Source of the DNA: a candidate division CSSED10-310 bacterium
Lineage (GTDB): Bacteria; CSSED10-310; JAFGJC01
Direction: 5' to 3'
Assembly: GCA_016927905.1 (NCBI GenBank)
Contig: JAFGLW010000024.1
Location: 81,950-145,949 of the forward strand
DNA: 64,000 bases
Shown here: one piece after another, positions 1-64,000 of the stretch
Numbering within the stretch: the first letter of the stretch is position 1
Layout: each line of letters starts with the position of its first letter
Made by a program: the position numbers and the translations under genes
Notes under the pieces: generated by a model
Database searches by the model: none
Seen by the model: the letters and a program-made list of their open reading frames with translations, nothing else
Told to the model about the DNA's origin: nothing

Positions 1-5
1 TCCGG

Positions 6-389
6 ATGCGGAAAGACGCCCATGACGGGATATGCTCACTGTGCGACCTGGCGGTCATGAAGAAGGGACAGATTGAATCGGAAAAGCGGGAAAGCAGGTT
101 GAAAGGAATCAACAGACGAACCCGCAGAAAATCATTTACGGCGGTTACCCTTTCCATACTGTATCCCGGTGCCGGCGAACTTTATCTGGGGAAATTGAAT
201 CGGGGATGTTGTTTCACCGTTCTGTGGTCTTTCCTTCTTGCCGGCTGGTTCACGGCGGATCTTCGCTTGAACGCCTTCGGCCGGGTTCCCGCAGTCGGGG
301 ATACCGTTTTACTGGCTTTGCATCTGGGATTTATGGTTCTGATCTACATTTTATCGCTTTTTTCCATTGTCCGGGGATTGAAGGAATGA
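6..389 (+). CDS. Small membrane protein with TM2-like 'LYPGAGELYLGK' segment; 5' end may lie outside the window
   Basis: ORF with two hydrophobic segments and a PGAGxLYLGK motif; overlaps the next start codon (ATGA). Confidence 0.55.
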   Translation: MRKDAHDGICSLCDLAVMKKGQIESEKRESRLKGINRRTRRKSFTAVTLSILYPGAGELYLGKLNRGCCFTVLWSFLLAGWFTADLRLNAFGRVPAVGDTVLLALHLGFMVLIYILSLFSIVRGLKE

Positions 390-1636
390 ACCTGAACAGC
401 ACCGGCAGATTGAGCGAAACATCTGTATATCGGGTATTTCAGTCGATAACGGTTAAGAAATTTACCGGAATACTGACCGTTCAGAGCGAAACCGATACGG
501 TGATGTTTACATTTGAACAGGGTTTATGTGTTCATGCCGAATCTCAATATCCCCGCGACGACCTGCGTCTCGGCAGGTTTCTCCTGATCAGGGGTTTGAT
601 AACGGAAAATCAATTGAACACGCTACTGGAAGAACACACCCGGAAATACATCAAACTGGGCAGCCTGGCCAGGGAAAAGGGTCATGTGGATCTCAATCAA
701 CTCATGGACACGCTGGAAGATCAAATTCTGTTGATTGTCTTTCAATGTATGACCTGGAAAACCGGAAGTTATTTCATGAAACCAAAGGAGTCCGTTCACT
801 ATGACCGGGATACAACCCGTCCCATCGATCTGGGTGAAGTCGTTGAAAAAGGTCCCGACATCGCCAGACAATGGCCCGAAATAATCCGGCGGATTCCCGA
901 TCAGTCGGCCGTTCCCAGACTGATTCCCGAAATCTTCGTCGTGCCGGAAAGCGTGGAAATCGATTCGGCGGGGAAAGGGCATCCGATTGTTCTGACACCT
1001 CAACAGGAAATCGTTTACAATCATATAAACGGCGTGTTTCCGGTCCAGGCAGTCATCCAGGCCTGTCACCAATTTGCCTGGGATTCATATAAGGCTGTTG
1101 TGGATCTGGAGGATCTGGGCGTTTTGGAAATACCGACCCCCGAAACCGGGTATTCAACGTTTAGGGGAAAGATGCGGGAAATTCAGGACACCATCAGTTT
1201 GAATGTAAAATTCATCTTGATACCGGTGATCGTCCTGATTCTTCTGGTCGTGCTTCGTTTCATGCCCGGGGAGTTGCTTCCGTTGTCTACTCCCGGAGAT
1301 AAAACATTGACCGCGGTTGTCCAGACCAAGGTCAAGATGCAGAATGTCCACCTCGCCCTGCAGGTTTTCAAACTGATTCACGGGAAACATCCTCAATTCC
1401 TGACAGAACTCATCGATGCACGGATGCTGTCGGAAAATGACGTCATTGATGCCTGGGGCAAAAAACTTTATTTCCACAGCTCACGAAACGAAATCGAGAT
1501 CGTGAGCCAGGGTCGGGATGGATCCTGGGCGACCCGGGACGATCTGAGGCTTAATGGTTCCAGAATCGCTGAAAATGATGTATGCTTTTTCCCAGGCAGT
1601 ATTGATATCGGTTCTGAGGAACCGGATGGAATGTAA
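386..1636 (+). CDS. DUF4388 (PatA-like N-terminal) protein with one TM and a GspG-like C-terminal segment
   Basis: Track ORF starts at 206, but ATG at 386 overlaps the preceding stop; N-term 'GRLSETSVYRVFQSITVKKFTGILTVQ' is DUF4388-like; TM 'FILIPVIVLILLVVL'; C-term 'LALQVFKLIHGKHPQFLTEL...DAWGKKLYF...SQGRDG'. Confidence 0.65.
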   Translation: MNLNSTGRLSETSVYRVFQSITVKKFTGILTVQSETDTVMFTFEQGLCVHAESQYPRDDLRLGRFLLIRGLITENQLNTLLEEHTRKYIKLGSLAREKGHVDLNQLMDTLEDQILLIVFQCMTWKTGSYFMKPKESVHYDRDTTRPIDLGEVVEKGPDIARQWPEIIRRIPDQSAVPRLIPEIFVVPESVEIDSAGKGHPIVLTPQQEIVYNHINGVFPVQAVIQACHQFAWDSYKAVVDLEDLGVLEIPTPETGYSTFRGKMREIQDTISLNVKFILIPVIVLILLVVLRFMPGELLPLSTPGDKTLTAVVQTKVKMQNVHLALQVFKLIHGKHPQFLTELIDARMLSENDVIDAWGKKLYFHSSRNEIEIVSQGRDGSWATRDDLRLNGSRIAENDVCFFPGSIDIGSEEPDGM

Positions 1637-1659
1637 ATTTTAAAGATGGAGGCGGAGAA

Positions 1660-2688
1660 ATGAACAGGAAAGTATTGATACCCGCCCTGTTGGTTGTTTT
1701 CATGTTAATGTCCGGTTGCGCTGAAGTTGGACCCCAGGAGGGGGGTGTCAGAACGACTTTCATTGGATTGTCGAAGGGTATTGGCGCTCGGGAGTGGTTC
1801 AAACAGGGGATTAAAAGCAATCCCCTGGAACCCGGCCTGTATTTGCACATCCCTCATTTGACCATCGTGGATAAATATCCGGTGATCGAGCAGCAGTATC
1901 AGATGTTCCGTGAAGCACCTGCCGGAAGGGATGATGTTTCGTTCAAGACCAAGGACGGCCAGATTGCGTGGATTGATGTGACCATACGATACCGGTTGCT
2001 GTTTGAAAACCTGCCGGTGTTTCACAGGAATTACGGCGGCACCTATATTGACAGTGTCCTGAGACCCACCTTACGATCTCTGGTGAACAACAAGCTTGGG
2101 GAATATTCCGCTGAGGAGATCTATGATGGAAAAACAAGACAGGCAGTTGCAGGGGAAATCAAGTATTTGATGAATAACGGGTATGAGGGTGAACGTGGGA
2201 TGCGGGCTCAGGGCCTGGAAATCGTCGATGTGCTGCTCCGGCGGTTCGAGTTTACGGAGGAATATCAGGCTGCCATTGAACAGAAACGCATTGCGGCGGA
2301 ACAATATCTGGCGGCGGTGGAACAGGCCCGGAAACTGGAAGCCGAAGCCAGGGGCCAGAAAATGGCAACCATCCAGAAAGCGGAGGGCGAAGCCGAGCAG
2401 ATCCGGCTGAAGGCTGAAGCCATGCTCTTTTCCAAATTGAATGAGGCCAAGGGTGTGGAAGCGCTCGGGAAAGCTCATGCGGTCAAGCAGGCCGCATTGG
2501 CTGATGCCCTGGGCGGGGGAGATCAGGTGGTCCGGCTCGAATTCGTCAGACACCTGGCCCCCAGTCTTCAGGTCTGGGGTATCCCGACAGGCGATGAAAG
2601 CAGCAGCATCATGGATCTGTCGGGATTGTTCGGATCCATGTTTCCCAGATCGAATCCAACAACCGGACAGTCACACGCTGCGAATTAA
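1660..2688 (+). CDS. SPFH/Band 7 (prohibitin-like) protein with lipoprotein-type signal peptide
   Basis: Lipobox 'LMSGC'; SPFH-like core; coiled coil 'AAEQYLAAVEQARKLEAEARGQKMATIQKAEGEAEQIRLKAEA'. Confidence 0.8.
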   Translation: MNRKVLIPALLVVFMLMSGCAEVGPQEGGVRTTFIGLSKGIGAREWFKQGIKSNPLEPGLYLHIPHLTIVDKYPVIEQQYQMFREAPAGRDDVSFKTKDGQIAWIDVTIRYRLLFENLPVFHRNYGGTYIDSVLRPTLRSLVNNKLGEYSAEEIYDGKTRQAVAGEIKYLMNNGYEGERGMRAQGLEIVDVLLRRFEFTEEYQAAIEQKRIAAEQYLAAVEQARKLEAEARGQKMATIQKAEGEAEQIRLKAEAMLFSKLNEAKGVEALGKAHAVKQAALADALGGGDQVVRLEFVRHLAPSLQVWGIPTGDESSSIMDLSGLFGSMFPRSNPTTGQSHAAN

Positions 2689-2690
2689 GG

Positions 2691-3110
2691 ATGCCGGTCA
2701 ATACCAGGGAATTGAATATCCCGACCCGGGGAAATGGACAGGTTGTCGATATCACTCCGATGGTCGCCGCGTTGATCCGGGACAATCCGGCGGATTCAGG
2801 CATCGCCGCAGTTTTCGCTCCCGGAGCCACCGCCGGAATTACGACCATCGAGTATGAATCCGGGGCGGTTCAGGATCTCCAGGAGGCAATCGAACGGCTG
2901 GCGCCGGAAAAAATGAATTATCACCACAACAGCAGATGGCACGACGGAAACGGGCATTCCCACGTCCGGGCGGCGCTGGTTGGCCCCGGTCTGACCGTTC
3001 CATTTACCGATAAAAAACTGATGCTGGGAACCTGGCAGCAGATTGTCCTGATCGATTTTGATAACCACTCCAGAAATCGCAGGATCATCGTTCAAATTGT
3101 GGGGGATTAG
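2691..3110 (+). CDS. YjbQ family (UPF0047) secondary thiamine-phosphate synthase-like protein
   Basis: 'YHHNSRWHDGNGHSHVRAALVGPGLTVPF...LGTWQQIVLIDFDNHSRNRRIIVQIVGD' is characteristic of the family. Confidence 0.9.
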   Translation: MPVNTRELNIPTRGNGQVVDITPMVAALIRDNPADSGIAAVFAPGATAGITTIEYESGAVQDLQEAIERLAPEKMNYHHNSRWHDGNGHSHVRAALVGPGLTVPFTDKKLMLGTWQQIVLIDFDNHSRNRRIIVQIVGD

Positions 3111-3126
3111 AAAGGAACGGTGTGCT

Positions 3127-3513
3127 GTGGATGCTGCGGAACCCAAATACCTGATCTCCGTCATCGCCAGAATGCTGGATGTACACCCCCAGACTCTCCG
3201 GAATTATGAAAGACTCGGATTGATCGAACCTTCCCGCAGCGTGGGCAACACGCGGTTATATTCGGAAAACGATCTGGCCAGGATCCGCCGGGTTCTGACT
3301 CTTTCCAGAGATATGGGTGTCAATATCGCGGGTATCGAAATTATTCTGAGATTGACGGACCGGATTGATGCCATGCAAACAGAATTCGGGGAATTGGTAG
3401 AAAACATAAAAAACGAATTGACCCGGCAGGATCCGTCATTGGAAGATCGACTGGCAAAAATCCTTGTCAAATCCCCTTCCGGAACTATAATCCGGAGTGG
3501 TGAGGAATCCTGA
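3127..3513 (+). CDS. MerR-family regulator, HspR-like
   Basis: 'YLISVIARMLDVHPQTLRNYERLGLIEPSRSVGNTRLYSENDLARIRRVLTLSRDMGVNIAGIEIIL'; GTG start inferred at 3127, inside the track ORF 3058..3513. Confidence 0.8.
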   Translation: MDAAEPKYLISVIARMLDVHPQTLRNYERLGLIEPSRSVGNTRLYSENDLARIRRVLTLSRDMGVNIAGIEIILRLTDRIDAMQTEFGELVENIKNELTRQDPSLEDRLAKILVKSPSGTIIRSGEES

Positions 3514-3552
3514 TGGTGTCGGGAATCAGACATCGAACCGGGTGATTGACCG

Positions 3553-4362
3553 TTGACCACTTATTTGAGTGAAATTAACAAGTATCCGCTTCTCAGCCGG
3601 GACGAGGAAGTGGAGTTGTCCGAGCGGATTCAGCAGGGCGATGAGGATGCCCTGCAGCGAATGGTTCAGGGCAATCTGCGTTTCGTTGTTTCCATCGCCA
3701 AAAAATATCTGGGGTCGGGGCTGCAGCTGGACGAACTGGTAAACGAAGGTTCCATCGGATTGATCGAGGCTGCGAAGCGGTTTCAACCGGAGAGGGGCGT
3801 AAAGTTCATCACCTATGCCATATGGTGGGTCAGGCAGGCCATCCTCTACGCCATCGCGACCAAGACCGGGATCGTGAAATTGCCGGCGAACCAGATTCAA
3901 CTGCTGAATATGATCAATAAAAAAATGCAGAGCATGACCCAGACCCTCGGCAGGGAACCCCACCTTTCCGAGCTGGCCGCTGAAATTAATGTGCCGGAAA
4001 GTGAAGTGGAAAACCTGTTGAGAACCACACGGATTTCGCTGTCTATCGAAACGCATCTGGATGAAAACGAGGAGGAAGGGCCATCCATCACCCTGACCAA
4101 GGATAATATCCAGAAACCTGAGGAACAGGTTATCGAGGATGGTTTTGTGGATGATGTAGAGCTGCTCCTGACCTGTCTGGATGACCGGGAAAAGGAAATC
4201 CTGCAGCTTCACTACGGTTTCAAGGGAATCCCGCTGACGTTACAGGAGATCGGCAACCGGTATGGACTGACACGGGAGAGGATCCGCAAGATCGAGTTGC
4301 GGGCCATTGAAAAGCTGAAAAAGATTGCCAAGAAACGGCAGCTTGAGGATTATCTCAAATAA
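3553..4362 (+). CDS. Sigma-70 family RNA polymerase sigma factor lacking region 1.1
   Basis: Regions 2-4: 'NLRFVVSIAKKYLGSGLQLDELVNEGSIGLIEAAKRFQPERGVKFITYAIWWVRQAI' and 'LTLQEIGNRYGLTRERIRKIELRAIEKLKK'; TTG start. Confidence 0.93.
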   Translation: MTTYLSEINKYPLLSRDEEVELSERIQQGDEDALQRMVQGNLRFVVSIAKKYLGSGLQLDELVNEGSIGLIEAAKRFQPERGVKFITYAIWWVRQAILYAIATKTGIVKLPANQIQLLNMINKKMQSMTQTLGREPHLSELAAEINVPESEVENLLRTTRISLSIETHLDENEEEGPSITLTKDNIQKPEEQVIEDGFVDDVELLLTCLDDREKEILQLHYGFKGIPLTLQEIGNRYGLTRERIRKIELRAIEKLKKIAKKRQLEDYLK

Positions 4363-4396
4363 ATGAATTGAATTCCATGAGTGGAGGAGAATCGGG

Positions 4397-5320
4397 ATGA
4401 CGGTATTGGTCGTGGGATCGGTCGCTCTGGACAGCGTTCAAACACCGGAAGGCACCTCACTTGAAACCCTGGGCGGGTCCGCTGTATATTTCTCCCTCGC
4501 TGCATCCCATTTCACCGATGTTCGAATGGTGGCGGTCGTCGGTTCCGATTTCCCGGAAGAACACACTCATCTGCTCAGTTCCCGGGGGATCGATACCCGG
4601 GGTCTGCAGCAACGGGAAGGCCGCACTTTCAGGTGGGAAGGCGTTTACGAGGGCGCAATGAACGAAGCAATCACCCTGGAAACCCAGTTGAATGTGTTCG
4701 AAAATTTTCAACCGGTGATTCCACCGGAGTACCGGGACAGCGATTGGGTGTTTCTCGGCAACATCAATCCCGGATTGCAGAAACAGGTCATGGAACAGAT
4801 CCCCGGAACCCGGCTTGTGGCTATGGACACCATGAACTTCTGGATTCAAAATTCCCGGGAACCGCTTCTCGATGTCATGAAATCCGTTGATCTGATCATC
4901 ATCAACGAAACAGAGCTGCGGATGCTGGCAGATACCGTCAATATCATCAAAGGAGCGAAGATTATTCGGAATATGGGGCCGACCGCAATCGTGGTCAAAC
5001 GCGGGGAGTATGGATCAGCGCTCTTTTACGACAATCAATGGTTTTTCACGCCGGGTTATCCCGAGGAACTGGTGACGGATCCAACCGGTGCCGGCGATTC
5101 CTTCGCGGGTGGTTTTATGGGAGCGGTTGCACGGGCGGGACGGATCGACATGGAAACATTCCAGGAAGCGATGATCTATGGCTCGGTAATGGCTTCCTTC
5201 AACATTCAGCGATTCGGGCCGGGAATGCTGACCGAATTGACCGGGGAACTGATCGAAACCCGGTTCCGGTCATTCCAGGACCTGGTCAATCTGCACCGTT
5301 CTCGGCTGACGCCGGGATAG
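4397..5320 (+). CDS. PfkB family carbohydrate kinase
   Basis: C-terminal signature 'VTDPTGAGDSFAGGFMGAVA' and N-terminal GGSAVYFSLAAS. Confidence 0.9.
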   Translation: MTVLVVGSVALDSVQTPEGTSLETLGGSAVYFSLAASHFTDVRMVAVVGSDFPEEHTHLLSSRGIDTRGLQQREGRTFRWEGVYEGAMNEAITLETQLNVFENFQPVIPPEYRDSDWVFLGNINPGLQKQVMEQIPGTRLVAMDTMNFWIQNSREPLLDVMKSVDLIIINETELRMLADTVNIIKGAKIIRNMGPTAIVVKRGEYGSALFYDNQWFFTPGYPEELVTDPTGAGDSFAGGFMGAVARAGRIDMETFQEAMIYGSVMASFNIQRFGPGMLTELTGELIETRFRSFQDLVNLHRSRLTPG

Positions 5321-7691
5321 CCTGACGCAAGACTTCATCCACCTTCGATACGAACACGAATTGGACTTTCTGCCTGACGTAATCGGGGATCTCTTCCAGA
5401 TCCTTTTCGTTCTTCTTCGGCAGAATAACAGTATTGATTCCGGCCCGGTAAGCAGCCAGAGTTTTTTCCTTGATACCTCCAACCGGAAGAACATGACCTC
5501 GGAGCGTAATTTCACCCGTCATGGCCGTTTTTTCCGCCACGGTGCGGTTGGCCAGCAGTGAGACCAGGGCGGTTGCAATGGTTACTCCCGCTGACGGTCC
5601 ATCCTTGGGAACAGCGCCTTCGGGAACGTGGATATGCAGATCCGAAGATTCGAAGTAATCATCCGGAATATCGAATCGATGTGCGATCGATCTGACATAT
5701 GATATTGCGGCCTGAGCCGATTCTTTCATGACTTCACCCAACTGCCCGGTCAGCGTGATCGATTTCTTGCCCGGCATCCGGGTCGCTTCGATATACAGAA
5801 TATCCCCGCCCGAGGGGGTGTAGGCCAGCCCGATGGCCACGCCGGGATCGTTTGCCCGGGCACCCAACTCGGGGAAGACTTTGACCGGGCCCAGAAAGAA
5901 ACTCAATCTGTCGGCTGTGATCACGGCAACTTCCTTCCGTCCCTCAACAACCTCCCGGGCAACCGCACGGCAGATCGCCGCGATTTCCCTTTCCAGATTC
6001 CGTACGCCCGCTTCCCGGGTGTAGGATTGTATGATCCCCATCAATGCCGATTTCCTGAACTGAAGCTGCCGACTGGTCAAACCATGTTCGTTGAGCTGCC
6101 TTGGAATGAGATGCCTTCGGGCGATCTCAATTTTTTCTTCGTGGGTGTACCCCGTCAGATACATAACCTCCATCCGGTCCTTCAACGCTGGCGGGATTGT
6201 TTCAATAATATTGGCGGTGGTAATGAACATGACTTTGCTGAGATCGAAAGTCAGATCCAGATAATGGTCGGAAAAGGAAAAATTCTGTTCCGGATCCAGA
6301 ACCTCCAGCAGTGCCGAAGCCGGATCACCCCGGAAATCCATTCCGATCTTGTCGACTTCATCCAACATGAATACCGGGTTTCTGGCTCCCGCTTTACGCA
6401 GTCCCTGGATGATCCGTCCCGGCAGCGCACCGACATAGGTTCGTCGATGTCCCCGGATTTCAGCTTCATCCTTGACGCCGCCCACCGAAATACGGTGAAA
6501 CTTCCTGTCCATGGCACGGGCGATGGATTTTCCCAGAGACGTTTTGCCGGTTCCGGGGGGTCCCACGAAACACAGAATGGGTCCTTTCATGTCCTTCTTC
6601 AGATGGCGAACCGCAATATACTCCACAATCCGTTTCTTCACTTTTTCCAGACCGAAGTGGTCCTGGTCCAGAATGTTCTGCACCAGTCGCGTATCCAGAT
6701 TGTCTTCCGTGGAAATGCTCCATGGCAACTCCAGAATCCAGTCCAGATATGTCCGGGAAACGGTATACTCCGCTGCAGCAGGCGGCATCCGTTTCAATCG
6801 GTCCAGTTCCTTTACAGCTGCATCGTAAGCTTCCCCGGGCAGATTGGCCTGTTCAATCCGCTGACCCAATTCCTCGATCTCAACCGTTCGATCATCCGTT
6901 TCTCCCAGTTCCTTCTGCAATGCCCGCATCTGCTGCCGGAGATAGTATTCCCGCTGAGCTTTATCCATCTCATCCTTGATCTGAGACTGGATCTTGTTGC
7001 CCAGCTTCAGAATTTCCTGTTCACGGTTCAAAAGAACATGAACCCGCTCCAGACGTTTGGTGATGTCCGCAATGGTGAGTATTTCCTGGCGCTCCTCAAG
7101 CGTCAAATTCAAACTCGATGCAATAATATCCGCCAGTTTCCCAGGTTCACTGATGTTCTGAATGATCAAATTCAGTTCCTTGGGCAGATTCGGTGAATTC
7201 GATACGATATCCTTGAACAAACCACGAATGTTTCGGATCAAAGCATCCGATTTCAAACTCTGCGTAAATCGTTCCGTTATCTTCTCCACCCGGGCGATAA
7301 AATACGGCTCCTTACGGACAAACCGTTTGATCCGGATACGCCCCAGACCTTCGATCATGATCCTCACGGAGTTATCCGGCATCTTGATCAACTTGATAAT
7401 CTGTGCCGCGATACCGATGCTGTATATGTCATCCGCAGCGGGATCCTCTTCCTCCGGATTCTTCTGAGCGACCAGCCCGATGATCTGATCTCCATCCAGA
7501 ACCTCGTTGATCATCCGGATGGATTTTTCCCTGGCAACCAGAAGGGGAATCACCATCGTCGGGTAGATTACCGTTCCCCGCAGAGGGAGAATCGGCAGAG
7601 TTCCCGGGATCGGCGTTCGGTTGAAATCCATGTCGGAGTCGTTGCGCTCCAGAACCGGTTTCGATTCATCTTTTAAATCTTTTTTTGCCAT
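5286..7691 (-). CDS. lon: ATP-dependent protease Lon
   Basis: LON N-domain '[19 protein letters not shown]', Walker A '[13 protein letters not shown]', catalytic '[17 protein letters not shown]'. Confidence 0.98.
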
Positions 7692-7980
7692 ACACCGCTC
7701 CTGATTGATCTGGAATATATCCAGCTGTCACGATATCAATAACATGCGCCGTGACATTTAAGTTCCATCAAACCCGATAAAAAAAGGAAATATTCCAGGG
7801 TATGTAAACCCGACAAACAGAATATTTGAATTCGCCGGGATCATCAACATCCGGGTTGCCGGTGGCGCGTTCGACCGGGATAACAGACCGGCTGATCTCC
7901 CTTCGGATGGTTGACCCATAATGGCTGCTTTGGTACGCTGAATTACCCCGGATTTCCCATTGTTCCGGGGGAAGGGAACG

Positions 7981-8658
7981 GTGTTGAGCGGATTTTTGAT
8001 TACATTTGAGGGGATTGAAGGGTGTGGTAAATCCACCCAAGTGCGCCTGCTCGAAACCCGGCTCCGGGGCGAAGGATACCGGATTGTCGCTACACGGGAA
8101 CCGGGTGACGGGAGTCTGGGGGAAGGGATCCGCGATATCCTGTTGCGCCGGTCCAGCAGCGCCATCGCAGCAATGACCGAGTTGTTTTTGTTGGTTGCGG
8201 ACAGAACGCAGCATGTCAGGGAAATCATCCGTCCCGCTCTGGATGAGAATTGCATCGTGATATCCGATCGCTTCGGAGATTCATCCATGGCATACCAGGG
8301 TTATGGGAGGGGCATCGATCTGGATTTTATTGAGCTTCTAAACAATCGGGCAACCGACAATCTTGTTCCGGACATCACATTTGTACTGGATATGGATGCC
8401 GTAACAAGCCTGAATCGATCCCAGTCGCGGCTGATGCAGCAAAATCTGTTTGAAAAAGAGGGCCGGTTTGAAGAGGAGAACATATTGTTTCATCAGAAAG
8501 TGCGCGCTGGATATCTCGATCTGGCCCGAAAACACACTGACCGGATCGTTCTGATGGATGGCACACTCGAAATAGCCGTCGCAGCACAGCGGATATGGAA
8601 CGAAGTTCACGAGCGGATATCGGGTCATCATGTGTTGAGTGGAGAAACGGAAATATGA
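7981..8658 (+). CDS. tmk: Thymidylate kinase
   Basis: 'LITFEGIEGCGKSTQVRLLETRL' P-loop, 'SDRFGDSSMAYQGYGRGID'; GTG 7981 or TTG 7984 start inferred. Confidence 0.93.
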   Translation: MLSGFLITFEGIEGCGKSTQVRLLETRLRGEGYRIVATREPGDGSLGEGIRDILLRRSSSAIAAMTELFLLVADRTQHVREIIRPALDENCIVISDRFGDSSMAYQGYGRGIDLDFIELLNNRATDNLVPDITFVLDMDAVTSLNRSQSRLMQQNLFEKEGRFEEENILFHQKVRAGYLDLARKHTDRIVLMDGTLEIAVAAQRIWNEVHERISGHHVLSGETEI

Positions 8659-9518
8659 TCGAGATTGTGAATCTGCTTGTCAGGGGGGAAGGTTATGTCA
8701 GCCGGTACGAAACCCAGCGCATACCGCTTGTGCCGGGAGATTACTGCCTGGTCGAATCGGATATCGGCATCCAGTTGGCCCGGGTGATGTGTCCGCCCAG
8801 GATTATCAAGAAACGCTTCATTTCCGAAAATGAATTTCCTCGGAAGGTCATCCGGAAAGCTCTGGATGAAGACCTGGCGAAAATTGAAAGCATCGAAAAA
8901 CTGGAGAGGGAAGCATTTGAATTCTGCCTGGAGCGGATCGAGGAGCGTGGCATGACCATGAAACTCATCAAAGTGATCTCAGCGTTTGACCGCTCCAGGG
9001 CGATCTTCATGTTTACCGCTGAAGGCCGGGTTGATTTCCGGGATCTGGTCCGCGATCTGGCGCATCGGCTCAAAACGCGCATTGAGATGAGGCAGATCGG
9101 TGTCCGGGATGAAGCCCGGCTTATGGGGGGAATCGGCAACTGCGGGCTACCACTGTGCTGTCTGACATTTTTAAAGGATTTTCATCCTGTTTCCATCAAG
9201 ATGGCAAAAGATCAGGGATTGAGTCTGATACCCTCCAAAATATCGGGTCTGTGCGGACGGTTGATGTGCTGCCTGCAATATGAGCATGCGCATTATGCGG
9301 ATCAGATCAAAACGATGCCCAAAGTGAATAAACGGGTCACGACACCCCGGGGCGATGGGAAAGTCAAACAGCTGAATATCCTCAAATCGCTCGTGATGGT
9401 TGAACTTGCCGACGGGGAGATTGCCGAGTTCAAAGTGGATCAGATCAAAATGATTTCAGCTGCCGGCGAATCCGAAGCGGTCCCCCAAAAAAATAACTCC
9501 GCAGCATCCGAAGAATAA
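8655..9518 (+). CDS. PSP1 domain protein (RicT/YaaT-like)
   Basis: 'RIEMRQIGVRDEARLMGGIGNCGLPLCCLTFLKDFHPVSIKMAKDQGLSLIPSKISGLCGRLMCCLQYE' signature. Confidence 0.93.
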   Translation: MIEIVNLLVRGEGYVSRYETQRIPLVPGDYCLVESDIGIQLARVMCPPRIIKKRFISENEFPRKVIRKALDEDLAKIESIEKLEREAFEFCLERIEERGMTMKLIKVISAFDRSRAIFMFTAEGRVDFRDLVRDLAHRLKTRIEMRQIGVRDEARLMGGIGNCGLPLCCLTFLKDFHPVSIKMAKDQGLSLIPSKISGLCGRLMCCLQYEHAHYADQIKTMPKVNKRVTTPRGDGKVKQLNILKSLVMVELADGEIAEFKVDQIKMISAAGESEAVPQKNNSAASEE

Positions 9519-9536
9519 ACAGGCCGGTTCCCGGGT

Positions 9537-10922
9537 TCATTCGGATTGAAACTTGTCCAGAACCGATGCGACGATCGCATGACTTTTCATTCCATGGGAG
9601 GATTTGATCAGGACCGTATCCGAAGATCGGAGAATGGCCAGGAGCGCATCGGTCACTTGTTCCGTTGAATCGCAGTAAAGCGCGCGGATACCGCTGGACA
9701 GAGCAGCGTCCGCCGCCTCTTTCATCAGGGGACCGTAACACAAAAAAAGATCGATCTGCAGTTCCGATACCAGATATCCGATATTCCGGTGGGCGCGCAC
9801 GGATTCATCACCCAGTTCCAGCATGTCGCCCAGAACCGCGATGCATCGGTTCGGTCCGGCAAGTTCCCTGAGCATCTCAAGACTTCTGATCATGGACAGC
9901 GGGGCCGCGTTGTAGCTGTCATCGATCAGTGTAATGCCGTTCACTCTGATGATCCGGCTGCGATGCGGGGAGATCACGGCCTCATCGAATCCCGCTTGAA
10001 TCAATTCAGGCGAAACGCCCGAATGCCGGGCCAGGGCGATCACTGCCAGCGCATTTGAGATGTTGTGTCTGCCGGTCAGCGGCAATCCATAACGGATTGA
10101 AGCGGTACTGGACGGATCGGACACCCGGAATTCCGATCGATCCGGGGTCATGTAATAATCCAGACAGCGGTAATCCCCCGATTCGAATCCATAGGTGACC
10201 GTAAATCCCTCCCGATATGATTGCATGATCAGGGCGTCATCTGCATTTAAAACACGAAGTTGGCTGCCGGTCAAATATTTGAAAAGCTTGGTTTTTTCGG
10301 TTCTGATTCCTTCGAGATCCTTTAAAAATTCCGTATGAGAATCGGCGATGCAGGTCAAACAAACGGCTGTGGGCGACAGAATCGGACCCAGAATATCCAT
10401 CTCGCCCGGTCTGGAAATTCCCGCTTCGATAATGGCGGTTCGATGGTGGGTGTTCATTCCCATGACCGTTAAAGGCACACCGATCAGGCCGTTCAGGTTC
10501 AGATGGGTGCCGTGGGTGGGGATGTGTTTTGAGAAAACGGCATAAGCAATGTCCTTGGTGGTTGTTTTTCCGTGACTGCCGGTAATGGCCACAACCGGAT
10601 AATCAAACCGTTTCCTGTAGGATGCAGCCAATGTCTGCAGTGCCGCCAGGGTATCGGGAACCCTCAGAAGATGCGGGTTCGTTCCAAGGAAATCAAATCT
10701 TACCACAGCCCCGCAAGCTTTCCTTTTCAAAGCTTCTGTCACGAAATCATGCCCGTCGTATTTCTCCCCCTGCAGGGCAAAATAGAGATCACCCGCTTGC
10801 ATTGTCCGGGTGTCGATGGAAATGCCCCGGCACATGAGACCGGGTCTCAGAGTGTGTCCGGCGGCAATTGATTCAGCGATTTGAGTCAGATCAAGCGGAT
10901 CCATGAACGCTCCCCGCATCAC
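9537..10922 (-). CDS. murF: UDP-N-acetylmuramoyl-tripeptide--D-alanyl-D-alanine ligase
   Basis: Mur ligase motifs 'AITGSHGKTTTKD', 'HLNLNGLIGVPLTV', 'LIDDSYNAAPLSM', 'AVLGDMLELG'. Confidence 0.93.
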   Translation of the reverse strand: MMRGAFMDPLDLTQIAESIAAGHTLRPGLMCRGISIDTRTMQAGDLYFALQGEKYDGHDFVTEALKRKACGAVVRFDFLGTNPHLLRVPDTLAALQTLAASYRKRFDYPVVAITGSHGKTTTKDIAYAVFSKHIPTHGTHLNLNGLIGVPLTVMGMNTHHRTAIIEAGISRPGEMDILGPILSPTAVCLTCIADSHTEFLKDLEGIRTEKTKLFKYLTGSQLRVLNADDALIMQSYREGFTVTYGFESGDYRCLDYYMTPDRSEFRVSDPSSTASIRYGLPLTGRHNISNALAVIALARHSGVSPELIQAGFDEAVISPHRSRIIRVNGITLIDDSYNAAPLSMIRSLEMLRELAGPNRCIAVLGDMLELGDESVRAHRNIGYLVSELQIDLFLCYGPLMKEAADAALSSGIRALYCDSTEQVTDALLAILRSSDTVLIKSSHGMKSHAIVASVLDKFQSE

Positions 10923-13140
10923 GCAGTATGATCAAAGACAGGGACGTCGCGCACAGCATGATACTGAGAAAGAAAACGACATAAATCAAGCCGAAAACGG
11001 GAATAAGGAAACCTGCGGTTGCGAAAGCTCCAGCCGCCGATCCGAGCAGATCAAATCCGTACAGATAACCGGTGCGGTCCGGGATAATCCTGGATGCGAA
11101 AGTAAAATGCATTCCGCCCAGAAATCCAAATCCGAATGCGAATCCGTCCAGAAAAATCTCGGGTATCTTCCCTCCGCTCCAGCCTGGATAAAAAGGACCC
11201 AGAATGAACAGGGCCAGGATGATCTGGATCAGCCCCACCATCCGGACACGGATTCTGGCCGCTGGTTTGAACCGGATGGCGGCAGTGCTGCCGGTCAGAA
11301 GGCCCGCCGTGAATATGGCCAGTAGAATTCCCGTGCGCAGGTAGGCAGCTCCTGTGGAGAGTTGAAGAAGTAGGACCAGGAGTATTTCGAACGATATCGA
11401 TGCAAATCCCACCGCCGAAACACTACCGTAAAGCCCCGCCAGCGGTTTCCGGCGGCCCCAGAAAAACAGGCCGGTCACCACGATCAACATGCCGGTGGCC
11501 AGATAACGACCATTCCGGAAAGATAAAAATCCTGAAACTCCGGAGAACTGAGATCGCCATAGATCAAAATATGCTGTAAACAGAACAGGATGCATGTCCC
11601 GATTCAAAACGAACGATGATCTCAACACCATTTTCTCGAGCCGGTCGAGCTTATGACGATTCATCCGGAACGGAAGATAGGCATCGCTGATATAAAATGA
11701 CTCGATATTTCTGAGTTGAAGACGCCGCAGAATGACATCCGGATCCCCGGCAGGACCGTCCGGATCACGCCGGGCCAGAATTCCGAGAGGTTCTCCCGGA
11801 ATGGCCAGGACAGACTTCTCGTCGAAAACAGCTGTCAGGGTGCCGATTGCGGTCCGAATGTACCTTTCCTGCTGAGGGCTGAAAACATTTTCCGATGACT
11901 GGATGCGAAAATAATAAAGCCCGCCGGATTTCAGAACCCGGCGGATTTCCCGGTAGTATTCCGCTGTGTAAAACCGGTTGTAGGCAATGGAACTCGGTTC
12001 TGGAGCGCAGGAGATAATCACATCGTACGAAAACGATTTCAATTTCTCCAGAAACCGCCGGGCATCGGCTTGAATAACCTCGACTTTCGGATGGTCGAAT
12101 CCAGCAATCAAATGCTCCAATTGATCGAATGCAGCCATTTCCAGCGGTGACCTGTCCAGCAGAACCAATGTTACGGATTCGACCGGATGTTTCAGAATTT
12201 CCGGTACGATCCCCGAATAACCTCCTTCCAGCACCAGAACCCTGCGGGGATCGGGGTGACTGCCCAGGGGCAGATGGGCAGTTTCTTCTGCGGTCAGAGG
12301 ATCGTAGCTGTGGCTGAGTATCGATCCGTTCAGCAGAAAGGAAATTTCGTTTTCCCGGCTGATCAGATGCAGTTTCCCGTATGGTGTTTCCCGTGAATCC
12401 AATATCGTGAATCCCGGCCAAAGAATTTCGTCCATCCACCGGTCCGCTTTTCCAGACAGGGGAGAAAGAAACACTGCCGGCACGACCAGAAACAGAAGAA
12501 AACGGTGCATTCTTCCGAAGATCGGCTGAAGAGCGGCATAGGCGGAAAGAAGAACTGCAGATGCGACACATGCGATGGCCAGGCTGTTGAAACGACCGGC
12601 AAAAACAATCCGATGGATCAAAGCGCCAATCAGAGCGCCGGCAGCCTCCCATGCATAAAACCATGCCGGACCTCTCGATCCCAGGGATGTTGACCGAATC
12701 CGATGAACGGCTGCGGAAAAGGCGGCTCCGGAACAGAAGCAGAAGGGAGCGAGAAACAAAAGAACAACTCCCGCAATCTGAACAAAACCGGCGATTTCAC
12801 CGGGTGCCAGCCGGAGAATCGTTCGGCAGAATCGAAAAGCCACAACCGTCAATGGCGCAAAATATGCCAGCACCGGCAACAGCCGCGCCAGATGACAATT
12901 CCTGGACTGCAACGGCTTCGTGTTGAACACGATGCTCCCGATTCCACCCCAGAACAGCCAGCTTCCGAAAAGAGCGCCCAGGGTCAATTCGTTGCCTTGG
13001 GACGATGCCAGAAGTTCCCTCACCGTCAGTATCTGAACGGTCAAAGTGGAGAATCCCAGCGCGAACGCAGCCGGCATCAGCGAGTTGATTGCGCGCCTTC
13101 CGCCCGGAGCGCTCATGTCGGTTATCCGGTCACTGTCCAT
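10891..13140 (-). CDS. Polytopic membrane protein with embedded spermidine-synthase-like domain
   Basis: TM segments flanking a Rossmann-like region 'RRVLVLEGGYSGIVPEILKHPVESVTLVLLDRSPLEMAAF...FSYDVIISCAPEPSS'. Confidence 0.75.
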   Translation of the reverse strand: MDSDRITDMSAPGGRRAINSLMPAAFALGFSTLTVQILTVRELLASSQGNELTLGALFGSWLFWGGIGSIVFNTKPLQSRNCHLARLLPVLAYFAPLTVVAFRFCRTILRLAPGEIAGFVQIAGVVLLFLAPFCFCSGAAFSAAVHRIRSTSLGSRGPAWFYAWEAAGALIGALIHRIVFAGRFNSLAIACVASAVLLSAYAALQPIFGRMHRFLLFLVVPAVFLSPLSGKADRWMDEILWPGFTILDSRETPYGKLHLISRENEISFLLNGSILSHSYDPLTAEETAHLPLGSHPDPRRVLVLEGGYSGIVPEILKHPVESVTLVLLDRSPLEMAAFDQLEHLIAGFDHPKVEVIQADARRFLEKLKSFSYDVIISCAPEPSSIAYNRFYTAEYYREIRRVLKSGGLYYFRIQSSENVFSPQQERYIRTAIGTLTAVFDEKSVLAIPGEPLGILARRDPDGPAGDPDVILRRLQLRNIESFYISDAYLPFRMNRHKLDRLEKMVLRSSFVLNRDMHPVLFTAYFDLWRSQFSGVSGFLSFRNGRYLATGMLIVVTGLFFWGRRKPLAGLYGSVSAVGFASISFEILLVLLLQLSTGAAYLRTGILLAIFTAGLLTGSTAAIRFKPAARIRVRMVGLIQIILALFILGPFYPGWSGGKIPEIFLDGFAFGFGFLGGMHFTFASRIIPDRTGYLYGFDLLGSAAGAFATAGFLIPVFGLIYVVFFLSIMLCATSLSLIILRDAGSVHGSA

Positions 13141-13150
13141 GCCGTATGAC

Positions 13151-13177
13151 CCGGTGAAACAATGGTTGTTTCTCCGG
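13151..13177. promoter_or_regulatory. 27-bp imperfect palindrome in a divergent intergenic region
   Basis: CCGG-T-GAAACAA-TGG-TTGTTTC-T-CCGG read directly, between the starts at 13140 (-) and 13215 (+). Confidence 0.5.
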
Positions 13178-13214
13178 CCGCTTTTGATAAGATGATTTCG
13201 GAAGGAGCCGATTC

Positions 13215-14318
13215 ATGAACGCTGCAGGATGTTTATCGCTGCGCAGGCAAATAACGGTCTTCGGACACCTTCTTGCCGTTTTGAATTTGGTTTCTCCGTC
13301 ATATTCAAATTCTATCACAATCACGGCGATCGCATCGAATGCTTCCCACGAAATTCCGGTCGTGAAGGAAAACGGTACCGATTATCTCATTCTCCCGGAT
13401 CTTCTCCAATACCTGGATATCGAATGGGAATGGGATTACCTGCACGGGATCATCCATATCCATCATCGGGACCACATGGTACGTGTTGCGGAAGGTGTTG
13501 CCGGCGGGCTGGTGGATGGGAACCTGGTGGATTTTTCCGCATCCAATATCCAGCGGGACAATCAATTTTTCGTTCCGGTTGATTTCATCCCTGAGATTCT
13601 GATGTCTGTTGGGGAGGGAAATTTTGCCTGGGAGTCCGATGGGTACCGGATTCTGGATCTTTCCGGTGAAGTATCCGGAATCGCCCCCGGGATCCACGAA
13701 CAGCTGGTCGTGGTCATCGATCCCGGTCACGGCGGGGAAGACAACGGGATGTGGCTGGCTTCGGGAATCTGGGAGAAACAGGTGACATTCCACCTGGCGG
13801 ATCGCCTGGCGTCCATTCTCAGGACAAGGCTGGGAGTGTCGGTGGAGATGACTCGGAGTGGAGATGAAACGGTATCGATCGAGCAGAGGAAGGTGGTCGC
13901 GAACGCTTCCAAAGCGGACCTGTTCATCGGTATTCATCTGGGTTCAGACCAGGATCTGGCCGGGAACGGATTCAATATCTATGTATCCGGCACGGCCGTC
14001 ACCCCCGATGATCCCGGATCCAGGCTGTTTTACTGGGAAGAAACTCCGGCAAGCGTTCAGGCTGAATCGCTTCAACATGCCAGGGGAATCGGAAATGCTC
14101 TTGCCGAGACGGCTCCCGGAACAAAGTGGAGTATCAAGCAATTGAACCTGAAAATTCTGAAGGGACTGGCGATCCCGGGATGCATCATCGAGTTGAACGA
14201 AAAGATGACATTTTATGGAGATCTTGATCTGAGTCGGGGCGCAGGTCTTCGCCGCACCTCGGAAGCCCTGTTCGATGCAATCAAGATATCCCTGATCGCG
14301 AAGCGTTCCGATGAATGA
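13215..14318 (+). CDS. N-acetylmuramoyl-L-alanine amidase (Amidase_3) with Cu-amine-oxidase-N-like N-terminal domain
   Basis: 'VVVIDPGHGGEDNGMW...EKQVTFHLADRL...EMTRSGDETVSIEQRKVVANASKADLFIGIH'. Confidence 0.88.
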   Translation: MNAAGCLSLRRQITVFGHLLAVLNLVSPSYSNSITITAIASNASHEIPVVKENGTDYLILPDLLQYLDIEWEWDYLHGIIHIHHRDHMVRVAEGVAGGLVDGNLVDFSASNIQRDNQFFVPVDFIPEILMSVGEGNFAWESDGYRILDLSGEVSGIAPGIHEQLVVVIDPGHGGEDNGMWLASGIWEKQVTFHLADRLASILRTRLGVSVEMTRSGDETVSIEQRKVVANASKADLFIGIHLGSDQDLAGNGFNIYVSGTAVTPDDPGSRLFYWEETPASVQAESLQHARGIGNALAETAPGTKWSIKQLNLKILKGLAIPGCIIELNEKMTFYGDLDLSRGAGLRRTSEALFDAIKISLIAKRSDE

Positions 14319-14943
14319 AAACTCGCTGGAACCAATCTCCGCGCCGGTAAAGGATCGATCGAGGTTTTGGTTTTATATCCCCTTTATTCTGGCAGCGGTG
14401 GTTGCCGGAATTCTTTGGATTGCCGTTCCCAGGGATTCCGTTTCGACGGTGCCGGCGACCGGATCCGGAAAGCCGGATTACCGGATATCGCTTCGGAAGC
14501 GGGAAGTTCACATCTATTTTCCGGATGAAGCCTTCGGCTGGACCACCGAAATGAGAGTACTCGAGGGATGCGTAAATGAGAGAGAGGAAATCGGGCAGTG
14601 CATCCATGAGTTGATTTCGGGTCCTGGGCGAAGGAGCGACAGGATTCTCCCGGAACGTCTTGTTCTGGATGATGTTTATCAGGATATGCGCGGTATTGTT
14701 TATCTGGATTTTCATTTCCCTCAGGAGTATTTCAATGTCGGCGGAATTCTATCGGAACAAAAAGCCGTCGATGCCATTTTGAAAACCATTGAATCGAATT
14801 TTCCCCGGGTTCAGGGCATCCGTATTCTGTTTAATGGTGAGACCGGAGATACTTTTGCAGGGCATATCGATATTTCCAGACCTTTTGAACTTCAGCAGGA
14901 ATCCGGCCGGATTCATGAGAATCTGGAATCGGAACGAGGATGA
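14311..14943 (+). CDS. GerMN domain protein
   Basis: Single TM, then 'CIHELISGPGRRSDRILPERLVLDDVYQDMRGIVYLDFHFPQEYF...AVDAILKTIESNFPRVQGIRILFNGE'. Confidence 0.78.
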   Translation: MNENSLEPISAPVKDRSRFWFYIPFILAAVVAGILWIAVPRDSVSTVPATGSGKPDYRISLRKREVHIYFPDEAFGWTTEMRVLEGCVNEREEIGQCIHELISGPGRRSDRILPERLVLDDVYQDMRGIVYLDFHFPQEYFNVGGILSEQKAVDAILKTIESNFPRVQGIRILFNGETGDTFAGHIDISRPFELQQESGRIHENLESERG

Positions 14944-15542
14944 AATCCATCGTCATTGCATCCCGTAATACAGGGAAAATCACCGAAATCACCGAAATCA
15001 TGCAGGGTTTGGCCGTCACATGGATTCCGGGAACCGCCATCAATCCGCCGCCGCAGGTGATTGAAAAAGGTTCAACCTATCGGGAAAATGCACTCAGAAA
15101 GGCCAGGGCTTTCACCCTGGCCACTCACCTGCCGTCCCTGGCGGATGATTCGGGCCTTGAAATAGACGCTCTGAACGGGATGCCGGGTGTCAGATCCAAC
15201 CGGTACTTCGGGGAAACACTGGCGGATCCGCACAAGGTCGAATGCCTGCTGGAAGCGTTGAAAGATGTGCCGGATAACCGGCGGACGGCACGGTTTCGAT
15301 GTGTTGCCCTCCTGGCAGACGAATCGACGGTTCTGGTGGAATCGAATTGTATCGTGGAAGGTTTTATTCTGCGTCAGCCGATCGGGAATTCCGGATTCGG
15401 TTATGATCCGGTGTTTTATTATCCCCGGTTGAACAGAACATTCGCCGAATTGACACCCGGTGAAAAAAGTGCGATTTCCCACCGGGGAAAAGCAATGAGA
15501 GAGATCCGTGGTTTTCTGTTGCGGACAGAATCTGACTCATGA
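14940..15542 (+). CDS. rdgB: XTP/dITP diphosphatase (RdgB/HAM1 family)
   Basis: '[17 protein letters not shown]', '[24 protein letters not shown]', '[11 protein letters not shown]...[18 protein letters not shown]'. Confidence 0.96.
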
Positions 15543-15588
15543 TATGAATGCGAGGTTGCGGATGGCATTCGACAGGATGCAATCGACG

Positions 15589-15662
15589 CGGGGCGTAGCG
15601 CAGCCTGGTAGCGCATCTGCTTTGGGAGCAGAGGGCCGGAGGTTCAAATCCTCTCGCCCCGA
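15589..15662 (+). tRNA. tRNA-Pro(TGG)
   Basis: Acceptor CGGGGCG/CGCCCCG, anticodon loop with TGG, T-loop GGTTCAAATCC; no encoded CCA. Confidence 0.95.
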
Positions 15663-15690
15663 ACCGTCCGGTGGGGGAGACCTGCCGCTT

Positions 15691-15764
<74 letters not shown>

Positions 15765-15784
15765 AAGAACGGATCGTTTTTACG

Positions 15785-15858
15785 GTGAGTGTAGCTCAGC
15801 CGGTTAGAGCGCCTGACTGTGGATCAGGAGGTCGAGGGTTCGAATCCCTTCACTCACC
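15785..15858 (+). tRNA. tRNA-His(GTG)
   Basis: Acceptor GTGAGTG/CACTCAC with G at -1 (15784) opposite discriminator C; anticodon GTG. Confidence 0.95.
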
Positions 15859-15898
15859 CTGTGTTTTTGAGAAAGCCGGTCGGGAAATATGATTCATT

Positions 15899-15972
<74 letters not shown>

Positions 15973-16001
15973 TATTGCCAGGGAGTCAATGGGAACTTGC
16001 T

Positions 16002-16083
16002 GCGAGGATGGCGGAAATGGCAGACGCGCTGGACTTAGGATCCAGTGTCCACGGACGTGGGGGTTCAACTCCCCCTCCTCGCA
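16002..16083 (+). tRNA. tRNA-Leu(TAG)
   Basis: Acceptor GCGAGGA/TCCTCGC, long variable arm TGTCCACGGACGT, anticodon TAG. Confidence 0.95.
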
Positions 16084-16157
16084 GACAAACAAGCCGACCG
16101 CCGGCACATCGATATAACCAGCATGCGGCAGCGTTTTTCGAGTGAGAGGAACATTTC

Positions 16158-17474
16158 ATGATGAAACACCAGATTACTGAAATATCCGCATCTCAGCGGA
16201 AGATAACCATGGAAATCCCCGCTGAGAAAGTATCTGAAGAACTGACCAATGTGTTGAACGAACTGCGGCGCTCCATCAAAATCGACGGATTCCGCCCGGG
16301 CAAAATTCCCACTTCGGTTCTGTTCATGCGCTTCGGGAAGGAAATCAGAAATCAGGTCGCCGAAACCCTCATCGAGAATTCCCTGCACAAAGTGATTGCA
16401 GACAACGGACTCGAACTGGCCGGTCAGCCGGAATTCGGTGAGATCAAGATTGCCGAACACGAACCGTTCGTTTACGAAGTGACCTTTGAAGTTGTTCCCC
16501 AGATCGATGTGTCGGGATATCGGGGCGTCAAGGTCGAGCGGTCCAGGGTCGAAGTCGGGGACCGGGATATCGCGGAAAGCCTGGAACGGGTTCGACAAAG
16601 TCAGGCTACCTGGGAGGTCGTCTCGGATCGTGCCGCCGGGGAAAATGATCAGGTGTTCGGGAAGCTTACATTGTCGGAAAATGGTAAACCGGTTCCAGGA
16701 TGGATAAACCGGAACATGACCGTGACCATCGGTGAAAATACGGTTTTTCCGGACAGTGAATTCGAAAGAAAGCTGATCGGCGCCACTTCGGGAGCGGCCC
16801 ATGAATATGAAATACAGTTCCCTCCGGATTACGATTATTACCGCGATTTTGCCGGAAAACTGATCCGGGCGAATTGGCAGATTTCAGAAATAAAAATGAA
16901 AAGAATACCCGAGATCGATAATGACCTGGCCAAAGACCTGGGACTGGATACGTTGGAGGAGCTGAAGAAACAACTGAGCGACGACATGATCAAACAGCGC
17001 ACTCAACAGGCCCAGGAAGAAGTTCCGGTCAAGATCATCGACACCCTTTTAAATGACAATCCTTTCGATGTGACCGATTACATGGTCGACAAGGAGCTTT
17101 CCGGCATGCTTACAAACAGCCGGTTCGGAGATCAGTCCCAGAATGAGGAATTGAAAAAAATGCTCAGACCGATCGCCGAACGAAACGTCAAACAGCGGAT
17201 TCTCATGGACCGGATCGCGGTACTGGAACATATCGAAGTATCCACCGAGGAAATCGAGAAAGAATTCCAAAAAGCGAACTCCGAATCCGACATGCCGGAA
17301 TCCGAACTGAGGAAAAAGTGGTTTGAGGATGGCCTGTTCGATCTGGCCAGACGGGAGATCATGAGGTGGAAGGCCAACGATTTGGTCGTGGAAAATGCGG
17401 TGGTTACGGAAGTTGATTCATCCGGACCGATAACCGAATCAAAGCGTAAAAAGAAAGAAGAGAACGATGAGTAA
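16158..17474 (+). CDS. tig: Trigger factor
   Basis: N-domain '[49 protein letters not shown]' and conserved position before clpP. Confidence 0.95.
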
Positions 17475-18069
17475 AACACAAATGAATCTGGTTCCGATTG
17501 TCGTAGAACAGACGGGCCGGGGCGAACGCGCATACGATATTTTCTCCCGACTGCTGAAAGAGAATATCCTGTTTATCGGTACGCCGATCGACGACCAGAT
17601 CGCCAACCTGGTCATCGCACAGCTCCTGTATCTGGAAGCCGAGGATCCCGAAAAGGATATCCATCTCTACATCAACAGCCCGGGCGGCATGGTCACCTCG
17701 GCACTGGCCATTTATGACACGATGCAGTACATCAAACCCGATGTCTCGACCATCTGCGTCGGTCATGCGGACAGCGCTGCAGCGCTTCTTTTGGCCACCG
17801 GCGCCAAAGGAAAACGGTACGCTCTTCGAAATGCACGGATCATGCTGCACCAGCCTATCGGCGGAATTCAGGGGCAGGCATCCGATATCGATATCCAGGC
17901 CCGGGAAATCCTGCGCTTGAAACATCAGATCCAGACCATTCTGATGGAGCATACCGGTCAATCGATCAAGAAAATCGCCGTGGATACCGACAGGGATTTT
18001 TTTATGTCACCCGAAGAAGCCGTGAAATACGGCATCATCGACGATGTCCTGATCAAGAAAACGAAATAA
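17467..18069 (+). CDS. clpP: ATP-dependent Clp protease proteolytic subunit
   Basis: '[36 protein letters not shown]', '[20 protein letters not shown]', '[19 protein letters not shown]'; Ser motif reads [14 protein letters not shown]. Confidence 0.97.
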
Positions 18070-18113
18070 TCCGGGAAAACCGGGTTGTTCCGGAACCGGA
18101 CAAGAGCGAACGA

Positions 18114-18728
18114 ATGAAGATCAAACAGGCCGGTTTTGTTCTGAGTGCAGCGGCACCCGAATCATGCCCGGTGGACCGGCGGCCCGAAATTGCTATTGCA
18201 GGGCGATCGAATGTGGGAAAATCCAGCCTGGTGAATTTTCTGCTCAACCGCAAAACTCTGGCAAAAACCAGTTCCGTTCCCGGTAAAACCCGGCTGATTA
18301 ATTTCTATCTGGTGAACGGCGATTTCTATCTCGTCGATCTGCCGGGATATGGTTATACCCGGGCACCGTCACAAATCAGTGCGAGCTGGCGGAGAACGGT
18401 CAGCAGATACTTCGAAACGCGGACCAATCTGCTGGGACTGATGCATCTGATCGATATCCGGCATGATCCGTCGGCAATGGATGTCCGGGTTTCAGACTGG
18501 CTGGCTGAATCGGGAATGCCGTTTTTGACTATTCTGGTCAAGTCGGACAAACTCAGCCGTTCGCGGCAGATTCAACAGAAAAAACGGATTCAGAAGGTTC
18601 TGTGTCTGCCTTCGGACCATTCCTTTGTGCTGACATCCACGGTCGAGAAAACCGGGCGCCGGGATGTGCTCGGGTGGATCGGTGAGCTGTTGGACACGGA
18701 ACAGCAGTTCAGTCACGGCGCCGGTTGA
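18114..18728 (+). CDS. engB: GTP-binding protein EngB/YsxC
   Basis: G1 'AGRSNVGKSSLVNFLLNRKTLAKTSSVPGKTRLINFY', G3 'LVDLPGYGY'. Confidence 0.96.
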   Translation: MKIKQAGFVLSAAAPESCPVDRRPEIAIAGRSNVGKSSLVNFLLNRKTLAKTSSVPGKTRLINFYLVNGDFYLVDLPGYGYTRAPSQISASWRRTVSRYFETRTNLLGLMHLIDIRHDPSAMDVRVSDWLAESGMPFLTILVKSDKLSRSRQIQQKKRIQKVLCLPSDHSFVLTSTVEKTGRRDVLGWIGELLDTEQQFSHGAG

Positions 18729-19461
18729 TCAGGGCTGCTGCATATCCGGCTCCGAATCCATTGTCGATGTTCACTGCAACCACACCGCTGGAACAGGTGT
18801 TCAGCATGGTTAGCAGTGCAGAGACGCCGGCGAAATTCGCGCCGTACCCCACCGACGTGGGTACGCCGATCACCGGCCGATCCACCAGCGCGCCAACCAC
18901 TCCGGGCAGAGCCCCTTCCATACCGGCGGCAACGATGATGACCTCCGCGTGCAGGAGATCCTTCCGGTAATGTAACAGCCGGTGCAGGCCGGCGATTCCC
19001 ACATCAAAAATACGTTTCACGGACTGTCCCATAACTTCGGCGGTGACGGCGGCTTCCTCGGCAACCGGGATGTCGGAAGTGCCCGCGCAGATCACCAGGA
19101 TATATCCATTTCCCCTGATCGCGGGATCCGGATTCCAGAAGGCGCAACGAGCTGCCGAATGATACTGCAACGGTTCGATTTTCCCATGAAGTATTGTGTA
19201 TGTAGACTCCGATATCCGGGTAATCAGCAGCGGCTGCCCGGCACGGAACAGATTGAGGGCGATATCCAGGATTTGCCGGTCCGTTTTGCCGTGACCGAAA
19301 ATAACTTCAGGAAATCCTTTTCGAAGCTGCCGGTGGGTGTCGACCTTTGCGAATTCGAGATCCAGAAACGGCTTCAGCTTGATTTGATCCACACACTCCG
19401 TTTCACTGATCCGTCCGGCTTTGAATTCCGCCAGCAAGCGCTTCAGATCGTCGCCGGTCAT
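18709..19461 (-). CDS. larB: Nickel pincer cofactor biosynthesis protein LarB
   Basis: 'VIICAGTSDIPVAEEAAVTAEVMG' and 'EVIIVAAGMEGALPGVVGALVDRPVIGVPTSVGYGANFAGVSALLTMLNTCSSGVVAVNIDNGFGAGYAA'. Confidence 0.92.
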   Translation of the reverse strand: MTGDDLKRLLAEFKAGRISETECVDQIKLKPFLDLEFAKVDTHRQLRKGFPEVIFGHGKTDRQILDIALNLFRAGQPLLITRISESTYTILHGKIEPLQYHSAARCAFWNPDPAIRGNGYILVICAGTSDIPVAEEAAVTAEVMGQSVKRIFDVGIAGLHRLLHYRKDLLHAEVIIVAAGMEGALPGVVGALVDRPVIGVPTSVGYGANFAGVSALLTMLNTCSSGVVAVNIDNGFGAGYAAALINRRRD

Positions 19462-20402
19462 ACCGGAGAATCTCCAGGGTCGATACCCAACCTAATCCCG
19501 GCCAGTGTGATCGTGTTGTGCATGAGCATGGCGACGGTCATCCGGCCCACGCCGCCGGGTACGGGCGTGAAATACGATGCCCTCTCTATCGCTGCACGGG
19601 GATGAACATCTCCGATCAGTGCATGTCCGTTTTCCCTCAGCTTGTCTGCGATGGGGGAATCCAGAGCCAGCCATTTCGGACCGGCGCTGTCCAGGTCGAT
19701 CCGGTTGATCCCCACATCGATCACCACTGCACCCGGCTTGATATGATCCGCTCCGAAAAAGCCCGGCCTGCCGACTGCGGTCACAAGCAGATCCGCCCTG
19801 CGGCAGATTTCATCCAGGCGGGTGGTTCTGGAGTGGGCCAGGGTGACGGTAGCGTGTCGCGCCAGCAGGAGAGCGGCTGTCGGTTTCCCGACAATGGCAC
19901 TTCTTCCGGCGATAACTGCCTCTCTCCCTTCTATTTGAATATTGTAGGCCTCCAGGATCTTGATGATTCCTGCGGGTGTACAGGGGGCGATCGGTGCGGT
20001 TCCCAGCCACAGTTTCCCCGTGTTGAGAGGATGGAATCCGTCGACGTCCTTGCCGGGATCGATTTGCTCCAGAAAATAATCCGCATCCATTCCTTCCGGA
20101 AGCGGAAGCTGGATGATCATCCCGTCGCAGTCATCATCCATGTTAAAACGGTGAATCTGTTCCATAATCCGGGACTCGTCTGCATCTCGCGGCAGGTGGA
20201 CCTCAAAAAAAGCGATGCCCACACGCCGGCATGCCTTTTTCTTGTTCCGGACATATACCGCCGATGCGGGATCGTCTCCAGCCATGATAACCGCCAAACC
20301 CGGCTGCCGGCCGGTGTGCTCCCAAAACCTCTCACTCAAGATCTTCACTCGCTCCAGAACGGATTGGGCGACCGTCTTGCCGTCCATCACCTGTGCATTC
20401 AT
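19458..20402 (-). CDS. folD: Methylenetetrahydrofolate dehydrogenase/cyclohydrolase
   Basis: 'QLPLPEGMD', 'IDPGKDVDGFHPLNTGKL', 'VIAGRSAIVGKPTAALLL', 'PVPGGVGRMTVAMLM'. Confidence 0.97.
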   Translation of the reverse strand: MNAQVMDGKTVAQSVLERVKILSERFWEHTGRQPGLAVIMAGDDPASAVYVRNKKKACRRVGIAFFEVHLPRDADESRIMEQIHRFNMDDDCDGMIIQLPLPEGMDADYFLEQIDPGKDVDGFHPLNTGKLWLGTAPIAPCTPAGIIKILEAYNIQIEGREAVIAGRSAIVGKPTAALLLARHATVTLAHSRTTRLDEICRRADLLVTAVGRPGFFGADHIKPGAVVIDVGINRIDLDSAGPKWLALDSPIADKLRENGHALIGDVHPRAAIERASYFTPVPGGVGRMTVAMLMHNTITLAGIRLGIDPGDSPV

Positions 20403-20570
20403 CTTCCATTCCCTCTCAAAACGTTGGAAAAAACGAAGATTATCAGGGGGTTAGAGTCGGGTCAAGACTTGACACCAAACCGGTCAGGTGATATGAAACA
20501 ACGTCGTTCGCGACAGACTTTGGGAAAACATGCTTTGCGGTCAAAATGCTGGAAAACGAGGAGCTGCCTT

Positions 20571-23531
20571 ATGAACAATAGCTACGCGGAATCAAAAGAC
20601 ATCGCTCGAATCTCCATCCGACTGGACTGGAAAATGGCGCTGTGGGCGTTCTTGTTCCTGTTCATCCTGTTGACCCGGTTTCACCATCTTGGGGATAAAC
20701 CCTTCCATCACGACGAAAGTCTTTATGCCAAGTACATCTGGAATTTTCACGTGGGAATGGGTTACGAATACGATCCCATGCAGCATGGACCTTTCATGTT
20801 CCACATGCAGCAGATTCCCCTGTTTCTTTTTGGCGTCAACAACTACACAATTCGCATCCTCCCGGCGGTCACCGGGATCGCCCTGACGCTCGCTTTTTTT
20901 CTCATGCGTCGAAGACTCGGGGAGGGCGTTGCCCTGATGGCGGGATGGTTGTACGCAATCAATCCCGTGTTCATGTACTTCCAGCGGTTTTTAAGGCACG
21001 ATCCGTTTTTCTCGCTCTTCACCATCTTGATCTTCTTTTTCCTGCTGCTTTGGTTTCAGGACAGGAAACCCTGGCAGGCATACTCCCTGGCCGCTTCCCT
21101 GTGCATCCTGTACTGCATAAAGGAAAACGCGTTTGTCCAATTCCTGATTATTTTTTCCTTCGTCGTGATGAAGGTGTTGACGGATTTCTTCGATAAAAGA
21201 AAGGGAATGCGCGACCGGTTCAAATCGATTCCTGAAAACGCTAATCGCTATCCATACGTGACCAAGTTGTGGATTTTCGTGGCTTTATGCGGCGTTTCAT
21301 TCGTTCTGTACGCTATCGGAAACCAATGGTTGAAAGCCAGCTTCGCGAACTGGGAGAAAACCGTCCAGTACTACTGGTATGCCTGTTTCCTGTTGTATTT
21401 TGTGTTCACCGCATTCATGGTGATGCGGGGTGAACGGGTTCGCAAGAACCAGGTAACCAAACCGATGCTGGGATTTCAGCCGGGATTTTTCACGGACAGC
21501 CATGTTTTCGCTCTGAGTCTTCTGATATTCGTGAGTATTTTCATTTTGCTGTATACGACGTTTTTCACCAACCTGAAGGGATTCTGGGGCGGTATTTACA
21601 AATGGTACACCTACTGGCTCCATCAGCATTCCATCGCCCGGATCCGTGGACCCTTCCACTATTATCACCACCAGATGTTGATCTATGCCTTCATCCCGTT
21701 CTCCATCGTCCTGATCGGACTGATCAGCCGGACCATGCAGAAAACCAGATACATCATTTCCAGCGCCTATATCATCCTGTTTATCCTGGCGCTGATCGTA
21801 GCCAAAAAATCGTCTTCCCCCTGGCCGTTCACAAACCAGGATCTTTTCACAAACGAGCATCTCGTTTTCGCGGCATTTATTTTCGTGGCGGGCGCATATT
21901 GCGTGATGACATACCTGAAGGAACGGGCTTATACCAAGGCGTTTCTGAGCTGGTGGACCCTGCTGGCATATCTGATTTATTCATATCTCCAGGAGAAAGT
22001 TCCATGGTTGACCATGCACATCATCACCCCCATGATTCTGCTCGCGGCCATTTTCTTAGTTGAAATCTTCACCGACAAGAGCCTTAAATGGCAGCGGCAG
22101 GCCATGATTGGTCTGTTTGCCTTAATGGTGATGTATTCCATGCACACCGCGTTCATGCTCTGCTGGTACCATGAAGCGGATCCAACCGAACAGATGGTCT
22201 ACGTGCAAACCACCTACGACGTGCCCAGAATACTGGATGAAATCGATGAAATGGCTTTCTGGACCAACGAGGGAACCGATCTTCCGCTGGCGATCGACGG
22301 GCATGCAACTTGGCCGTTCTACTGGTATTTGAGAGACTGGAAGAACATAATCTATAACAAACAGGTTGATCCCAACCGGCATGTCATGGTGATCTGCAAC
22401 TGGGAAGACCGGCATGCACTCGCCGAGAAACTCGGGGACAATTTCATTCCCAGACGATACGGACTGAGAGCCTGGTATCTGCCCAAACGCTCCGACCTGA
22501 CCTCGGGCGATGCCCTTCGGAACGCATGGCGCTGGGTTCTGCTGCGGGAACGATTCAAACCCAGCCTGTACGGGACACAGGACATCTGCATGTTAGTCCG
22601 AAAGGATCTGGCCAAATTTTCCAAAGGCATCGATATCGGGGAAGCTCCGGTAAAAGTCAAAAAGCAGGCGCCGCCCCCCAAAGCTGCCGCGATGGTGGAC
22701 AACATCCTGGAAATCGGGCGGTTTGGTTCCGGGAAAGGCCAGTTCAACGAACCCAAGGGAATCACTGTTGACAAGGAAGGTAACATCTACGTGGCCGACA
22801 GTAAAAATGCCCGGATCCAGAAGTTTTCTCCCGGCGGGGAGGTTCTGACCACATGGGGCGTGTATGGCGAGGGGGAAGGGCAGTTCAACAGCCCAACCGG
22901 TGTCACCGCAGATTCCAGGGGATTCATCTATGTCGCGGATACCTGGAATCACCGGATACAGAAATTCGATTCGGATGGGAAATTCATCTTCGCATTCGGC
23001 GACTCCTCCATTTTCTGGGCTCCCAAAGACCTGAAAGTCGATGATGAGGGGTTCATCTATGTGGTGAATACCGGATTCCACCGCATTCAGAAATTTACCC
23101 GGAACGGCCAGCAGATCTGGTCGGTCGGAACCAAAGGAATCGATTCCACCCAGTTCACCGAACCGGTCGGGATCGACGTCGATTCTGTGGGCCGCCTTTA
23201 CATCGCCGACACGGGTAATCAGCGGGTGTCCGTTTACGACAAGGACGGTCACCTGTTGAAATCATTCCCGGTCTATGGGTGGGAATACTTCTACACCGAA
23301 CCGTTTGTCACCGTCGATACTCAAAACGACCTGATCTATCTGACCGACTCCCGGAACAACAAAATACAGGTGTTCGATATGAACGGCGAATTCAAGAATT
23401 TCTGGGGCAAGGAGGGTCTCGCGGGCGGTCAGTTCAAATTGCCCATCGGGATCACTTGTCACAATGGAAAATTATATGTGTCGGAAGTGGGAAACCATCG
23501 GGTGCAGGTGTTCGAGAGCGGAATTCAATAA
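20571..23531 (+). CDS. Agl23-like (TIGR03663-type) polytopic GT-C protein with C-terminal six-bladed NHL propeller
   Basis: Track ORF starts at 19518, but that extension is antisense to folD; in-frame ATG 20571. 'DKPFHHDESLYAKYIWNFHVGMGYEYDPMQHGPFMFHM' matches the Agl23-type family; six NHL blades 22701-23528. Confidence 0.85.
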   Translation: MNNSYAESKDIARISIRLDWKMALWAFLFLFILLTRFHHLGDKPFHHDESLYAKYIWNFHVGMGYEYDPMQHGPFMFHMQQIPLFLFGVNNYTIRILPAVTGIALTLAFFLMRRRLGEGVALMAGWLYAINPVFMYFQRFLRHDPFFSLFTILIFFFLLLWFQDRKPWQAYSLAASLCILYCIKENAFVQFLIIFSFVVMKVLTDFFDKRKGMRDRFKSIPENANRYPYVTKLWIFVALCGVSFVLYAIGNQWLKASFANWEKTVQYYWYACFLLYFVFTAFMVMRGERVRKNQVTKPMLGFQPGFFTDSHVFALSLLIFVSIFILLYTTFFTNLKGFWGGIYKWYTYWLHQHSIARIRGPFHYYHHQMLIYAFIPFSIVLIGLISRTMQKTRYIISSAYIILFILALIVAKKSSSPWPFTNQDLFTNEHLVFAAFIFVAGAYCVMTYLKERAYTKAFLSWWTLLAYLIYSYLQEKVPWLTMHIITPMILLAAIFLVEIFTDKSLKWQRQAMIGLFALMVMYSMHTAFMLCWYHEADPTEQMVYVQTTYDVPRILDEIDEMAFWTNEGTDLPLAIDGHATWPFYWYLRDWKNIIYNKQVDPNRHVMVICNWEDRHALAEKLGDNFIPRRYGLRAWYLPKRSDLTSGDALRNAWRWVLLRERFKPSLYGTQDICMLVRKDLAKFSKGIDIGEAPVKVKKQAPPPKAAAMVDNILEIGRFGSGKGQFNEPKGITVDKEGNIYVADSKNARIQKFSPGGEVLTTWGVYGEGEGQFNSPTGVTADSRGFIYVADTWNHRIQKFDSDGKFIFAFGDSSIFWAPKDLKVDDEGFIYVVNTGFHRIQKFTRNGQQIWSVGTKGIDSTQFTEPVGIDVDSVGRLYIADTGNQRVSVYDKDGHLLKSFPVYGWEYFYTEPFVTVDTQNDLIYLTDSRNNKIQVFDMNGEFKNFWGKEGLAGGQFKLPIGITCHNGKLYVSEVGNHRVQVFESGIQ

Positions 23532-23550
23532 TCGGTGTTTTTAGGGGATC

Positions 23551-23583
23551 GACAATCCGGTTGTCTGACACCGGGTTCCGGTG
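23551..23583. other. Two tandem inverted repeats in the intergenic region
   Basis: GACAA-TCCGG-TTGTC (23551-23565) and CACCGG-GTT-CCGGTG (23569-23583). Confidence 0.4.
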
Positions 23584-23608
23584 ATCCTGAAGGAAGGAAA
23601 CAGGTTAC

Positions 23609-25960
23609 ATGATTGAAATCATGCTTTGGTGGATGGTCATCACCGTCACCGGCCTGATCGCGCTCCCACTGGCTCGAAGATTCTTCAGGAGTTATCCGGA
23701 CCAAGGCTACATCCTGTCAAAAGCTTTCGGATTATGTCTTCTGAGCTTCGTCAACTGGATCCTGTCCAGCCTGCATATCCTGAAGTTCAGCCCGCTGTCC
23801 GTCCTGGTATCCATGAGTCTGATTCTCCTTGGTTCCTGGTTTCTCAAGAAAGAATCTCTTGCCGATATCGGCCAATTCTTTACCGGGCAGAAACGGGTCG
23901 TTTGGGTCTCGGAAATCGTATTTCTGGCGGCATTTGCCCTGTTTGCCTTTATCCGCATGTGCAATCCGGATATCGCGTCGACGGAAAAAATGCCGGATTT
24001 CGCCTTTTTGACCGGCATCATCAACAGCGGCTATTTCCCGCCCAAGGATCCCTGGTTTCTGGGGGAAACAATCAACTACTTCTATTACGGGCATTATCAG
24101 ATCGCCCTGTTGACTAAATTGACCGGTATCGCTCCCCAGATCGGTTTCAACCTGGGAATCGCCTTCCTTTTCGCCATTACCCTGACTACCGCATTCGGCG
24201 TCACATACGGCTTGACCCGAAACTTGAAATACGGATTTCTGGGAGGTCTTTTTGTGGCATTCATCGGCAACCTGGACGGGATCAATCAGCTGCTGTCGAA
24301 AGTAGTGCTGGGACCCGAAAAATTTTACCCGTTCACCTGGTTCAACTGGTGGATGAGTTCCCGGGTGATTGTCCGGGAAGGAGTGGATATCACCATCAAC
24401 GAATTCCCTTTCTGGAGTTATATCCTGGGCGATCTTCACGCCCATGTAAACGTAGTGCCGTTTTCTCTTTTGGTACTGGGCATCATCCTGGAATTGATGC
24501 GGGGCGGCGGCGACGGTCTGGGAGTCATCGGGCGGGGAAAGGAGTTTTATTTCCGGATCATCATCGCGGCCGTTGCTCTGGGTGCGATTCCGGCGGCCAA
24601 CACCTGGGATATGCCAACATATTTCGGATTGATGGCCGCGGCTTTGATCTTTGAGCGTCAATTCACCCGAAAATTTCCGGTAACATCGTATTTGGGATTC
24701 CTGCTCACTCCGTTCCGGGAACTTATCGACCGATGGAACAACCCGCCGGAACTAACCAAAGATCGAAACGGTTCCTTGTTCTGGAGCCGTTGGGGACTGA
24801 CATTGACCGCCGTTTTTCTGCTTATCGGAATAGCGCTTCTTCTGTATTGTCCCTATTATCAAAATTTCCAGCCCAAGGGCACCCAGGGTATCAGACTGGT
24901 CGATCCCATCCAGCGGACCCTGTGGGACGATTTCCTCACCATCTACGGATTTTTCTTTTTCTGCGTACTGTCGCTGATCCTGTACCTGTTGAAAGAACGC
25001 ATAATGAAGGTTTCACCCCGCCTGATGCCGCTTTTGGTTGGATCCCTCATCACCGGGTACATCATAACCTTCCTTGTTTTTCAGACGTTCATGGTGGCTT
25101 TCTGCATAATCGTTCTGGGATTGCTTTTGGCACTCCCGTTTTCCCAGGACGATCCCGAAAAACTGGAAAAATTCTTCGCTCTCTCACTGTTTGCTACTGC
25201 TCTGCTGATTCTTCTGGGATGCGAATTCTTTTATATCAAGGATGCTTACGGGAAAACACTGGAACGGCAAAATACCATTTTCAAATTCTATTATCAGGCA
25301 TGGGTGTTCTGCGGAATTTCATCGGCCTATGCGGTTTACCGATTCAGCGAGATTGTTAAAGAACGCTGGAAATTGACCTGGGACATGGTGTACAGGGTCC
25401 TTTTCGTTGCCACGCTGGCGTTTCCGGTTTTCGGGACAACAGTCAAATGTAATCATTTCGCAGCTTTGAAGGATAATACACCCTACGCCAAGGCGACGCT
25501 TGACGGCATATGGTATATGTCCTGGCGTTATAAGGGAGATTACCAGACCATTCAATATCTTCGAAAACACGCTAAACCCGAGGAAACCGTCCTGGAAGCT
25601 ACCGGACCGGCGTTTTCGCATTATGGGCGGATATCCGCATCCACAGGCATGTACACGCTGATCGGATGGGCGAATCATGAGAATATCTGGCGGGACGGGT
25701 CCTGGCAAATGGTCAATAAGAGGGTCAACGATGTCCGAACAATCTATTCAACTTCCGATATCAACCTGGCCGGACAGCTCCTGAATGAATACGGCATCGA
25801 TTACGTTTACGTGGGGATGCTGGAACGAGAGCAGTATCCCAATGCCGATTTCGACAAGTTCGCCTCCTTCATGACGAAGCTTCTCGATGTGGAAGATTCC
25901 GATGGGAAAATGACATATCTGTACCGTGCAAACCCGCAATCATCCACGCGGGAGGATTAA
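23609..25960 (+). CDS. DUF2298 (Chlor_Arch_YYY) membrane protein
   Basis: 'YFPPKDPWFLGETINYFYYGHYQIALLTKLTGI' YYY motif, many TMs. Confidence 0.88.
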   Translation: MIEIMLWWMVITVTGLIALPLARRFFRSYPDQGYILSKAFGLCLLSFVNWILSSLHILKFSPLSVLVSMSLILLGSWFLKKESLADIGQFFTGQKRVVWVSEIVFLAAFALFAFIRMCNPDIASTEKMPDFAFLTGIINSGYFPPKDPWFLGETINYFYYGHYQIALLTKLTGIAPQIGFNLGIAFLFAITLTTAFGVTYGLTRNLKYGFLGGLFVAFIGNLDGINQLLSKVVLGPEKFYPFTWFNWWMSSRVIVREGVDITINEFPFWSYILGDLHAHVNVVPFSLLVLGIILELMRGGGDGLGVIGRGKEFYFRIIIAAVALGAIPAANTWDMPTYFGLMAAALIFERQFTRKFPVTSYLGFLLTPFRELIDRWNNPPELTKDRNGSLFWSRWGLTLTAVFLLIGIALLLYCPYYQNFQPKGTQGIRLVDPIQRTLWDDFLTIYGFFFFCVLSLILYLLKERIMKVSPRLMPLLVGSLITGYIITFLVFQTFMVAFCIIVLGLLLALPFSQDDPEKLEKFFALSLFATALLILLGCEFFYIKDAYGKTLERQNTIFKFYYQAWVFCGISSAYAVYRFSEIVKERWKLTWDMVYRVLFVATLAFPVFGTTVKCNHFAALKDNTPYAKATLDGIWYMSWRYKGDYQTIQYLRKHAKPEETVLEATGPAFSHYGRISASTGMYTLIGWANHENIWRDGSWQMVNKRVNDVRTIYSTSDINLAGQLLNEYGIDYVYVGMLEREQYPNADFDKFASFMTKLLDVEDSDGKMTYLYRANPQSSTRED

Positions 25961-25963
25961 TCC

Positions 25964-28900
25964 ATGGAGTCTGACGTGCTGCCGGAAATACCACGGAAAA
26001 AAACAAACCGGAACTGGCTTCTTTTTCTCATCCTGATCGCCGGAACAACCTTTCGATTTTACGGAATCCGGTGGGGCATGCCAAGTTTTTTCCATCCGGA
26101 CGAACGGCAGATCATGTTCAAAGTCAACGATATATCCTGGAACGATCTTAATCCCCATTTCTTTGCCTATGGATCATTACCCATCTATGTGCTGAAAGGA
26201 ACCGTCACCGGCCTGGACCGCGTCAACCGGTTTGTTGTGGACGCAGCCAGGAAAATGGAACTGGACGCGAAGAAGGTCTCCCGGGTGAGGGAATGGTTTC
26301 CGCCAATGAATCATTTTCGGGGGCAGACCCTGACCGGGCGGGCCTTGTCCGCAATCGTATCAATCTGGACGATCGTTGTTCTTTTTTATCTGGGCAGGCT
26401 GATGTACCAGAAAAAAATCGCGCTGATTGCCGCAGCCCTGTTTTCGTTCAGCGTGTTGTCGATTCAGCAGTCTCATTTCTATGTCGTGGACGGTCCGCAG
26501 ACATTTCTGGTGGTCTGTGCAATCTATTTCATGGTCCGTATGGCCGTCGGGGACCGGGCAAGGGATTATTATTATTCTGGATTATTTATCGGTCTGGCGA
26601 TGTCCACAAAATTCAGCAGCCTGCCCATTTACATCGCGTATGCTTTCGCACACTTTCTGGCTTTGGTTCACGGGAACCGGAAAGGATTCACCCATTGGCT
26701 TCATCTTATCGGCGGCGCTCTCCTGTCGGTCGCGGTCATGACAGCCGGGATGCCTTACTGGATTCTGGATCACGAGAAATGGTGGCGGGACATACAGGAA
26801 CAATCGCGAATGGTCCGGGGAACGGCCCGGCTACCGTATACCATCCAATATGAAAATACTGCACCGTTCTGGTATCTGATTAAGAACATGGCCATTTGGT
26901 CTCTGGGTTTACCGTTCGGGATGGCGGCTTTCGCCGGTTTCGCCGTGGCCATACGCAGGTTTTTCGTTCAGACAAAAGATCTTGGCAATCAGGTCCTGCT
27001 TGCCTATGTGGTACCCATATTCATCGTCAACAGCCTGTTTCAGGTCAAGTTCCTCCGATATACACTGCCTTTGCTGCCGTTTTTTGCCCTGTTCGCCGCC
27101 AAAATGCTGTTCGATCTTCAGAAACGACACCGGATGCGCACACCGGCGAAGATACTCACCATCGTCGTACTGACCGGGACACTCATCTGGGCAATCGCAT
27201 ATACCACGGTATACCGGTATCCAAATACCCGGATCGAAGCTTCGAGCTGGGTTTATCAAAACATACCCTCCGGCGCACACATTCTTCTGGAAAGCAACTG
27301 GGACGACGCGCTCCCCGTGGGAACCCCCGATGGTAATCCCAGCGTATACACAACCAAAAAACTGGAGATTTACAGGGAACCGGAAAACGAGCGCAAGGCC
27401 GGGGAGATGGCGGAAATGCTGGAATGGGGGGATGTAATCATTCTGCCGTCCAAACGGCACTATGGGTCGGTTCTGAGGATTCCCGAACGGTTCCCGGTTT
27501 CGGGGAATTTTTACCGATCCCTGTTTGCTGAACGGCTGGGTTACCGGTATGTCAGGTGTTTCACTTCGCCGCCCCGACTGGGAAGGCTGAAATTCGAGGA
27601 CGACCTGGCGGACGAGAGTTTCCGGGTGTACGACCATCCCAAAGTGGCGATATTCCAGAAGGAAACCGCTCTGACCCGGGACCAGATCCTGCCGTATCTT
27701 CTGAATCCGCCTCCTGAAATCGCGGAAATAACTTACGAGGATATTCTCAGGGCTGTTCCTCCGGATGCAGTCGGCTCCAGAATTTCCTTCCCGGTTATCC
27801 GATGGCTGATCATCCTGGAAATCCTGGGTATCATGGTGTTTCCGACCGCTTTCCTGATTTTCCACCGGTTCAATCACCGGGGATATCCACTGAACAAAAC
27901 AATCGGCCTGATCACGGCGGGATATATCTGCTGGCTGATCCCCAGTCTGAAATGGGTGCCGTTCACCCGGACATTTCTGTTTCTGGTGATCGTTCTTTTC
28001 CTGGCGGCGAATTGCATGCTCTATATGCGGCACCGGCAGGCGATTCATCATTTCGTCAAGCAATATTGGTGGTCGATTGCAGGTTATGAGCTGCTTTTTG
28101 CGGCGGTGTTCGGGCTGTTTGTTTTTTTGAAAAGTTACAATCCCGATATATTCTGGAGCGAAAGTTCGATGGATTTCGGTTTCGTCAATTCCATCCTCAG
28201 ATCAGATTATTTTCCTCCGCATGATCCCTGGATAGAAGGCGAACCGATCAATTACTACTATTACGGGCATTATCTGGCCGCTTTCATGACGCGTCTGGCG
28301 GGAATCGAATCCAGCTACGGATACAACCTGTTCTTCGCCACAATCCCCGCCCTGGTGGCGCTGGCGGTAGCCTCCATACTCATCAGCCTGACCCGGCGCT
28401 TGTGGGCGGGTGTCCTGGGCGTCCTGTTCACCATAGTAATCGGCAATCTGGACGGCGTGGCTCAGATGGCCCAGATATGGAGCCGGATTCCCAAAACATC
28501 GGGCCTGTTCCCGGCTGCCGGGATATTCCGGGATTTTGTGGGCAGTTTCCTGGTTCTGGGTCGCTCGGAAGTGCATTTCAGGTTCTTCAGATCCGCCCAC
28601 GAGTTGATCCGGCCGACAGTTCATGAATTTCCATATTGGAGTTACAATTTCATGGACCTTCACGCCCACACAATCGCCACATTAATATCGTCTCTCGTCC
28701 TGGTATTCCACCTGGTGCTGTTCCGCAACCGGAAGAAGGGATTCGGTATTTTCGGCACCGGCATCACCCGGTACCTGACTCTGGGTGTCCTGTCCATCGC
28801 CCTGGGCGCTCTGATCCCCACCAACAGCTGGGATTTTCCCACACATTGCCTGGTCATATTCCTGATATTGAATTTCATGCCGCTCGAAAAACCGGCCGGT

Positions 28901-31294
28901 TCGAAAAGGACGGCAGAACCCGGCGGCGTCAAAGCGTATTCTGCGCCGGAACCGCTCTTTATCCCCGATTCGGAACCGATATCGTTCCCAGAGGATATCC
29001 CGGATGAAACCGGGACAACGAAACCATCCGAAACAGAATCCGGATTCAAAACCGGGGAGTATCTGGCGGGAATAGCCGATCGTTCGGCGCGCTTCATCGT
29101 CGATTTGTTGCTGACAGTGCAACATAATCTGATGGCAATGATCGTTCCCCTGCTGACCCTGATCGGTATAAGTCTTTTCCTTTATCTGCCGTACCTGAGT
29201 CATTTTTCACGCAAGGGAATGGGTATCGGATTCGTTCATCAATACAGGCAGACCACCAATTTCGATGGATATTTCACCATGTTCGGGTTTTTCCTGTTCA
29301 TATTCGCCACCCTGCTGGTCAGATGGTGGTACCTGGTGCAGCGACGCAAAGGCCGGGGTGTCCTGTCGATCGGTTTGACCTTCATGATAGTCGTCCTGGG
29401 AAGCGTACTTTTATTCAACATCCTGAAAGCGACCTTTCTGATCGATTATTCGGTACTGATTTTCAATACCGTCATAATGGTGGTTGTCCTGTATCTTTTT
29501 TCCAGAAGCAGGTCGGATGCGGATCAGAAATTCGTTCTCCTGTTCGCATTCATGGCGCTGGCCATTACCGCCGGATGCGAAATTATATACATCAAGGATT
29601 TTTACCAGGGAGGCGATCATCGGCGCTTCAATACCATCTTCAAATTTTACATGCAGGCATGGTTTTTCTTCGCAATCGTGTCCGCCTATCTGGTGACCGA
29701 TCGATTCAAAATAAGGAAACCGGACCCGCTTTTTCGCGGATGGAAATCCATCTCCACTCTGGGAAAATGGGCATGGAATCTGATCTTCATCCTGCTCTTG
29801 TCCGGAGCTTTGATTTTTACATTCCAGGGTCCCCGGGCACGGAAGACCCACGATGAGTATCGGCGAGTGGAACTGCCGCTCACACTGGATGGCCTGGCCT
29901 ACATGAAAAAGGGCGGCTGGGACCAGGAATACCGGGCCATTCACTGGATCAACAAACACATCAGAGGCGCTCCGGTCATCCTGGAAGCATCAGGTCCGGA
30001 TTACGAATACCAATACGGGAGAATTTCCGCCAATACCGGGTTGCCGACGGTACTGGGTTGGTGGAGTCATGTGGATCAACGGGAATACGGCCGGAATACC
30101 GGCCGGATGAAACTGGACGTCGTCGAGATGTACGAGGGCATCGATATCCCCCGGCTGCTGGCGCTTCTTTTGAAATACCACGTGAAATATATCTATGTCG
30201 GGTCAACAGAGAAAAATAAATACACAAACATCGGCCTGGATAAATTCTCCCGGTTGACCGATTACATGACACCCGTATACGCCAATCCGGAAGTCACCAT
30301 TTTCCGGATCAATGATTACGGCCTGAACGTGGATTTCGCATCTGTCGCCAGAGACAGCAATGCATTGTCCGACCTGCAGCAGCGAGTCCTGGAGGAACAG
30401 GAAAAGAAACTCGAACAGGAGAAACGGGAGGAAGAAGCGCGAAGGGAAGCTCTCAAATCGGCAGCTCCGACAAGCATGTTCGTCGGGGGGGAAGGGGAAA
30501 TCCGGGGTCAATTTCGGGAGCCCAGATCGCTGGCGGTGGGTCCGGACGGCATGATCTATGTGGCGGATTTCAGAAATCACCGCATTCAGAAATTCAATCC
30601 CCAGGGTGACTGGCTGAACGCCTGGGGATCCAGCGGAGACGAAACCGGCCAGTTCAAAGATATCTGCGGCGTGGCTGTCGATGCGGATGGTGTCTATGTG
30701 GCGGATACTTTCAACAACCGCATCCAGAAATTCAGTCATGACGGGGAATTCATCAGCCAGTGGAGAGGTGATCAGACATCGTTCTTCTATCCCAGAGGCA
30801 TCGGGGCGGATCAGAAAGGATTCATTTACCTGGCTGATACCGGCAACAACCGGATCATTAAAATGAGCAATGAGGGCAAGCAGATCGCCATATGGGGGAA
30901 ACTGGGCCGCGGTGAAGGCGAATTCGAAAGCCCCATCGGGATTCATGCTTCCGGTGATAAAATATACATAGCCGACACGCGGAATCGGAGGATCCAGGTG
31001 CTGGATTCCAGCGGAGCGTTCATCCTGAGTTGGCCGATCGACGGATGGGAGGGTGAAGTGTTCGTGGAACCATACATTGCGGTTGATATCAACCAAAATG
31101 TCTGGGTTTCAGATCCGACTGCGAACCGCATTCTGATTTTCGACCCGACCGGGAAGAAGCTGGCATCCATATCCAGGGATCATCGGGGTCGCCCGTTCGC
31201 ACGACCCATGGGTCTGGCCCTGGATTCCGAAGGCGGTATTCTCGTGGTCGATACCCACCACCACAGACTGACCCAAACCCCTCCGCTGAAATGA
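25964..31294 (+). CDS. Three-part giant: GT39/PMT-like domain + DUF2298 (YYY) domain + C-terminal NHL propeller
   Basis: N-term 'RWGMPSFFHPDERQIMFK' GT39-like; middle 'DYFPPHDPWIEGEPINYYYYGHYLAAFMTRLAGI'; C-term NHL blades 30472-31275. Confidence 0.87.
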   Translation: MESDVLPEIPRKKTNRNWLLFLILIAGTTFRFYGIRWGMPSFFHPDERQIMFKVNDISWNDLNPHFFAYGSLPIYVLKGTVTGLDRVNRFVVDAARKMELDAKKVSRVREWFPPMNHFRGQTLTGRALSAIVSIWTIVVLFYLGRLMYQKKIALIAAALFSFSVLSIQQSHFYVVDGPQTFLVVCAIYFMVRMAVGDRARDYYYSGLFIGLAMSTKFSSLPIYIAYAFAHFLALVHGNRKGFTHWLHLIGGALLSVAVMTAGMPYWILDHEKWWRDIQEQSRMVRGTARLPYTIQYENTAPFWYLIKNMAIWSLGLPFGMAAFAGFAVAIRRFFVQTKDLGNQVLLAYVVPIFIVNSLFQVKFLRYTLPLLPFFALFAAKMLFDLQKRHRMRTPAKILTIVVLTGTLIWAIAYTTVYRYPNTRIEASSWVYQNIPSGAHILLESNWDDALPVGTPDGNPSVYTTKKLEIYREPENERKAGEMAEMLEWGDVIILPSKRHYGSVLRIPERFPVSGNFYRSLFAERLGYRYVRCFTSPPRLGRLKFEDDLADESFRVYDHPKVAIFQKETALTRDQILPYLLNPPPEIAEITYEDILRAVPPDAVGSRISFPVIRWLIILEILGIMVFPTAFLIFHRFNHRGYPLNKTIGLITAGYICWLIPSLKWVPFTRTFLFLVIVLFLAANCMLYMRHRQAIHHFVKQYWWSIAGYELLFAAVFGLFVFLKSYNPDIFWSESSMDFGFVNSILRSDYFPPHDPWIEGEPINYYYYGHYLAAFMTRLAGIESSYGYNLFFATIPALVALAVASILISLTRRLWAGVLGVLFTIVIGNLDGVAQMAQIWSRIPKTSGLFPAAGIFRDFVGSFLVLGRSEVHFRFFRSAHELIRPTVHEFPYWSYNFMDLHAHTIATLISSLVLVFHLVLFRNRKKGFGIFGTGITRYLTLGVLSIALGALIPTNSWDFPTHCLVIFLILNFMPLEKPAGSKRTAEPGGVKAYSAPEPLFIPDSEPISFPEDIPDETGTTKPSETESGFKTGEYLAGIADRSARFIVDLLLTVQHNLMAMIVPLLTLIGISLFLYLPYLSHFSRKGMGIGFVHQYRQTTNFDGYFTMFGFFLFIFATLLVRWWYLVQRRKGRGVLSIGLTFMIVVLGSVLLFNILKATFLIDYSVLIFNTVIMVVVLYLFSRSRSDADQKFVLLFAFMALAITAGCEIIYIKDFYQGGDHRRFNTIFKFYMQAWFFFAIVSAYLVTDRFKIRKPDPLFRGWKSISTLGKWAWNLIFILLLSGALIFTFQGPRARKTHDEYRRVELPLTLDGLAYMKKGGWDQEYRAIHWINKHIRGAPVILEASGPDYEYQYGRISANTGLPTVLGWWSHVDQREYGRNTGRMKLDVVEMYEGIDIPRLLALLLKYHVKYIYVGSTEKNKYTNIGLDKFSRLTDYMTPVYANPEVTIFRINDYGLNVDFASVARDSNALSDLQQRVLEEQEKKLEQEKREEEARREALKSAAPTSMFVGGEGEIRGQFREPRSLAVGPDGMIYVADFRNHRIQKFNPQGDWLNAWGSSGDETGQFKDICGVAVDADGVYVADTFNNRIQKFSHDGEFISQWRGDQTSFFYPRGIGADQKGFIYLADTGNNRIIKMSNEGKQIAIWGKLGRGEGEFESPIGIHASGDKIYIADTRNRRIQVLDSSGAFILSWPIDGWEGEVFVEPYIAVDINQNVWVSDPTANRILIFDPTGKKLASISRDHRGRPFARPMGLALDSEGGILVVDTHHHRLTQTPPLK

Positions 31295-31348
31295 AATGGG
31301 ATCAGGTCCACTCGCGCTCTTTCTCCTGCAGGGAGATGTGAGGTAACC

Positions 31349-32011
31349 ATGGCGCCCCGGATCATTCCATTCGATGCATACGCTTCGGAATATGACGGAT
31401 GGTTCAAGGAAAACAAGCAAATCTTCAGATCCGAACTTCAAGCCGTTCGCATGCTGATGCCCAGGTTTGACAAGGCTCTGGAGGTGGGAGTGGGGACGGG
31501 CCGGTTCGCCGGCTCCCTGGGAATACAGACCGGTGTCGAACCGTCCGGAGCGATGGCTGATCTGGCTCGGAACCGCGGAATCACCGTGGTCAGGGCGGTC
31601 GCGGAGGCCCTGCCATTCGTTGATCAGGCCTTCGAACTGCTGCTCATGGTGACGACCATCTGTTTTCTCGATGACCTGGACCTGGCATTCCGTGAAACAC
31701 ATCGGGTATTGACAGGCGGAGGGCATTTTGTCCTCGGATTTCTGGATCGCGATACGGAATCCGGTCGGGTATACGAAGAACGCAGAAATCGCAGCAGGTT
31801 TTATCGCGACGCCCGGTTCAGATCGTCTGGGGAGGTTTTGGAGGTGTTGCGCCAATCCGGTTTCTGCGACACCACATCTGTCCAGACCATCTTCGGTTCA
31901 CCCGATACAATGCAGACGTTTGAACCGGTCAAGCCGGGACACGGAACGGGTCTGTTCGTGGTCATGCGCGGGCGGAAACCCACAGGTGTTTGCGTGTCAA
32001 GACAGATATAA
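31349..32011 (+). CDS. Class I SAM-dependent methyltransferase
   Basis: 'ALEVGVGTGRFAGSLGIQTGVEPSGAMADLARNRG' motif I. Confidence 0.88.
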   Translation: MAPRIIPFDAYASEYDGWFKENKQIFRSELQAVRMLMPRFDKALEVGVGTGRFAGSLGIQTGVEPSGAMADLARNRGITVVRAVAEALPFVDQAFELLLMVTTICFLDDLDLAFRETHRVLTGGGHFVLGFLDRDTESGRVYEERRNRSRFYRDARFRSSGEVLEVLRQSGFCDTTSVQTIFGSPDTMQTFEPVKPGHGTGLFVVMRGRKPTGVCVSRQI

Positions 32012-32022
32012 GAAGCAAATGA

Positions 32023-33750
32023 TCAATCCAGCCGCTGTAGCGGCCGGCAAATGCAGATCGTATTCAAGTTGAACCGCGTGTCCCATACGACGCAATCACC
32101 CAGCTTCAGAAGATCCTGGGGCATGGGAATATGGGAATCATGCGCAACCAGAAAACCACCGGGATCCCGGATTTCATCCGTTGAGTTGACCACGTGAACC
32201 GAGCTGTAATCATAAAGGAACCGGTATGCATTTTTTGATTCGAGGAATTTTCTGTCCGTCATCAAATACACCAGGATGCCGGTGTGTTCTTTCTGGATCT
32301 TGTCTATCTCCCGTGCCAGGAGAAGGTTCAGATCATAGAAATACCGCTGCACACCGGCATCACTCAGGGCAGTGTTGAAAAACCGGTCGGCATTTACCGG
32401 GACGATGACACCCATTAAACCGGTCAGCACGACCGCTTTCAGAAAACGGCGGAACCGGGTGTTTTCGGGAAGGCTGTCGGCAGGATAACCGATCAGGAGA
32501 AGAACCATCGGGATGGCCGGAATCAGCCGGTACCGTTGCGGATTCAGAACCAGTAATCCGGACAGGAGAACGATACCGGTTATCCCGGTTACCAGGAACA
32601 GTTTCATGAAATTCTTGCGCAGGGTGACCAGGCAGTAAATGAAAGCAATCCCACTCAGAATCCCCGTGATCGGATCGATGATTCCCAGGCTGCCGGGAAG
32701 AATCTCCCTGCAATCCATTCCGCTGATAAAGAAAAAACGAACGGTAATCCAGACCTTCCTCATCTGTAGGGTGATCAGGTCCGAGAAACCGTCGAACCGC
32801 AGCGCATTGTGATGCCTGAGAATTCCTTCGGTGAATGGAAGGATAGATATTCTTCCGGGCCAGACAAGTGTCGGGAGAACCACCGTAAAAGGCATTACCA
32901 GGGCCAGAAAGAAATGCGACAGACGGGTGAATCGTGCGGGCCGGGATTTCGGTGATCGGGTATCTTCCGGATTGGTCGATCTCATGCAAAGACAGGTTGC
33001 GGCCAGACAGACCATGATCAGACCGCCGGTTAACTTGTAGCTGAAATATTCGGTCAGCAGCAGACCGTCGGCCAGACCGGCTGAGATCAATGTCCCGGTA
33101 TCGGGGTACCGAAGAAATAGAGCGAAGGCTGCAATGGCGACCACCAGTGTTGTCACCGGGGACATGGTTTCCATGGCGATCCGGGATGATCCGGCAAGAT
33201 ATGCCTGGGTTGCGAACAGCATGGACACGAAAAAGACGGTGTAAACGGATCGGAATAGCTGGGTTGCCGCCATAAAGAAAAACAGCACACCGGTCAAGCT
33301 GTACAGCGTGAACGCCCATCGCATTCCGCGCAGATCCATGCCGAAAAGCCGGAAACCGGTTTCAGCCACCAGGTTGACCAGCGGGAAATATATATCCAGT
33401 GTTTCCGTCTCAATCGAGTTCAATGCGTAGGAGGCGGTCTGATATTCTTCCACCATCTGCCCGTCATCCGGCGGGAACACGCTGAATCGATAGGTTCTGA
33501 AGACTATTCCCGCCGCCAGCACCATACCGAATACCAACAGAAAAACAGTATTGATTTGGGGAATTCCCGTCCGGTTGTTCGCCAGGCACCTGAAAACCAG
33601 CAGCACCATTGCCAGTATTGATGCCGACAAAACCAAAAGAAACGCTTCCCGAAACGTGATCCGGTTGAAATATCTCAGAAGGCAGGCTGTCCCGGTCAGT
33701 CCCGTTAATCCGTAAAAAACGGTCCAGGGAATCAGTTGAGACTTTTCCAT
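32023..33750 (-). CDS. Polytopic GT39-like membrane protein
   Basis: Many TMs with an acidic first-loop motif 'FRTYRFSVFPPDDGQMVEEYQTASYAL'. Confidence 0.65.
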   Translation of the reverse strand: MEKSQLIPWTVFYGLTGLTGTACLLRYFNRITFREAFLLVLSASILAMVLLVFRCLANNRTGIPQINTVFLLVFGMVLAAGIVFRTYRFSVFPPDDGQMVEEYQTASYALNSIETETLDIYFPLVNLVAETGFRLFGMDLRGMRWAFTLYSLTGVLFFFMAATQLFRSVYTVFFVSMLFATQAYLAGSSRIAMETMSPVTTLVVAIAAFALFLRYPDTGTLISAGLADGLLLTEYFSYKLTGGLIMVCLAATCLCMRSTNPEDTRSPKSRPARFTRLSHFFLALVMPFTVVLPTLVWPGRISILPFTEGILRHHNALRFDGFSDLITLQMRKVWITVRFFFISGMDCREILPGSLGIIDPITGILSGIAFIYCLVTLRKNFMKLFLVTGITGIVLLSGLLVLNPQRYRLIPAIPMVLLLIGYPADSLPENTRFRRFLKAVVLTGLMGVIVPVNADRFFNTALSDAGVQRYFYDLNLLLAREIDKIQKEHTGILVYLMTDRKFLESKNAYRFLYDYSSVHVVNSTDEIRDPGGFLVAHDSHIPMPQDLLKLGDCVVWDTRFNLNTICICRPLQRLD

Positions 33751-33767
33751 TGCCTATCCGGATGCGA

Positions 33768-36725
33768 TCAACTCTCTGGTTCCGGCACGGTTGCGGCTGC
33801 CAGGAGTTCTTTTGGAACGATGTAGCTGTAAAAAATTACATCGTTGGCGTATGCCTTGTCCCGATACTCAGTGTAAATCCCGCCGGGATAAAATTCCTTG
33901 ACCCGCCCGAATAGCGGTTCATTCCGGATATCTTTTTCGAACAGGAAGGCCACCCCCTTGTCAGGCGGATGGCGGGCATTCAGAACGCGTTCCAGGTTGG
34001 CATGCAGCCGTTCCTTGGGTACGACATCGATCACTTCCCCGTCGGTTATGGTGAAAACATCCCCGGGTACCCGGTAACAGATGAACTTGGGAGTATCGAT
34101 GAAATGACCCTGCGATATATAAAGAGTATTTTTCGCAGCAAGCTCAAGACCCTGGTATCCCAGTAGGGTATGTTTTCTGGCATATCCGAACTGGGCGTAG
34201 TAGTCGGAGCCCAGTTTATAAAAATAATATTTGAATTCTGTTACACCGATCCAAGCGGTCAATGCGATGACAGCGGCCGCGGCACCCTTTTTCCCGACGG
34301 GGCCTTTCCAGTATCTGACAAGACTCAGAATGCCGGCTGCTGTAAACGCGCTGACCGGAATGGGAGTCATGATCGTCCGGGCTGCATCCGGTTCGGAAAG
34401 GATTCCGGGTAGAAGGCCGAAGGCGAACAGGGCCATGAGCAGAAACGGTCCGCGCTGCAATGCGTGCCGGACCATAATCAGCAGACCGATGAGCATCATC
34501 AGACCGAGCGGGTAAGTGACGATCGGCCATTCGTTGTTGAAGAAGTTACCGACATGGGCCTGATGGTGAAACATCAGCAGGTTTTCCCGGATATTCGTCC
34601 AGAGCGGGGTCAGCGATCCGGCCGTTCTGATTTTATTTCCGATGAACAGAAAATCGGATCGACCCATGAACGATGCTAAATTTCCCCGGTTTTCCAGGGC
34701 ATACCGGGCCAGAGGAGAAAAAGCGGCGGCACCTGCAGTCAGGTAAAAAATCAATCCCCACCAGTTCCGACGCATGAACCGTTTTTCCCTGATCCAGGTG
34801 TGAATGCCGACCAAAATCATCATAACGGGGATTCCCCGGAAAGCGAAATATGTATGCAAACCGAGTCCGATGAAAAATCCGGAAAGAATATAGTATGAAA
34901 GCCGTTTCCACCATCCGGAGGCATCCACTGCTTTGAAGAAAAGCCAGATCGTCAGTGCAAGGCACAAGGGGGCCAGGATGGCACGGTAGCCGGTCCTGGA
35001 AAACACGATATTCCAGGCCATGGCGGAGTAAATGAAAGCGGCCACGAACGCAAACCTGGTCCCGAACAGCTTCCGGAAAAGAAAGAACAATGCGATCACG
35101 GCGAGAATACCGGCGGTGATGCAGGGCAGGTACAATGACGCCTTGTCCACGCCGAACCATTTAAAGGACAGAGCGATGAGATAGAAATAGAAAGTGCATT
35201 TCCCCCAGGCCTCAGGCGTGAACGGCGTATAGGGTTCACCGTCCAGAATCCGCAGAGCGTACATTCCATTCCAGGCTGCATCGTTGTTGATGCCCCAGGG
35301 GATGTCATCCAGTCGGTAAATTCTGAGCAATACCGTCAGTACTGTCAGGATAAAAAGCAGTCCCCATGAATACGATCGACGCAGTTCCGGTCGATCCTGG
35401 AAAGTGGTCAGTCGGACGGATTTGGGTAATTCCTGGATCCAGGCGAAGGCCAGCCCGGCGGCGATCAGCCAGAATCCCTGTCTGATTCTGCCGTCGGAAA
35501 GCGCATTGACAGCGGTGATGACGCAGATCACGAAGCAGATATACAGGGTTGCCAAAAGCAGCCTTTGCCGCCTCAGAACCTGCAGCGCTCTGTCCCAGTT
35601 GCTTTCCGGCATGATCCGAACAACCGGTGTTACCGGAACCGGCCCTTTTTTCCGCAGGATGCGCTGAACAATCCAGACAACGACGATCAGGGCGGCTGTC
35701 AGGTCCAGAAGGATGCGCAGAATGGAGATCAACTCGGAATGGATATCCGGTTTGCCCGCAGTCGGGGATTGAAGTGACGAAGGTGGTGTGTATTTGACGA
35801 TCCGGTTGTTCTGGGAATCGCTTATATAGATCAGTCCGGCCCGGTCGACAGCGATACCGGTGGGATGGGACAGTTGTTCCGGACCGCTGCCGGATTCGCC
35901 GAACCGGCTGAAAAGTGTTCCGTCTTGATTGAACACGACGACGCAGTCATCATGCGGAACGGTACAGTAAATCCTGTGATCGGGTCCCACAGCCAGATAG
36001 GCTTCGTTGAATTTTCCATTGTCCCAGTCCGGAACGGGGATCACGGATAGAGTCTGTCCGGCGGGATTCAATATTCTGATTCGATGGTTTCCGGTATCCG
36101 CCACAACCAGGTTACCGTCCGGTGCCGTGGCAAGTCCCAGCGGATCACGCATCTGATCCAGGGCATCTCCCTTGCCACCCCAGGTGGCGAGATGTTTTCC
36201 ATCCCGTCTGAATACCTCGATCTTATGCAGGCTGGTATTGGCTACATACAACCGGTTCTGTCTGTCGACGGTCAAACCCCGGGGTGCATAGAAATCGGAT
36301 TGTTCCGTCCAGTTGGGATTCCAGTCTGAATCCGGTGGTTTGACCTGGATCCGATGATTCCATGTATCGGCCACATACAGAACACCGAGTGGATCCATGA
36401 CGGCTTGTGTCGGATCGTTGAACTGACCCGGTTCAGAACCTTGAGCGCCCCACTGCCGGATGAAGGCACCATTGGTCTCCAGCAGCTGGATCCGGTAGTT
36501 TCGGAAATCCGCTACCAGAAGGTGATCATCCGGAGTCAAGGTTAAGCCACGTGGTTCAATGAATTCTCCGGGCCCGGCACCCCGGCTGCCGATCTGCTGG
36601 AGCTGCCGGTTGGCGACTTTGGGAGCGGGGACTTCGCCGCACGATTCCAGGCTCAGGGCGGTCAGAATTATCGCGGCGGTTTTTAAACTCATTTGCAGCA
36701 TGCCGATCTCATCAATGATCTTCAA
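33768..36725 (-). CDS. N-terminal NHL propeller + GT39/ArnT-like membrane domain
   Basis: Signal-like N-term, six NHL blades (coding about 36610-35780), one TM, then 'LRIYRLDDIPWGINNDAAWNGMYALRIL'; start may be downstream (M9/M12). Confidence 0.83.
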   Translation of the reverse strand: MKIIDEIGMLQMSLKTAAIILTALSLESCGEVPAPKVANRQLQQIGSRGAGPGEFIEPRGLTLTPDDHLLVADFRNYRIQLLETNGAFIRQWGAQGSEPGQFNDPTQAVMDPLGVLYVADTWNHRIQVKPPDSDWNPNWTEQSDFYAPRGLTVDRQNRLYVANTSLHKIEVFRRDGKHLATWGGKGDALDQMRDPLGLATAPDGNLVVADTGNHRIRILNPAGQTLSVIPVPDWDNGKFNEAYLAVGPDHRIYCTVPHDDCVVVFNQDGTLFSRFGESGSGPEQLSHPTGIAVDRAGLIYISDSQNNRIVKYTPPSSLQSPTAGKPDIHSELISILRILLDLTAALIVVVWIVQRILRKKGPVPVTPVVRIMPESNWDRALQVLRRQRLLLATLYICFVICVITAVNALSDGRIRQGFWLIAAGLAFAWIQELPKSVRLTTFQDRPELRRSYSWGLLFILTVLTVLLRIYRLDDIPWGINNDAAWNGMYALRILDGEPYTPFTPEAWGKCTFYFYLIALSFKWFGVDKASLYLPCITAGILAVIALFFLFRKLFGTRFAFVAAFIYSAMAWNIVFSRTGYRAILAPLCLALTIWLFFKAVDASGWWKRLSYYILSGFFIGLGLHTYFAFRGIPVMMILVGIHTWIREKRFMRRNWWGLIFYLTAGAAAFSPLARYALENRGNLASFMGRSDFLFIGNKIRTAGSLTPLWTNIRENLLMFHHQAHVGNFFNNEWPIVTYPLGLMMLIGLLIMVRHALQRGPFLLMALFAFGLLPGILSEPDAARTIMTPIPVSAFTAAGILSLVRYWKGPVGKKGAAAAVIALTAWIGVTEFKYYFYKLGSDYYAQFGYARKHTLLGYQGLELAAKNTLYISQGHFIDTPKFICYRVPGDVFTITDGEVIDVVPKERLHANLERVLNARHPPDKGVAFLFEKDIRNEPLFGRVKEFYPGGIYTEYRDKAYANDVIFYSYIVPKELLAAATVPEPES

Positions 36726-37656
36726 ACCGGTCGATATTATCCAGGATTTCTTCGTTCAATCTGCGGTTGACTGCGATCAGATCGGCGATGACGCCGATCA
36801 GAACAAGGAAAAAACCGGTCAGAATGCACACCGCGGAAACAACCACCGATTGAACCTTGCCGGATGGATTCGGCCAGCTGCTCAGGTAATAGTAAATGAA
36901 TCTGAAGAACAAAACAGCTCCAAGACCCAGAAAGAAATATCCACTCCGGGCGAACAGCTTGACCGGGCTGTACAATGCCCAGATCCGGATCATGGTGGCG
37001 GTCTGCCGGCGGATGTAATACCAGTTGCTTCGAAATAACCGGCTTTTCCTGGCAGGCGGGTTGATCTGCACCGGAACCGATACGATCCGAAAACCACTCT
37101 GGCTTGCCTGAATCAGAGTTTCGACCGTGTAGGTGAATTCCGAAAACACCCGAAGCCGTCTGGCTGCATGATAGGAGTAGGCTCTGAAACCGGATGTAAC
37201 ATCCGGGATGTTCAATCCGGTCAGGAACCGGACCATGCGGCTGCCCGTTTTCTGGAGCAGCTTTTTTGTCGGGGAAAAGTGGGGAATGGCGTCGATCGGC
37301 CGGCTCCCGACAACAAGATCAGCCCTGTTGTGCAAAACAGGCCCGATAAGGTCGGCGATACAGGCGGCGTCATATTGATTGTCGGCGTCTGTATTCACCA
37401 CGATATCGGCATTTGAACGAACCGCGTATTTCAGGCCGGCTGAGAATGCTTTTGCCAGACCCTGGTGAACAGGCAGCTCAAGAACATGGTGCACATTCAA
37501 CGATCGGGCGATATCCGCAGTGCCGTCCGTGGATCCGTCATCGATGACCAGCAGTTCGATGGAATCAACGCCTTCGATGGAATCGGGAAGCGCTCGGATG
37601 GTTTCGGGAAGCGTTTCGGCTTCATTGAAACACGGGATTTGAATGATCAGCTTCAT
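36712..37656 (-). CDS. GT2 family, polyprenyl-phosphate sugar synthase (DPM1/PglC-like) with C-terminal TMs
   Basis: 'IIQIPCFNEAETLPETIRALP...LLVIDDGSTDGTADIARSL...VVNTDADNQYDAACIADLI'; start adjusted inside the track ORF. Confidence 0.88.
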   Translation of the reverse strand: MKLIIQIPCFNEAETLPETIRALPDSIEGVDSIELLVIDDGSTDGTADIARSLNVHHVLELPVHQGLAKAFSAGLKYAVRSNADIVVNTDADNQYDAACIADLIGPVLHNRADLVVGSRPIDAIPHFSPTKKLLQKTGSRMVRFLTGLNIPDVTSGFRAYSYHAARRLRVFSEFTYTVETLIQASQSGFRIVSVPVQINPPARKSRLFRSNWYYIRRQTATMIRIWALYSPVKLFARSGYFFLGLGAVLFFRFIYYYLSSWPNPSGKVQSVVVSAVCILTGFFLVLIGVIADLIAVNRRLNEEILDNIDRFEDH

Positions 37657-37818
37657 CAACAGCATATTAAAAATGAAACAATCCATTAAAGCAAGTTCCG
37701 ATAACCGGGATATCCCCCAGATCGAAAACCGTTTGAACAGGCAGTATATAGAAGTTAAAATAAAGGTTCGTATTTTCGCCCGGACCGGTCGTCCAGGCGG
37801 GAGATTGCTGGAAGGAAC

Positions 37819-39264
37819 ATGCCAAAGAAGCCGTCACGTCTGGCATTGCAACATATCATCCGACTCAGGATGTCGGCTTTGTATATCGCCATTCTGTTCA
37901 TTTTGGGATGTGGATTATCGCCTTCAAATGAAACCGGAACACTCCCGGCAAACCAATCCGCCCGGAACAGGTCGTCTGCAGGGCAGCCTGTGAATCTGGT
38001 GATTTTCACTCTGGATACCACCCGCGCCGATCATCTGGGATCGGGCGGTTACGAACGTATCCTGACACCGAATCTGGACCGGTTGGCCCGCGGGGGAATA
38101 CAATATATCAACGCTTATGCCCAGGCTCCCCGCACGGTGGAATCCCATGCTTCCATATTTACCGGAATTTATCCGTTCATTCATCAGGCAGCGAACGCCT
38201 CGGGAAGAGGTAAATTCCCGATGAGCGATCGGTTCGAGACCCTTGCTGAAATCATGCGGGAAAACGGGTACCAGACTGCGGCATTCACAACCAGTGTCAT
38301 GGTCCGGGCGCGGGACAGCGGCTTGGAGCAGGGATTTGAGACCTATTCGGATTATGATCAGGGGGAATTGAAGGCCGACCGGAACAACCAGCGGTTTTTC
38401 AGGTGGTTCGAGCAAAAAGCCGTGCAGCCGTTCTTTGTGTGGATCCATTATTATGATCCCCATATCCCGTATGCAGCTCCCGCGCCGTTCGACTCGTTGT
38501 ATGAGCCGGTTACCGGTCATCACACCTATAAAAAGATCGTTCGCAAACAGGGTTTGACGAATCTGGAAAATTACACGGTCGGTGAAGGTATCAGCCGGTA
38601 TGATGAAGAAATCACCTTCATGGATCATCATTTCGGGAAGATAATTGAGTTCCTGAACCGGAAAGGACTGCTTGATTCAACCGTTCTCGTTACCATTGCG
38701 GATCATGGTGAAAGCCTTTCCGAACACAACTCGTTCTTCAGCCACGGATACGATATTTTCGAACCCGCGGTTCGAATACCCTGCATGATTCTGGATCCCG
38801 GTTCGGATCGGGGGGGCATGATTGTCAATGCTCTGGTCGAAAGCGTGGATGTGTTTCCGACGATCATGAATCGGTTCGGATTGCGTCATTCTAATCCCAT
38901 TCAAGGAAGGAATCTCACCGGTTATTTCGATTCGGATACGGCGGTTTCCAGAGACAGGGTTTTCAGTCAGAGAAATGCGGATTCACCCAGGATTCTGCAG
39001 TTCGGAGTGCGGGATCGGCGATGGACCTATATAACCGGCAAGGATACACCCCGCATGGCTTATGTGTTTGACAGAGATATCGATCCGGGGGAGATCCGGA
39101 ACCGGGGGACCCATCCTCCCGCTGATTTCGATCGGGATCTATTTCATGAATTCCTTATGGATCAGCTGGGTGCGAAGGACGAATATCCGGCTGCAACTCC
39201 CATCAGCCTTCCTCTGGATTCCAGACTGGCGGAACAGCTGGAAGTACTGGGATACATGCACTGA
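37819..39264 (+). CDS. Sulfatase/alkaline-phosphatase-superfamily lipoprotein
   Basis: Lipobox 'FILGCG'; 'NLVIFTLDTTRADHLGSGGY...TPNLDRLA', 'ESHASIFTGIYP', 'ADHGESLSEHNSFFSHGYDIFEPAVRIPCMI'. Confidence 0.9.
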   Translation: MPKKPSRLALQHIIRLRMSALYIAILFILGCGLSPSNETGTLPANQSARNRSSAGQPVNLVIFTLDTTRADHLGSGGYERILTPNLDRLARGGIQYINAYAQAPRTVESHASIFTGIYPFIHQAANASGRGKFPMSDRFETLAEIMRENGYQTAAFTTSVMVRARDSGLEQGFETYSDYDQGELKADRNNQRFFRWFEQKAVQPFFVWIHYYDPHIPYAAPAPFDSLYEPVTGHHTYKKIVRKQGLTNLENYTVGEGISRYDEEITFMDHHFGKIIEFLNRKGLLDSTVLVTIADHGESLSEHNSFFSHGYDIFEPAVRIPCMILDPGSDRGGMIVNALVESVDVFPTIMNRFGLRHSNPIQGRNLTGYFDSDTAVSRDRVFSQRNADSPRILQFGVRDRRWTYITGKDTPRMAYVFDRDIDPGEIRNRGTHPPADFDRDLFHEFLMDQLGAKDEYPAATPISLPLDSRLAEQLEVLGYMH

Positions 39265-39305
39265 AGGAAATATCTTGAACCGTGAATCTCCTCAAGCGGT
39301 GCAGA

Positions 39306-40079
39306 TCAGTACCTTGAAAATCGAATCCTGAACAGATCCCGAAGCATGCGCGGAACCTGACTTCGCAGGCGGATGGTGGAGGATCGAAGCTGGGGATGCA
39401 TCCGGACCGGAACTTCGACGAACTTCAGATGCAGACGGCGGGCGATATGAAGCACCTCCACATCGAAGGCGAATCCGGTGCAGGTCACTTTCGGAAATAT
39501 ACCATCCACGGCCTTGCGGTTGAAGAATTTCAATCCACACTGGGAATCGGAACCGGTTTTCAATCCGAGCATTGCCACAATCCACTGGAATACCCGTGAT
39601 GAATATTCCCGCGATCGTGGGTAAGCGCTCCGGGCAGAGGTGAGGCGTCGCGTTCCCAGTGCAATATCCGCATCACCGCGGAGCAGCGGGATTACCAGCG
39701 CATTGTACTGGTCGGGACTGTAGGCCAGGTCCGCATCGGTGAATCCGGTGATATCTCCACGGGCGTCACGCATTCCACGGCATACGCTGAATCCCTTTCC
39801 ATGGTTTCCATCGTTTTTCAAAAGCCTTATCCGCTCCTCTCGACGCGACCATTCGGAGACCACTCCGGCGGTTCCATCCGTGCTGCCGTCATCCACTACA
39901 ACAATCTCCAGCAAACCAGCACCGGGTGCTACATTCCAGGCAGTCAGCCTTTCGAGAGTTGCGGGAAGCGTCGATTCCTCGTTGTATGCGGGAATTACAA
40001 GGGTTATGCTCGAACCGGACCGGGTGAAATCGCCGGGGACGTTAAGCGATGCTGCAGTCATGTCCGGAATGTCTTTCAT
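39306..40079 (-). CDS. GT2 family, dolichyl-phosphate beta-glucosyltransferase-like
   Basis: 'LVIPAYNEESTLPATLERLTAW...VVDDGSTDGTAGVVSEW...GKGFSVCRGMRDARGDITGFTDADLAYSPDQ'. Confidence 0.9.
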   Translation of the reverse strand: MKDIPDMTAASLNVPGDFTRSGSSITLVIPAYNEESTLPATLERLTAWNVAPGAGLLEIVVVDDGSTDGTAGVVSEWSRREERIRLLKNDGNHGKGFSVCRGMRDARGDITGFTDADLAYSPDQYNALVIPLLRGDADIALGTRRLTSARSAYPRSREYSSRVFQWIVAMLGLKTGSDSQCGLKFFNRKAVDGIFPKVTCTGFAFDVEVLHIARRLHLKFVEVPVRMHPQLRSSTIRLRSQVPRMLRDLFRIRFSRY

Positions 40080-40082
40080 AAA

Positions 40083-42356
40083 TCAAGCGCCGGATCCGCT
40101 GCCGGTTCGATATCCGGGAGGATATGGCTGGTTTTTGAGATCCAAGATCGGTTTTCCGTCCGGATCGTGGATTCCGACCGCCACGTACCAGTCACCCACC
40201 GTTTCGCAGCTCCTGAGAAACAGTTCGTTCCATCCGGTCCGGAACAGTACATTCAGAACTCTGGGGGATTCAAAAAGCGTCGTCATGTCCATTACCACAC
40301 GGCCGTTCAGCCACATCATGGCTTTGTCCCGGGACCCCGAAACCTCCAAAACCGCATGCGTATCCTCAGGAAAATAAAGATACGTCGCGCCCTCGGCACA
40401 GCATCTTTCCGGGTTCCTGGGGTATTTCGGATGATCGTGTTTGAAGATGGTCTGTAAATCCAGCGTGGCCGAATTGTTTTTTCTGGACGTCCATTTGAGG
40501 TTGGGTTTCAAACCGGGCCGCCGCGAGCTTTCCTCTGAAAAGGGTTCGATATATTCGGTGTCGAATTCCTGATTGCGATCGTAATCGAACAATCCCAATA
40601 AGGACCAGTTGTTCAGAAATGTCTTCCAGCTCCTGACATCCACGACCAGGAAATTTGTCTTGCCGCTGGGATCGATCACCTCATGCAGAATCTCGTATTC
40701 TGCAAAATAATGGATCTCATCGTCCCGCAAAGCATACAGAGTGGGCCGGCTGAGATTGAACCGTTGGTATCCCTCGGGTTTCCCGATCATGTACCCGTTA
40801 TTATGGGATTTTGACCAGACGGTGGGATCAAGACGGGTATAGAAATTGACGAAAATCTGGGGTTGATTTACGGATGTCGCCGTCAGAATCCGCTGTGGAT
40901 ATTGGTCTTTCCGGGATTCCATGAATTCGATCATCTCACGGTACCCATATTGAAATCCGTATATTCCCCGGGCGGACATGATGGGATAGCGGTTGAAATA
41001 GAGTGTGAAATAACGCATCGCTTCGTTCGCGAAAAAAAACGCGATCGTGACGCTCACAACCACCTGTACACCGGCGGATAACCATCGCACCCGGATCCGG
41101 CTCACAGCGTCCTGAATCCATGTTATGGTGAACGCGCTGAGAATCGGTGCAAGCGGGCTCCCGATGATCGATCGGGTGGCATAAAGCTGATTCGTAAACG
41201 CAGCTGCGACGGGAAATAAAAATATCCACGCCAGGATCAGAAAATGCAGCCGTCCCGGCACCATGCAGATCAGAAACACACCCGCCAGGGTCAGCGGGAG
41301 AAAGGTTTTGTATAATTCGCCGTGATTGGCGATGGAATGACGTGCGTTTCGATCACCATTTTCAAACAGGAAATCATACGAATAAAATCTCTGATAATTG
41401 GACCAGAATCGCTCCGCCTTGGCGGTCAGGGAAGTGTATTTCGATTCGTTCAGCCAGCTGTTCGATTTGAAATGCGATGTGGTTTTCAACTCCATCCTGA
41501 ATTTGACGGCCGGAGTGGCGATCAGTGCAAACAGGATCACACCGGGCAGGACATACACCCACTGGCGAATCAGATTGGGAAGGAAGATGATGAAGACGCA
41601 AATCAGAAATAACGGCATGAAAATGACCGCCATTACATAAGTATGAACGGTCAATCCGAACATCAGGCCCGCGCCCGCCCAGTTCCATCCGCCTTTCCTC
41701 AGGGCTCGGACCAGAAATGCAAAACCGAAGACGAACATGCACGGCCAGGAAATCAACTCGAATGCGATTCTGCTGAAATGGAAATTCCAGGGCGTAATGG
41801 ATAAGAACAACGCCGCCCAGAGACCGGCATATATTCCCCATAATTCATATACCAGCCAGAAGGTTCCCAATACCGTCAATGTTCCGAAAACAACACTGGT
41901 CAGGCGAACATTGGCCTCGGTCGGACCCAGCAGCCTGACCGGCAGGATTGCTGCATAGATATAGACGGGATTCTTGTGACCGCCGAACGAATTGATGTAA
42001 AGCGGGAAGGATTTCCCGTTTTCATCGATTCCCCAGCCTCCCAGAGCAAATGCATTGTACCCGATGGAAGCTTCGTCGCAAAAGAAACCGGCAGGGATAT
42101 CACCCACCCTGTAAACCCGGATGAAAAAAGCGAATGCGAGTATCAGGGCAAGCAATACCCGATCCTGCCAGATGAACTTTCGTCTTCCGCAAAATGACGC
42201 TGCGGTGTATCTGCCGTTTTCGGATCGCGTTGATTTCTCAGTCATCTTCAGGCTGTCTTTCACCGGATCAGATGCCCGGTTCATTTTCCCGCATATTCTA
42301 GCTTCCGAAGACTTTTTTTCAATCTTCGAAATGAAATGGAATCGCGAATGAATCAA
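40083..42356 (-). CDS. GT39/ArnT-like membrane glycosyltransferase with C-terminal beta-rich domain
   Basis: 'RVYRVGDIPAGFFCDEASIGYNAFALGGWGIDENGKSFPLY', multiple TMs; C-term 'HAVLEVSGSRDKAMMWLNGRVVMDM...GWNELFLRSCETVGDWYVAVGIHDPDG'. Confidence 0.82.
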   Translation of the reverse strand: MIHSRFHFISKIEKKSSEARICGKMNRASDPVKDSLKMTEKSTRSENGRYTAASFCGRRKFIWQDRVLLALILAFAFFIRVYRVGDIPAGFFCDEASIGYNAFALGGWGIDENGKSFPLYINSFGGHKNPVYIYAAILPVRLLGPTEANVRLTSVVFGTLTVLGTFWLVYELWGIYAGLWAALFLSITPWNFHFSRIAFELISWPCMFVFGFAFLVRALRKGGWNWAGAGLMFGLTVHTYVMAVIFMPLFLICVFIIFLPNLIRQWVYVLPGVILFALIATPAVKFRMELKTTSHFKSNSWLNESKYTSLTAKAERFWSNYQRFYSYDFLFENGDRNARHSIANHGELYKTFLPLTLAGVFLICMVPGRLHFLILAWIFLFPVAAAFTNQLYATRSIIGSPLAPILSAFTITWIQDAVSRIRVRWLSAGVQVVVSVTIAFFFANEAMRYFTLYFNRYPIMSARGIYGFQYGYREMIEFMESRKDQYPQRILTATSVNQPQIFVNFYTRLDPTVWSKSHNNGYMIGKPEGYQRFNLSRPTLYALRDDEIHYFAEYEILHEVIDPSGKTNFLVVDVRSWKTFLNNWSLLGLFDYDRNQEFDTEYIEPFSEESSRRPGLKPNLKWTSRKNNSATLDLQTIFKHDHPKYPRNPERCCAEGATYLYFPEDTHAVLEVSGSRDKAMMWLNGRVVMDMTTLFESPRVLNVLFRTGWNELFLRSCETVGDWYVAVGIHDPDGKPILDLKNQPYPPGYRTGSGSGA

Positions 42357-42371
42357 GGGTAAACGCAGTTT

Positions 42372-45300
42372 CTAATCGGGAGCGGATATCGTATCGATTT
42401 CAAACGATAGAATCCGGTCATTCCGGCAATCTACGACGGCCAGCTTCCGCGTTTCAGGGTCGTAATCGATGCCCATCGGGTATGAAAACGGCGATTCGGT
42501 CGTCGAACCGGGTGGCGGGAACTGGGATATCATGTCTCCCGTCTGCGGGTCGAACACCAGTATCCGGTGAGCCGGCGGATCCGTCACGTAAAGATTGTTG
42601 AATTCATCCAGACAGAGATACGGCAGATTGAAAGGATGATCCTCCCATCCCTCGATCGAGATCAATCGCTCAACTTTTCCGTCCGGATCCAATATTTGTA
42701 CCCGCCTGTTATCGCGGTCGGCAACAATCAGATTTCCCTTGGTATCGATTGTTATCCCGACCGGTTTTTTGAACTGACCGGGTGCCGATCCCCTGCTCCC
42801 CAGAACCGATAAGACCTTACCCTGCAGGTCGATTTTCACGATCTGGTCATGACCGTAATCGGAAACCCACAAACCTTCGGGTGCCGGGCAAAGATCACGT
42901 GGATAATCAAAAAGATATGGGGTCATCGGCATGAATTCCCCCAGACTGGTGAATTTCTGCACCCGGTGGTTGAATGTATCCGCAATAAATACAAATCCGT
43001 CATCCGTAAACAACACGCCGCAGGGATCGTTCAGTCTTCCCGGCAGGTTCCCCTTCGATCCGAACGCCCGGATGAAACGGTCATTCCGGTCGAAAATAAC
43101 GACCCGGTAATTCCTGAAATCGGCAACAGCATACATGCCTTCCGGGCCGAAATCTACGTCTCGGGGCTCGTTCAACGCAACCTGTGCCATTTCATACGCA
43201 CCGACCGCGGGCCCGGAAGTGGTATTTTGTGGTTCCGGCTCATCGTCTTCGGTTTGTGGTGCCGTTGTGGACCTGGCGGTACCACCACCCTTCACAGGGG
43301 GAATCTCAAAATATGTCCCGTAAGCTTCCGCCAGCATCTTGCGCATGTGTTCAGCCAGAGGAAGATACAGATCCACAATGTTGTTTTTTTCCAGAGGATC
43401 GGTATCGATATTGAACAACTCATAGGTGTTCACCTGCTGGGTGTAAATCAGTTTCCAGGGACCGTAGATCACCCCGTATTTCCGGTATTGACGATTGGGT
43501 ACAAGTGTGAATACCGGGCCCAGATCCTCCGTTCTCCCGTTGTAAATCAACGGCAGAAGATTGGTGCCATCCAGGCGCGATTGAGATTGAATATCCAGGA
43601 ACGCCAGAAGAGTGGGCACGATATCCACGGACCCGACAGGGACCTTCACACGCCGGCCTTTCAATTTCGGGAAATTGATTATCAGAGGTGTGTGGATCGA
43701 TTCGTTATACAGATGCTTACCGTGAAAACTGTCCCCGTGATCGGAGAATTCCTCCCCGTGATCCGCAGTGATCACAACCAAGGTCCTGCGGATCAGGCCG
43801 GATTCCTCCAAAAAGTCAAGCAGCGGTTTGAGGTGTTTGTCTGTGAATGCAATCTCCCCATCATAAAACGCCGTTTTCAAATCCTTGAACCGCTCCGTTT
43901 CAGCATGCGGTAGATAGGCTTCATGCGGATCGAGAAGATGGGAATAGAGAAAAAACTTCTCATCGCTAATTTCCCTGAGAATCCGGATGATGGCATCAAC
44001 GGTTTCCGGAGTTGTGGGAGTTCCCCAGATTTCCCCGTAATCCCTGTCGAACAGATGCATGATGTCATAATTTTTTCTGAATGGGTGTTCTCTGAACAAG
44101 GTGTCGTATCCGACGAAGGCCGTTCGATACCCATGTTCTTTCAATATGTCTTTCAACAGCATGGTGCGTTCGGGAATGAAATGCCGGGGATATATACCGG
44201 ACAGGAACGAATTGATGGAACGCGGTGAATCACCGCCCTGTATGAAATTGCGTTCGAATAACACTCCCTGTTCGGCGAAGGCATCCAGGTTCCGACTGGT
44301 CGGATGGGGATACCCGTATGTGGACAGGTGATCCGCACGTACGGCATCGATCGACAGAAACAGGATATTCCAGTCCGATGTGTCCCCGATGATTTCACGG
44401 ACCGGTCTGCCGTCGTAAGGGTAATCCTGGATCGAATCCGCCAGATAACGCCTAAAATCGAAGACGCCCCGCTGCAGAGGTATCTTGACCAGCGACGGCA
44501 GCCGGTTGACCGGCAGGATCCTTCCCGCGGATCTAAGTGTCGAAGCAGTGATATACGTGTGTTTGTGAATCTGGACCGGCAGATTGTAACTGTAATTCAC
44601 CGTCAGAAGGCTCACGGCGGCCAGGAAAACGGCTGTCCAGATCAACAGCCGCGCCGCCGGCTGCTTTCCCAGGAATCTGTTGACCCCCAGAAACGGTTTC
44701 CGGGTGAACAGATAGATTAAAAGGATGAAAATGACAAATTCGCCCAGTGCTTCCAGATTCAGGACCAGGCTCAACCAGCGGTAGTTTGCATGCACGAGAA
44801 TGAGAATGAAAATACCGGAAATCAAATAAGGATTCGTTATATAATCACTCAGCCGTTTTGCCGGGGATTGCAGGGTTCCGCTTTCCGGGCGCATCGCCGA
44901 AGCCCGGGAAACGTTCGCGGTAATCCAGGCCACCAGAAGAAACAGGCAGGCCAGAACAATGAACTGGATGGCGGCAATCGAGAAAGCGATCATGGCATGG
45001 TTGTGAAACCGGTCGATGAACAGCTTGATCAGGCGGTAATCGGCGAACGTAAACACCCATAACAACAGGAAGATCGGGAAATGGGGAATATGTCTCCAGC
45101 CGAGATCGGCGTCAGGAAACAGATGGTTTCGAATCCGCCTGTGGACCTGGGCGGATAAACGGAATACCAGGTAGGCTGAAATCGATAGCAGAGCCGCCAT
45201 GCCCCAGATTATCACATGGAACAGAACGCGTTCGGTACCGTTGTTCAAAGACGGATTGCCGGAGATCAGAACAGCGATGGTCTCGATGACGGCAACGGTA

Positions 45301-45395
45301 AATCCGGATAACACGAACAAACCCGCTACCGGAAGGCTGAAAGAATTTTGATTCTTGACCGGGACCGTCATATGATCAGGACTCCCTGGGATCAA
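42372..45395 (-). CDS. Membrane-anchored sulfatase-like protein with C-terminal NHL propeller
   Basis: Multiple N-terminal TMs; 'NILFLSIDAVRADHLSTYGYPHPTSRNLDAFAEQG...VVITADHGEEFSDHGDSFHGKHLYNESIHTPLII'; NHL blades coding about 43200-42372. Confidence 0.88.
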   Translation of the reverse strand: MIPGSPDHMTVPVKNQNSFSLPVAGLFVLSGFTVAVIETIAVLISGNPSLNNGTERVLFHVIIWGMAALLSISAYLVFRLSAQVHRRIRNHLFPDADLGWRHIPHFPIFLLLWVFTFADYRLIKLFIDRFHNHAMIAFSIAAIQFIVLACLFLLVAWITANVSRASAMRPESGTLQSPAKRLSDYITNPYLISGIFILILVHANYRWLSLVLNLEALGEFVIFILLIYLFTRKPFLGVNRFLGKQPAARLLIWTAVFLAAVSLLTVNYSYNLPVQIHKHTYITASTLRSAGRILPVNRLPSLVKIPLQRGVFDFRRYLADSIQDYPYDGRPVREIIGDTSDWNILFLSIDAVRADHLSTYGYPHPTSRNLDAFAEQGVLFERNFIQGGDSPRSINSFLSGIYPRHFIPERTMLLKDILKEHGYRTAFVGYDTLFREHPFRKNYDIMHLFDRDYGEIWGTPTTPETVDAIIRILREISDEKFFLYSHLLDPHEAYLPHAETERFKDLKTAFYDGEIAFTDKHLKPLLDFLEESGLIRRTLVVITADHGEEFSDHGDSFHGKHLYNESIHTPLIINFPKLKGRRVKVPVGSVDIVPTLLAFLDIQSQSRLDGTNLLPLIYNGRTEDLGPVFTLVPNRQYRKYGVIYGPWKLIYTQQVNTYELFNIDTDPLEKNNIVDLYLPLAEHMRKMLAEAYGTYFEIPPVKGGGTARSTTAPQTEDDEPEPQNTTSGPAVGAYEMAQVALNEPRDVDFGPEGMYAVADFRNYRVVIFDRNDRFIRAFGSKGNLPGRLNDPCGVLFTDDGFVFIADTFNHRVQKFTSLGEFMPMTPYLFDYPRDLCPAPEGLWVSDYGHDQIVKIDLQGKVLSVLGSRGSAPGQFKKPVGITIDTKGNLIVADRDNRRVQILDPDGKVERLISIEGWEDHPFNLPYLCLDEFNNLYVTDPPAHRILVFDPQTGDMISQFPPPGSTTESPFSYPMGIDYDPETRKLAVVDCRNDRILSFEIDTISAPD

Positions 45396-45430
45396 ACTCG
45401 AATTAAAACACCGAGCATGCTGAAAATCAA

Positions 45431-46912
45431 ATGGGGTTCAGGATGGATAAGAGCGATCACCAGTTTCGAAAAATATTTCACGGTTTTCTGTCATTGTCAG
45501 TAGCCAAAATCGTTTTTATGATTGCAGGGTACGCGGTGTATTTCTCCCTGCCCAGGCTGTTCGGATCGGCCGGGGAGTTTGGGAATTACGGCGTGGTGAT
45601 CGGCCTTCTGAATGTATTCAACATGGTGCTGATTACCGGAACCATCCAGGCCGTTTCCAAATTCACATCCGAAAAAAACGAAATTGCCCGCTCAATCCGC
45701 CGTGCGGCCCTGCGGATCCAGTCGGTGATCGGCGGAATGATCTTTCTTTTCCTGCTGCTCGGCGCTCCCCGGATCGCACTCCTGTTCGGCGACCCGGATC
45801 TCACCGCACCGATCCGGGCGGGATCGTTCATCCCCTTGTTTTACTCGTTTTATGCCGTGTTTGTCGGATCCCTGAACGGGCGGAGAATGTTCACCCAACA
45901 GGCCGCCCTAGATATTTCCTTTGCCTTTTTGAAGACGGCGGGAATCCTGACCATGGCCGCATTGGGATTCGGTGTAACCGGTGCGCTTTCCGGGTTTTCG
46001 TCTGCAGCGCTGATCATTTTAATCGTTGCAGGACTGGTTGTGTCCGGGGAATCTCCGCGTTCCGATCGGGTTCGCTTTCCCGCCGATCGGATATTTGCGT
46101 TTGAAATATGGGTCATATTCATCACATTGACCACAAACCTGCTGATCAACGCCGACCTGTTTTTCGTAAAATCCCTTCTGGATCCCTCGGTTGCTTCAAC
46201 ATACACCGGTTATTACACTGCGGTGCAGACATTCGCCCGGATTCCGTACACTCTGGTCATTGCGATCAGCCTGATCGTATATCCTCTGATTTCCCGATCG
46301 ACATTCCAGAACGATTTGAAACAATCACAGTCCTATGTCCGGAATTCCATCAGACTGGCTCTGCTGATCGTTGTTCCGATCGCAGCCGTATTTTTTTGCT
46401 TCCCATCCGAATTTCTGGGATCAGTTTACCCCGACGAATATATCGCAGGCAGCTCGGTTCTCCGGATGCTCCCCATCGGCTCGATTCTTCTCTCAATCAT
46501 GTATGTCATGATTACCATGATAACCGGAAGCGGATTCCCGAGGATTTCACTGGCCATCACCTGCGTTGCATTGGCTGCGGACGCGGCTGCCTGCTGGTTT
46601 TTGGTACCCGTATATTCTATCCGCGGCGCTGCAGCAGGATCGATAACGGGATGGGGCACCGGAACACTCCTGGCGGGGATCTGGATCTGCCGTCATTTCA
46701 GGATGGTCACCCTGTCGAAAACGCCCGTCCGAATCATATCGGCGGGCATACTGGGTTCCGTGGCCGGGTGGTTTGTTCCGGGCGGCGGATGGATTCGACT
46801 TCTGACGGGATCTTCAACCGTGCTGGCCGTTTACGGTATCGTGTTGTGGGGTTTGGGAGAAATCAACCGGGTGGAGCTGATCGGGATGTATCGGAAATTC
46901 AGGACCTCCTGA
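45431..46912 (+). CDS. Wzx/MATE-like polysaccharide flippase
   Basis: Twelve or more hydrophobic segments, 'LSVAKIVFMIAGYAVYFSLPRLFGSAGEFGNYGVVIGLLNVFNMVLITGTIQAVSKFTSE'. Confidence 0.85.
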   Translation: MGFRMDKSDHQFRKIFHGFLSLSVAKIVFMIAGYAVYFSLPRLFGSAGEFGNYGVVIGLLNVFNMVLITGTIQAVSKFTSEKNEIARSIRRAALRIQSVIGGMIFLFLLLGAPRIALLFGDPDLTAPIRAGSFIPLFYSFYAVFVGSLNGRRMFTQQAALDISFAFLKTAGILTMAALGFGVTGALSGFSSAALIILIVAGLVVSGESPRSDRVRFPADRIFAFEIWVIFITLTTNLLINADLFFVKSLLDPSVASTYTGYYTAVQTFARIPYTLVIAISLIVYPLISRSTFQNDLKQSQSYVRNSIRLALLIVVPIAAVFFCFPSEFLGSVYPDEYIAGSSVLRMLPIGSILLSIMYVMITMITGSGFPRISLAITCVALAADAAACWFLVPVYSIRGAAAGSITGWGTGTLLAGIWICRHFRMVTLSKTPVRIISAGILGSVAGWFVPGGGWIRLLTGSSTVLAVYGIVLWGLGEINRVELIGMYRKFRTS

Positions 46913-47636
46913 GCGTTGAATCAGATGCCGGGATTTTCCGAAGTATTACAACGACGAAACCGGCCCATCGAGATACGGGTGAATTCAGAGCTTTGTTTTC
47001 CAGATACCTGAAAACCGACCGGATAACGGGAATCCGGTGAATGCAGGCGAACGGAGTGAAAACACGGACACCTCGAAATGCAACCCATTCAACATTGTCG
47101 GGAAAATATGTCCGGATCCGGTCCAGAGAATCGTATCGGGTGGCGATATCGGCATCCCGGTATTCTGTGGAGGTCCGGGTGGGCATTTTCAACCGCTTGA
47201 TGATTCCCCGCAGCGACCGGGGATTGTAAAATTCGAGAGCCAGAAAACCACCCGGTCGGGTCACCCGGACCAACTCGGAGATCACCGGTTGAATGGGATG
47301 GATATGCGGCAGTACTTTGAACGATAAAGTCAGATCGAAACGATCTGCAGCAAAGGGCAGGCATACGAGGTCGGACTGGATCAGGTTTCGATGCCTCTGG
47401 GAAGCCCGTTTCAACATGCCCATGGACAGGTCCACCCCGACACTCATACGGGCCGGTTCGGCCAGTCGCTCCAGGATCAGACCACTGCCGCATCCCACTT
47501 CCAGAACGGTTGATCCCGGATATAAAGTTTCAATCGATTTAATTTCCAGATCGTCGATCAGGGCGTGATAACCACGCTTCCGGCTTCGATCGTAGGATTG
47601 GGCAAAGGCATCGTAATATTTACGGTTGTCGATCAT
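46899..47636 (-). CDS. Class I SAM-dependent methyltransferase
   Basis: 'TVLEVGCGSGLILERLAEPARMSVGVDLSMGMLKRASQR'. Confidence 0.9.
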   Translation of the reverse strand: MIDNRKYYDAFAQSYDRSRKRGYHALIDDLEIKSIETLYPGSTVLEVGCGSGLILERLAEPARMSVGVDLSMGMLKRASQRHRNLIQSDLVCLPFAADRFDLTLSFKVLPHIHPIQPVISELVRVTRPGGFLALEFYNPRSLRGIIKRLKMPTRTSTEYRDADIATRYDSLDRIRTYFPDNVEWVAFRGVRVFTPFACIHRIPVIRSVFRYLENKALNSPVSRWAGFVVVILRKIPASDSTLRRS

Positions 47637-48796
47637 CGCGTCCGCTCCAGAATCCGGTCATACAGGATTTCATATTGCCGAGCCATTCTTTCGGCTCCAA
47701 ACCGCCGCCGGGCGGAAAGCGCGGCATTCAGGCCGATGGTCCTGCGCAGCTCCACTTTCTCGATCAACTCGCTCAGAATCCGGATACAGGCTTCAATGTC
47801 TCCCGGCGGGAAGATCAGACCCGCTTGATCCGTCACCAGCTCCCGCAACGGCGGCAGATCGCTCAATACAACAGGTATCCCGGCAGCCATGGATTCCAGT
47901 AACACCAGGGGCAGGTCCATTTTGCCGTACAGCGACAAAACAGGGAATACGACCAGGTCGACGGCACGGAGCAGCCGATTCATGTCTGTGACTTCGCCGA
48001 TGAAATTCACCCGGCTGTTCAATCCGGATACCGCCTTTTTGATCGCCGTCTCCGCCGCGGTATCGGCATCCGTTTTGATTCTGGACGCGATGATGAACGC
48101 GATGCGGGGATGATTTCCGTCCAGCCATTTTATGATCTCCATCAATAAACGGGTCGATCCGGAATAAGTCAAATCACCGGGATACAAAATAGCGAACCGA
48201 TCCCGGGTTCCAAATTCATCCCGGCACTCGCTCTGGTAGGTTTCATCTTCTTTACCGGGAATCCGGATACCGGGATGGATTGCCTTCACATCTCGCCCGG
48301 TCAGTTTTTCGATCTTGTGACGCGTGTGTTCCGATACCGTCACAACCGTATCGGTAAACAACAGGCTTCGCAGGTGCCGCTCATCGGTGGGTTCGCTGGT
48401 CACCGTTTGCATGGAATGCGAACGGTTTTTGAACGCCATAATCATCCGTCCCGTCATGGAGGATTTTCGATTCGGCGTGAAGAAAAAATGATACAGCGAC
48501 GATGGGGGATTTTTCCGGAAAAGAGCTCGAATCAGCCGGATCTGATTGCCCAGGCTGGGACTGAATCTTCCGGAATCGATATATACCGGTTCCGCTGAAG
48601 CATTGGGAAGTTGCCCGGCATATCCCCGAACGACGAATGTCCGATACCGGTACCGCTCGGAATTTTCAACTAGGTTGCGCGGAAGAATCTTGCCACTGTC
48701 ATTCCAGGGTGGATTCAGCGGTTTCGTTACCAGGCAGATCCTGTCTGAATCTGGCAGGAAATTCACCGGTCCGGTCTCATCATCGGTTCTCCTCAT
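47633..48796 (-). CDS. GT4 family glycosyltransferase
   Basis: 'FAILYPGDLTYSGSTRLLMEII', 'LPLVLLESMAAGIPVVLSDLPPLRELVTDQAGLIFPPGD'; start placed at MRRTDDE, overlapping the upstream gene. Confidence 0.88.
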   Translation of the reverse strand: MRRTDDETGPVNFLPDSDRICLVTKPLNPPWNDSGKILPRNLVENSERYRYRTFVVRGYAGQLPNASAEPVYIDSGRFSPSLGNQIRLIRALFRKNPPSSLYHFFFTPNRKSSMTGRMIMAFKNRSHSMQTVTSEPTDERHLRSLLFTDTVVTVSEHTRHKIEKLTGRDVKAIHPGIRIPGKEDETYQSECRDEFGTRDRFAILYPGDLTYSGSTRLLMEIIKWLDGNHPRIAFIIASRIKTDADTAAETAIKKAVSGLNSRVNFIGEVTDMNRLLRAVDLVVFPVLSLYGKMDLPLVLLESMAAGIPVVLSDLPPLRELVTDQAGLIFPPGDIEACIRILSELIEKVELRRTIGLNAALSARRRFGAERMARQYEILYDRILERTR

Positions 48797-49979
48797 ACAC
48801 CATGCGTACCAGTTCGCGATACTGCCTGCCCATTCGCGTCCAGGTATAATTTCCGGAACTTGCCAGGGCGTTTTGCGACAACCGCCTGCAATCACCCGGA
48901 TTGTCGCGCAGGTACCGGATAACCTGTCGAAGAGCGGTGATGTCGGCGGCAGGGAAAATCATACCATTTTGAAGGTTCCGAATCACATCGACCATGCCAC
49001 CGCTCGTGGACACGACCACCGGAATTCCCCATCCCAACGCTTCCAAAAGCGTGTTTGGAAGTCCTTCCTGCTTTCGAGATTCAGATATGATGGATGGGAA
49101 AACCGCGATATGACAGGTCGATAACAGGTCGTTTTTCTTTCGGTCGTTTATCCAGCCATGAAAAAACGTGCGGATTTTCAGCGTTTCAGCTTGCTTTTTC
49201 AGCCTGGATAACTCAGGCCCGTCCCCTGCCACATGAAGTTCCAGATTATCCAGCCCGGTCAACGCCTCGATCAGGCAGTGAACACCCTTCAATCGGATCA
49301 GTCTTCCCAGATACAGAACCCGGAAAACAGGCGAATCTGCGGGCTGATCCCAGACGGAATGCCGTCCGGGATCGGGATGAAACCCCATGGGAAGAACCGA
49401 TACGGGCGGGGCGATAATCCGGGTTTCATGACCATTCCACATTTTTTGCAGCACCTCTTTCTGATAACAGGCCACCGTGACGATCCGATCGGTTCCGGAA
49501 GCAATCGTCCGGGCAAGGTATCGACCGCCGGGCAGAACATTCAAAAGATGCACATCGCTGCCGTGAGCGATGCTGATGTGGGGGATTTTCGTATTCCGTC
49601 TGAATCTTTGACCAACCAGCCCGCAGGGGAGAAGCCAGTTGGTTAAAAGCACCGAATGGGAATCAATGCGGTGCCGGACCGATCGGATCATGGACATGAA
49701 AAAAGGTATGACGAGTCCAAGCAGCATGGGATTTCGAACGATATTATCCGGAATTCCGTTTCCATAAGCCAGATTCTGGAGCAAGGGGGGATAAAAATAT
49801 CGGAATCGGACATGCCCGTTCGGTAACGGGCGGTAGTGGGATTCACTGAATTGGGGGGAAATGACGCATACATCGTGTTCTTTTCTCAGTTCATCCACGA
49901 GACCGAGGAGAAACCTTCCGGCGTGATCGCCCTCCCATCGGGGATATGAGGAAGTCAGAAATAAAATGGAAATTTTCAT
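48780..49979 (-). CDS. GT4 family glycosyltransferase
   Basis: 'FRVLYLGRLIRLKGVHCLIEALTGLDNLELHVAGDGPELSRL' and 'EGLPNTLLEALGWGIPVVVSTSGGMVDVI'. Confidence 0.92.
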   Translation of the reverse strand: MKISILFLTSSYPRWEGDHAGRFLLGLVDELRKEHDVCVISPQFSESHYRPLPNGHVRFRYFYPPLLQNLAYGNGIPDNIVRNPMLLGLVIPFFMSMIRSVRHRIDSHSVLLTNWLLPCGLVGQRFRRNTKIPHISIAHGSDVHLLNVLPGGRYLARTIASGTDRIVTVACYQKEVLQKMWNGHETRIIAPPVSVLPMGFHPDPGRHSVWDQPADSPVFRVLYLGRLIRLKGVHCLIEALTGLDNLELHVAGDGPELSRLKKQAETLKIRTFFHGWINDRKKNDLLSTCHIAVFPSIISESRKQEGLPNTLLEALGWGIPVVVSTSGGMVDVIRNLQNGMIFPAADITALRQVIRYLRDNPGDCRRLSQNALASSGNYTWTRMGRQYRELVRMVYEENR

Positions 49980-50774
49980 TCAGGAACTGTCTCCCGGCAT
50001 CCTGGGCAGGGTGTGACTCGTTAGGGCGAAATCGCGCCGGCTGTTTTTCAGGCGGTACCAGCCTCTTCGAACGATCAGAAATATAATTTCGGGAATGTTG
50101 ATGAACGGATTGATACCGGAAATCTCCAGCCCGTAAATGGCTCTCACCGGTATTTCCCTGATTCTCAAGCGGTGCCGGCATATCTGGAACAGCATGTCAT
50201 TCGGAAATCCGTACCGGGGATAAAGGCGGTCCAGATCGATACGGGCAATGGCAGCTGCGGATATGGCCGTAAATCCGCACTGGGTGTCCCCGATGGAATA
50301 ACACCCCAGTGCCCGGCGGGTCAAAATGGATAATGCACGATTCCCGATCCGCCGCCTCCAGGGCATCTGAAACCGGGTGTCCTGCCGCAGAAACCGGTTG
50401 CCCTTTACATAATCGGCGGTATCATTCAGGAGGGGTTCGACCAGAGATGTCAGATCGGATGGATCCATCTGGCCGTCACCGCCCATCACCACTGCGAATT
50501 GATCTCCCAATTCCAGGCAGCGACGGTAACCGGCTACGATTGCGGAACCCACTCCCTGGTTTGGTTCCTGATGCACGATTACGGTTCGGTCATCAGCGGC
50601 TGACCGGATAATTTCAAGGCTGTTGTCCGTACTGCCGTCATCCACGACCACGATGCGGTGTATCCAGTGAGGTATCGTTTCCAGAACATGCCGGATAAAC
50701 GGAGCTTCGTTATATACCGGGATGACCACCGCAATCCGGTTGGACTCCGGGCTGATTTTCTTTACAATATCCAT
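49980..50774 (-). CDS. GT2 family glycosyltransferase
   Basis: 'AVVIPVYNEAPFIRHVLETIPHWIHRIVVVDDGSTDNSLEIIRSA...VVMGGDGQMDPSDL'; internal start inferred. Confidence 0.88.
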   Translation of the reverse strand: MDIVKKISPESNRIAVVIPVYNEAPFIRHVLETIPHWIHRIVVVDDGSTDNSLEIIRSAADDRTVIVHQEPNQGVGSAIVAGYRRCLELGDQFAVVMGGDGQMDPSDLTSLVEPLLNDTADYVKGNRFLRQDTRFQMPWRRRIGNRALSILTRRALGCYSIGDTQCGFTAISAAAIARIDLDRLYPRYGFPNDMLFQICRHRLRIREIPVRAIYGLEISGINPFINIPEIIFLIVRRGWYRLKNSRRDFALTSHTLPRMPGDSS

Positions 50775-50825
50775 CCGTCCGTCCAGCCACTCTTTCAGAA
50801 AAATGTTATCTCCGGGCTTCAAATA

Positions 50826-51500
50826 ATGTTAGAATGGAACGGCGAACCAGTCAATCCGGCCGCCTGGCCGGGAGAGGAGCCGGCACGGGGAATGACCGTT
50901 CATTACGGGAACTATTTCGACAAGTATTCCTCCCGAAATCCCCTTGTCCAATACCTGGTCAAAGGATTTTTGAACACTCTTTACAGCGCAATCGATCTCA
51001 CGGGCGGCACGGGTGGTATTCTGGAAATCGGCGCTGGAGACGGATCTCTCTCCACCCGGATACTGGACCGGTATCCGGATTTCATTTCCCTGACCGCTTT
51101 GGATCCCGGATTCAATATACTGAAGCAGGGAAAATTCCGCGACCGGCGGATCAGATTCGCGAATGCGTCGATTTATGAGCTGCCCTTTCCCGACGCCTCC
51201 TTCGATCTGGTTCTGATACCCGAAGTCCTGGAACACCTGGAGAATCCCCTGGCGGGGCTGGCCGAATCCATCCGGGTGGGCCGGGATCATTTCATCATCA
51301 GCGTTCCGTGGGAACCGGCATGGCGGGTCGGCAATTTCCTGACCGGAAGATATGTCTCGTCATGGGGTGACACGCCGGGTCATATTCAACACTGGAGCCG
51401 GTCCGGTATCATCCGGTTGATCGGCAACCGTTTAAAAATCCTCCGGGTTTTGAAACCGTTCCCCTGGACGATGATCCTGGCCCGGAAATCCGGAATTTAA
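50826..51500 (+). CDS. Class I SAM-dependent methyltransferase
   Basis: 'GGILEIGAGDGSLSTRILDRYPDFISLTALDPGF', 'FDLVLIPEVLEHLENP'; start could be ATG 50892. Confidence 0.85.
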   Translation: MLEWNGEPVNPAAWPGEEPARGMTVHYGNYFDKYSSRNPLVQYLVKGFLNTLYSAIDLTGGTGGILEIGAGDGSLSTRILDRYPDFISLTALDPGFNILKQGKFRDRRIRFANASIYELPFPDASFDLVLIPEVLEHLENPLAGLAESIRVGRDHFIISVPWEPAWRVGNFLTGRYVSSWGDTPGHIQHWSRSGIIRLIGNRLKILRVLKPFPWTMILARKSGI

Positions 51501-51571
51501 TCCGGATGGATGTATACCGGCCCGGTTTTACGATATAATACGCCCGTTGTTCAGGTTTGAAAGGAGATTTC

Positions 51572-52291
51572 ATGGATGGTCAATACTCGCTGTCGATGGT
51601 ATTCCCGGCTTACAACGAACAGGATAATCTGGAGCGATTGATCGCCGACGCCGATCGCGCCTCCGGAAGCGTGAGCGATGATTATGAGATCATCATCGTG
51701 GATGACGGTTCAACCGACCGGACTCCCGAGATACTGGCACGGCTGAAAGAATCCTATCCGAACCTGGTCGTACACACACACAAACCCAACAGGGGATATA
51801 CCGCTGCCCTGAGAACCGGATTTGCCGGTGCGACCAAGGACCTCGTGTTTTATTCGGATGCAGATAATCAGTTTGACCTGCAGGAGATCGGATTGCTGAT
51901 GGAAAAAATCGAAGGCAATGATATCGTCGTGGGATATCGCAAAGACCGTCAGGATCCCTGGATCCGCATTTTTGTTTCCCGGTGTTTCAACATCCTTTCC
52001 CATGCTGTTTTCAAGTTCTCTGTGCGGGATGTCGATTGCGCCTTCAAATTGTTCCGGCGAAACGTTTTCGATGAAATCAAGATCAATTCGGAGCATTTCA
52101 TGGTGGATACGGAGATCATGTCCAAGGCGGTTCTGTATGGATACAGGGTGGCTGAAGTCGGAGTAACCCATCTGCCCAGAACGGCAGGGCAGACCACCGT
52201 GAAACCGACGGATGTCATCAAGACGTTGCGGGGAATGATCTGGCTGCACACGGAACTGCGCCGTCTGAAAAAACAGCGATCACCGGGTTGA
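51572..52291 (+). CDS. GT2 family glycosyltransferase
   Basis: 'SMVFPAYNEQDNLERLIADADRA...EIIIVDDGSTDRTPEIL...FYSDADNQFDLQEIGLL'; RBS AAAGGAG before ATG 51572. Confidence 0.9.
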   Translation: MDGQYSLSMVFPAYNEQDNLERLIADADRASGSVSDDYEIIIVDDGSTDRTPEILARLKESYPNLVVHTHKPNRGYTAALRTGFAGATKDLVFYSDADNQFDLQEIGLLMEKIEGNDIVVGYRKDRQDPWIRIFVSRCFNILSHAVFKFSVRDVDCAFKLFRRNVFDEIKINSEHFMVDTEIMSKAVLYGYRVAEVGVTHLPRTAGQTTVKPTDVIKTLRGMIWLHTELRRLKKQRSPG

Positions 52292-52322
52292 ATTGTCAGG
52301 AAACCTTCGTCAGGGCGGGGAT

Positions 52323-52529
52323 TTAATCCGAATTTGAGTTTTCCTTGAGTGCGGGTTTTTCCGGCCCTTTGTCTACCGCGTCGGACTGGCTTTCCTCACG
52401 AAATGATTTCTTGAAATTCTTGATTCCCTGGCCCAGTCCTGTACCGATCTCCGGCAACTTCCCAACTCCGAAAATGATCATCACAATCAGCAGTATCAGC
52501 ACTATTTCCCAGATGCCCAATCCAAACAT
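52323..52529 (-). CDS. tatA: Sec-independent translocase TatA/E
   Basis: 'MFGLGIWEIVLILLIVMIIFGVGKLPEIGTGLGQGIKNFKKSF'. Confidence 0.93.
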   Translation of the reverse strand: MFGLGIWEIVLILLIVMIIFGVGKLPEIGTGLGQGIKNFKKSFREESQSDAVDKGPEKPALKENSNSD

Positions 52530-52729
52530 GATTTCAGTCTAGACGTATTTTATATGTTTGGCAAGTGGTTTGCTCCGGTAAATCGAACCGAGTCCGGCGA
52601 CGATCGTGCCCGTCTCCAGCGAATTCCTGGATCAAGTCGCACGGAAAATCATCGCATTCGAAACACAGGGAAATCCTTCTTGCGGGATGAGTATTCAACC
52701 GCACCGTGCTCTTGATGTGCCGCTACCAT

Positions 52730-55243
52730 TTATACCGGCTTAAAACGCCGTGATAGTTCGTCGGCGAACTGCACGGCCTCACCCAGATCACCTCGACCGG
52801 TCCGTTTTTTTTCTCGAATTATGACACGGTGAGATTTTTTCAAAATCATGACGGCTTCCTTGCATCTGCCCAGGAAATGAAGTGCTTCGGATCGATACAG
52901 GTTTATCCATGCAGCATCCGCCCGGTACATTGTCATGTTTTCGTTTTTAACCGCGTGGTCCAGCATCTCCAGAGCCCGGTCATAGGTTGCGAGGGCCCCC
53001 GGCGCATCACCGGATTTGTGCTCCACAACGCCTTTTTCCCATAAAAACCGGATCAGTTCCGGATATTGATCTCTTCGATCATCACGGTAGATCATCTGCT
53101 CGATCATGGCTATTCCACGATCATACAGTTCAATGGATTTCGAATACTCCCCGGTCGCTCGATGCAGACCGGCTTCGATGACTAGGTTCCGGGCCAGTTC
53201 GGATCCCATGTCGCTCCGCCCCTCGCGATAAAACAGCCTGTTTAGAAGCTGCGCAGCCCGGTTCAGGGCGTCCGATGCAATGTCCACCTGTCCTGTGTCG
53301 ATCGCAGCCAGAGCGATATTGTTCCGGATGACCGCCAGGGATTCCATGATGTTCAGATTCGAATCGAATTGATCGATACTTTCCAGGACACCCGCCGCTT
53401 CCTGAAATGCGGCCAGGGCTTCCGTCGCGTGCCCGGTCTGATACAGGACCAGTGCCCGGTTGGATCGCGTTGAGGCCATGTGGAACCGGATCGAACTGCC
53501 GGGATCTTCACGATTCAAGTCCGACCAGATCTGGTGAGCTTTTTCGTGGAGTGCGAGTGCGGTGTCCGGATATCCTCTCATCCATGCCAAAAGAGCTTTG
53601 TTTTCAATAAGATACGCCAGTTCTTCCCGGCACGGTCGCTCGGATCGGCAACCAGGAGACTCAACCAGGGCAATCGCCCGGTCATAAACCTGATCCGACA
53701 CATCATACCTTTTCTGCTTCAGAAGGCAGTAAGCCAGGTTTCCCAGAGTCTGGATCTGCAGATGAAGCCGGGTGTTGCCTGGTTCCGCCATGTCGGTTTC
53801 GCCCAGAATGGTCAGGACGTTCCGGTAGGATTCCTCCGCGCCCGCATACTCGTTCAGGCGCATCGATATTCTGCCTTTCAATGCCAGCATTTCAGCCTTC
53901 CTGATCTGGCGGTTCAAATCATCATTCCGGTCGATGCCGAGGGCCAGCAGCTGTAAAGACCGGTTGCACAATCCCAGAGCACCGGGAAAATCGCCGATTC
54001 GTTCATGAACGATTACCTTGTCCGCCAGGAGATCCGCCAGTTCGGATTCCAGATCGGATCTGCCGGAGTTGATCAGAGACTGAAGTCCTTCGGCTGCCAG
54101 TTCGAAGATTTCCAGATCCAGCAGGCGACGTGAAAAACGCGTCATCGGTTCCGGGTTTTCATTTGTTGCCGGATCGAACCCGAAGGTTTCAGGTTGCTCA
54201 TCATGTACCCGTTCGAGCCATTCCCGGCTGGTCCGGATCGTCCCCGTCGGTCGGTTTTGAGTAAGCTCTTGTGGATCGTAATCAGGATCGGGATAGACGG
54301 GTGGACGTCTGTGATAGGGTTGTCCGGTCAGGTTTTCAATGACACCGATCAGCGCAGTTGCTGCCGATTCAAGTGAAGGCCAGCGGTGGCCGGGCTCTAT
54401 CTCAAAGCATTTTCTCAGAATGTCGGGCAAACCATCCGGAAGGGGGGGGATTTTTCCGGTCAGAATATGCTCCAGAATGTTCGGTGCAGCGGCACCCAGC
54501 TGCCAGGAGCGGTTTCCGGTCAACATGTGCAGCAGCGTGACACCCCAGCTCCATACATCAGTCCGCCGGCTGACCGGTTCCCCGGATATCTGCTCGGGAC
54601 TGCAATATGCCGGCGTATAACCTCCTCCCGTCACCAGAATGGTCTGAACTCCATCTCCCCGGGATGAGACTCGCCCACCGCCTTTCAGCCGGGAAAGCCC
54701 GAAATCGGTGATCTTGGCGGTACCATCCGCGCTCATCAGAATATTGGATGGTTTGACATCCTGGTGAATCACGTTCCGGGTATGGGAAGCATGCAGACCC
54801 CATGCGATCTGCACTGCGGTATCCAGGATCTTTTCCATTCCGGTCATCCGGTCTTTTTGGATCCAGTCTTCCAGTGATCCGCCGTCGATGTATTCCGAAA
54901 AAATGGCAAGCCGGTTCCCGATTGTCCGGAAAAACCGGCAGGCTGCAATATGGGGATGCTCCGGCAGATCCATCCAGGTACGGAGTTCACGGAGCAGTGC
55001 GATCTTGTTTGAGCTGTCCTGGGCGTGTCTGTCCGGCAGCGTTTTCACTGCGAACCGAAGAGTGCCGGATGTCAGCTGCCGTTCGGCGAGATACACTGTT
55101 CCCATACCGCCGCTGCCGAGTTTGCGGACCAGGACATAGCTGTCCAGGATGACCCTGCCGGCCTGCCAGGCGTCATCCGGTTTCACCTGACCGATCGGCC
55201 TGCCCCGCTTCCGGATGGTGCGTCCGGTATCCGATTCAGCCAT
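52730..55243 (-). CDS. Ser/Thr protein kinase with C-terminal TPR repeats
   Basis: 'YVLVRKLGSGGMGTVYLAERQ', 'VIHQDVKPSNILMSADGTAKITDFGLSR', 'YCSPEQISGEPVSRRTDVWSWGVTLLHMLTG'; helical TPR-like repeats after it. Confidence 0.93.
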   Translation of the reverse strand: MAESDTGRTIRKRGRPIGQVKPDDAWQAGRVILDSYVLVRKLGSGGMGTVYLAERQLTSGTLRFAVKTLPDRHAQDSSNKIALLRELRTWMDLPEHPHIAACRFFRTIGNRLAIFSEYIDGGSLEDWIQKDRMTGMEKILDTAVQIAWGLHASHTRNVIHQDVKPSNILMSADGTAKITDFGLSRLKGGGRVSSRGDGVQTILVTGGGYTPAYCSPEQISGEPVSRRTDVWSWGVTLLHMLTGNRSWQLGAAAPNILEHILTGKIPPLPDGLPDILRKCFEIEPGHRWPSLESAATALIGVIENLTGQPYHRRPPVYPDPDYDPQELTQNRPTGTIRTSREWLERVHDEQPETFGFDPATNENPEPMTRFSRRLLDLEIFELAAEGLQSLINSGRSDLESELADLLADKVIVHERIGDFPGALGLCNRSLQLLALGIDRNDDLNRQIRKAEMLALKGRISMRLNEYAGAEESYRNVLTILGETDMAEPGNTRLHLQIQTLGNLAYCLLKQKRYDVSDQVYDRAIALVESPGCRSERPCREELAYLIENKALLAWMRGYPDTALALHEKAHQIWSDLNREDPGSSIRFHMASTRSNRALVLYQTGHATEALAAFQEAAGVLESIDQFDSNLNIMESLAVIRNNIALAAIDTGQVDIASDALNRAAQLLNRLFYREGRSDMGSELARNLVIEAGLHRATGEYSKSIELYDRGIAMIEQMIYRDDRRDQYPELIRFLWEKGVVEHKSGDAPGALATYDRALEMLDHAVKNENMTMYRADAAWINLYRSEALHFLGRCKEAVMILKKSHRVIIREKKRTGRGDLGEAVQFADELSRRFKPV

Positions 55244-55391
55244 TCACGATCTCCACCCGGGCATCATCGATAATCCTGGGAAAAACACGGTTCGGTCATG
55301 ATGACGCCATATTCGCAATCTGTCTCAAACGATCATTGCTGCTTCGCACAATAGTAAATGCATCGACCGGCGGATGCAAAACCGGTCCGGC

Positions 55392-56462
55392 TCAAAGATT
55401 GAAGCCGGCTGGTTCCAGTTTCATGATTTTATCGGCTACACTTTCGGCGATTAGCCGGTATCCACGAGCGTTGGGATGATAAGGATCGTGAAAAAGCGAA
55501 TTTTCCCCTGATTCCCGCGACTCTTTGGGATAGCCGGCTTCACTGAAAATCGATCGCAGCCCGATGAATAAAATGGCGTTTTTTCTACAAAAATGCCGGA
55601 GATTCTGATGATGGGAAGACGTGGGAGCATATTGCGTCGGTTCATCCATCAGGATCAGCACCTTCCCTCCGGATGCTGCAATATCCCGCAGCTTAAGCAG
55701 ATGCATGCAATACTCTTGGAGTGAAACACGAAGGGTTTTTTCCGCCTGACGAGTACGATTATTCGACCCGCCGGTCGTCAATCCGGATAAGCGCTCGATC
55801 AGTTGAGCCGTTTTGAGATTCAGGATGCACGCTCTGGCGAATGGCAGGAAGCTGTATCCGGTTTGTATCTGGTCCAGATCGCAAATCTGACGGCGGTTGT
55901 TATCGTTGAATCCGAAAGCCGCTACCACCCAATCGTGCGGGATGTTCACAATTTCGTTTTCATACCATAACATTCCCTGCAGACTCGAATATCCGGGCAC
56001 TCCCGCACAGATCGTTAAATATCGATTCCCCGGTACCCTGCTGTTCAGAATCCTCTCGAGCTGGGCGGGATAAGTTTCCGCATAATCGACTCCCGTACCG
56101 AATGTGACGGAATCGCCCAGACATACGATCACTTTTTTACCGGACAGATCTCCCGGTTCCGGACCGCGAAAGCCCATGGAATTGATTTCCACCGTGTGAT
56201 TCCGGTACCAGCCTTGCCAGCCGGGACTCAGCTTCCAGATGTATCGCCTTGATGATTCCCAAAAAACCAATCCGGCGTCGGAGGATTCGAACCAGTTCGC
56301 TTGATTCGGATTCTGCTCCAGGCCGTCATTACACTGTTGAATGATCAATGGAAGATTGGTTGCCTCCCGTTTTGATTCGAATCCGGACAGCCGCAGCACT
56401 GCCTCCAATCCAACGAAAAACAATACGATGGCGATCAGGGAGAACGGGATATTTCTTCTCAT
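55392..56462 (-). CDS. SGNH/GDSL-type hydrolase
   Basis: 'KVIVCLGDSVTFGTGVDYAETYPAQLERIL', 'DPYHPNARGYRLIAESVADKI'. Confidence 0.88.
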   Translation of the reverse strand: MRRNIPFSLIAIVLFFVGLEAVLRLSGFESKREATNLPLIIQQCNDGLEQNPNQANWFESSDAGLVFWESSRRYIWKLSPGWQGWYRNHTVEINSMGFRGPEPGDLSGKKVIVCLGDSVTFGTGVDYAETYPAQLERILNSRVPGNRYLTICAGVPGYSSLQGMLWYENEIVNIPHDWVVAAFGFNDNNRRQICDLDQIQTGYSFLPFARACILNLKTAQLIERLSGLTTGGSNNRTRQAEKTLRVSLQEYCMHLLKLRDIAASGGKVLILMDEPTQYAPTSSHHQNLRHFCRKNAILFIGLRSIFSEAGYPKESRESGENSLFHDPYHPNARGYRLIAESVADKIMKLEPAGFNL

Positions 56463-58078
56463 GAGACTCCGGGTAATGAGTTTGAAATCAGGATATTCGA
56501 CAGGATAACGATATCAAACAGGAAAATACCCGCCAGAATCACATAGACCGGTATTAATAGACTGCGCGAAACCGGATTGCCGATCAGCCAACCCAGGACG
56601 CTTACAACACTCACCAGAATCAGGATTGTGGTAAACCGTGCAGGCGAAAACGAGCCTTCCGCTGGGGTCCTGGCACGCAAGTATTCCTTGAATGTCAAGC
56701 TGTTTGTGAAAAGTTTGTGGATATGACAGGCCGAATCGTACAGACCGGCTGGAACCATTGCCTGACTGGATTGATTGACCGGAGGATATTTATGCCGGTT
56801 ATAGTGGCTGTTCAAAAGTAAAACAGCCAGAATTATCGAAACGGTCAAAAACGGAATGATGACCCGCTTCAGAATTCGGTCCGGCAACCGTGAGAAGAGA
56901 TATCCCATGCCGATGCAGAATGCCGGAAGACAGCAGGTAAATCGACGCGCGGCGAATCCGGCGCCGCCCCACCAGTCCAGAATGATGCTGTTCTGGAAGA
57001 GCTGGAAGAAAAATAATAAGAGCAGCCCCGCTGCAGCCCACCGGTCTTTGAAAAAATAAAAGCACAGACCAACAAATCCCAGAACGAGAAAAGGCGTCCA
57101 TACGAACAATCCCCGGTTGGTCGAAAACAGGATGTTGATCAGCTGCGGTCTGGTGAATTCCATCAACCGCATCCGGAACGGGTTGGCGTCCGTAAACAGG
57201 TAGAACCAGGACAGATACTGGGGACTGAAAACCAAAATCCCGGTGACGGCGCAAAGTATCCAATACAGAATATGACGCCATAACTGTTGGATTCTGAAGG
57301 AGCGGGAAATTATGAACCCCATCCACAGGCAGACGGGCAGAATGGTCAGCAGCGCGTTCTGCCACCTGACCAACGATGCCAGTCCGATGGCGAAACCAAG
57401 CTCCATGAACTCGGACATCCGCCAGCTCTGCCTGATTTTGAAGCTGACGTAAACCAGGTAGGAAGCGGCAAAAAATGCCGTCGCCTCGCTTTGGAGCGGA
57501 TCGCGGGTGTAATAGGCGATCAGGGGGGAAGCGAAGACGAGACTCCACAGGGCGATCCGGGCAGGCTTTTCTCCGGAGATTCTGGAAGCGGCCACATGAC
57601 ACAGTCGAAGACCCGCCAAGATGTAAAACAGAGATCCCAGGGCGGCTCCGAACCGGAATCTGGTTCCATACCCCAAGGGAACATCGCTGCCCAACAAAGT
57701 GCGCGGGAACAGAAAGGATACGGAGTAGAAGGGTGCCCACAGAATCGACGGCCCGATCGGAAACATATTGCCCCGTCTTTCCTGGGGAACACCGGGATAA
57801 AAATCTCCCCCCTTTAAGGTTCCGGTTTCCGTGCTTTTGAAGTCGTATAACATCACCTGGATCGATGGCGTCAGGATCTGGGTTTCGTTTGTGAAATTGA
57901 TATCCCGGTCGAAAACGATCGACCGGATGAAGGAAAGATAATGATAAGCGTCATGATACAGAGCTGGTTGCAGGGTGAGTACGGTGAAAATGATTATTGA
58001 AATTACGAAATAATGGTTCCAGGCCCGATACATCCTGTATTTACCTGCTTTTCCATCATGGTTTTTTTCATTCATCAT
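56459..58078 (-). CDS. Polytopic membrane protein, GT39-like
   Basis: Ten or more hydrophobic segments; 'ALYHDAYHYLSFIRSIVFDRDINFTNE' loop. Confidence 0.6.
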   Translation of the reverse strand: MMNEKNHDGKAGKYRMYRAWNHYFVISIIIFTVLTLQPALYHDAYHYLSFIRSIVFDRDINFTNETQILTPSIQVMLYDFKSTETGTLKGGDFYPGVPQERRGNMFPIGPSILWAPFYSVSFLFPRTLLGSDVPLGYGTRFRFGAALGSLFYILAGLRLCHVAASRISGEKPARIALWSLVFASPLIAYYTRDPLQSEATAFFAASYLVYVSFKIRQSWRMSEFMELGFAIGLASLVRWQNALLTILPVCLWMGFIISRSFRIQQLWRHILYWILCAVTGILVFSPQYLSWFYLFTDANPFRMRLMEFTRPQLINILFSTNRGLFVWTPFLVLGFVGLCFYFFKDRWAAAGLLLLFFFQLFQNSIILDWWGGAGFAARRFTCCLPAFCIGMGYLFSRLPDRILKRVIIPFLTVSIILAVLLLNSHYNRHKYPPVNQSSQAMVPAGLYDSACHIHKLFTNSLTFKEYLRARTPAEGSFSPARFTTILILVSVVSVLGWLIGNPVSRSLLIPVYVILAGIFLFDIVILSNILISNSLPGVS

Positions 58079-58353
58079 CCGATTGATTGATTGTCGGATC
58101 GAGAATACTTGGGTGTCAGGAGTGTGTCAATATCGCTGGAGTATCACTGTTTCGGATCCCGTCCGACAACAGCTGGGGGAACGGAATGTTCTTTTTTCAT
58201 TTTCCGGGTCTGCCGGTTGATATCCGGGATTCCGTAATCACCGATAATTCGAGTGATATCCGGATCGGGACATGCTCGTAGGTTTACCCGGTGATTGAAA
58301 AAGGAGGTGGGATAAGGTATTGAATGGATTCGTCTGTCGGGATGGGAGATTGA

Positions 58354-59859
58354 ATGGCGAACTGGGTCAATTACCGCTGGGTGTCCATCCTGGTATTTGT
58401 CGTCATTCTTCAGTGTATCGGCGCTGGCGGTGTCATGCTGCTGATCAACGATTACAATACGGGAATGTGGGTCACCATCGCAGATAATATTCTCAAGGGG
58501 AACAGCTGGACACCCAACTATTTCAACCATCCTCCCCTGGTGATTCTGGTCACCCTGTGCATCAAATGGCTCAGCTCCGGGACATTTGCCCTGCGAATTG
58601 TCCCGATCGGTTTTTCCCTGGCAGGCCTTGTCCTGCTGACCCGAGTTTACCGGCTTCTGGGAGAAGATCACCGGATCGCGACCGGTGCAGCTTCGATTTT
58701 CGCGGTTTCTCCGATGTATCTGCATTACGGGCGGATGTTGAATCATGAGGCGTTCATCATGCCGTTTATCTATCTGGCGCTGATCGGCGGGATCCGGTGG
58801 TGTGAAAACGGTCGATTCCGGTGGGTCGTGCTGACAATGGTCGGATTGGCCGGCATCGGTGTAACGGATTACTACGGCGCTCAGGTGTTGATTCCCCTTG
58901 CGGTTGCCTGCCACGGGAAAAGATCCTGGACACCTTTGATCGCCAGCACCGTTATCCTGCTCAGTATGTATGGATCCTGGGTGTTGTTCGCCCATTGGAT
59001 GGGCGGCAGTGAATTGCTTATATATTCGGCCCGTCACTGGTCAATAGACAACCTGAACAGGATCTGCGATCCTGGATTTCTCAAAATGCTGTTAACCAAG
59101 CATTTTCTGAGACTTTACACTCCGGTGACCGTGATTTTAGGGTTTCTGGGATGGTTTCATTTCAAACGAAACCGGGTCGTCATCGGATGGATGGCGGCCG
59201 CACTGGTGCACTTTTTGATTGTCCCGTTATGGTTTCAGCACAGATATGCCATGTATTACTGGGGCCCGCTGATTGCCCTGCTGGCGGCGCACGGCATTGA
59301 ATGGATCGGATATCAAGCGGCTGGACTCTTTCAAGGGAAAAGGCTGAAATCGGGAAGTTACGGCAAGGCGGTCACTGCGTCAATCTGGCTTATAATTGTC
59401 GCGAGTGGATCCACATATTATCTGAAACATCTTGCATTGCCGCCCTCCGATTCGGTGGCAATCTACGATTGCATGAAGGATCTGAAAACAACCCGGCCCG
59501 TCCTATGTTTCGGTGAGATGCCTCAATTCCCGGCTTTTGAGTATTTGACGGGTCTTGAATTCGAGTTTTCCGATTATCCCGGCGGTCCATCTCCGGAGAA
59601 ACTGGCTTGGGATATCGTTGTTTCGGATCAACCGCACCGGGTAACAGGTGAATGGATGACATTGTTGCGTGTGTGTGAATACCGGAAATGCGGTAAATAT
59701 GGGCTCTGGGTCTGTAAAACAGCCGGGACTGTTGCGACGGAAAGCGCTCATCAGCAACACCGTGAGAAACTTCAGGAAACCCAATCCGGTATATATTCTA
59801 AAGCAAAATTGCATGACCATGTCCCCGCAAAGGGAATCTCGATGTGGATCGGTCGATAG
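58354..59859 (+). CDS. Polytopic GT39-like membrane protein
   Basis: 'LLINDYNTGMWVTIADNILKGNSWTPNYFNHPPLVILVTLCIKWLSSGTFALRIVPIGFSLAGLVLLTRVYRLLGEDHRIATGAASIFAVSPMYLHYGRMLNHEAFIM'. Confidence 0.78.
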   Translation: MANWVNYRWVSILVFVVILQCIGAGGVMLLINDYNTGMWVTIADNILKGNSWTPNYFNHPPLVILVTLCIKWLSSGTFALRIVPIGFSLAGLVLLTRVYRLLGEDHRIATGAASIFAVSPMYLHYGRMLNHEAFIMPFIYLALIGGIRWCENGRFRWVVLTMVGLAGIGVTDYYGAQVLIPLAVACHGKRSWTPLIASTVILLSMYGSWVLFAHWMGGSELLIYSARHWSIDNLNRICDPGFLKMLLTKHFLRLYTPVTVILGFLGWFHFKRNRVVIGWMAAALVHFLIVPLWFQHRYAMYYWGPLIALLAAHGIEWIGYQAAGLFQGKRLKSGSYGKAVTASIWLIIVASGSTYYLKHLALPPSDSVAIYDCMKDLKTTRPVLCFGEMPQFPAFEYLTGLEFEFSDYPGGPSPEKLAWDIVVSDQPHRVTGEWMTLLRVCEYRKCGKYGLWVCKTAGTVATESAHQQHREKLQETQSGIYSKAKLHDHVPAKGISMWIGR

Positions 59860-59875
59860 CAGGTAATTCCTAAAA

Positions 59876-60613
59876 TCAGATAATCCAGCGCTTCTTGATA
59901 TTGTGAAGGCTTAACATAAATAATCCGATGCAGAAAATCCCAAGGAGAGAAAAACTCAGGGTGAACGGCATGGCGTAATGGCCATGCACGGCACCATGAA
60001 GAATATCTGCGCCATAGGTCAGAGGCAGGACATAGGAGAACGGCTTCAGAAATACCGGCAGATTTTCGATGGGGAAGAACAGCCCACAGAGGAAAATCAT
60101 CGGGAACCGGAAAAAGTTGGAAAAAGTCTGAGCTTCAAAGACTTCCTTGACTGCAACAGCGATGAAAAGCCCCAGGAAAGTCGAGGCAACGGCAATCAGG
60201 AAAACGGCGGGAACAAATGTTTCCCACGCTACCCCGGACAGATCGATCAGAAACGCTGCCATGGCCACTGGAACGAAAGCATTGGCTGAGCCGAACAGAA
60301 TCGCTCCACTGGTCTTGGCCAGCATCAGCAGTTCCAGCGGAACAGGCGCAAGCAGGAGCCTTTCGAAGGAGCGCTGCTTTTTTTCAAAAGTTACGGTTAC
60401 AGAAAGCATTGATGTTGTGCCGAAAAGTATGGAGACGGCCACCACACCCGGCAGCAATGTCGGTATGCTGCCCATCCCGCTGCCGGATTTGATGAAAAAC
60501 ATCCCGGTCCATGCCAGCGGGAAAACCAGACCCCAACTGATGTTCGGCGGTTTCAGGTAATAAGTCCGCATGTCCTTGAGCAGAATATTCCAGAATGCGA
60601 TCCAGCTTCTCAT
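59876..60613 (-). CDS. ABC-2 type transporter permease
   Basis: Six hydrophobic segments, 'VTFEKKQRSFERLLLAPVPLELLMLAK', coupled to an ABC ATPase. Confidence 0.9.
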   Translation of the reverse strand: MRSWIAFWNILLKDMRTYYLKPPNISWGLVFPLAWTGMFFIKSGSGMGSIPTLLPGVVAVSILFGTTSMLSVTVTFEKKQRSFERLLLAPVPLELLMLAKTSGAILFGSANAFVPVAMAAFLIDLSGVAWETFVPAVFLIAVASTFLGLFIAVAVKEVFEAQTFSNFFRFPMIFLCGLFFPIENLPVFLKPFSYVLPLTYGADILHGAVHGHYAMPFTLSFSLLGIFCIGLFMLSLHNIKKRWII

Positions 60614-61593
60614 CTGCCACCACCCGGTTTTTCCTTTTCCCTGCGCATGGCATCCGCTTCTATGCCGGTGATTTGGACGAAAATGTCTTCGAGTGACGGC
60701 TGGATCCTGCGGGCTTCTTTCACCTCGGCTCCCTGATCTTCCAGGTAACGGACCAGGAGTCCGACACGAATGGATTCATCCGCCTCCGCGCGAATCATGC
60801 AGGGACCCGGGAGGCTGAAATCCAAGCCTGGAAATGTGTCGATAAGCCTATCCTTGATATCGTTGACCGCGTTTGCGAAAGAGAATAGGGCGACATGTTT
60901 CGCCTGGATCGGTTGAATGAGATTCGCGACCGTGTCGATTCTGACGATCCGGCCGGATACGATAAATGCGATGCGGTCGCAAAGCCGCTCCGCTTCTTCG
61001 ATGTAGTGAGTGGTCAAAAAAATGGTTGTGCCGGCATGATTCAGATCGGCAATGATTTGCCTGAGCTGCCGTGCGCTGGCTACATCGATGCCGGTTGTGG
61101 GTTCATCGAGAAACAGGATTTCCGGCTTATGGATGATTCCGGCGGCGATGGTGAGTTTGCGTTTCATTCCCCTGGAATAACCGCCGAATCGGCGATTGGC
61201 AGCTTTGGATAAATCGAAAGTGTCCAGCAGTTTCCCGGCTCGATCCCGGCGCTGTGGTTTACCGATACCGTACAGCGCGGCGCAGAAGCACAGATTCTCA
61301 AATCCGGTCAGCTCGGGATACAGATTGCTTTCGTCCGGAACGACACCGATCAGATGCTGGGCCGCTCTCGGTCTGTTCGTACAGTCGATGTCACAGATTT
61401 GAATCATACCGGAATCGGGACACGCAAGCCCCGTGAGCATGTTGATGGTCGTGGTCTTGCCTGCACCGTTGGGACCCAGAAATCCAAAAAGCTCCCCAGA
61501 TCGCACACGGAACGTGACATCGTCAACGGCTACTATATCGTCGAAACGCTTAACCAGGCTGGACACCGCGATTGCGGATTTATCCTTCAGCAT
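60610..61593 (-). CDS. ABC transporter ATP-binding protein
   Basis: Walker A 'GPNGAGKTTTINML', 'YSRGMKRKLTIAAGIIHKPEILFLDEPTTGID'. Confidence 0.96.
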   Translation of the reverse strand: MLKDKSAIAVSSLVKRFDDIVAVDDVTFRVRSGELFGFLGPNGAGKTTTINMLTGLACPDSGMIQICDIDCTNRPRAAQHLIGVVPDESNLYPELTGFENLCFCAALYGIGKPQRRDRAGKLLDTFDLSKAANRRFGGYSRGMKRKLTIAAGIIHKPEILFLDEPTTGIDVASARQLRQIIADLNHAGTTIFLTTHYIEEAERLCDRIAFIVSGRIVRIDTVANLIQPIQAKHVALFSFANAVNDIKDRLIDTFPGLDFSLPGPCMIRAEADESIRVGLLVRYLEDQGAEVKEARRIQPSLEDIFVQITGIEADAMRREKEKPGGGR

Positions 61594-61760
61594 CGCGGAC
61601 TTTCATGATTGTCCTCTTTGCGGATGTCTGTTTTGACCGGTTGGGCACAGGGATGCCTTTTGATGGTTCCGTGACACATCCTGATCTGCTCCGGAGAGCA
61701 GTTCTGGGGCTTGCTCTTCAGTTGTCCCGGTTTTTGACAGCATTTGTCTTTATCACACAT
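61587..61760 (-). CDS. 57-aa Cys-rich small protein (not in the ORF track)
   Basis: Translation MCDKDKCCQKPGQLKSKPQNCSPEQIRMCHGTIKRHPCAQPVKTDIRKEDNHESPRC; SD AAGGAGA before ATG; stop overlaps the ABC ATPase start; 7 Cys. Confidence 0.75.
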   Translation of the reverse strand: MCDKDKCCQKPGQLKSKPQNCSPEQIRMCHGTIKRHPCAQPVKTDIRKEDNHESPRC

Positions 61761-61772
61761 GGTCGATCTCCT

Positions 61773-62060
61773 TCAGTTATCTTTTTCAAGCAGGTTCTGG
61801 GTCGTTTCACTCCAATCAGCCAGGGTTTTCTCATTGATCCTGTAATGGACGAAGTATCCTTTTTTATCCGCTATGACAATATCGGCATCGCGAAGAATGC
61901 GCAGATGCTGGGAAACGGCCGCCGCTGAAATTTCAAGCGCATGGGCCAGTGCGTTGACACAGAGCGGCCGGTTTTTCAGCAGCATGATCATCCGGATGCG
62001 CGTGCCGACTGAAAGAATCTTGAAGATGCGGGCTTGTTTCTCTGTGTCGTTCAAGGTCAT
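61773..62060 (-). CDS. ArsR-family transcriptional regulator
   Basis: 'IFKILSVGTRIRMIMLLKNRPLCVNALAHALEISAAAVSQHLRILRDADIVIADKKGYFVHYRI'. Confidence 0.93.
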   Translation of the reverse strand: MTLNDTEKQARIFKILSVGTRIRMIMLLKNRPLCVNALAHALEISAAAVSQHLRILRDADIVIADKKGYFVHYRINEKTLADWSETTQNLLEKDN

Positions 62061-62084
62061 CGCTCTGATTAAGCAATTACGCAG

Positions 62085-62096
62085 ATACTTTAGTAT
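62085..62096. promoter_or_regulatory. Palindrome ATACT-TT-AGTAT upstream of arsR, candidate operator
   Basis: Direct reading; lies in the 51-bp gap between sulP and arsR. Confidence 0.4.
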
Positions 62097-62111
62097 TAAG
62101 TGTCGACTCTG

Positions 62112-63800
62112 TCAATTAAATTGCCGTTTGGTCTGATCCGTTCTTTTAATCTGGGTTTCCCGGGATTCAATCCGTTTCAGCACCTGGGGTATCGTTCGAT
62201 ACCCGAAATCCTTCCCGGTGCTGTCCCGCCAACCGGCTCGTTTAAACAAGTCCCGCACCGATCCGCGCATTTCGGCAAAGGCGAAATCAATGCCCCGGGT
62301 GTCATAACTCAGCATCAATTCCCACAACACCTTGATGCCAACGGCATCCATATTGTTTACGCTGGACAGATCAAACAGAACATATTTGACATCGGGGTGA
62401 TCCGCTATCCTGTCCCGAACCCAATCTTCTACAAATCCGGCATTGGCAAAAAACAGGGGACCATCCACCCGCAGCATCAGAATTTTCGGGATCGTTTTCG
62501 CTGCCGGAAAACGCTGGATACTCATATAAGCGTCCACCTGCTCCAGATACCCCAACTCCGCGATTTTCGGATGCGCGCTCCGCCAGAGGAACAACAACAG
62601 CGAAAGAACAACCCCGCCCAGAATGCCCTTTTCCGCACTCAAGACCAATGTCATGGAAAATGTCACCAGCAGTATCAGGCAGTCCAGCCGGTCCACTTTC
62701 ATCAGATAAAGCAGTTCCCTGACGTCAATCATCTTCACCGCTGCAGTGATGATCATGGCCGCCAGCACCGCCACCGGCATATGGTAAAGCAGCGGTGCCA
62801 ACAAAACCAAAGTCAGCACAACAGCCATGGCGGTCACGACTGACGCGACTTGTGTCCGGGCCCCGGCCTGATGATTCACCATGGTTCTAGCCGGGCTGGC
62901 ACTCACCGGACAGGAAGACAAGAACGCCCCGATCACATTTGCCAGTCCAAGCCCCAGAAACTCCCGGTTCGCATTCACCTTGTATTTTCCCCGGGAGGCC
63001 AGCGTTTTCGACATTGCTATGGATACCATATAGCCCGTGATCACAATGGATGTCGCCGTCGGGATCAGCATGTTCAGTTTCTGGCATGTCACGATGGGTA
63101 TGGTGAACAGCGGCAGCCCCAAAGGCACTTCTCCAACCACCGCCAGCCCCTTCTGTTCCAGCTGAAAAAAATATGCGGCCAGCGTACCCGCCACTGCGCA
63201 GACCAGCGGCATCGGTATCTTCGGAAATAGTTTCTGCACGCCGATCAATGCAATGAGAGCTATCAGACCGAATGTCAGCGTCAGCCAATGAACATCCCCC
63301 ATCCGCTGTACGCTGCTCAGCGCCATTCCCGGCACATTTCTGCTGCCGTCACAGATTGTCTGCAGTCCCAGGACACAACCTGCCTGAGTGACAATAATGA
63401 TAACCGCCGCAGCGGAAATGAATCCACTGAGCACGGCCTGGGATACAAAATTGGTCAGAAATCCCATCCGCAGGATTCCAAGAATCACCTGCGCAGCACC
63501 TGTCATCAACGTCAAAAGAATCACCCAGTCCAGGTACTCCGGACTGCCAGGCGGTGCGAGCCGGGAACACCCGACGAAAATCAGAAGTGAAAGGATCGCC
63601 ACCGGCCCGATCGACAGTTGTCTCGAACTGCCGAAAAAAGCATATACCAGCAATGGAACCACCGACGAATACAACCCCACGACCGGGGGCAATCCAGCCA
63701 GCATGGCGTACGCCATGGACTGAGGCACAACCAGCACGGCCACCGTCAATCCGGCGGAAACATCGGATCGAAACCAATCCCGGTTGTATTCCTTAAACAT
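62112..63800 (-). CDS. SulP family inorganic anion transporter with STAS domain
   Basis: 'SAGLTVAVLVVPQSMAYAMLAGLPPVVGLYSSVVPLLVYAFFGSSRQLSIGPVAILSL'; STAS 'VKYVLFDLSSVNNMDAVGIKVLWEL'. Confidence 0.96.
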   Translation of the reverse strand: MFKEYNRDWFRSDVSAGLTVAVLVVPQSMAYAMLAGLPPVVGLYSSVVPLLVYAFFGSSRQLSIGPVAILSLLIFVGCSRLAPPGSPEYLDWVILLTLMTGAAQVILGILRMGFLTNFVSQAVLSGFISAAAVIIIVTQAGCVLGLQTICDGSRNVPGMALSSVQRMGDVHWLTLTFGLIALIALIGVQKLFPKIPMPLVCAVAGTLAAYFFQLEQKGLAVVGEVPLGLPLFTIPIVTCQKLNMLIPTATSIVITGYMVSIAMSKTLASRGKYKVNANREFLGLGLANVIGAFLSSCPVSASPARTMVNHQAGARTQVASVVTAMAVVLTLVLLAPLLYHMPVAVLAAMIITAAVKMIDVRELLYLMKVDRLDCLILLVTFSMTLVLSAEKGILGGVVLSLLLFLWRSAHPKIAELGYLEQVDAYMSIQRFPAAKTIPKILMLRVDGPLFFANAGFVEDWVRDRIADHPDVKYVLFDLSSVNNMDAVGIKVLWELMLSYDTRGIDFAFAEMRGSVRDLFKRAGWRDSTGKDFGYRTIPQVLKRIESRETQIKRTDQTKRQFN

Positions 63801-63896
63801 AAAACCACCCGAAGCGGAAAATTTCCCAGCCGGTCAGTTCTCCCATAATTGAAACCGGTTCACATACCATGTCCTTCCCCTTCGGAATGTGCAAAT

Positions 63897-64000
63897 TGGG
63901 GTCAAGTCTGCTCTTGCCTCTTGGAAACTTGAGCTGATTCTGTTGCATCAGCCGATCGAAGAATACTGGAAAACAAGAGTCAAGAACAGACTTGACCCCA
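63897..64000. repeat. About 104-bp MITE/REP-like element with about 28-bp imperfect terminal inverted repeats
   Basis: Left TGGGGTCAAGTCTGCTCTTGCCTCTTG; reverse complement of right end TGGGGTCAAGTCTGTTCTTGACTCTTG (two mismatches). Confidence 0.6.

Follow-up and report, generated by a model that had tools for sequence, protein, structure and literature searches.

The four enzymes at the center of this study, encoded in a 64,000-nt stretch of DNA (the window) from a CSSED10-310 bacterium, each carry one and the same kind of NHL propeller, and the role of this propeller as a module common to four different enzymes is well supported by our data. Going beyond this, we lean toward the view that the gene cluster represents a glycosylation system of the outer face that is widespread and in which one common kind of ligand-binding propeller serves the enzymes.

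Four membrane enzymes and their propellers

Translation confirmed open reading frames at 20571-23531 (gene 1), 25964-31294 (gene 3), 33768-36725 (gene 4) and 42372-45395 (gene 5), and a Pfam search placed NHL repeats (PF01436) in each of them (E-values of 9e-46, 4e-32, 2e-36 and 2e-20, in this order), all with scores above the family cut-off of 20. Six blades can be aligned in every propeller, and that of gene 1 comprises 24 strands in its AlphaFold model; open reading frames, Pfam matches and alignment agree with the original prediction of four different membrane enzymes with six NHL blades each. The phrase YVADxxNxRIQ, previously ascribed to all four, is literally present in three of them, but gene 5 possesses the variant FIADTFNHRVQ. 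Pairwise identities between the four propellers amount to 33-40%. They are located at the C-terminus in genes 1, 3, and 5 and at the N-terminus in gene 4, where the propeller is predicted to be exported as it follows a signal peptide ending with a Cys residue, an arrangement that recurs in three other loci (L053, L057, L073). When compared with the model of the scytonemin NHL protein ScyF (NF035926), the propellers scored between 127 and 189 bits, below its cut-off of 350.

The partner domains, as assigned by Pfam and TIGRFAM, are TIGR03663/PMT_2 in gene 1, PMT_2 together with DUF2298/TIGR03662 in gene 3, PMT_2 in gene 4 and Sulfatase (PF00884) in gene 5 (Table 1). The HDE, HGP and EK..PW motifs of the Agl23 domain of gene 1 are invariant in an alignment of 38 sequences. 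The DUF2298 proteins encoded by genes 2 and 3 scored 546 and 475 bits, respectively, against a TIGR03662 cut-off of 300.25, and a structural comparison of the DUF2298 model retrieved DPY19 (E-value 2e-8, probability 1.00), AglB (2e-6), AftA (3e-6) and ArnT (8e-3), with modest TM-scores of 0.31-0.55 to solved GT-C enzymes. Judged by its modeled fold, DUF2298 is consequently predicted to be a GT-C glycosyltransferase.

The assignment of the partners as an Agl23-like GT-C enzyme, a GT39 plus DUF2298 fusion and a GT39 enzyme held up in our analysis, but gene 5 does not contain a sulfatase active-site motif. The formylglycine motif C/S-x-P-x-R is absent at its nucleophile, where the sequence reads S-P-R-S-I; a relative in genome G004 has S-I-F-S-L, and other relatives possess Thr. 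We therefore reject sulfatase as the activity of gene 5, and the label 'sulfatase-like' was probably wrong. The metal-binding set (the D of SIDAVRAD, DHG, and the H of FHG) aligns with that of its relatives and, together with the Ser nucleophile, places the protein into the alkaline phosphatase superfamily. Matches to the LtaS and YejM equivalog models reached 24-38 bits, with cut-offs above 800. To judge from these sequence features, gene 5 probably encodes a phospho-group transferase or hydrolase. Its syntenic relative in G004 is 40% identical and is truncated at the end of the contig.

Table 1. Features of the propeller-associated gene cluster; positions are those of the window.
Feature	Position	Strand	Evidence
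Gene 1, Agl23-type GT-C membrane domain (TIGR03663) with outer alpha/beta domain	20571..22670	+	260.4 bits, cut-off 126.25; AlphaFold pLDDT 87
Gene 1, six-bladed NHL propeller, C-terminal	22713..23528	+	Pfam, alignment, AlphaFold; Foldseek to Thin NHL 6xg7, TMt 0.87
Gene 2, DUF2298/Chlor_Arch_YYY without propeller, predicted GT-C glycosyltransferase	23609..25960	+	TIGR03662, 546 bits; model pTM 0.90
Gene 3, N-terminal GT39/PMT_2 GT-C domain	25964..27763	+	PMT_2, E 9e-15
Gene 3, DUF2298/YYY domain	27776..30310	+	TIGR03662, 475 bits, residues 610-1449
Gene 3, NHL propeller, C-terminal	30476..31291	+	Pfam, alignment
9-TM protein, GT-C-like, without Pfam match, without propeller	32023..33750	-	Relative in L182 adjoins Agl23-NHL
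Gene 4, GT39/PMT_2 GT-C domain	33771..35738	-	PMT_2, E 3.5e-13
Gene 4, NHL propeller, N-terminal, after Cys-ended signal peptide	35769..36623	-	Pfam, alignment
GT2, polyprenyl-phosphate-sugar synthase-like (AglJ-like), overlapping gene 4	36712..37686	-	Same neighbor in G001, G002
Alkaline-phosphatase-superfamily protein without propeller, Thr in nucleophile column	37819..39264	+	Pfam, alignment
GT2, polyprenyl-phosphate-sugar synthase-like	39306..40079	-	Sequence; relatives near system in L053, L083, L118, L140
PMT_2 GT-C enzyme without propeller	40083..42356	-	PMT_2, E 4e-7; syntenic copy in G002
Gene 5, NHL propeller, C-terminal	42375..43220	-	Pfam, alignment
Gene 5, alkaline-phosphatase-superfamily domain (Pfam Sulfatase), Ser nucleophile, without C/S-x-P-x-R	43326..44381	-	Pfam, alignment
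Gene 5, six-TM N-terminal membrane domain	44586..45395	-	Hydropathy
Wzx/MATE-type lipid-linked glycan flippase	45431..46912	+	PF13440
Methyltransferase, two GT4 and one GT2, cytoplasmic glycan assembly (given as one block)	46899..50822	-

Distribution, phylogeny and signature of the propellers

In the surveyed genome sequence (3.12 Mb, about 86% complete), a profile search detected NHL repeats above threshold in these four genes only, and a profile built from the four propellers yielded one weak match (27 bits) on another contig. Generic NHL fusions scattered elsewhere in this genome are thus rejected as an explanation. PMT_2 is present in the same genome at 37 sites, 34 of them without a propeller, and relatives of the phosphatase-type domain of gene 5 occur at 16 sites.

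A propeller search over 85,000 species brought up 60 full-length propellers among its best 80 matches, the other 20 being partial matches to ordinary NHL proteins. Fifty-three of these 60 are fused to Agl23, one is part of a GT39-DUF2298 fusion, and the rest are separate proteins that either neighbor these enzymes or lie at the edge of a contig. In 81 Chloroflexota genomes, nearly all of the full-length propeller matches with at least 228 bits are in-frame with an Agl23 match. Further propellers, detected in 19 genomes, reside on GT39 or GT39-DUF2298 proteins wherever the partner can be read. Cultured bacteria are among the carriers, an example being Levilinea saccharolytica (L142) with a propeller on Agl23. 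As the Agl23-propeller fusion is so widespread, the notion of a set confined to this locus has to be abandoned. The proposed tie between the propellers and outer-face GT-C enzymes, on the other hand, gained in substance: these propellers are of one special kind, span at least seven lineages and group with the same enzyme types elsewhere. Membrane- or lipid-anchored stand-alone propellers accompany Agl23 in FCPU426, in Acidobacteriota and in one Chloroflexota genome; in FCPU426, they come after an Agl23 that itself has no propeller. Loci L085 and L090 are examples with stand-alone propellers. Agl23 and DUF2298 genes are kept together both in archaea and in this cluster. The archaeal Agl23 that we examined, from Methanogenium, lacks a propeller, and the chemistry consequently does not require one.

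In the phylogenetic analysis, the 63 system propellers together formed a single branch (SH-aLRT 98). A split between system and generic NHL propellers was not rejected (p-AU 0.51); in careful trees, from which two long branches had been omitted (a GT39 propeller of G006, L070, and a degenerate propeller, the fifth of G002, L056 282-3377), the branch separating them has weak support (bootstrap 61), and one generic row falls outside. For three of the four propellers from the window, the closest grouping is with propellers that related genomes carry on the corresponding enzyme; a position among unrelated NHL proteins, which would have spoken against the original prediction, was not observed. The gene 5 propeller forms a long branch found in one genome only, its G004 relative ending at the contig end before the propeller position. 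Four recent copies of one propeller are rejected by the AU test (3e-136). Exchange between enzymes is apparent: in one genome (L118), the propeller DNA of two different enzymes is identical over 785 bases, an identity that could be an assembly artefact because most of the genomes are metagenome bins. The propellers are conserved to the same degree as the catalytic domains.

A residue signature distinguishes the system propellers from 17 generic bacterial and archaeal NHL proteins (positions numbered on gene 1). Position 819 is basic in 63/63 system propellers, and Arg is found there in 0/17 generic ones; position 729 is basic in 59 of the 63, and Trp904 is present in 54/63 vs. 0/17. The basic residues, Arg or Lys, open blades 1 and 3, and the Trp precedes blade 5. 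These locations were read from DSSP strand assignments of the gene 1 model, in which residues 729 and 819 each begin the innermost strand of their blade (1 and 3, respectively) and Trp904 lies in the loop before blade 5. Glu910 is absent from the gene 5 propeller, and roughly every second GT39 propeller lacks Trp904. The signature columns do not reveal a conserved group of His, Asp, or Glu residues that would bind metal.

A proposed model for glycan handling and its alternatives

We suggest that the cluster encodes a polyprenyl-linked glycosylation pathway operating on the outer face of the membrane. Cytoplasmic GT2 and GT4 enzymes and a Wzx-type flippase would supply lipid-linked intermediates, GT2 synthases would provide polyprenyl-phosphate sugars, and the GT-C enzymes (Agl23, DUF2298, GT39), together with the alkaline-phosphatase-superfamily enzyme, would act outside the membrane to complete the glycan or to modify it. 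The signature, with its two basic residues and aromatics, might line a pocket with which all propellers bind one ligand. The growing glycan, or a lipid or protein that carries it, would be the most likely candidate, although it weighs against this model that NHL propellers in general bind proteins, RNA and small molecules; by gripping this common ligand, the propellers would keep the acceptor at the membrane and pass it from enzyme to enzyme. In its most far-reaching form, which we offer as a tentative proposal, at least seven bacterial lineages would possess a hitherto undescribed outer-face system in which a dedicated propeller docks several unrelated enzyme families onto the same lipid-linked glycan or carrier, its copies being homogenized within a genome to keep their specificity.

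The signature, the exchanged propellers and the stand-alone propellers beside Agl23 favor a common ligand or partner, and this could be either a glycan or a tether; both readings fit the same evidence, which does not separate them. If the signature face were protein-binding, the propellers would bind each other or a common scaffold protein and thereby assemble one outer-face complex. Propellers, NHL and others, often bind proteins, all propeller carriers of this genome reside in one locus, and the anchored propellers next to Agl23 described above would suit such an assembly. We nevertheless regard it as unlikely: the outer multi-TM proteins encoded from 23609, 32023, and 40083 carry no propeller, no candidate for a scaffold was identified, and some genomes possess a single full-length propeller, on Agl23, so that only a scaffold would be left for it to pair with.

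Even less probable, in our assessment, are propellers that merely help to fold or position GT-C enzymes and are shuffled among neighbors in glycan loci without a common ligand. Related GT-C enzymes do carry other outer domains, for instance PA14 with NHL, and the 785-base identity is an example of domain copying between neighbors; yet residues kept across all partner types and missing from ordinary NHL propellers would be left unexplained, as would enzyme-free propellers beside Agl23 and the 34 PMT_2 sites devoid of a propeller. We give very little credence to a catalytic (lactonase- or lyase-like, as in SGL and Vgb) or sensory function resembling that of the cell-wall sensor PknD, whose extracellular domain is a structural relative: Pfam matched SGL and Vgb_lyase weakly and over part of their length, with Vgb below its cut-off, all of which is expected of any NHL propeller, and the signature columns lack an obvious metal site of the type looked for.

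Outer-face glycosylation is almost uncharacterized in Chloroflexota and many uncultured phyla, and this propeller type provides a search handle for enzymes of the pathway; it also leads to the prediction of GT-C glycosyltransferase activity for DUF2298. A binding module common to several enzyme families, as opposed to one acceptor site per enzyme, offers an idea of how several membrane enzymes might find the same glycan, and the propellers are soluble-type domains when considered as recombinant proteins.

Relation to known systems

A literature search combining NHL with DUF2298, GT-C, S-layer or polyprenyl, with subscription papers outside its scope, returned nothing, and no paper on this system was found. 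The membrane domain of gene 1 resembles Agl23 of Haloarcula hispanica (TIGR03663) above the family cut-off. When purified, the H. hispanica protein translocated lipid-linked Man5GlcNAc2 in liposomes (PMC11182771). This flippase activity pertains to the H. hispanica protein; gene 1 may encode a flippase, a transferase or both. The archaeal Agl23 examined differs from gene 1 through the lack of a propeller. Genes 2 and 3 match Chlor_Arch_YYY/DUF2298 (TIGR03662, PF10060) above cut-off; the description of this family cites TPR and is not known to mention NHL.

In gene 5, as in LtaS/EptA/YejM-type enzymes, a TM bundle at the N-terminus precedes an alkaline-phosphatase-superfamily domain on the outer side, and the protein has weak matches to LapC/YejM and LtaS, but it lies far below the equivalog cut-offs, carries a propeller and has a Ser instead of a Thr nucleophile. 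In their fold, the propellers are akin to those of Thin, TRIM71, TRIM2, and Brat and to the PknD sensor (Foldseek; TMt 0.87 for 6xg7 and up to 0.92 for TRIM2, E-values to 1e-23), proteins to which they were likened by fold, the signature having been compared with bacterial and archaeal NHL proteins. The propellers of these relatives bind RNA or proteins or sense the state of the cell wall. Closest in terms of how the system might work are GT-C enzymes that bear an additional domain on the outer side, namely the EmbC/AftD-type arabinosyltransferases with their carbohydrate-binding modules and PMT with its MIR domains, both of which are thought to aid acceptor binding. Those domains are beta-sandwiches or beta-trefoils, whereas here a six-bladed NHL propeller of one kind is found on several enzyme families.

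Propeller enzymes of the glycan gene cluster

A glycan gene cluster spans positions 20571-50822 of the window. The bin that contains it totals 3.12 Mb in 31 contigs, is about 86% complete and is related to candidate division CSSED10-310; housekeeping genes (trigger factor, ClpP, FolD, tRNAs) precede position 20402. The original prediction that four of its membrane enzymes carry six-bladed NHL propellers is confirmed, and the case is stronger than first described. Among or beside the propeller genes lie a DUF2298 gene without propeller, two more multi-TM proteins and a second phosphatase-type protein, and the cluster also encodes two polyprenyl-phosphate-sugar-synthase-like GT2 proteins, a Wzx-type flippase, a methyltransferase, two GT4 and one further GT2.

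Features of the window and of related loci (L) in other genomes
Feature	Position	Content
Gene 1	20571-23531	Agl23/TIGR03663, six-bladed NHL propeller
Gene 2	23609-25960	DUF2298 without propeller
Gene 3	25964-31294	PMT_2, DUF2298, six-bladed NHL propeller
Gene 4	33768-36725	PMT_2, six-bladed NHL propeller N-terminal
Gene 5	42372-45395	Six TM helices, alkaline-phosphatase-superfamily domain, six-bladed NHL propeller
Nine-TM protein	32023-33750	575 aa, FPPDDGQ loop
Spermine-synthase protein	10891-13140	749 aa, domain at residues 285-420, long flanks without assigned domain
Protein kinase	52730-55243	Ser/Thr kinase with TPR repeats, just past the glycan cluster
L118	10013-10797, 12695-13479	Identical propeller DNA (785 bases)
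L091	8586-12023	GT39, PA14, NHL propeller
L120	14472-18026	GT39, PA14, NHL propeller
L056 (CSSED10-310 genome G002)	282-3377	GT-C protein, strongly degenerate C-terminal propeller
L062	7006-12762	GT39-DUF2298, additional propeller or piece
L061	8010-13874	GT39-DUF2298, additional propeller or piece
L064	284-6289	GT39-DUF2298, additional propeller or piece

The Agl23 protein of Haloarcula translocates lipid-linked Man5GlcNAc2 in liposomes (PMC11182771). The structural model of the gene 2 product (pTM 0.90) matches DPY19, AglB, AftA and ArnT in fold, which suggests that DUF2298 is most likely a GT-C enzyme. The gene 5 enzyme, initially described as sulfatase-like, has no sulfatase motif; its metal-site residues are those of the alkaline phosphatase superfamily and its nucleophile is Ser, and we take it to be a phospho-group transferase or hydrolase. 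The nine-TM protein, a relative of which adjoins Agl23-NHL in locus L182, has no match in Pfam or NCBIfam and probably represents an undescribed GT-C type.

Rather than being scattered over the genome, NHL propellers above threshold were found in these four genes and nowhere else in the bin; a more sensitive four-propeller profile gave one extra match (27 bits) on a different contig. All four carriers fall within 25 kb, and the propeller is present on three of the 37 PMT_2 sites and on one of the 16 sites related to the phosphatase-type domain of gene 5. As an illustrative estimate, random placement would bring the other three propellers into the same 25 kb with a probability of about (25/3118)^3, or 5e-7. 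The numbers of PMT_2 and gene 5-related sites are themselves high for a 3.1 Mb genome.

All propellers are expected, from their sequence context, to reside outside the membrane, for three reasons. The propeller of gene 4, like those of three relatives, comes after a signal peptide with Cys as its last residue (IGC, AGC and INC in the relatives; ESC, an imperfect lipobox, in gene 4). Stand-alone propellers begin either with a signal resembling that of lipoproteins or with one TM anchor. The C-terminal propellers are attached behind the outer domain of their GT-C or phosphatase-type enzyme.

Distribution and descent of the propellers

The four window propellers are 33-40% identical in pairwise comparisons and align in a common blade register with a common odd fifth blade, GW[ED]....EPY. 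Full-length relatives occur on the same enzyme types in seven of the eight CSSED10-310 phylum genomes examined. When 85,000 species were scanned with the propeller alone and the best 80 matches assessed, 60 were full-length. Agl23 is the fusion partner in 53 of these and GT39-DUF2298 in one; the rest were separate propellers by Agl23 or DUF2298, one on a GT-C-like protein, or cut at contig edges. The remaining 20 matched over part of the length and came from repeat-rich NHL proteins of the ordinary kind. Carrier lineages include Chloroflexota, Acidobacteriota, Binatia, Deltaproteobacteria/Myxococcota, Auribacterota and FCPU426. Among 81 Chloroflexota genomes, 54 encode Agl23, and full-length propeller matches of at least 228 bits are nearly all in frame with it; one adjoins Agl23 in a different frame. 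Further propellers in 19 genomes have GT39 or GT39-DUF2298 as carrier wherever the partner is readable, and phosphatase-type genes sometimes adjoin such proteins (L217, L219).

Several variant architectures were noted. L085, L086 and L090 show the fusion in split form: after an Agl23 that lacks the propeller come two separate propeller proteins, each with a single TM segment. In L085 and L090 DUF2298 directly precedes Agl23. Two GT39 enzymes carry two outer modules, PA14 and then the propeller (L091, L120). The degenerate propeller protein of L056 adjoins GT39-DUF2298-NHL, and GT39-DUF2298 proteins of other CSSED10-310 families (L061, L062, L064) have an additional, more degenerate propeller or piece before the standard one.

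A quick tree places all 63 propellers of this special type (system propellers) on a single branch apart from ordinary NHL (SH-aLRT 98); in a careful tree the split is weaker, but the AU test is compatible with one separation of the two groups (p-AU 0.51). A single clade of the four window propellers was rejected (log-likelihood drop 270, p-AU 3e-136). In the careful tree, the propellers of genes 1, 3 and 4 cluster by enzyme with those of other CSSED10-310 genomes with full support, and that of gene 5 forms a long branch inside the system group. Conservation of the propellers is similar to that of the catalytic domains joined to them. On one metagenome contig (L118, bacterium STD1_218), two propellers, on a GT39-DUF2298 protein and on a second GT-C-like protein, are identical over 785 bases within different neighboring sequence; the domain may have been copied recently, or the identity may be an artefact of assembly. 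Collectively, the grouping by enzyme, the conservation and the L118 identity point to old enzyme-propeller associations that were maintained, with occasional copying.

A probable common propeller face and its possible role

A signature (gene 1 numbering) emerges when the 63 system propellers are set against 17 ordinary ones: position 819 is basic in all 63, with Arg in none of the 17; position 729 is basic in 59; and Trp 904 is present in 54 versus 0. All four window propellers possess the three features. Counted at the P-x-G position with register ignored, Arg or Lys occurs in 28% of system blades and 7% of ordinary ones. In the gene 1 model (propeller pLDDT about 96), the innermost strand starts at residue 729 in blade 1 and at residue 819 in blade 3, and residue 904 lies in the loop preceding that strand in blade 5. 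Judged by these strand positions, the three residues should lie on the same face, around the opening of the central channel.

These data lend themselves to a model in which a lipid-linked glycan would be made inside and then flipped, GT-C enzymes would lengthen it outside using polyprenyl-phosphate sugars, and the gene 5 enzyme would modify it. Through their shared face the propellers would all bind one ligand, with the glycan or its carrier as the probable candidate, and so keep the acceptor close to the enzymes. The stand-alone FCPU426 propellers beside Agl23 fit either such ligand-holding or a scaffold role. The original interpretation, which envisaged propellers tethering the enzymes into one outer-face assembly or holding the same nascent glycan, is supported in part. 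Archaeal Agl23-DUF2298 loci that carry no propeller show that the chemistry of the pathway can do without this module, which has been added to it; the system is apparently a new, undescribed variant of known GT-C glycosylation.
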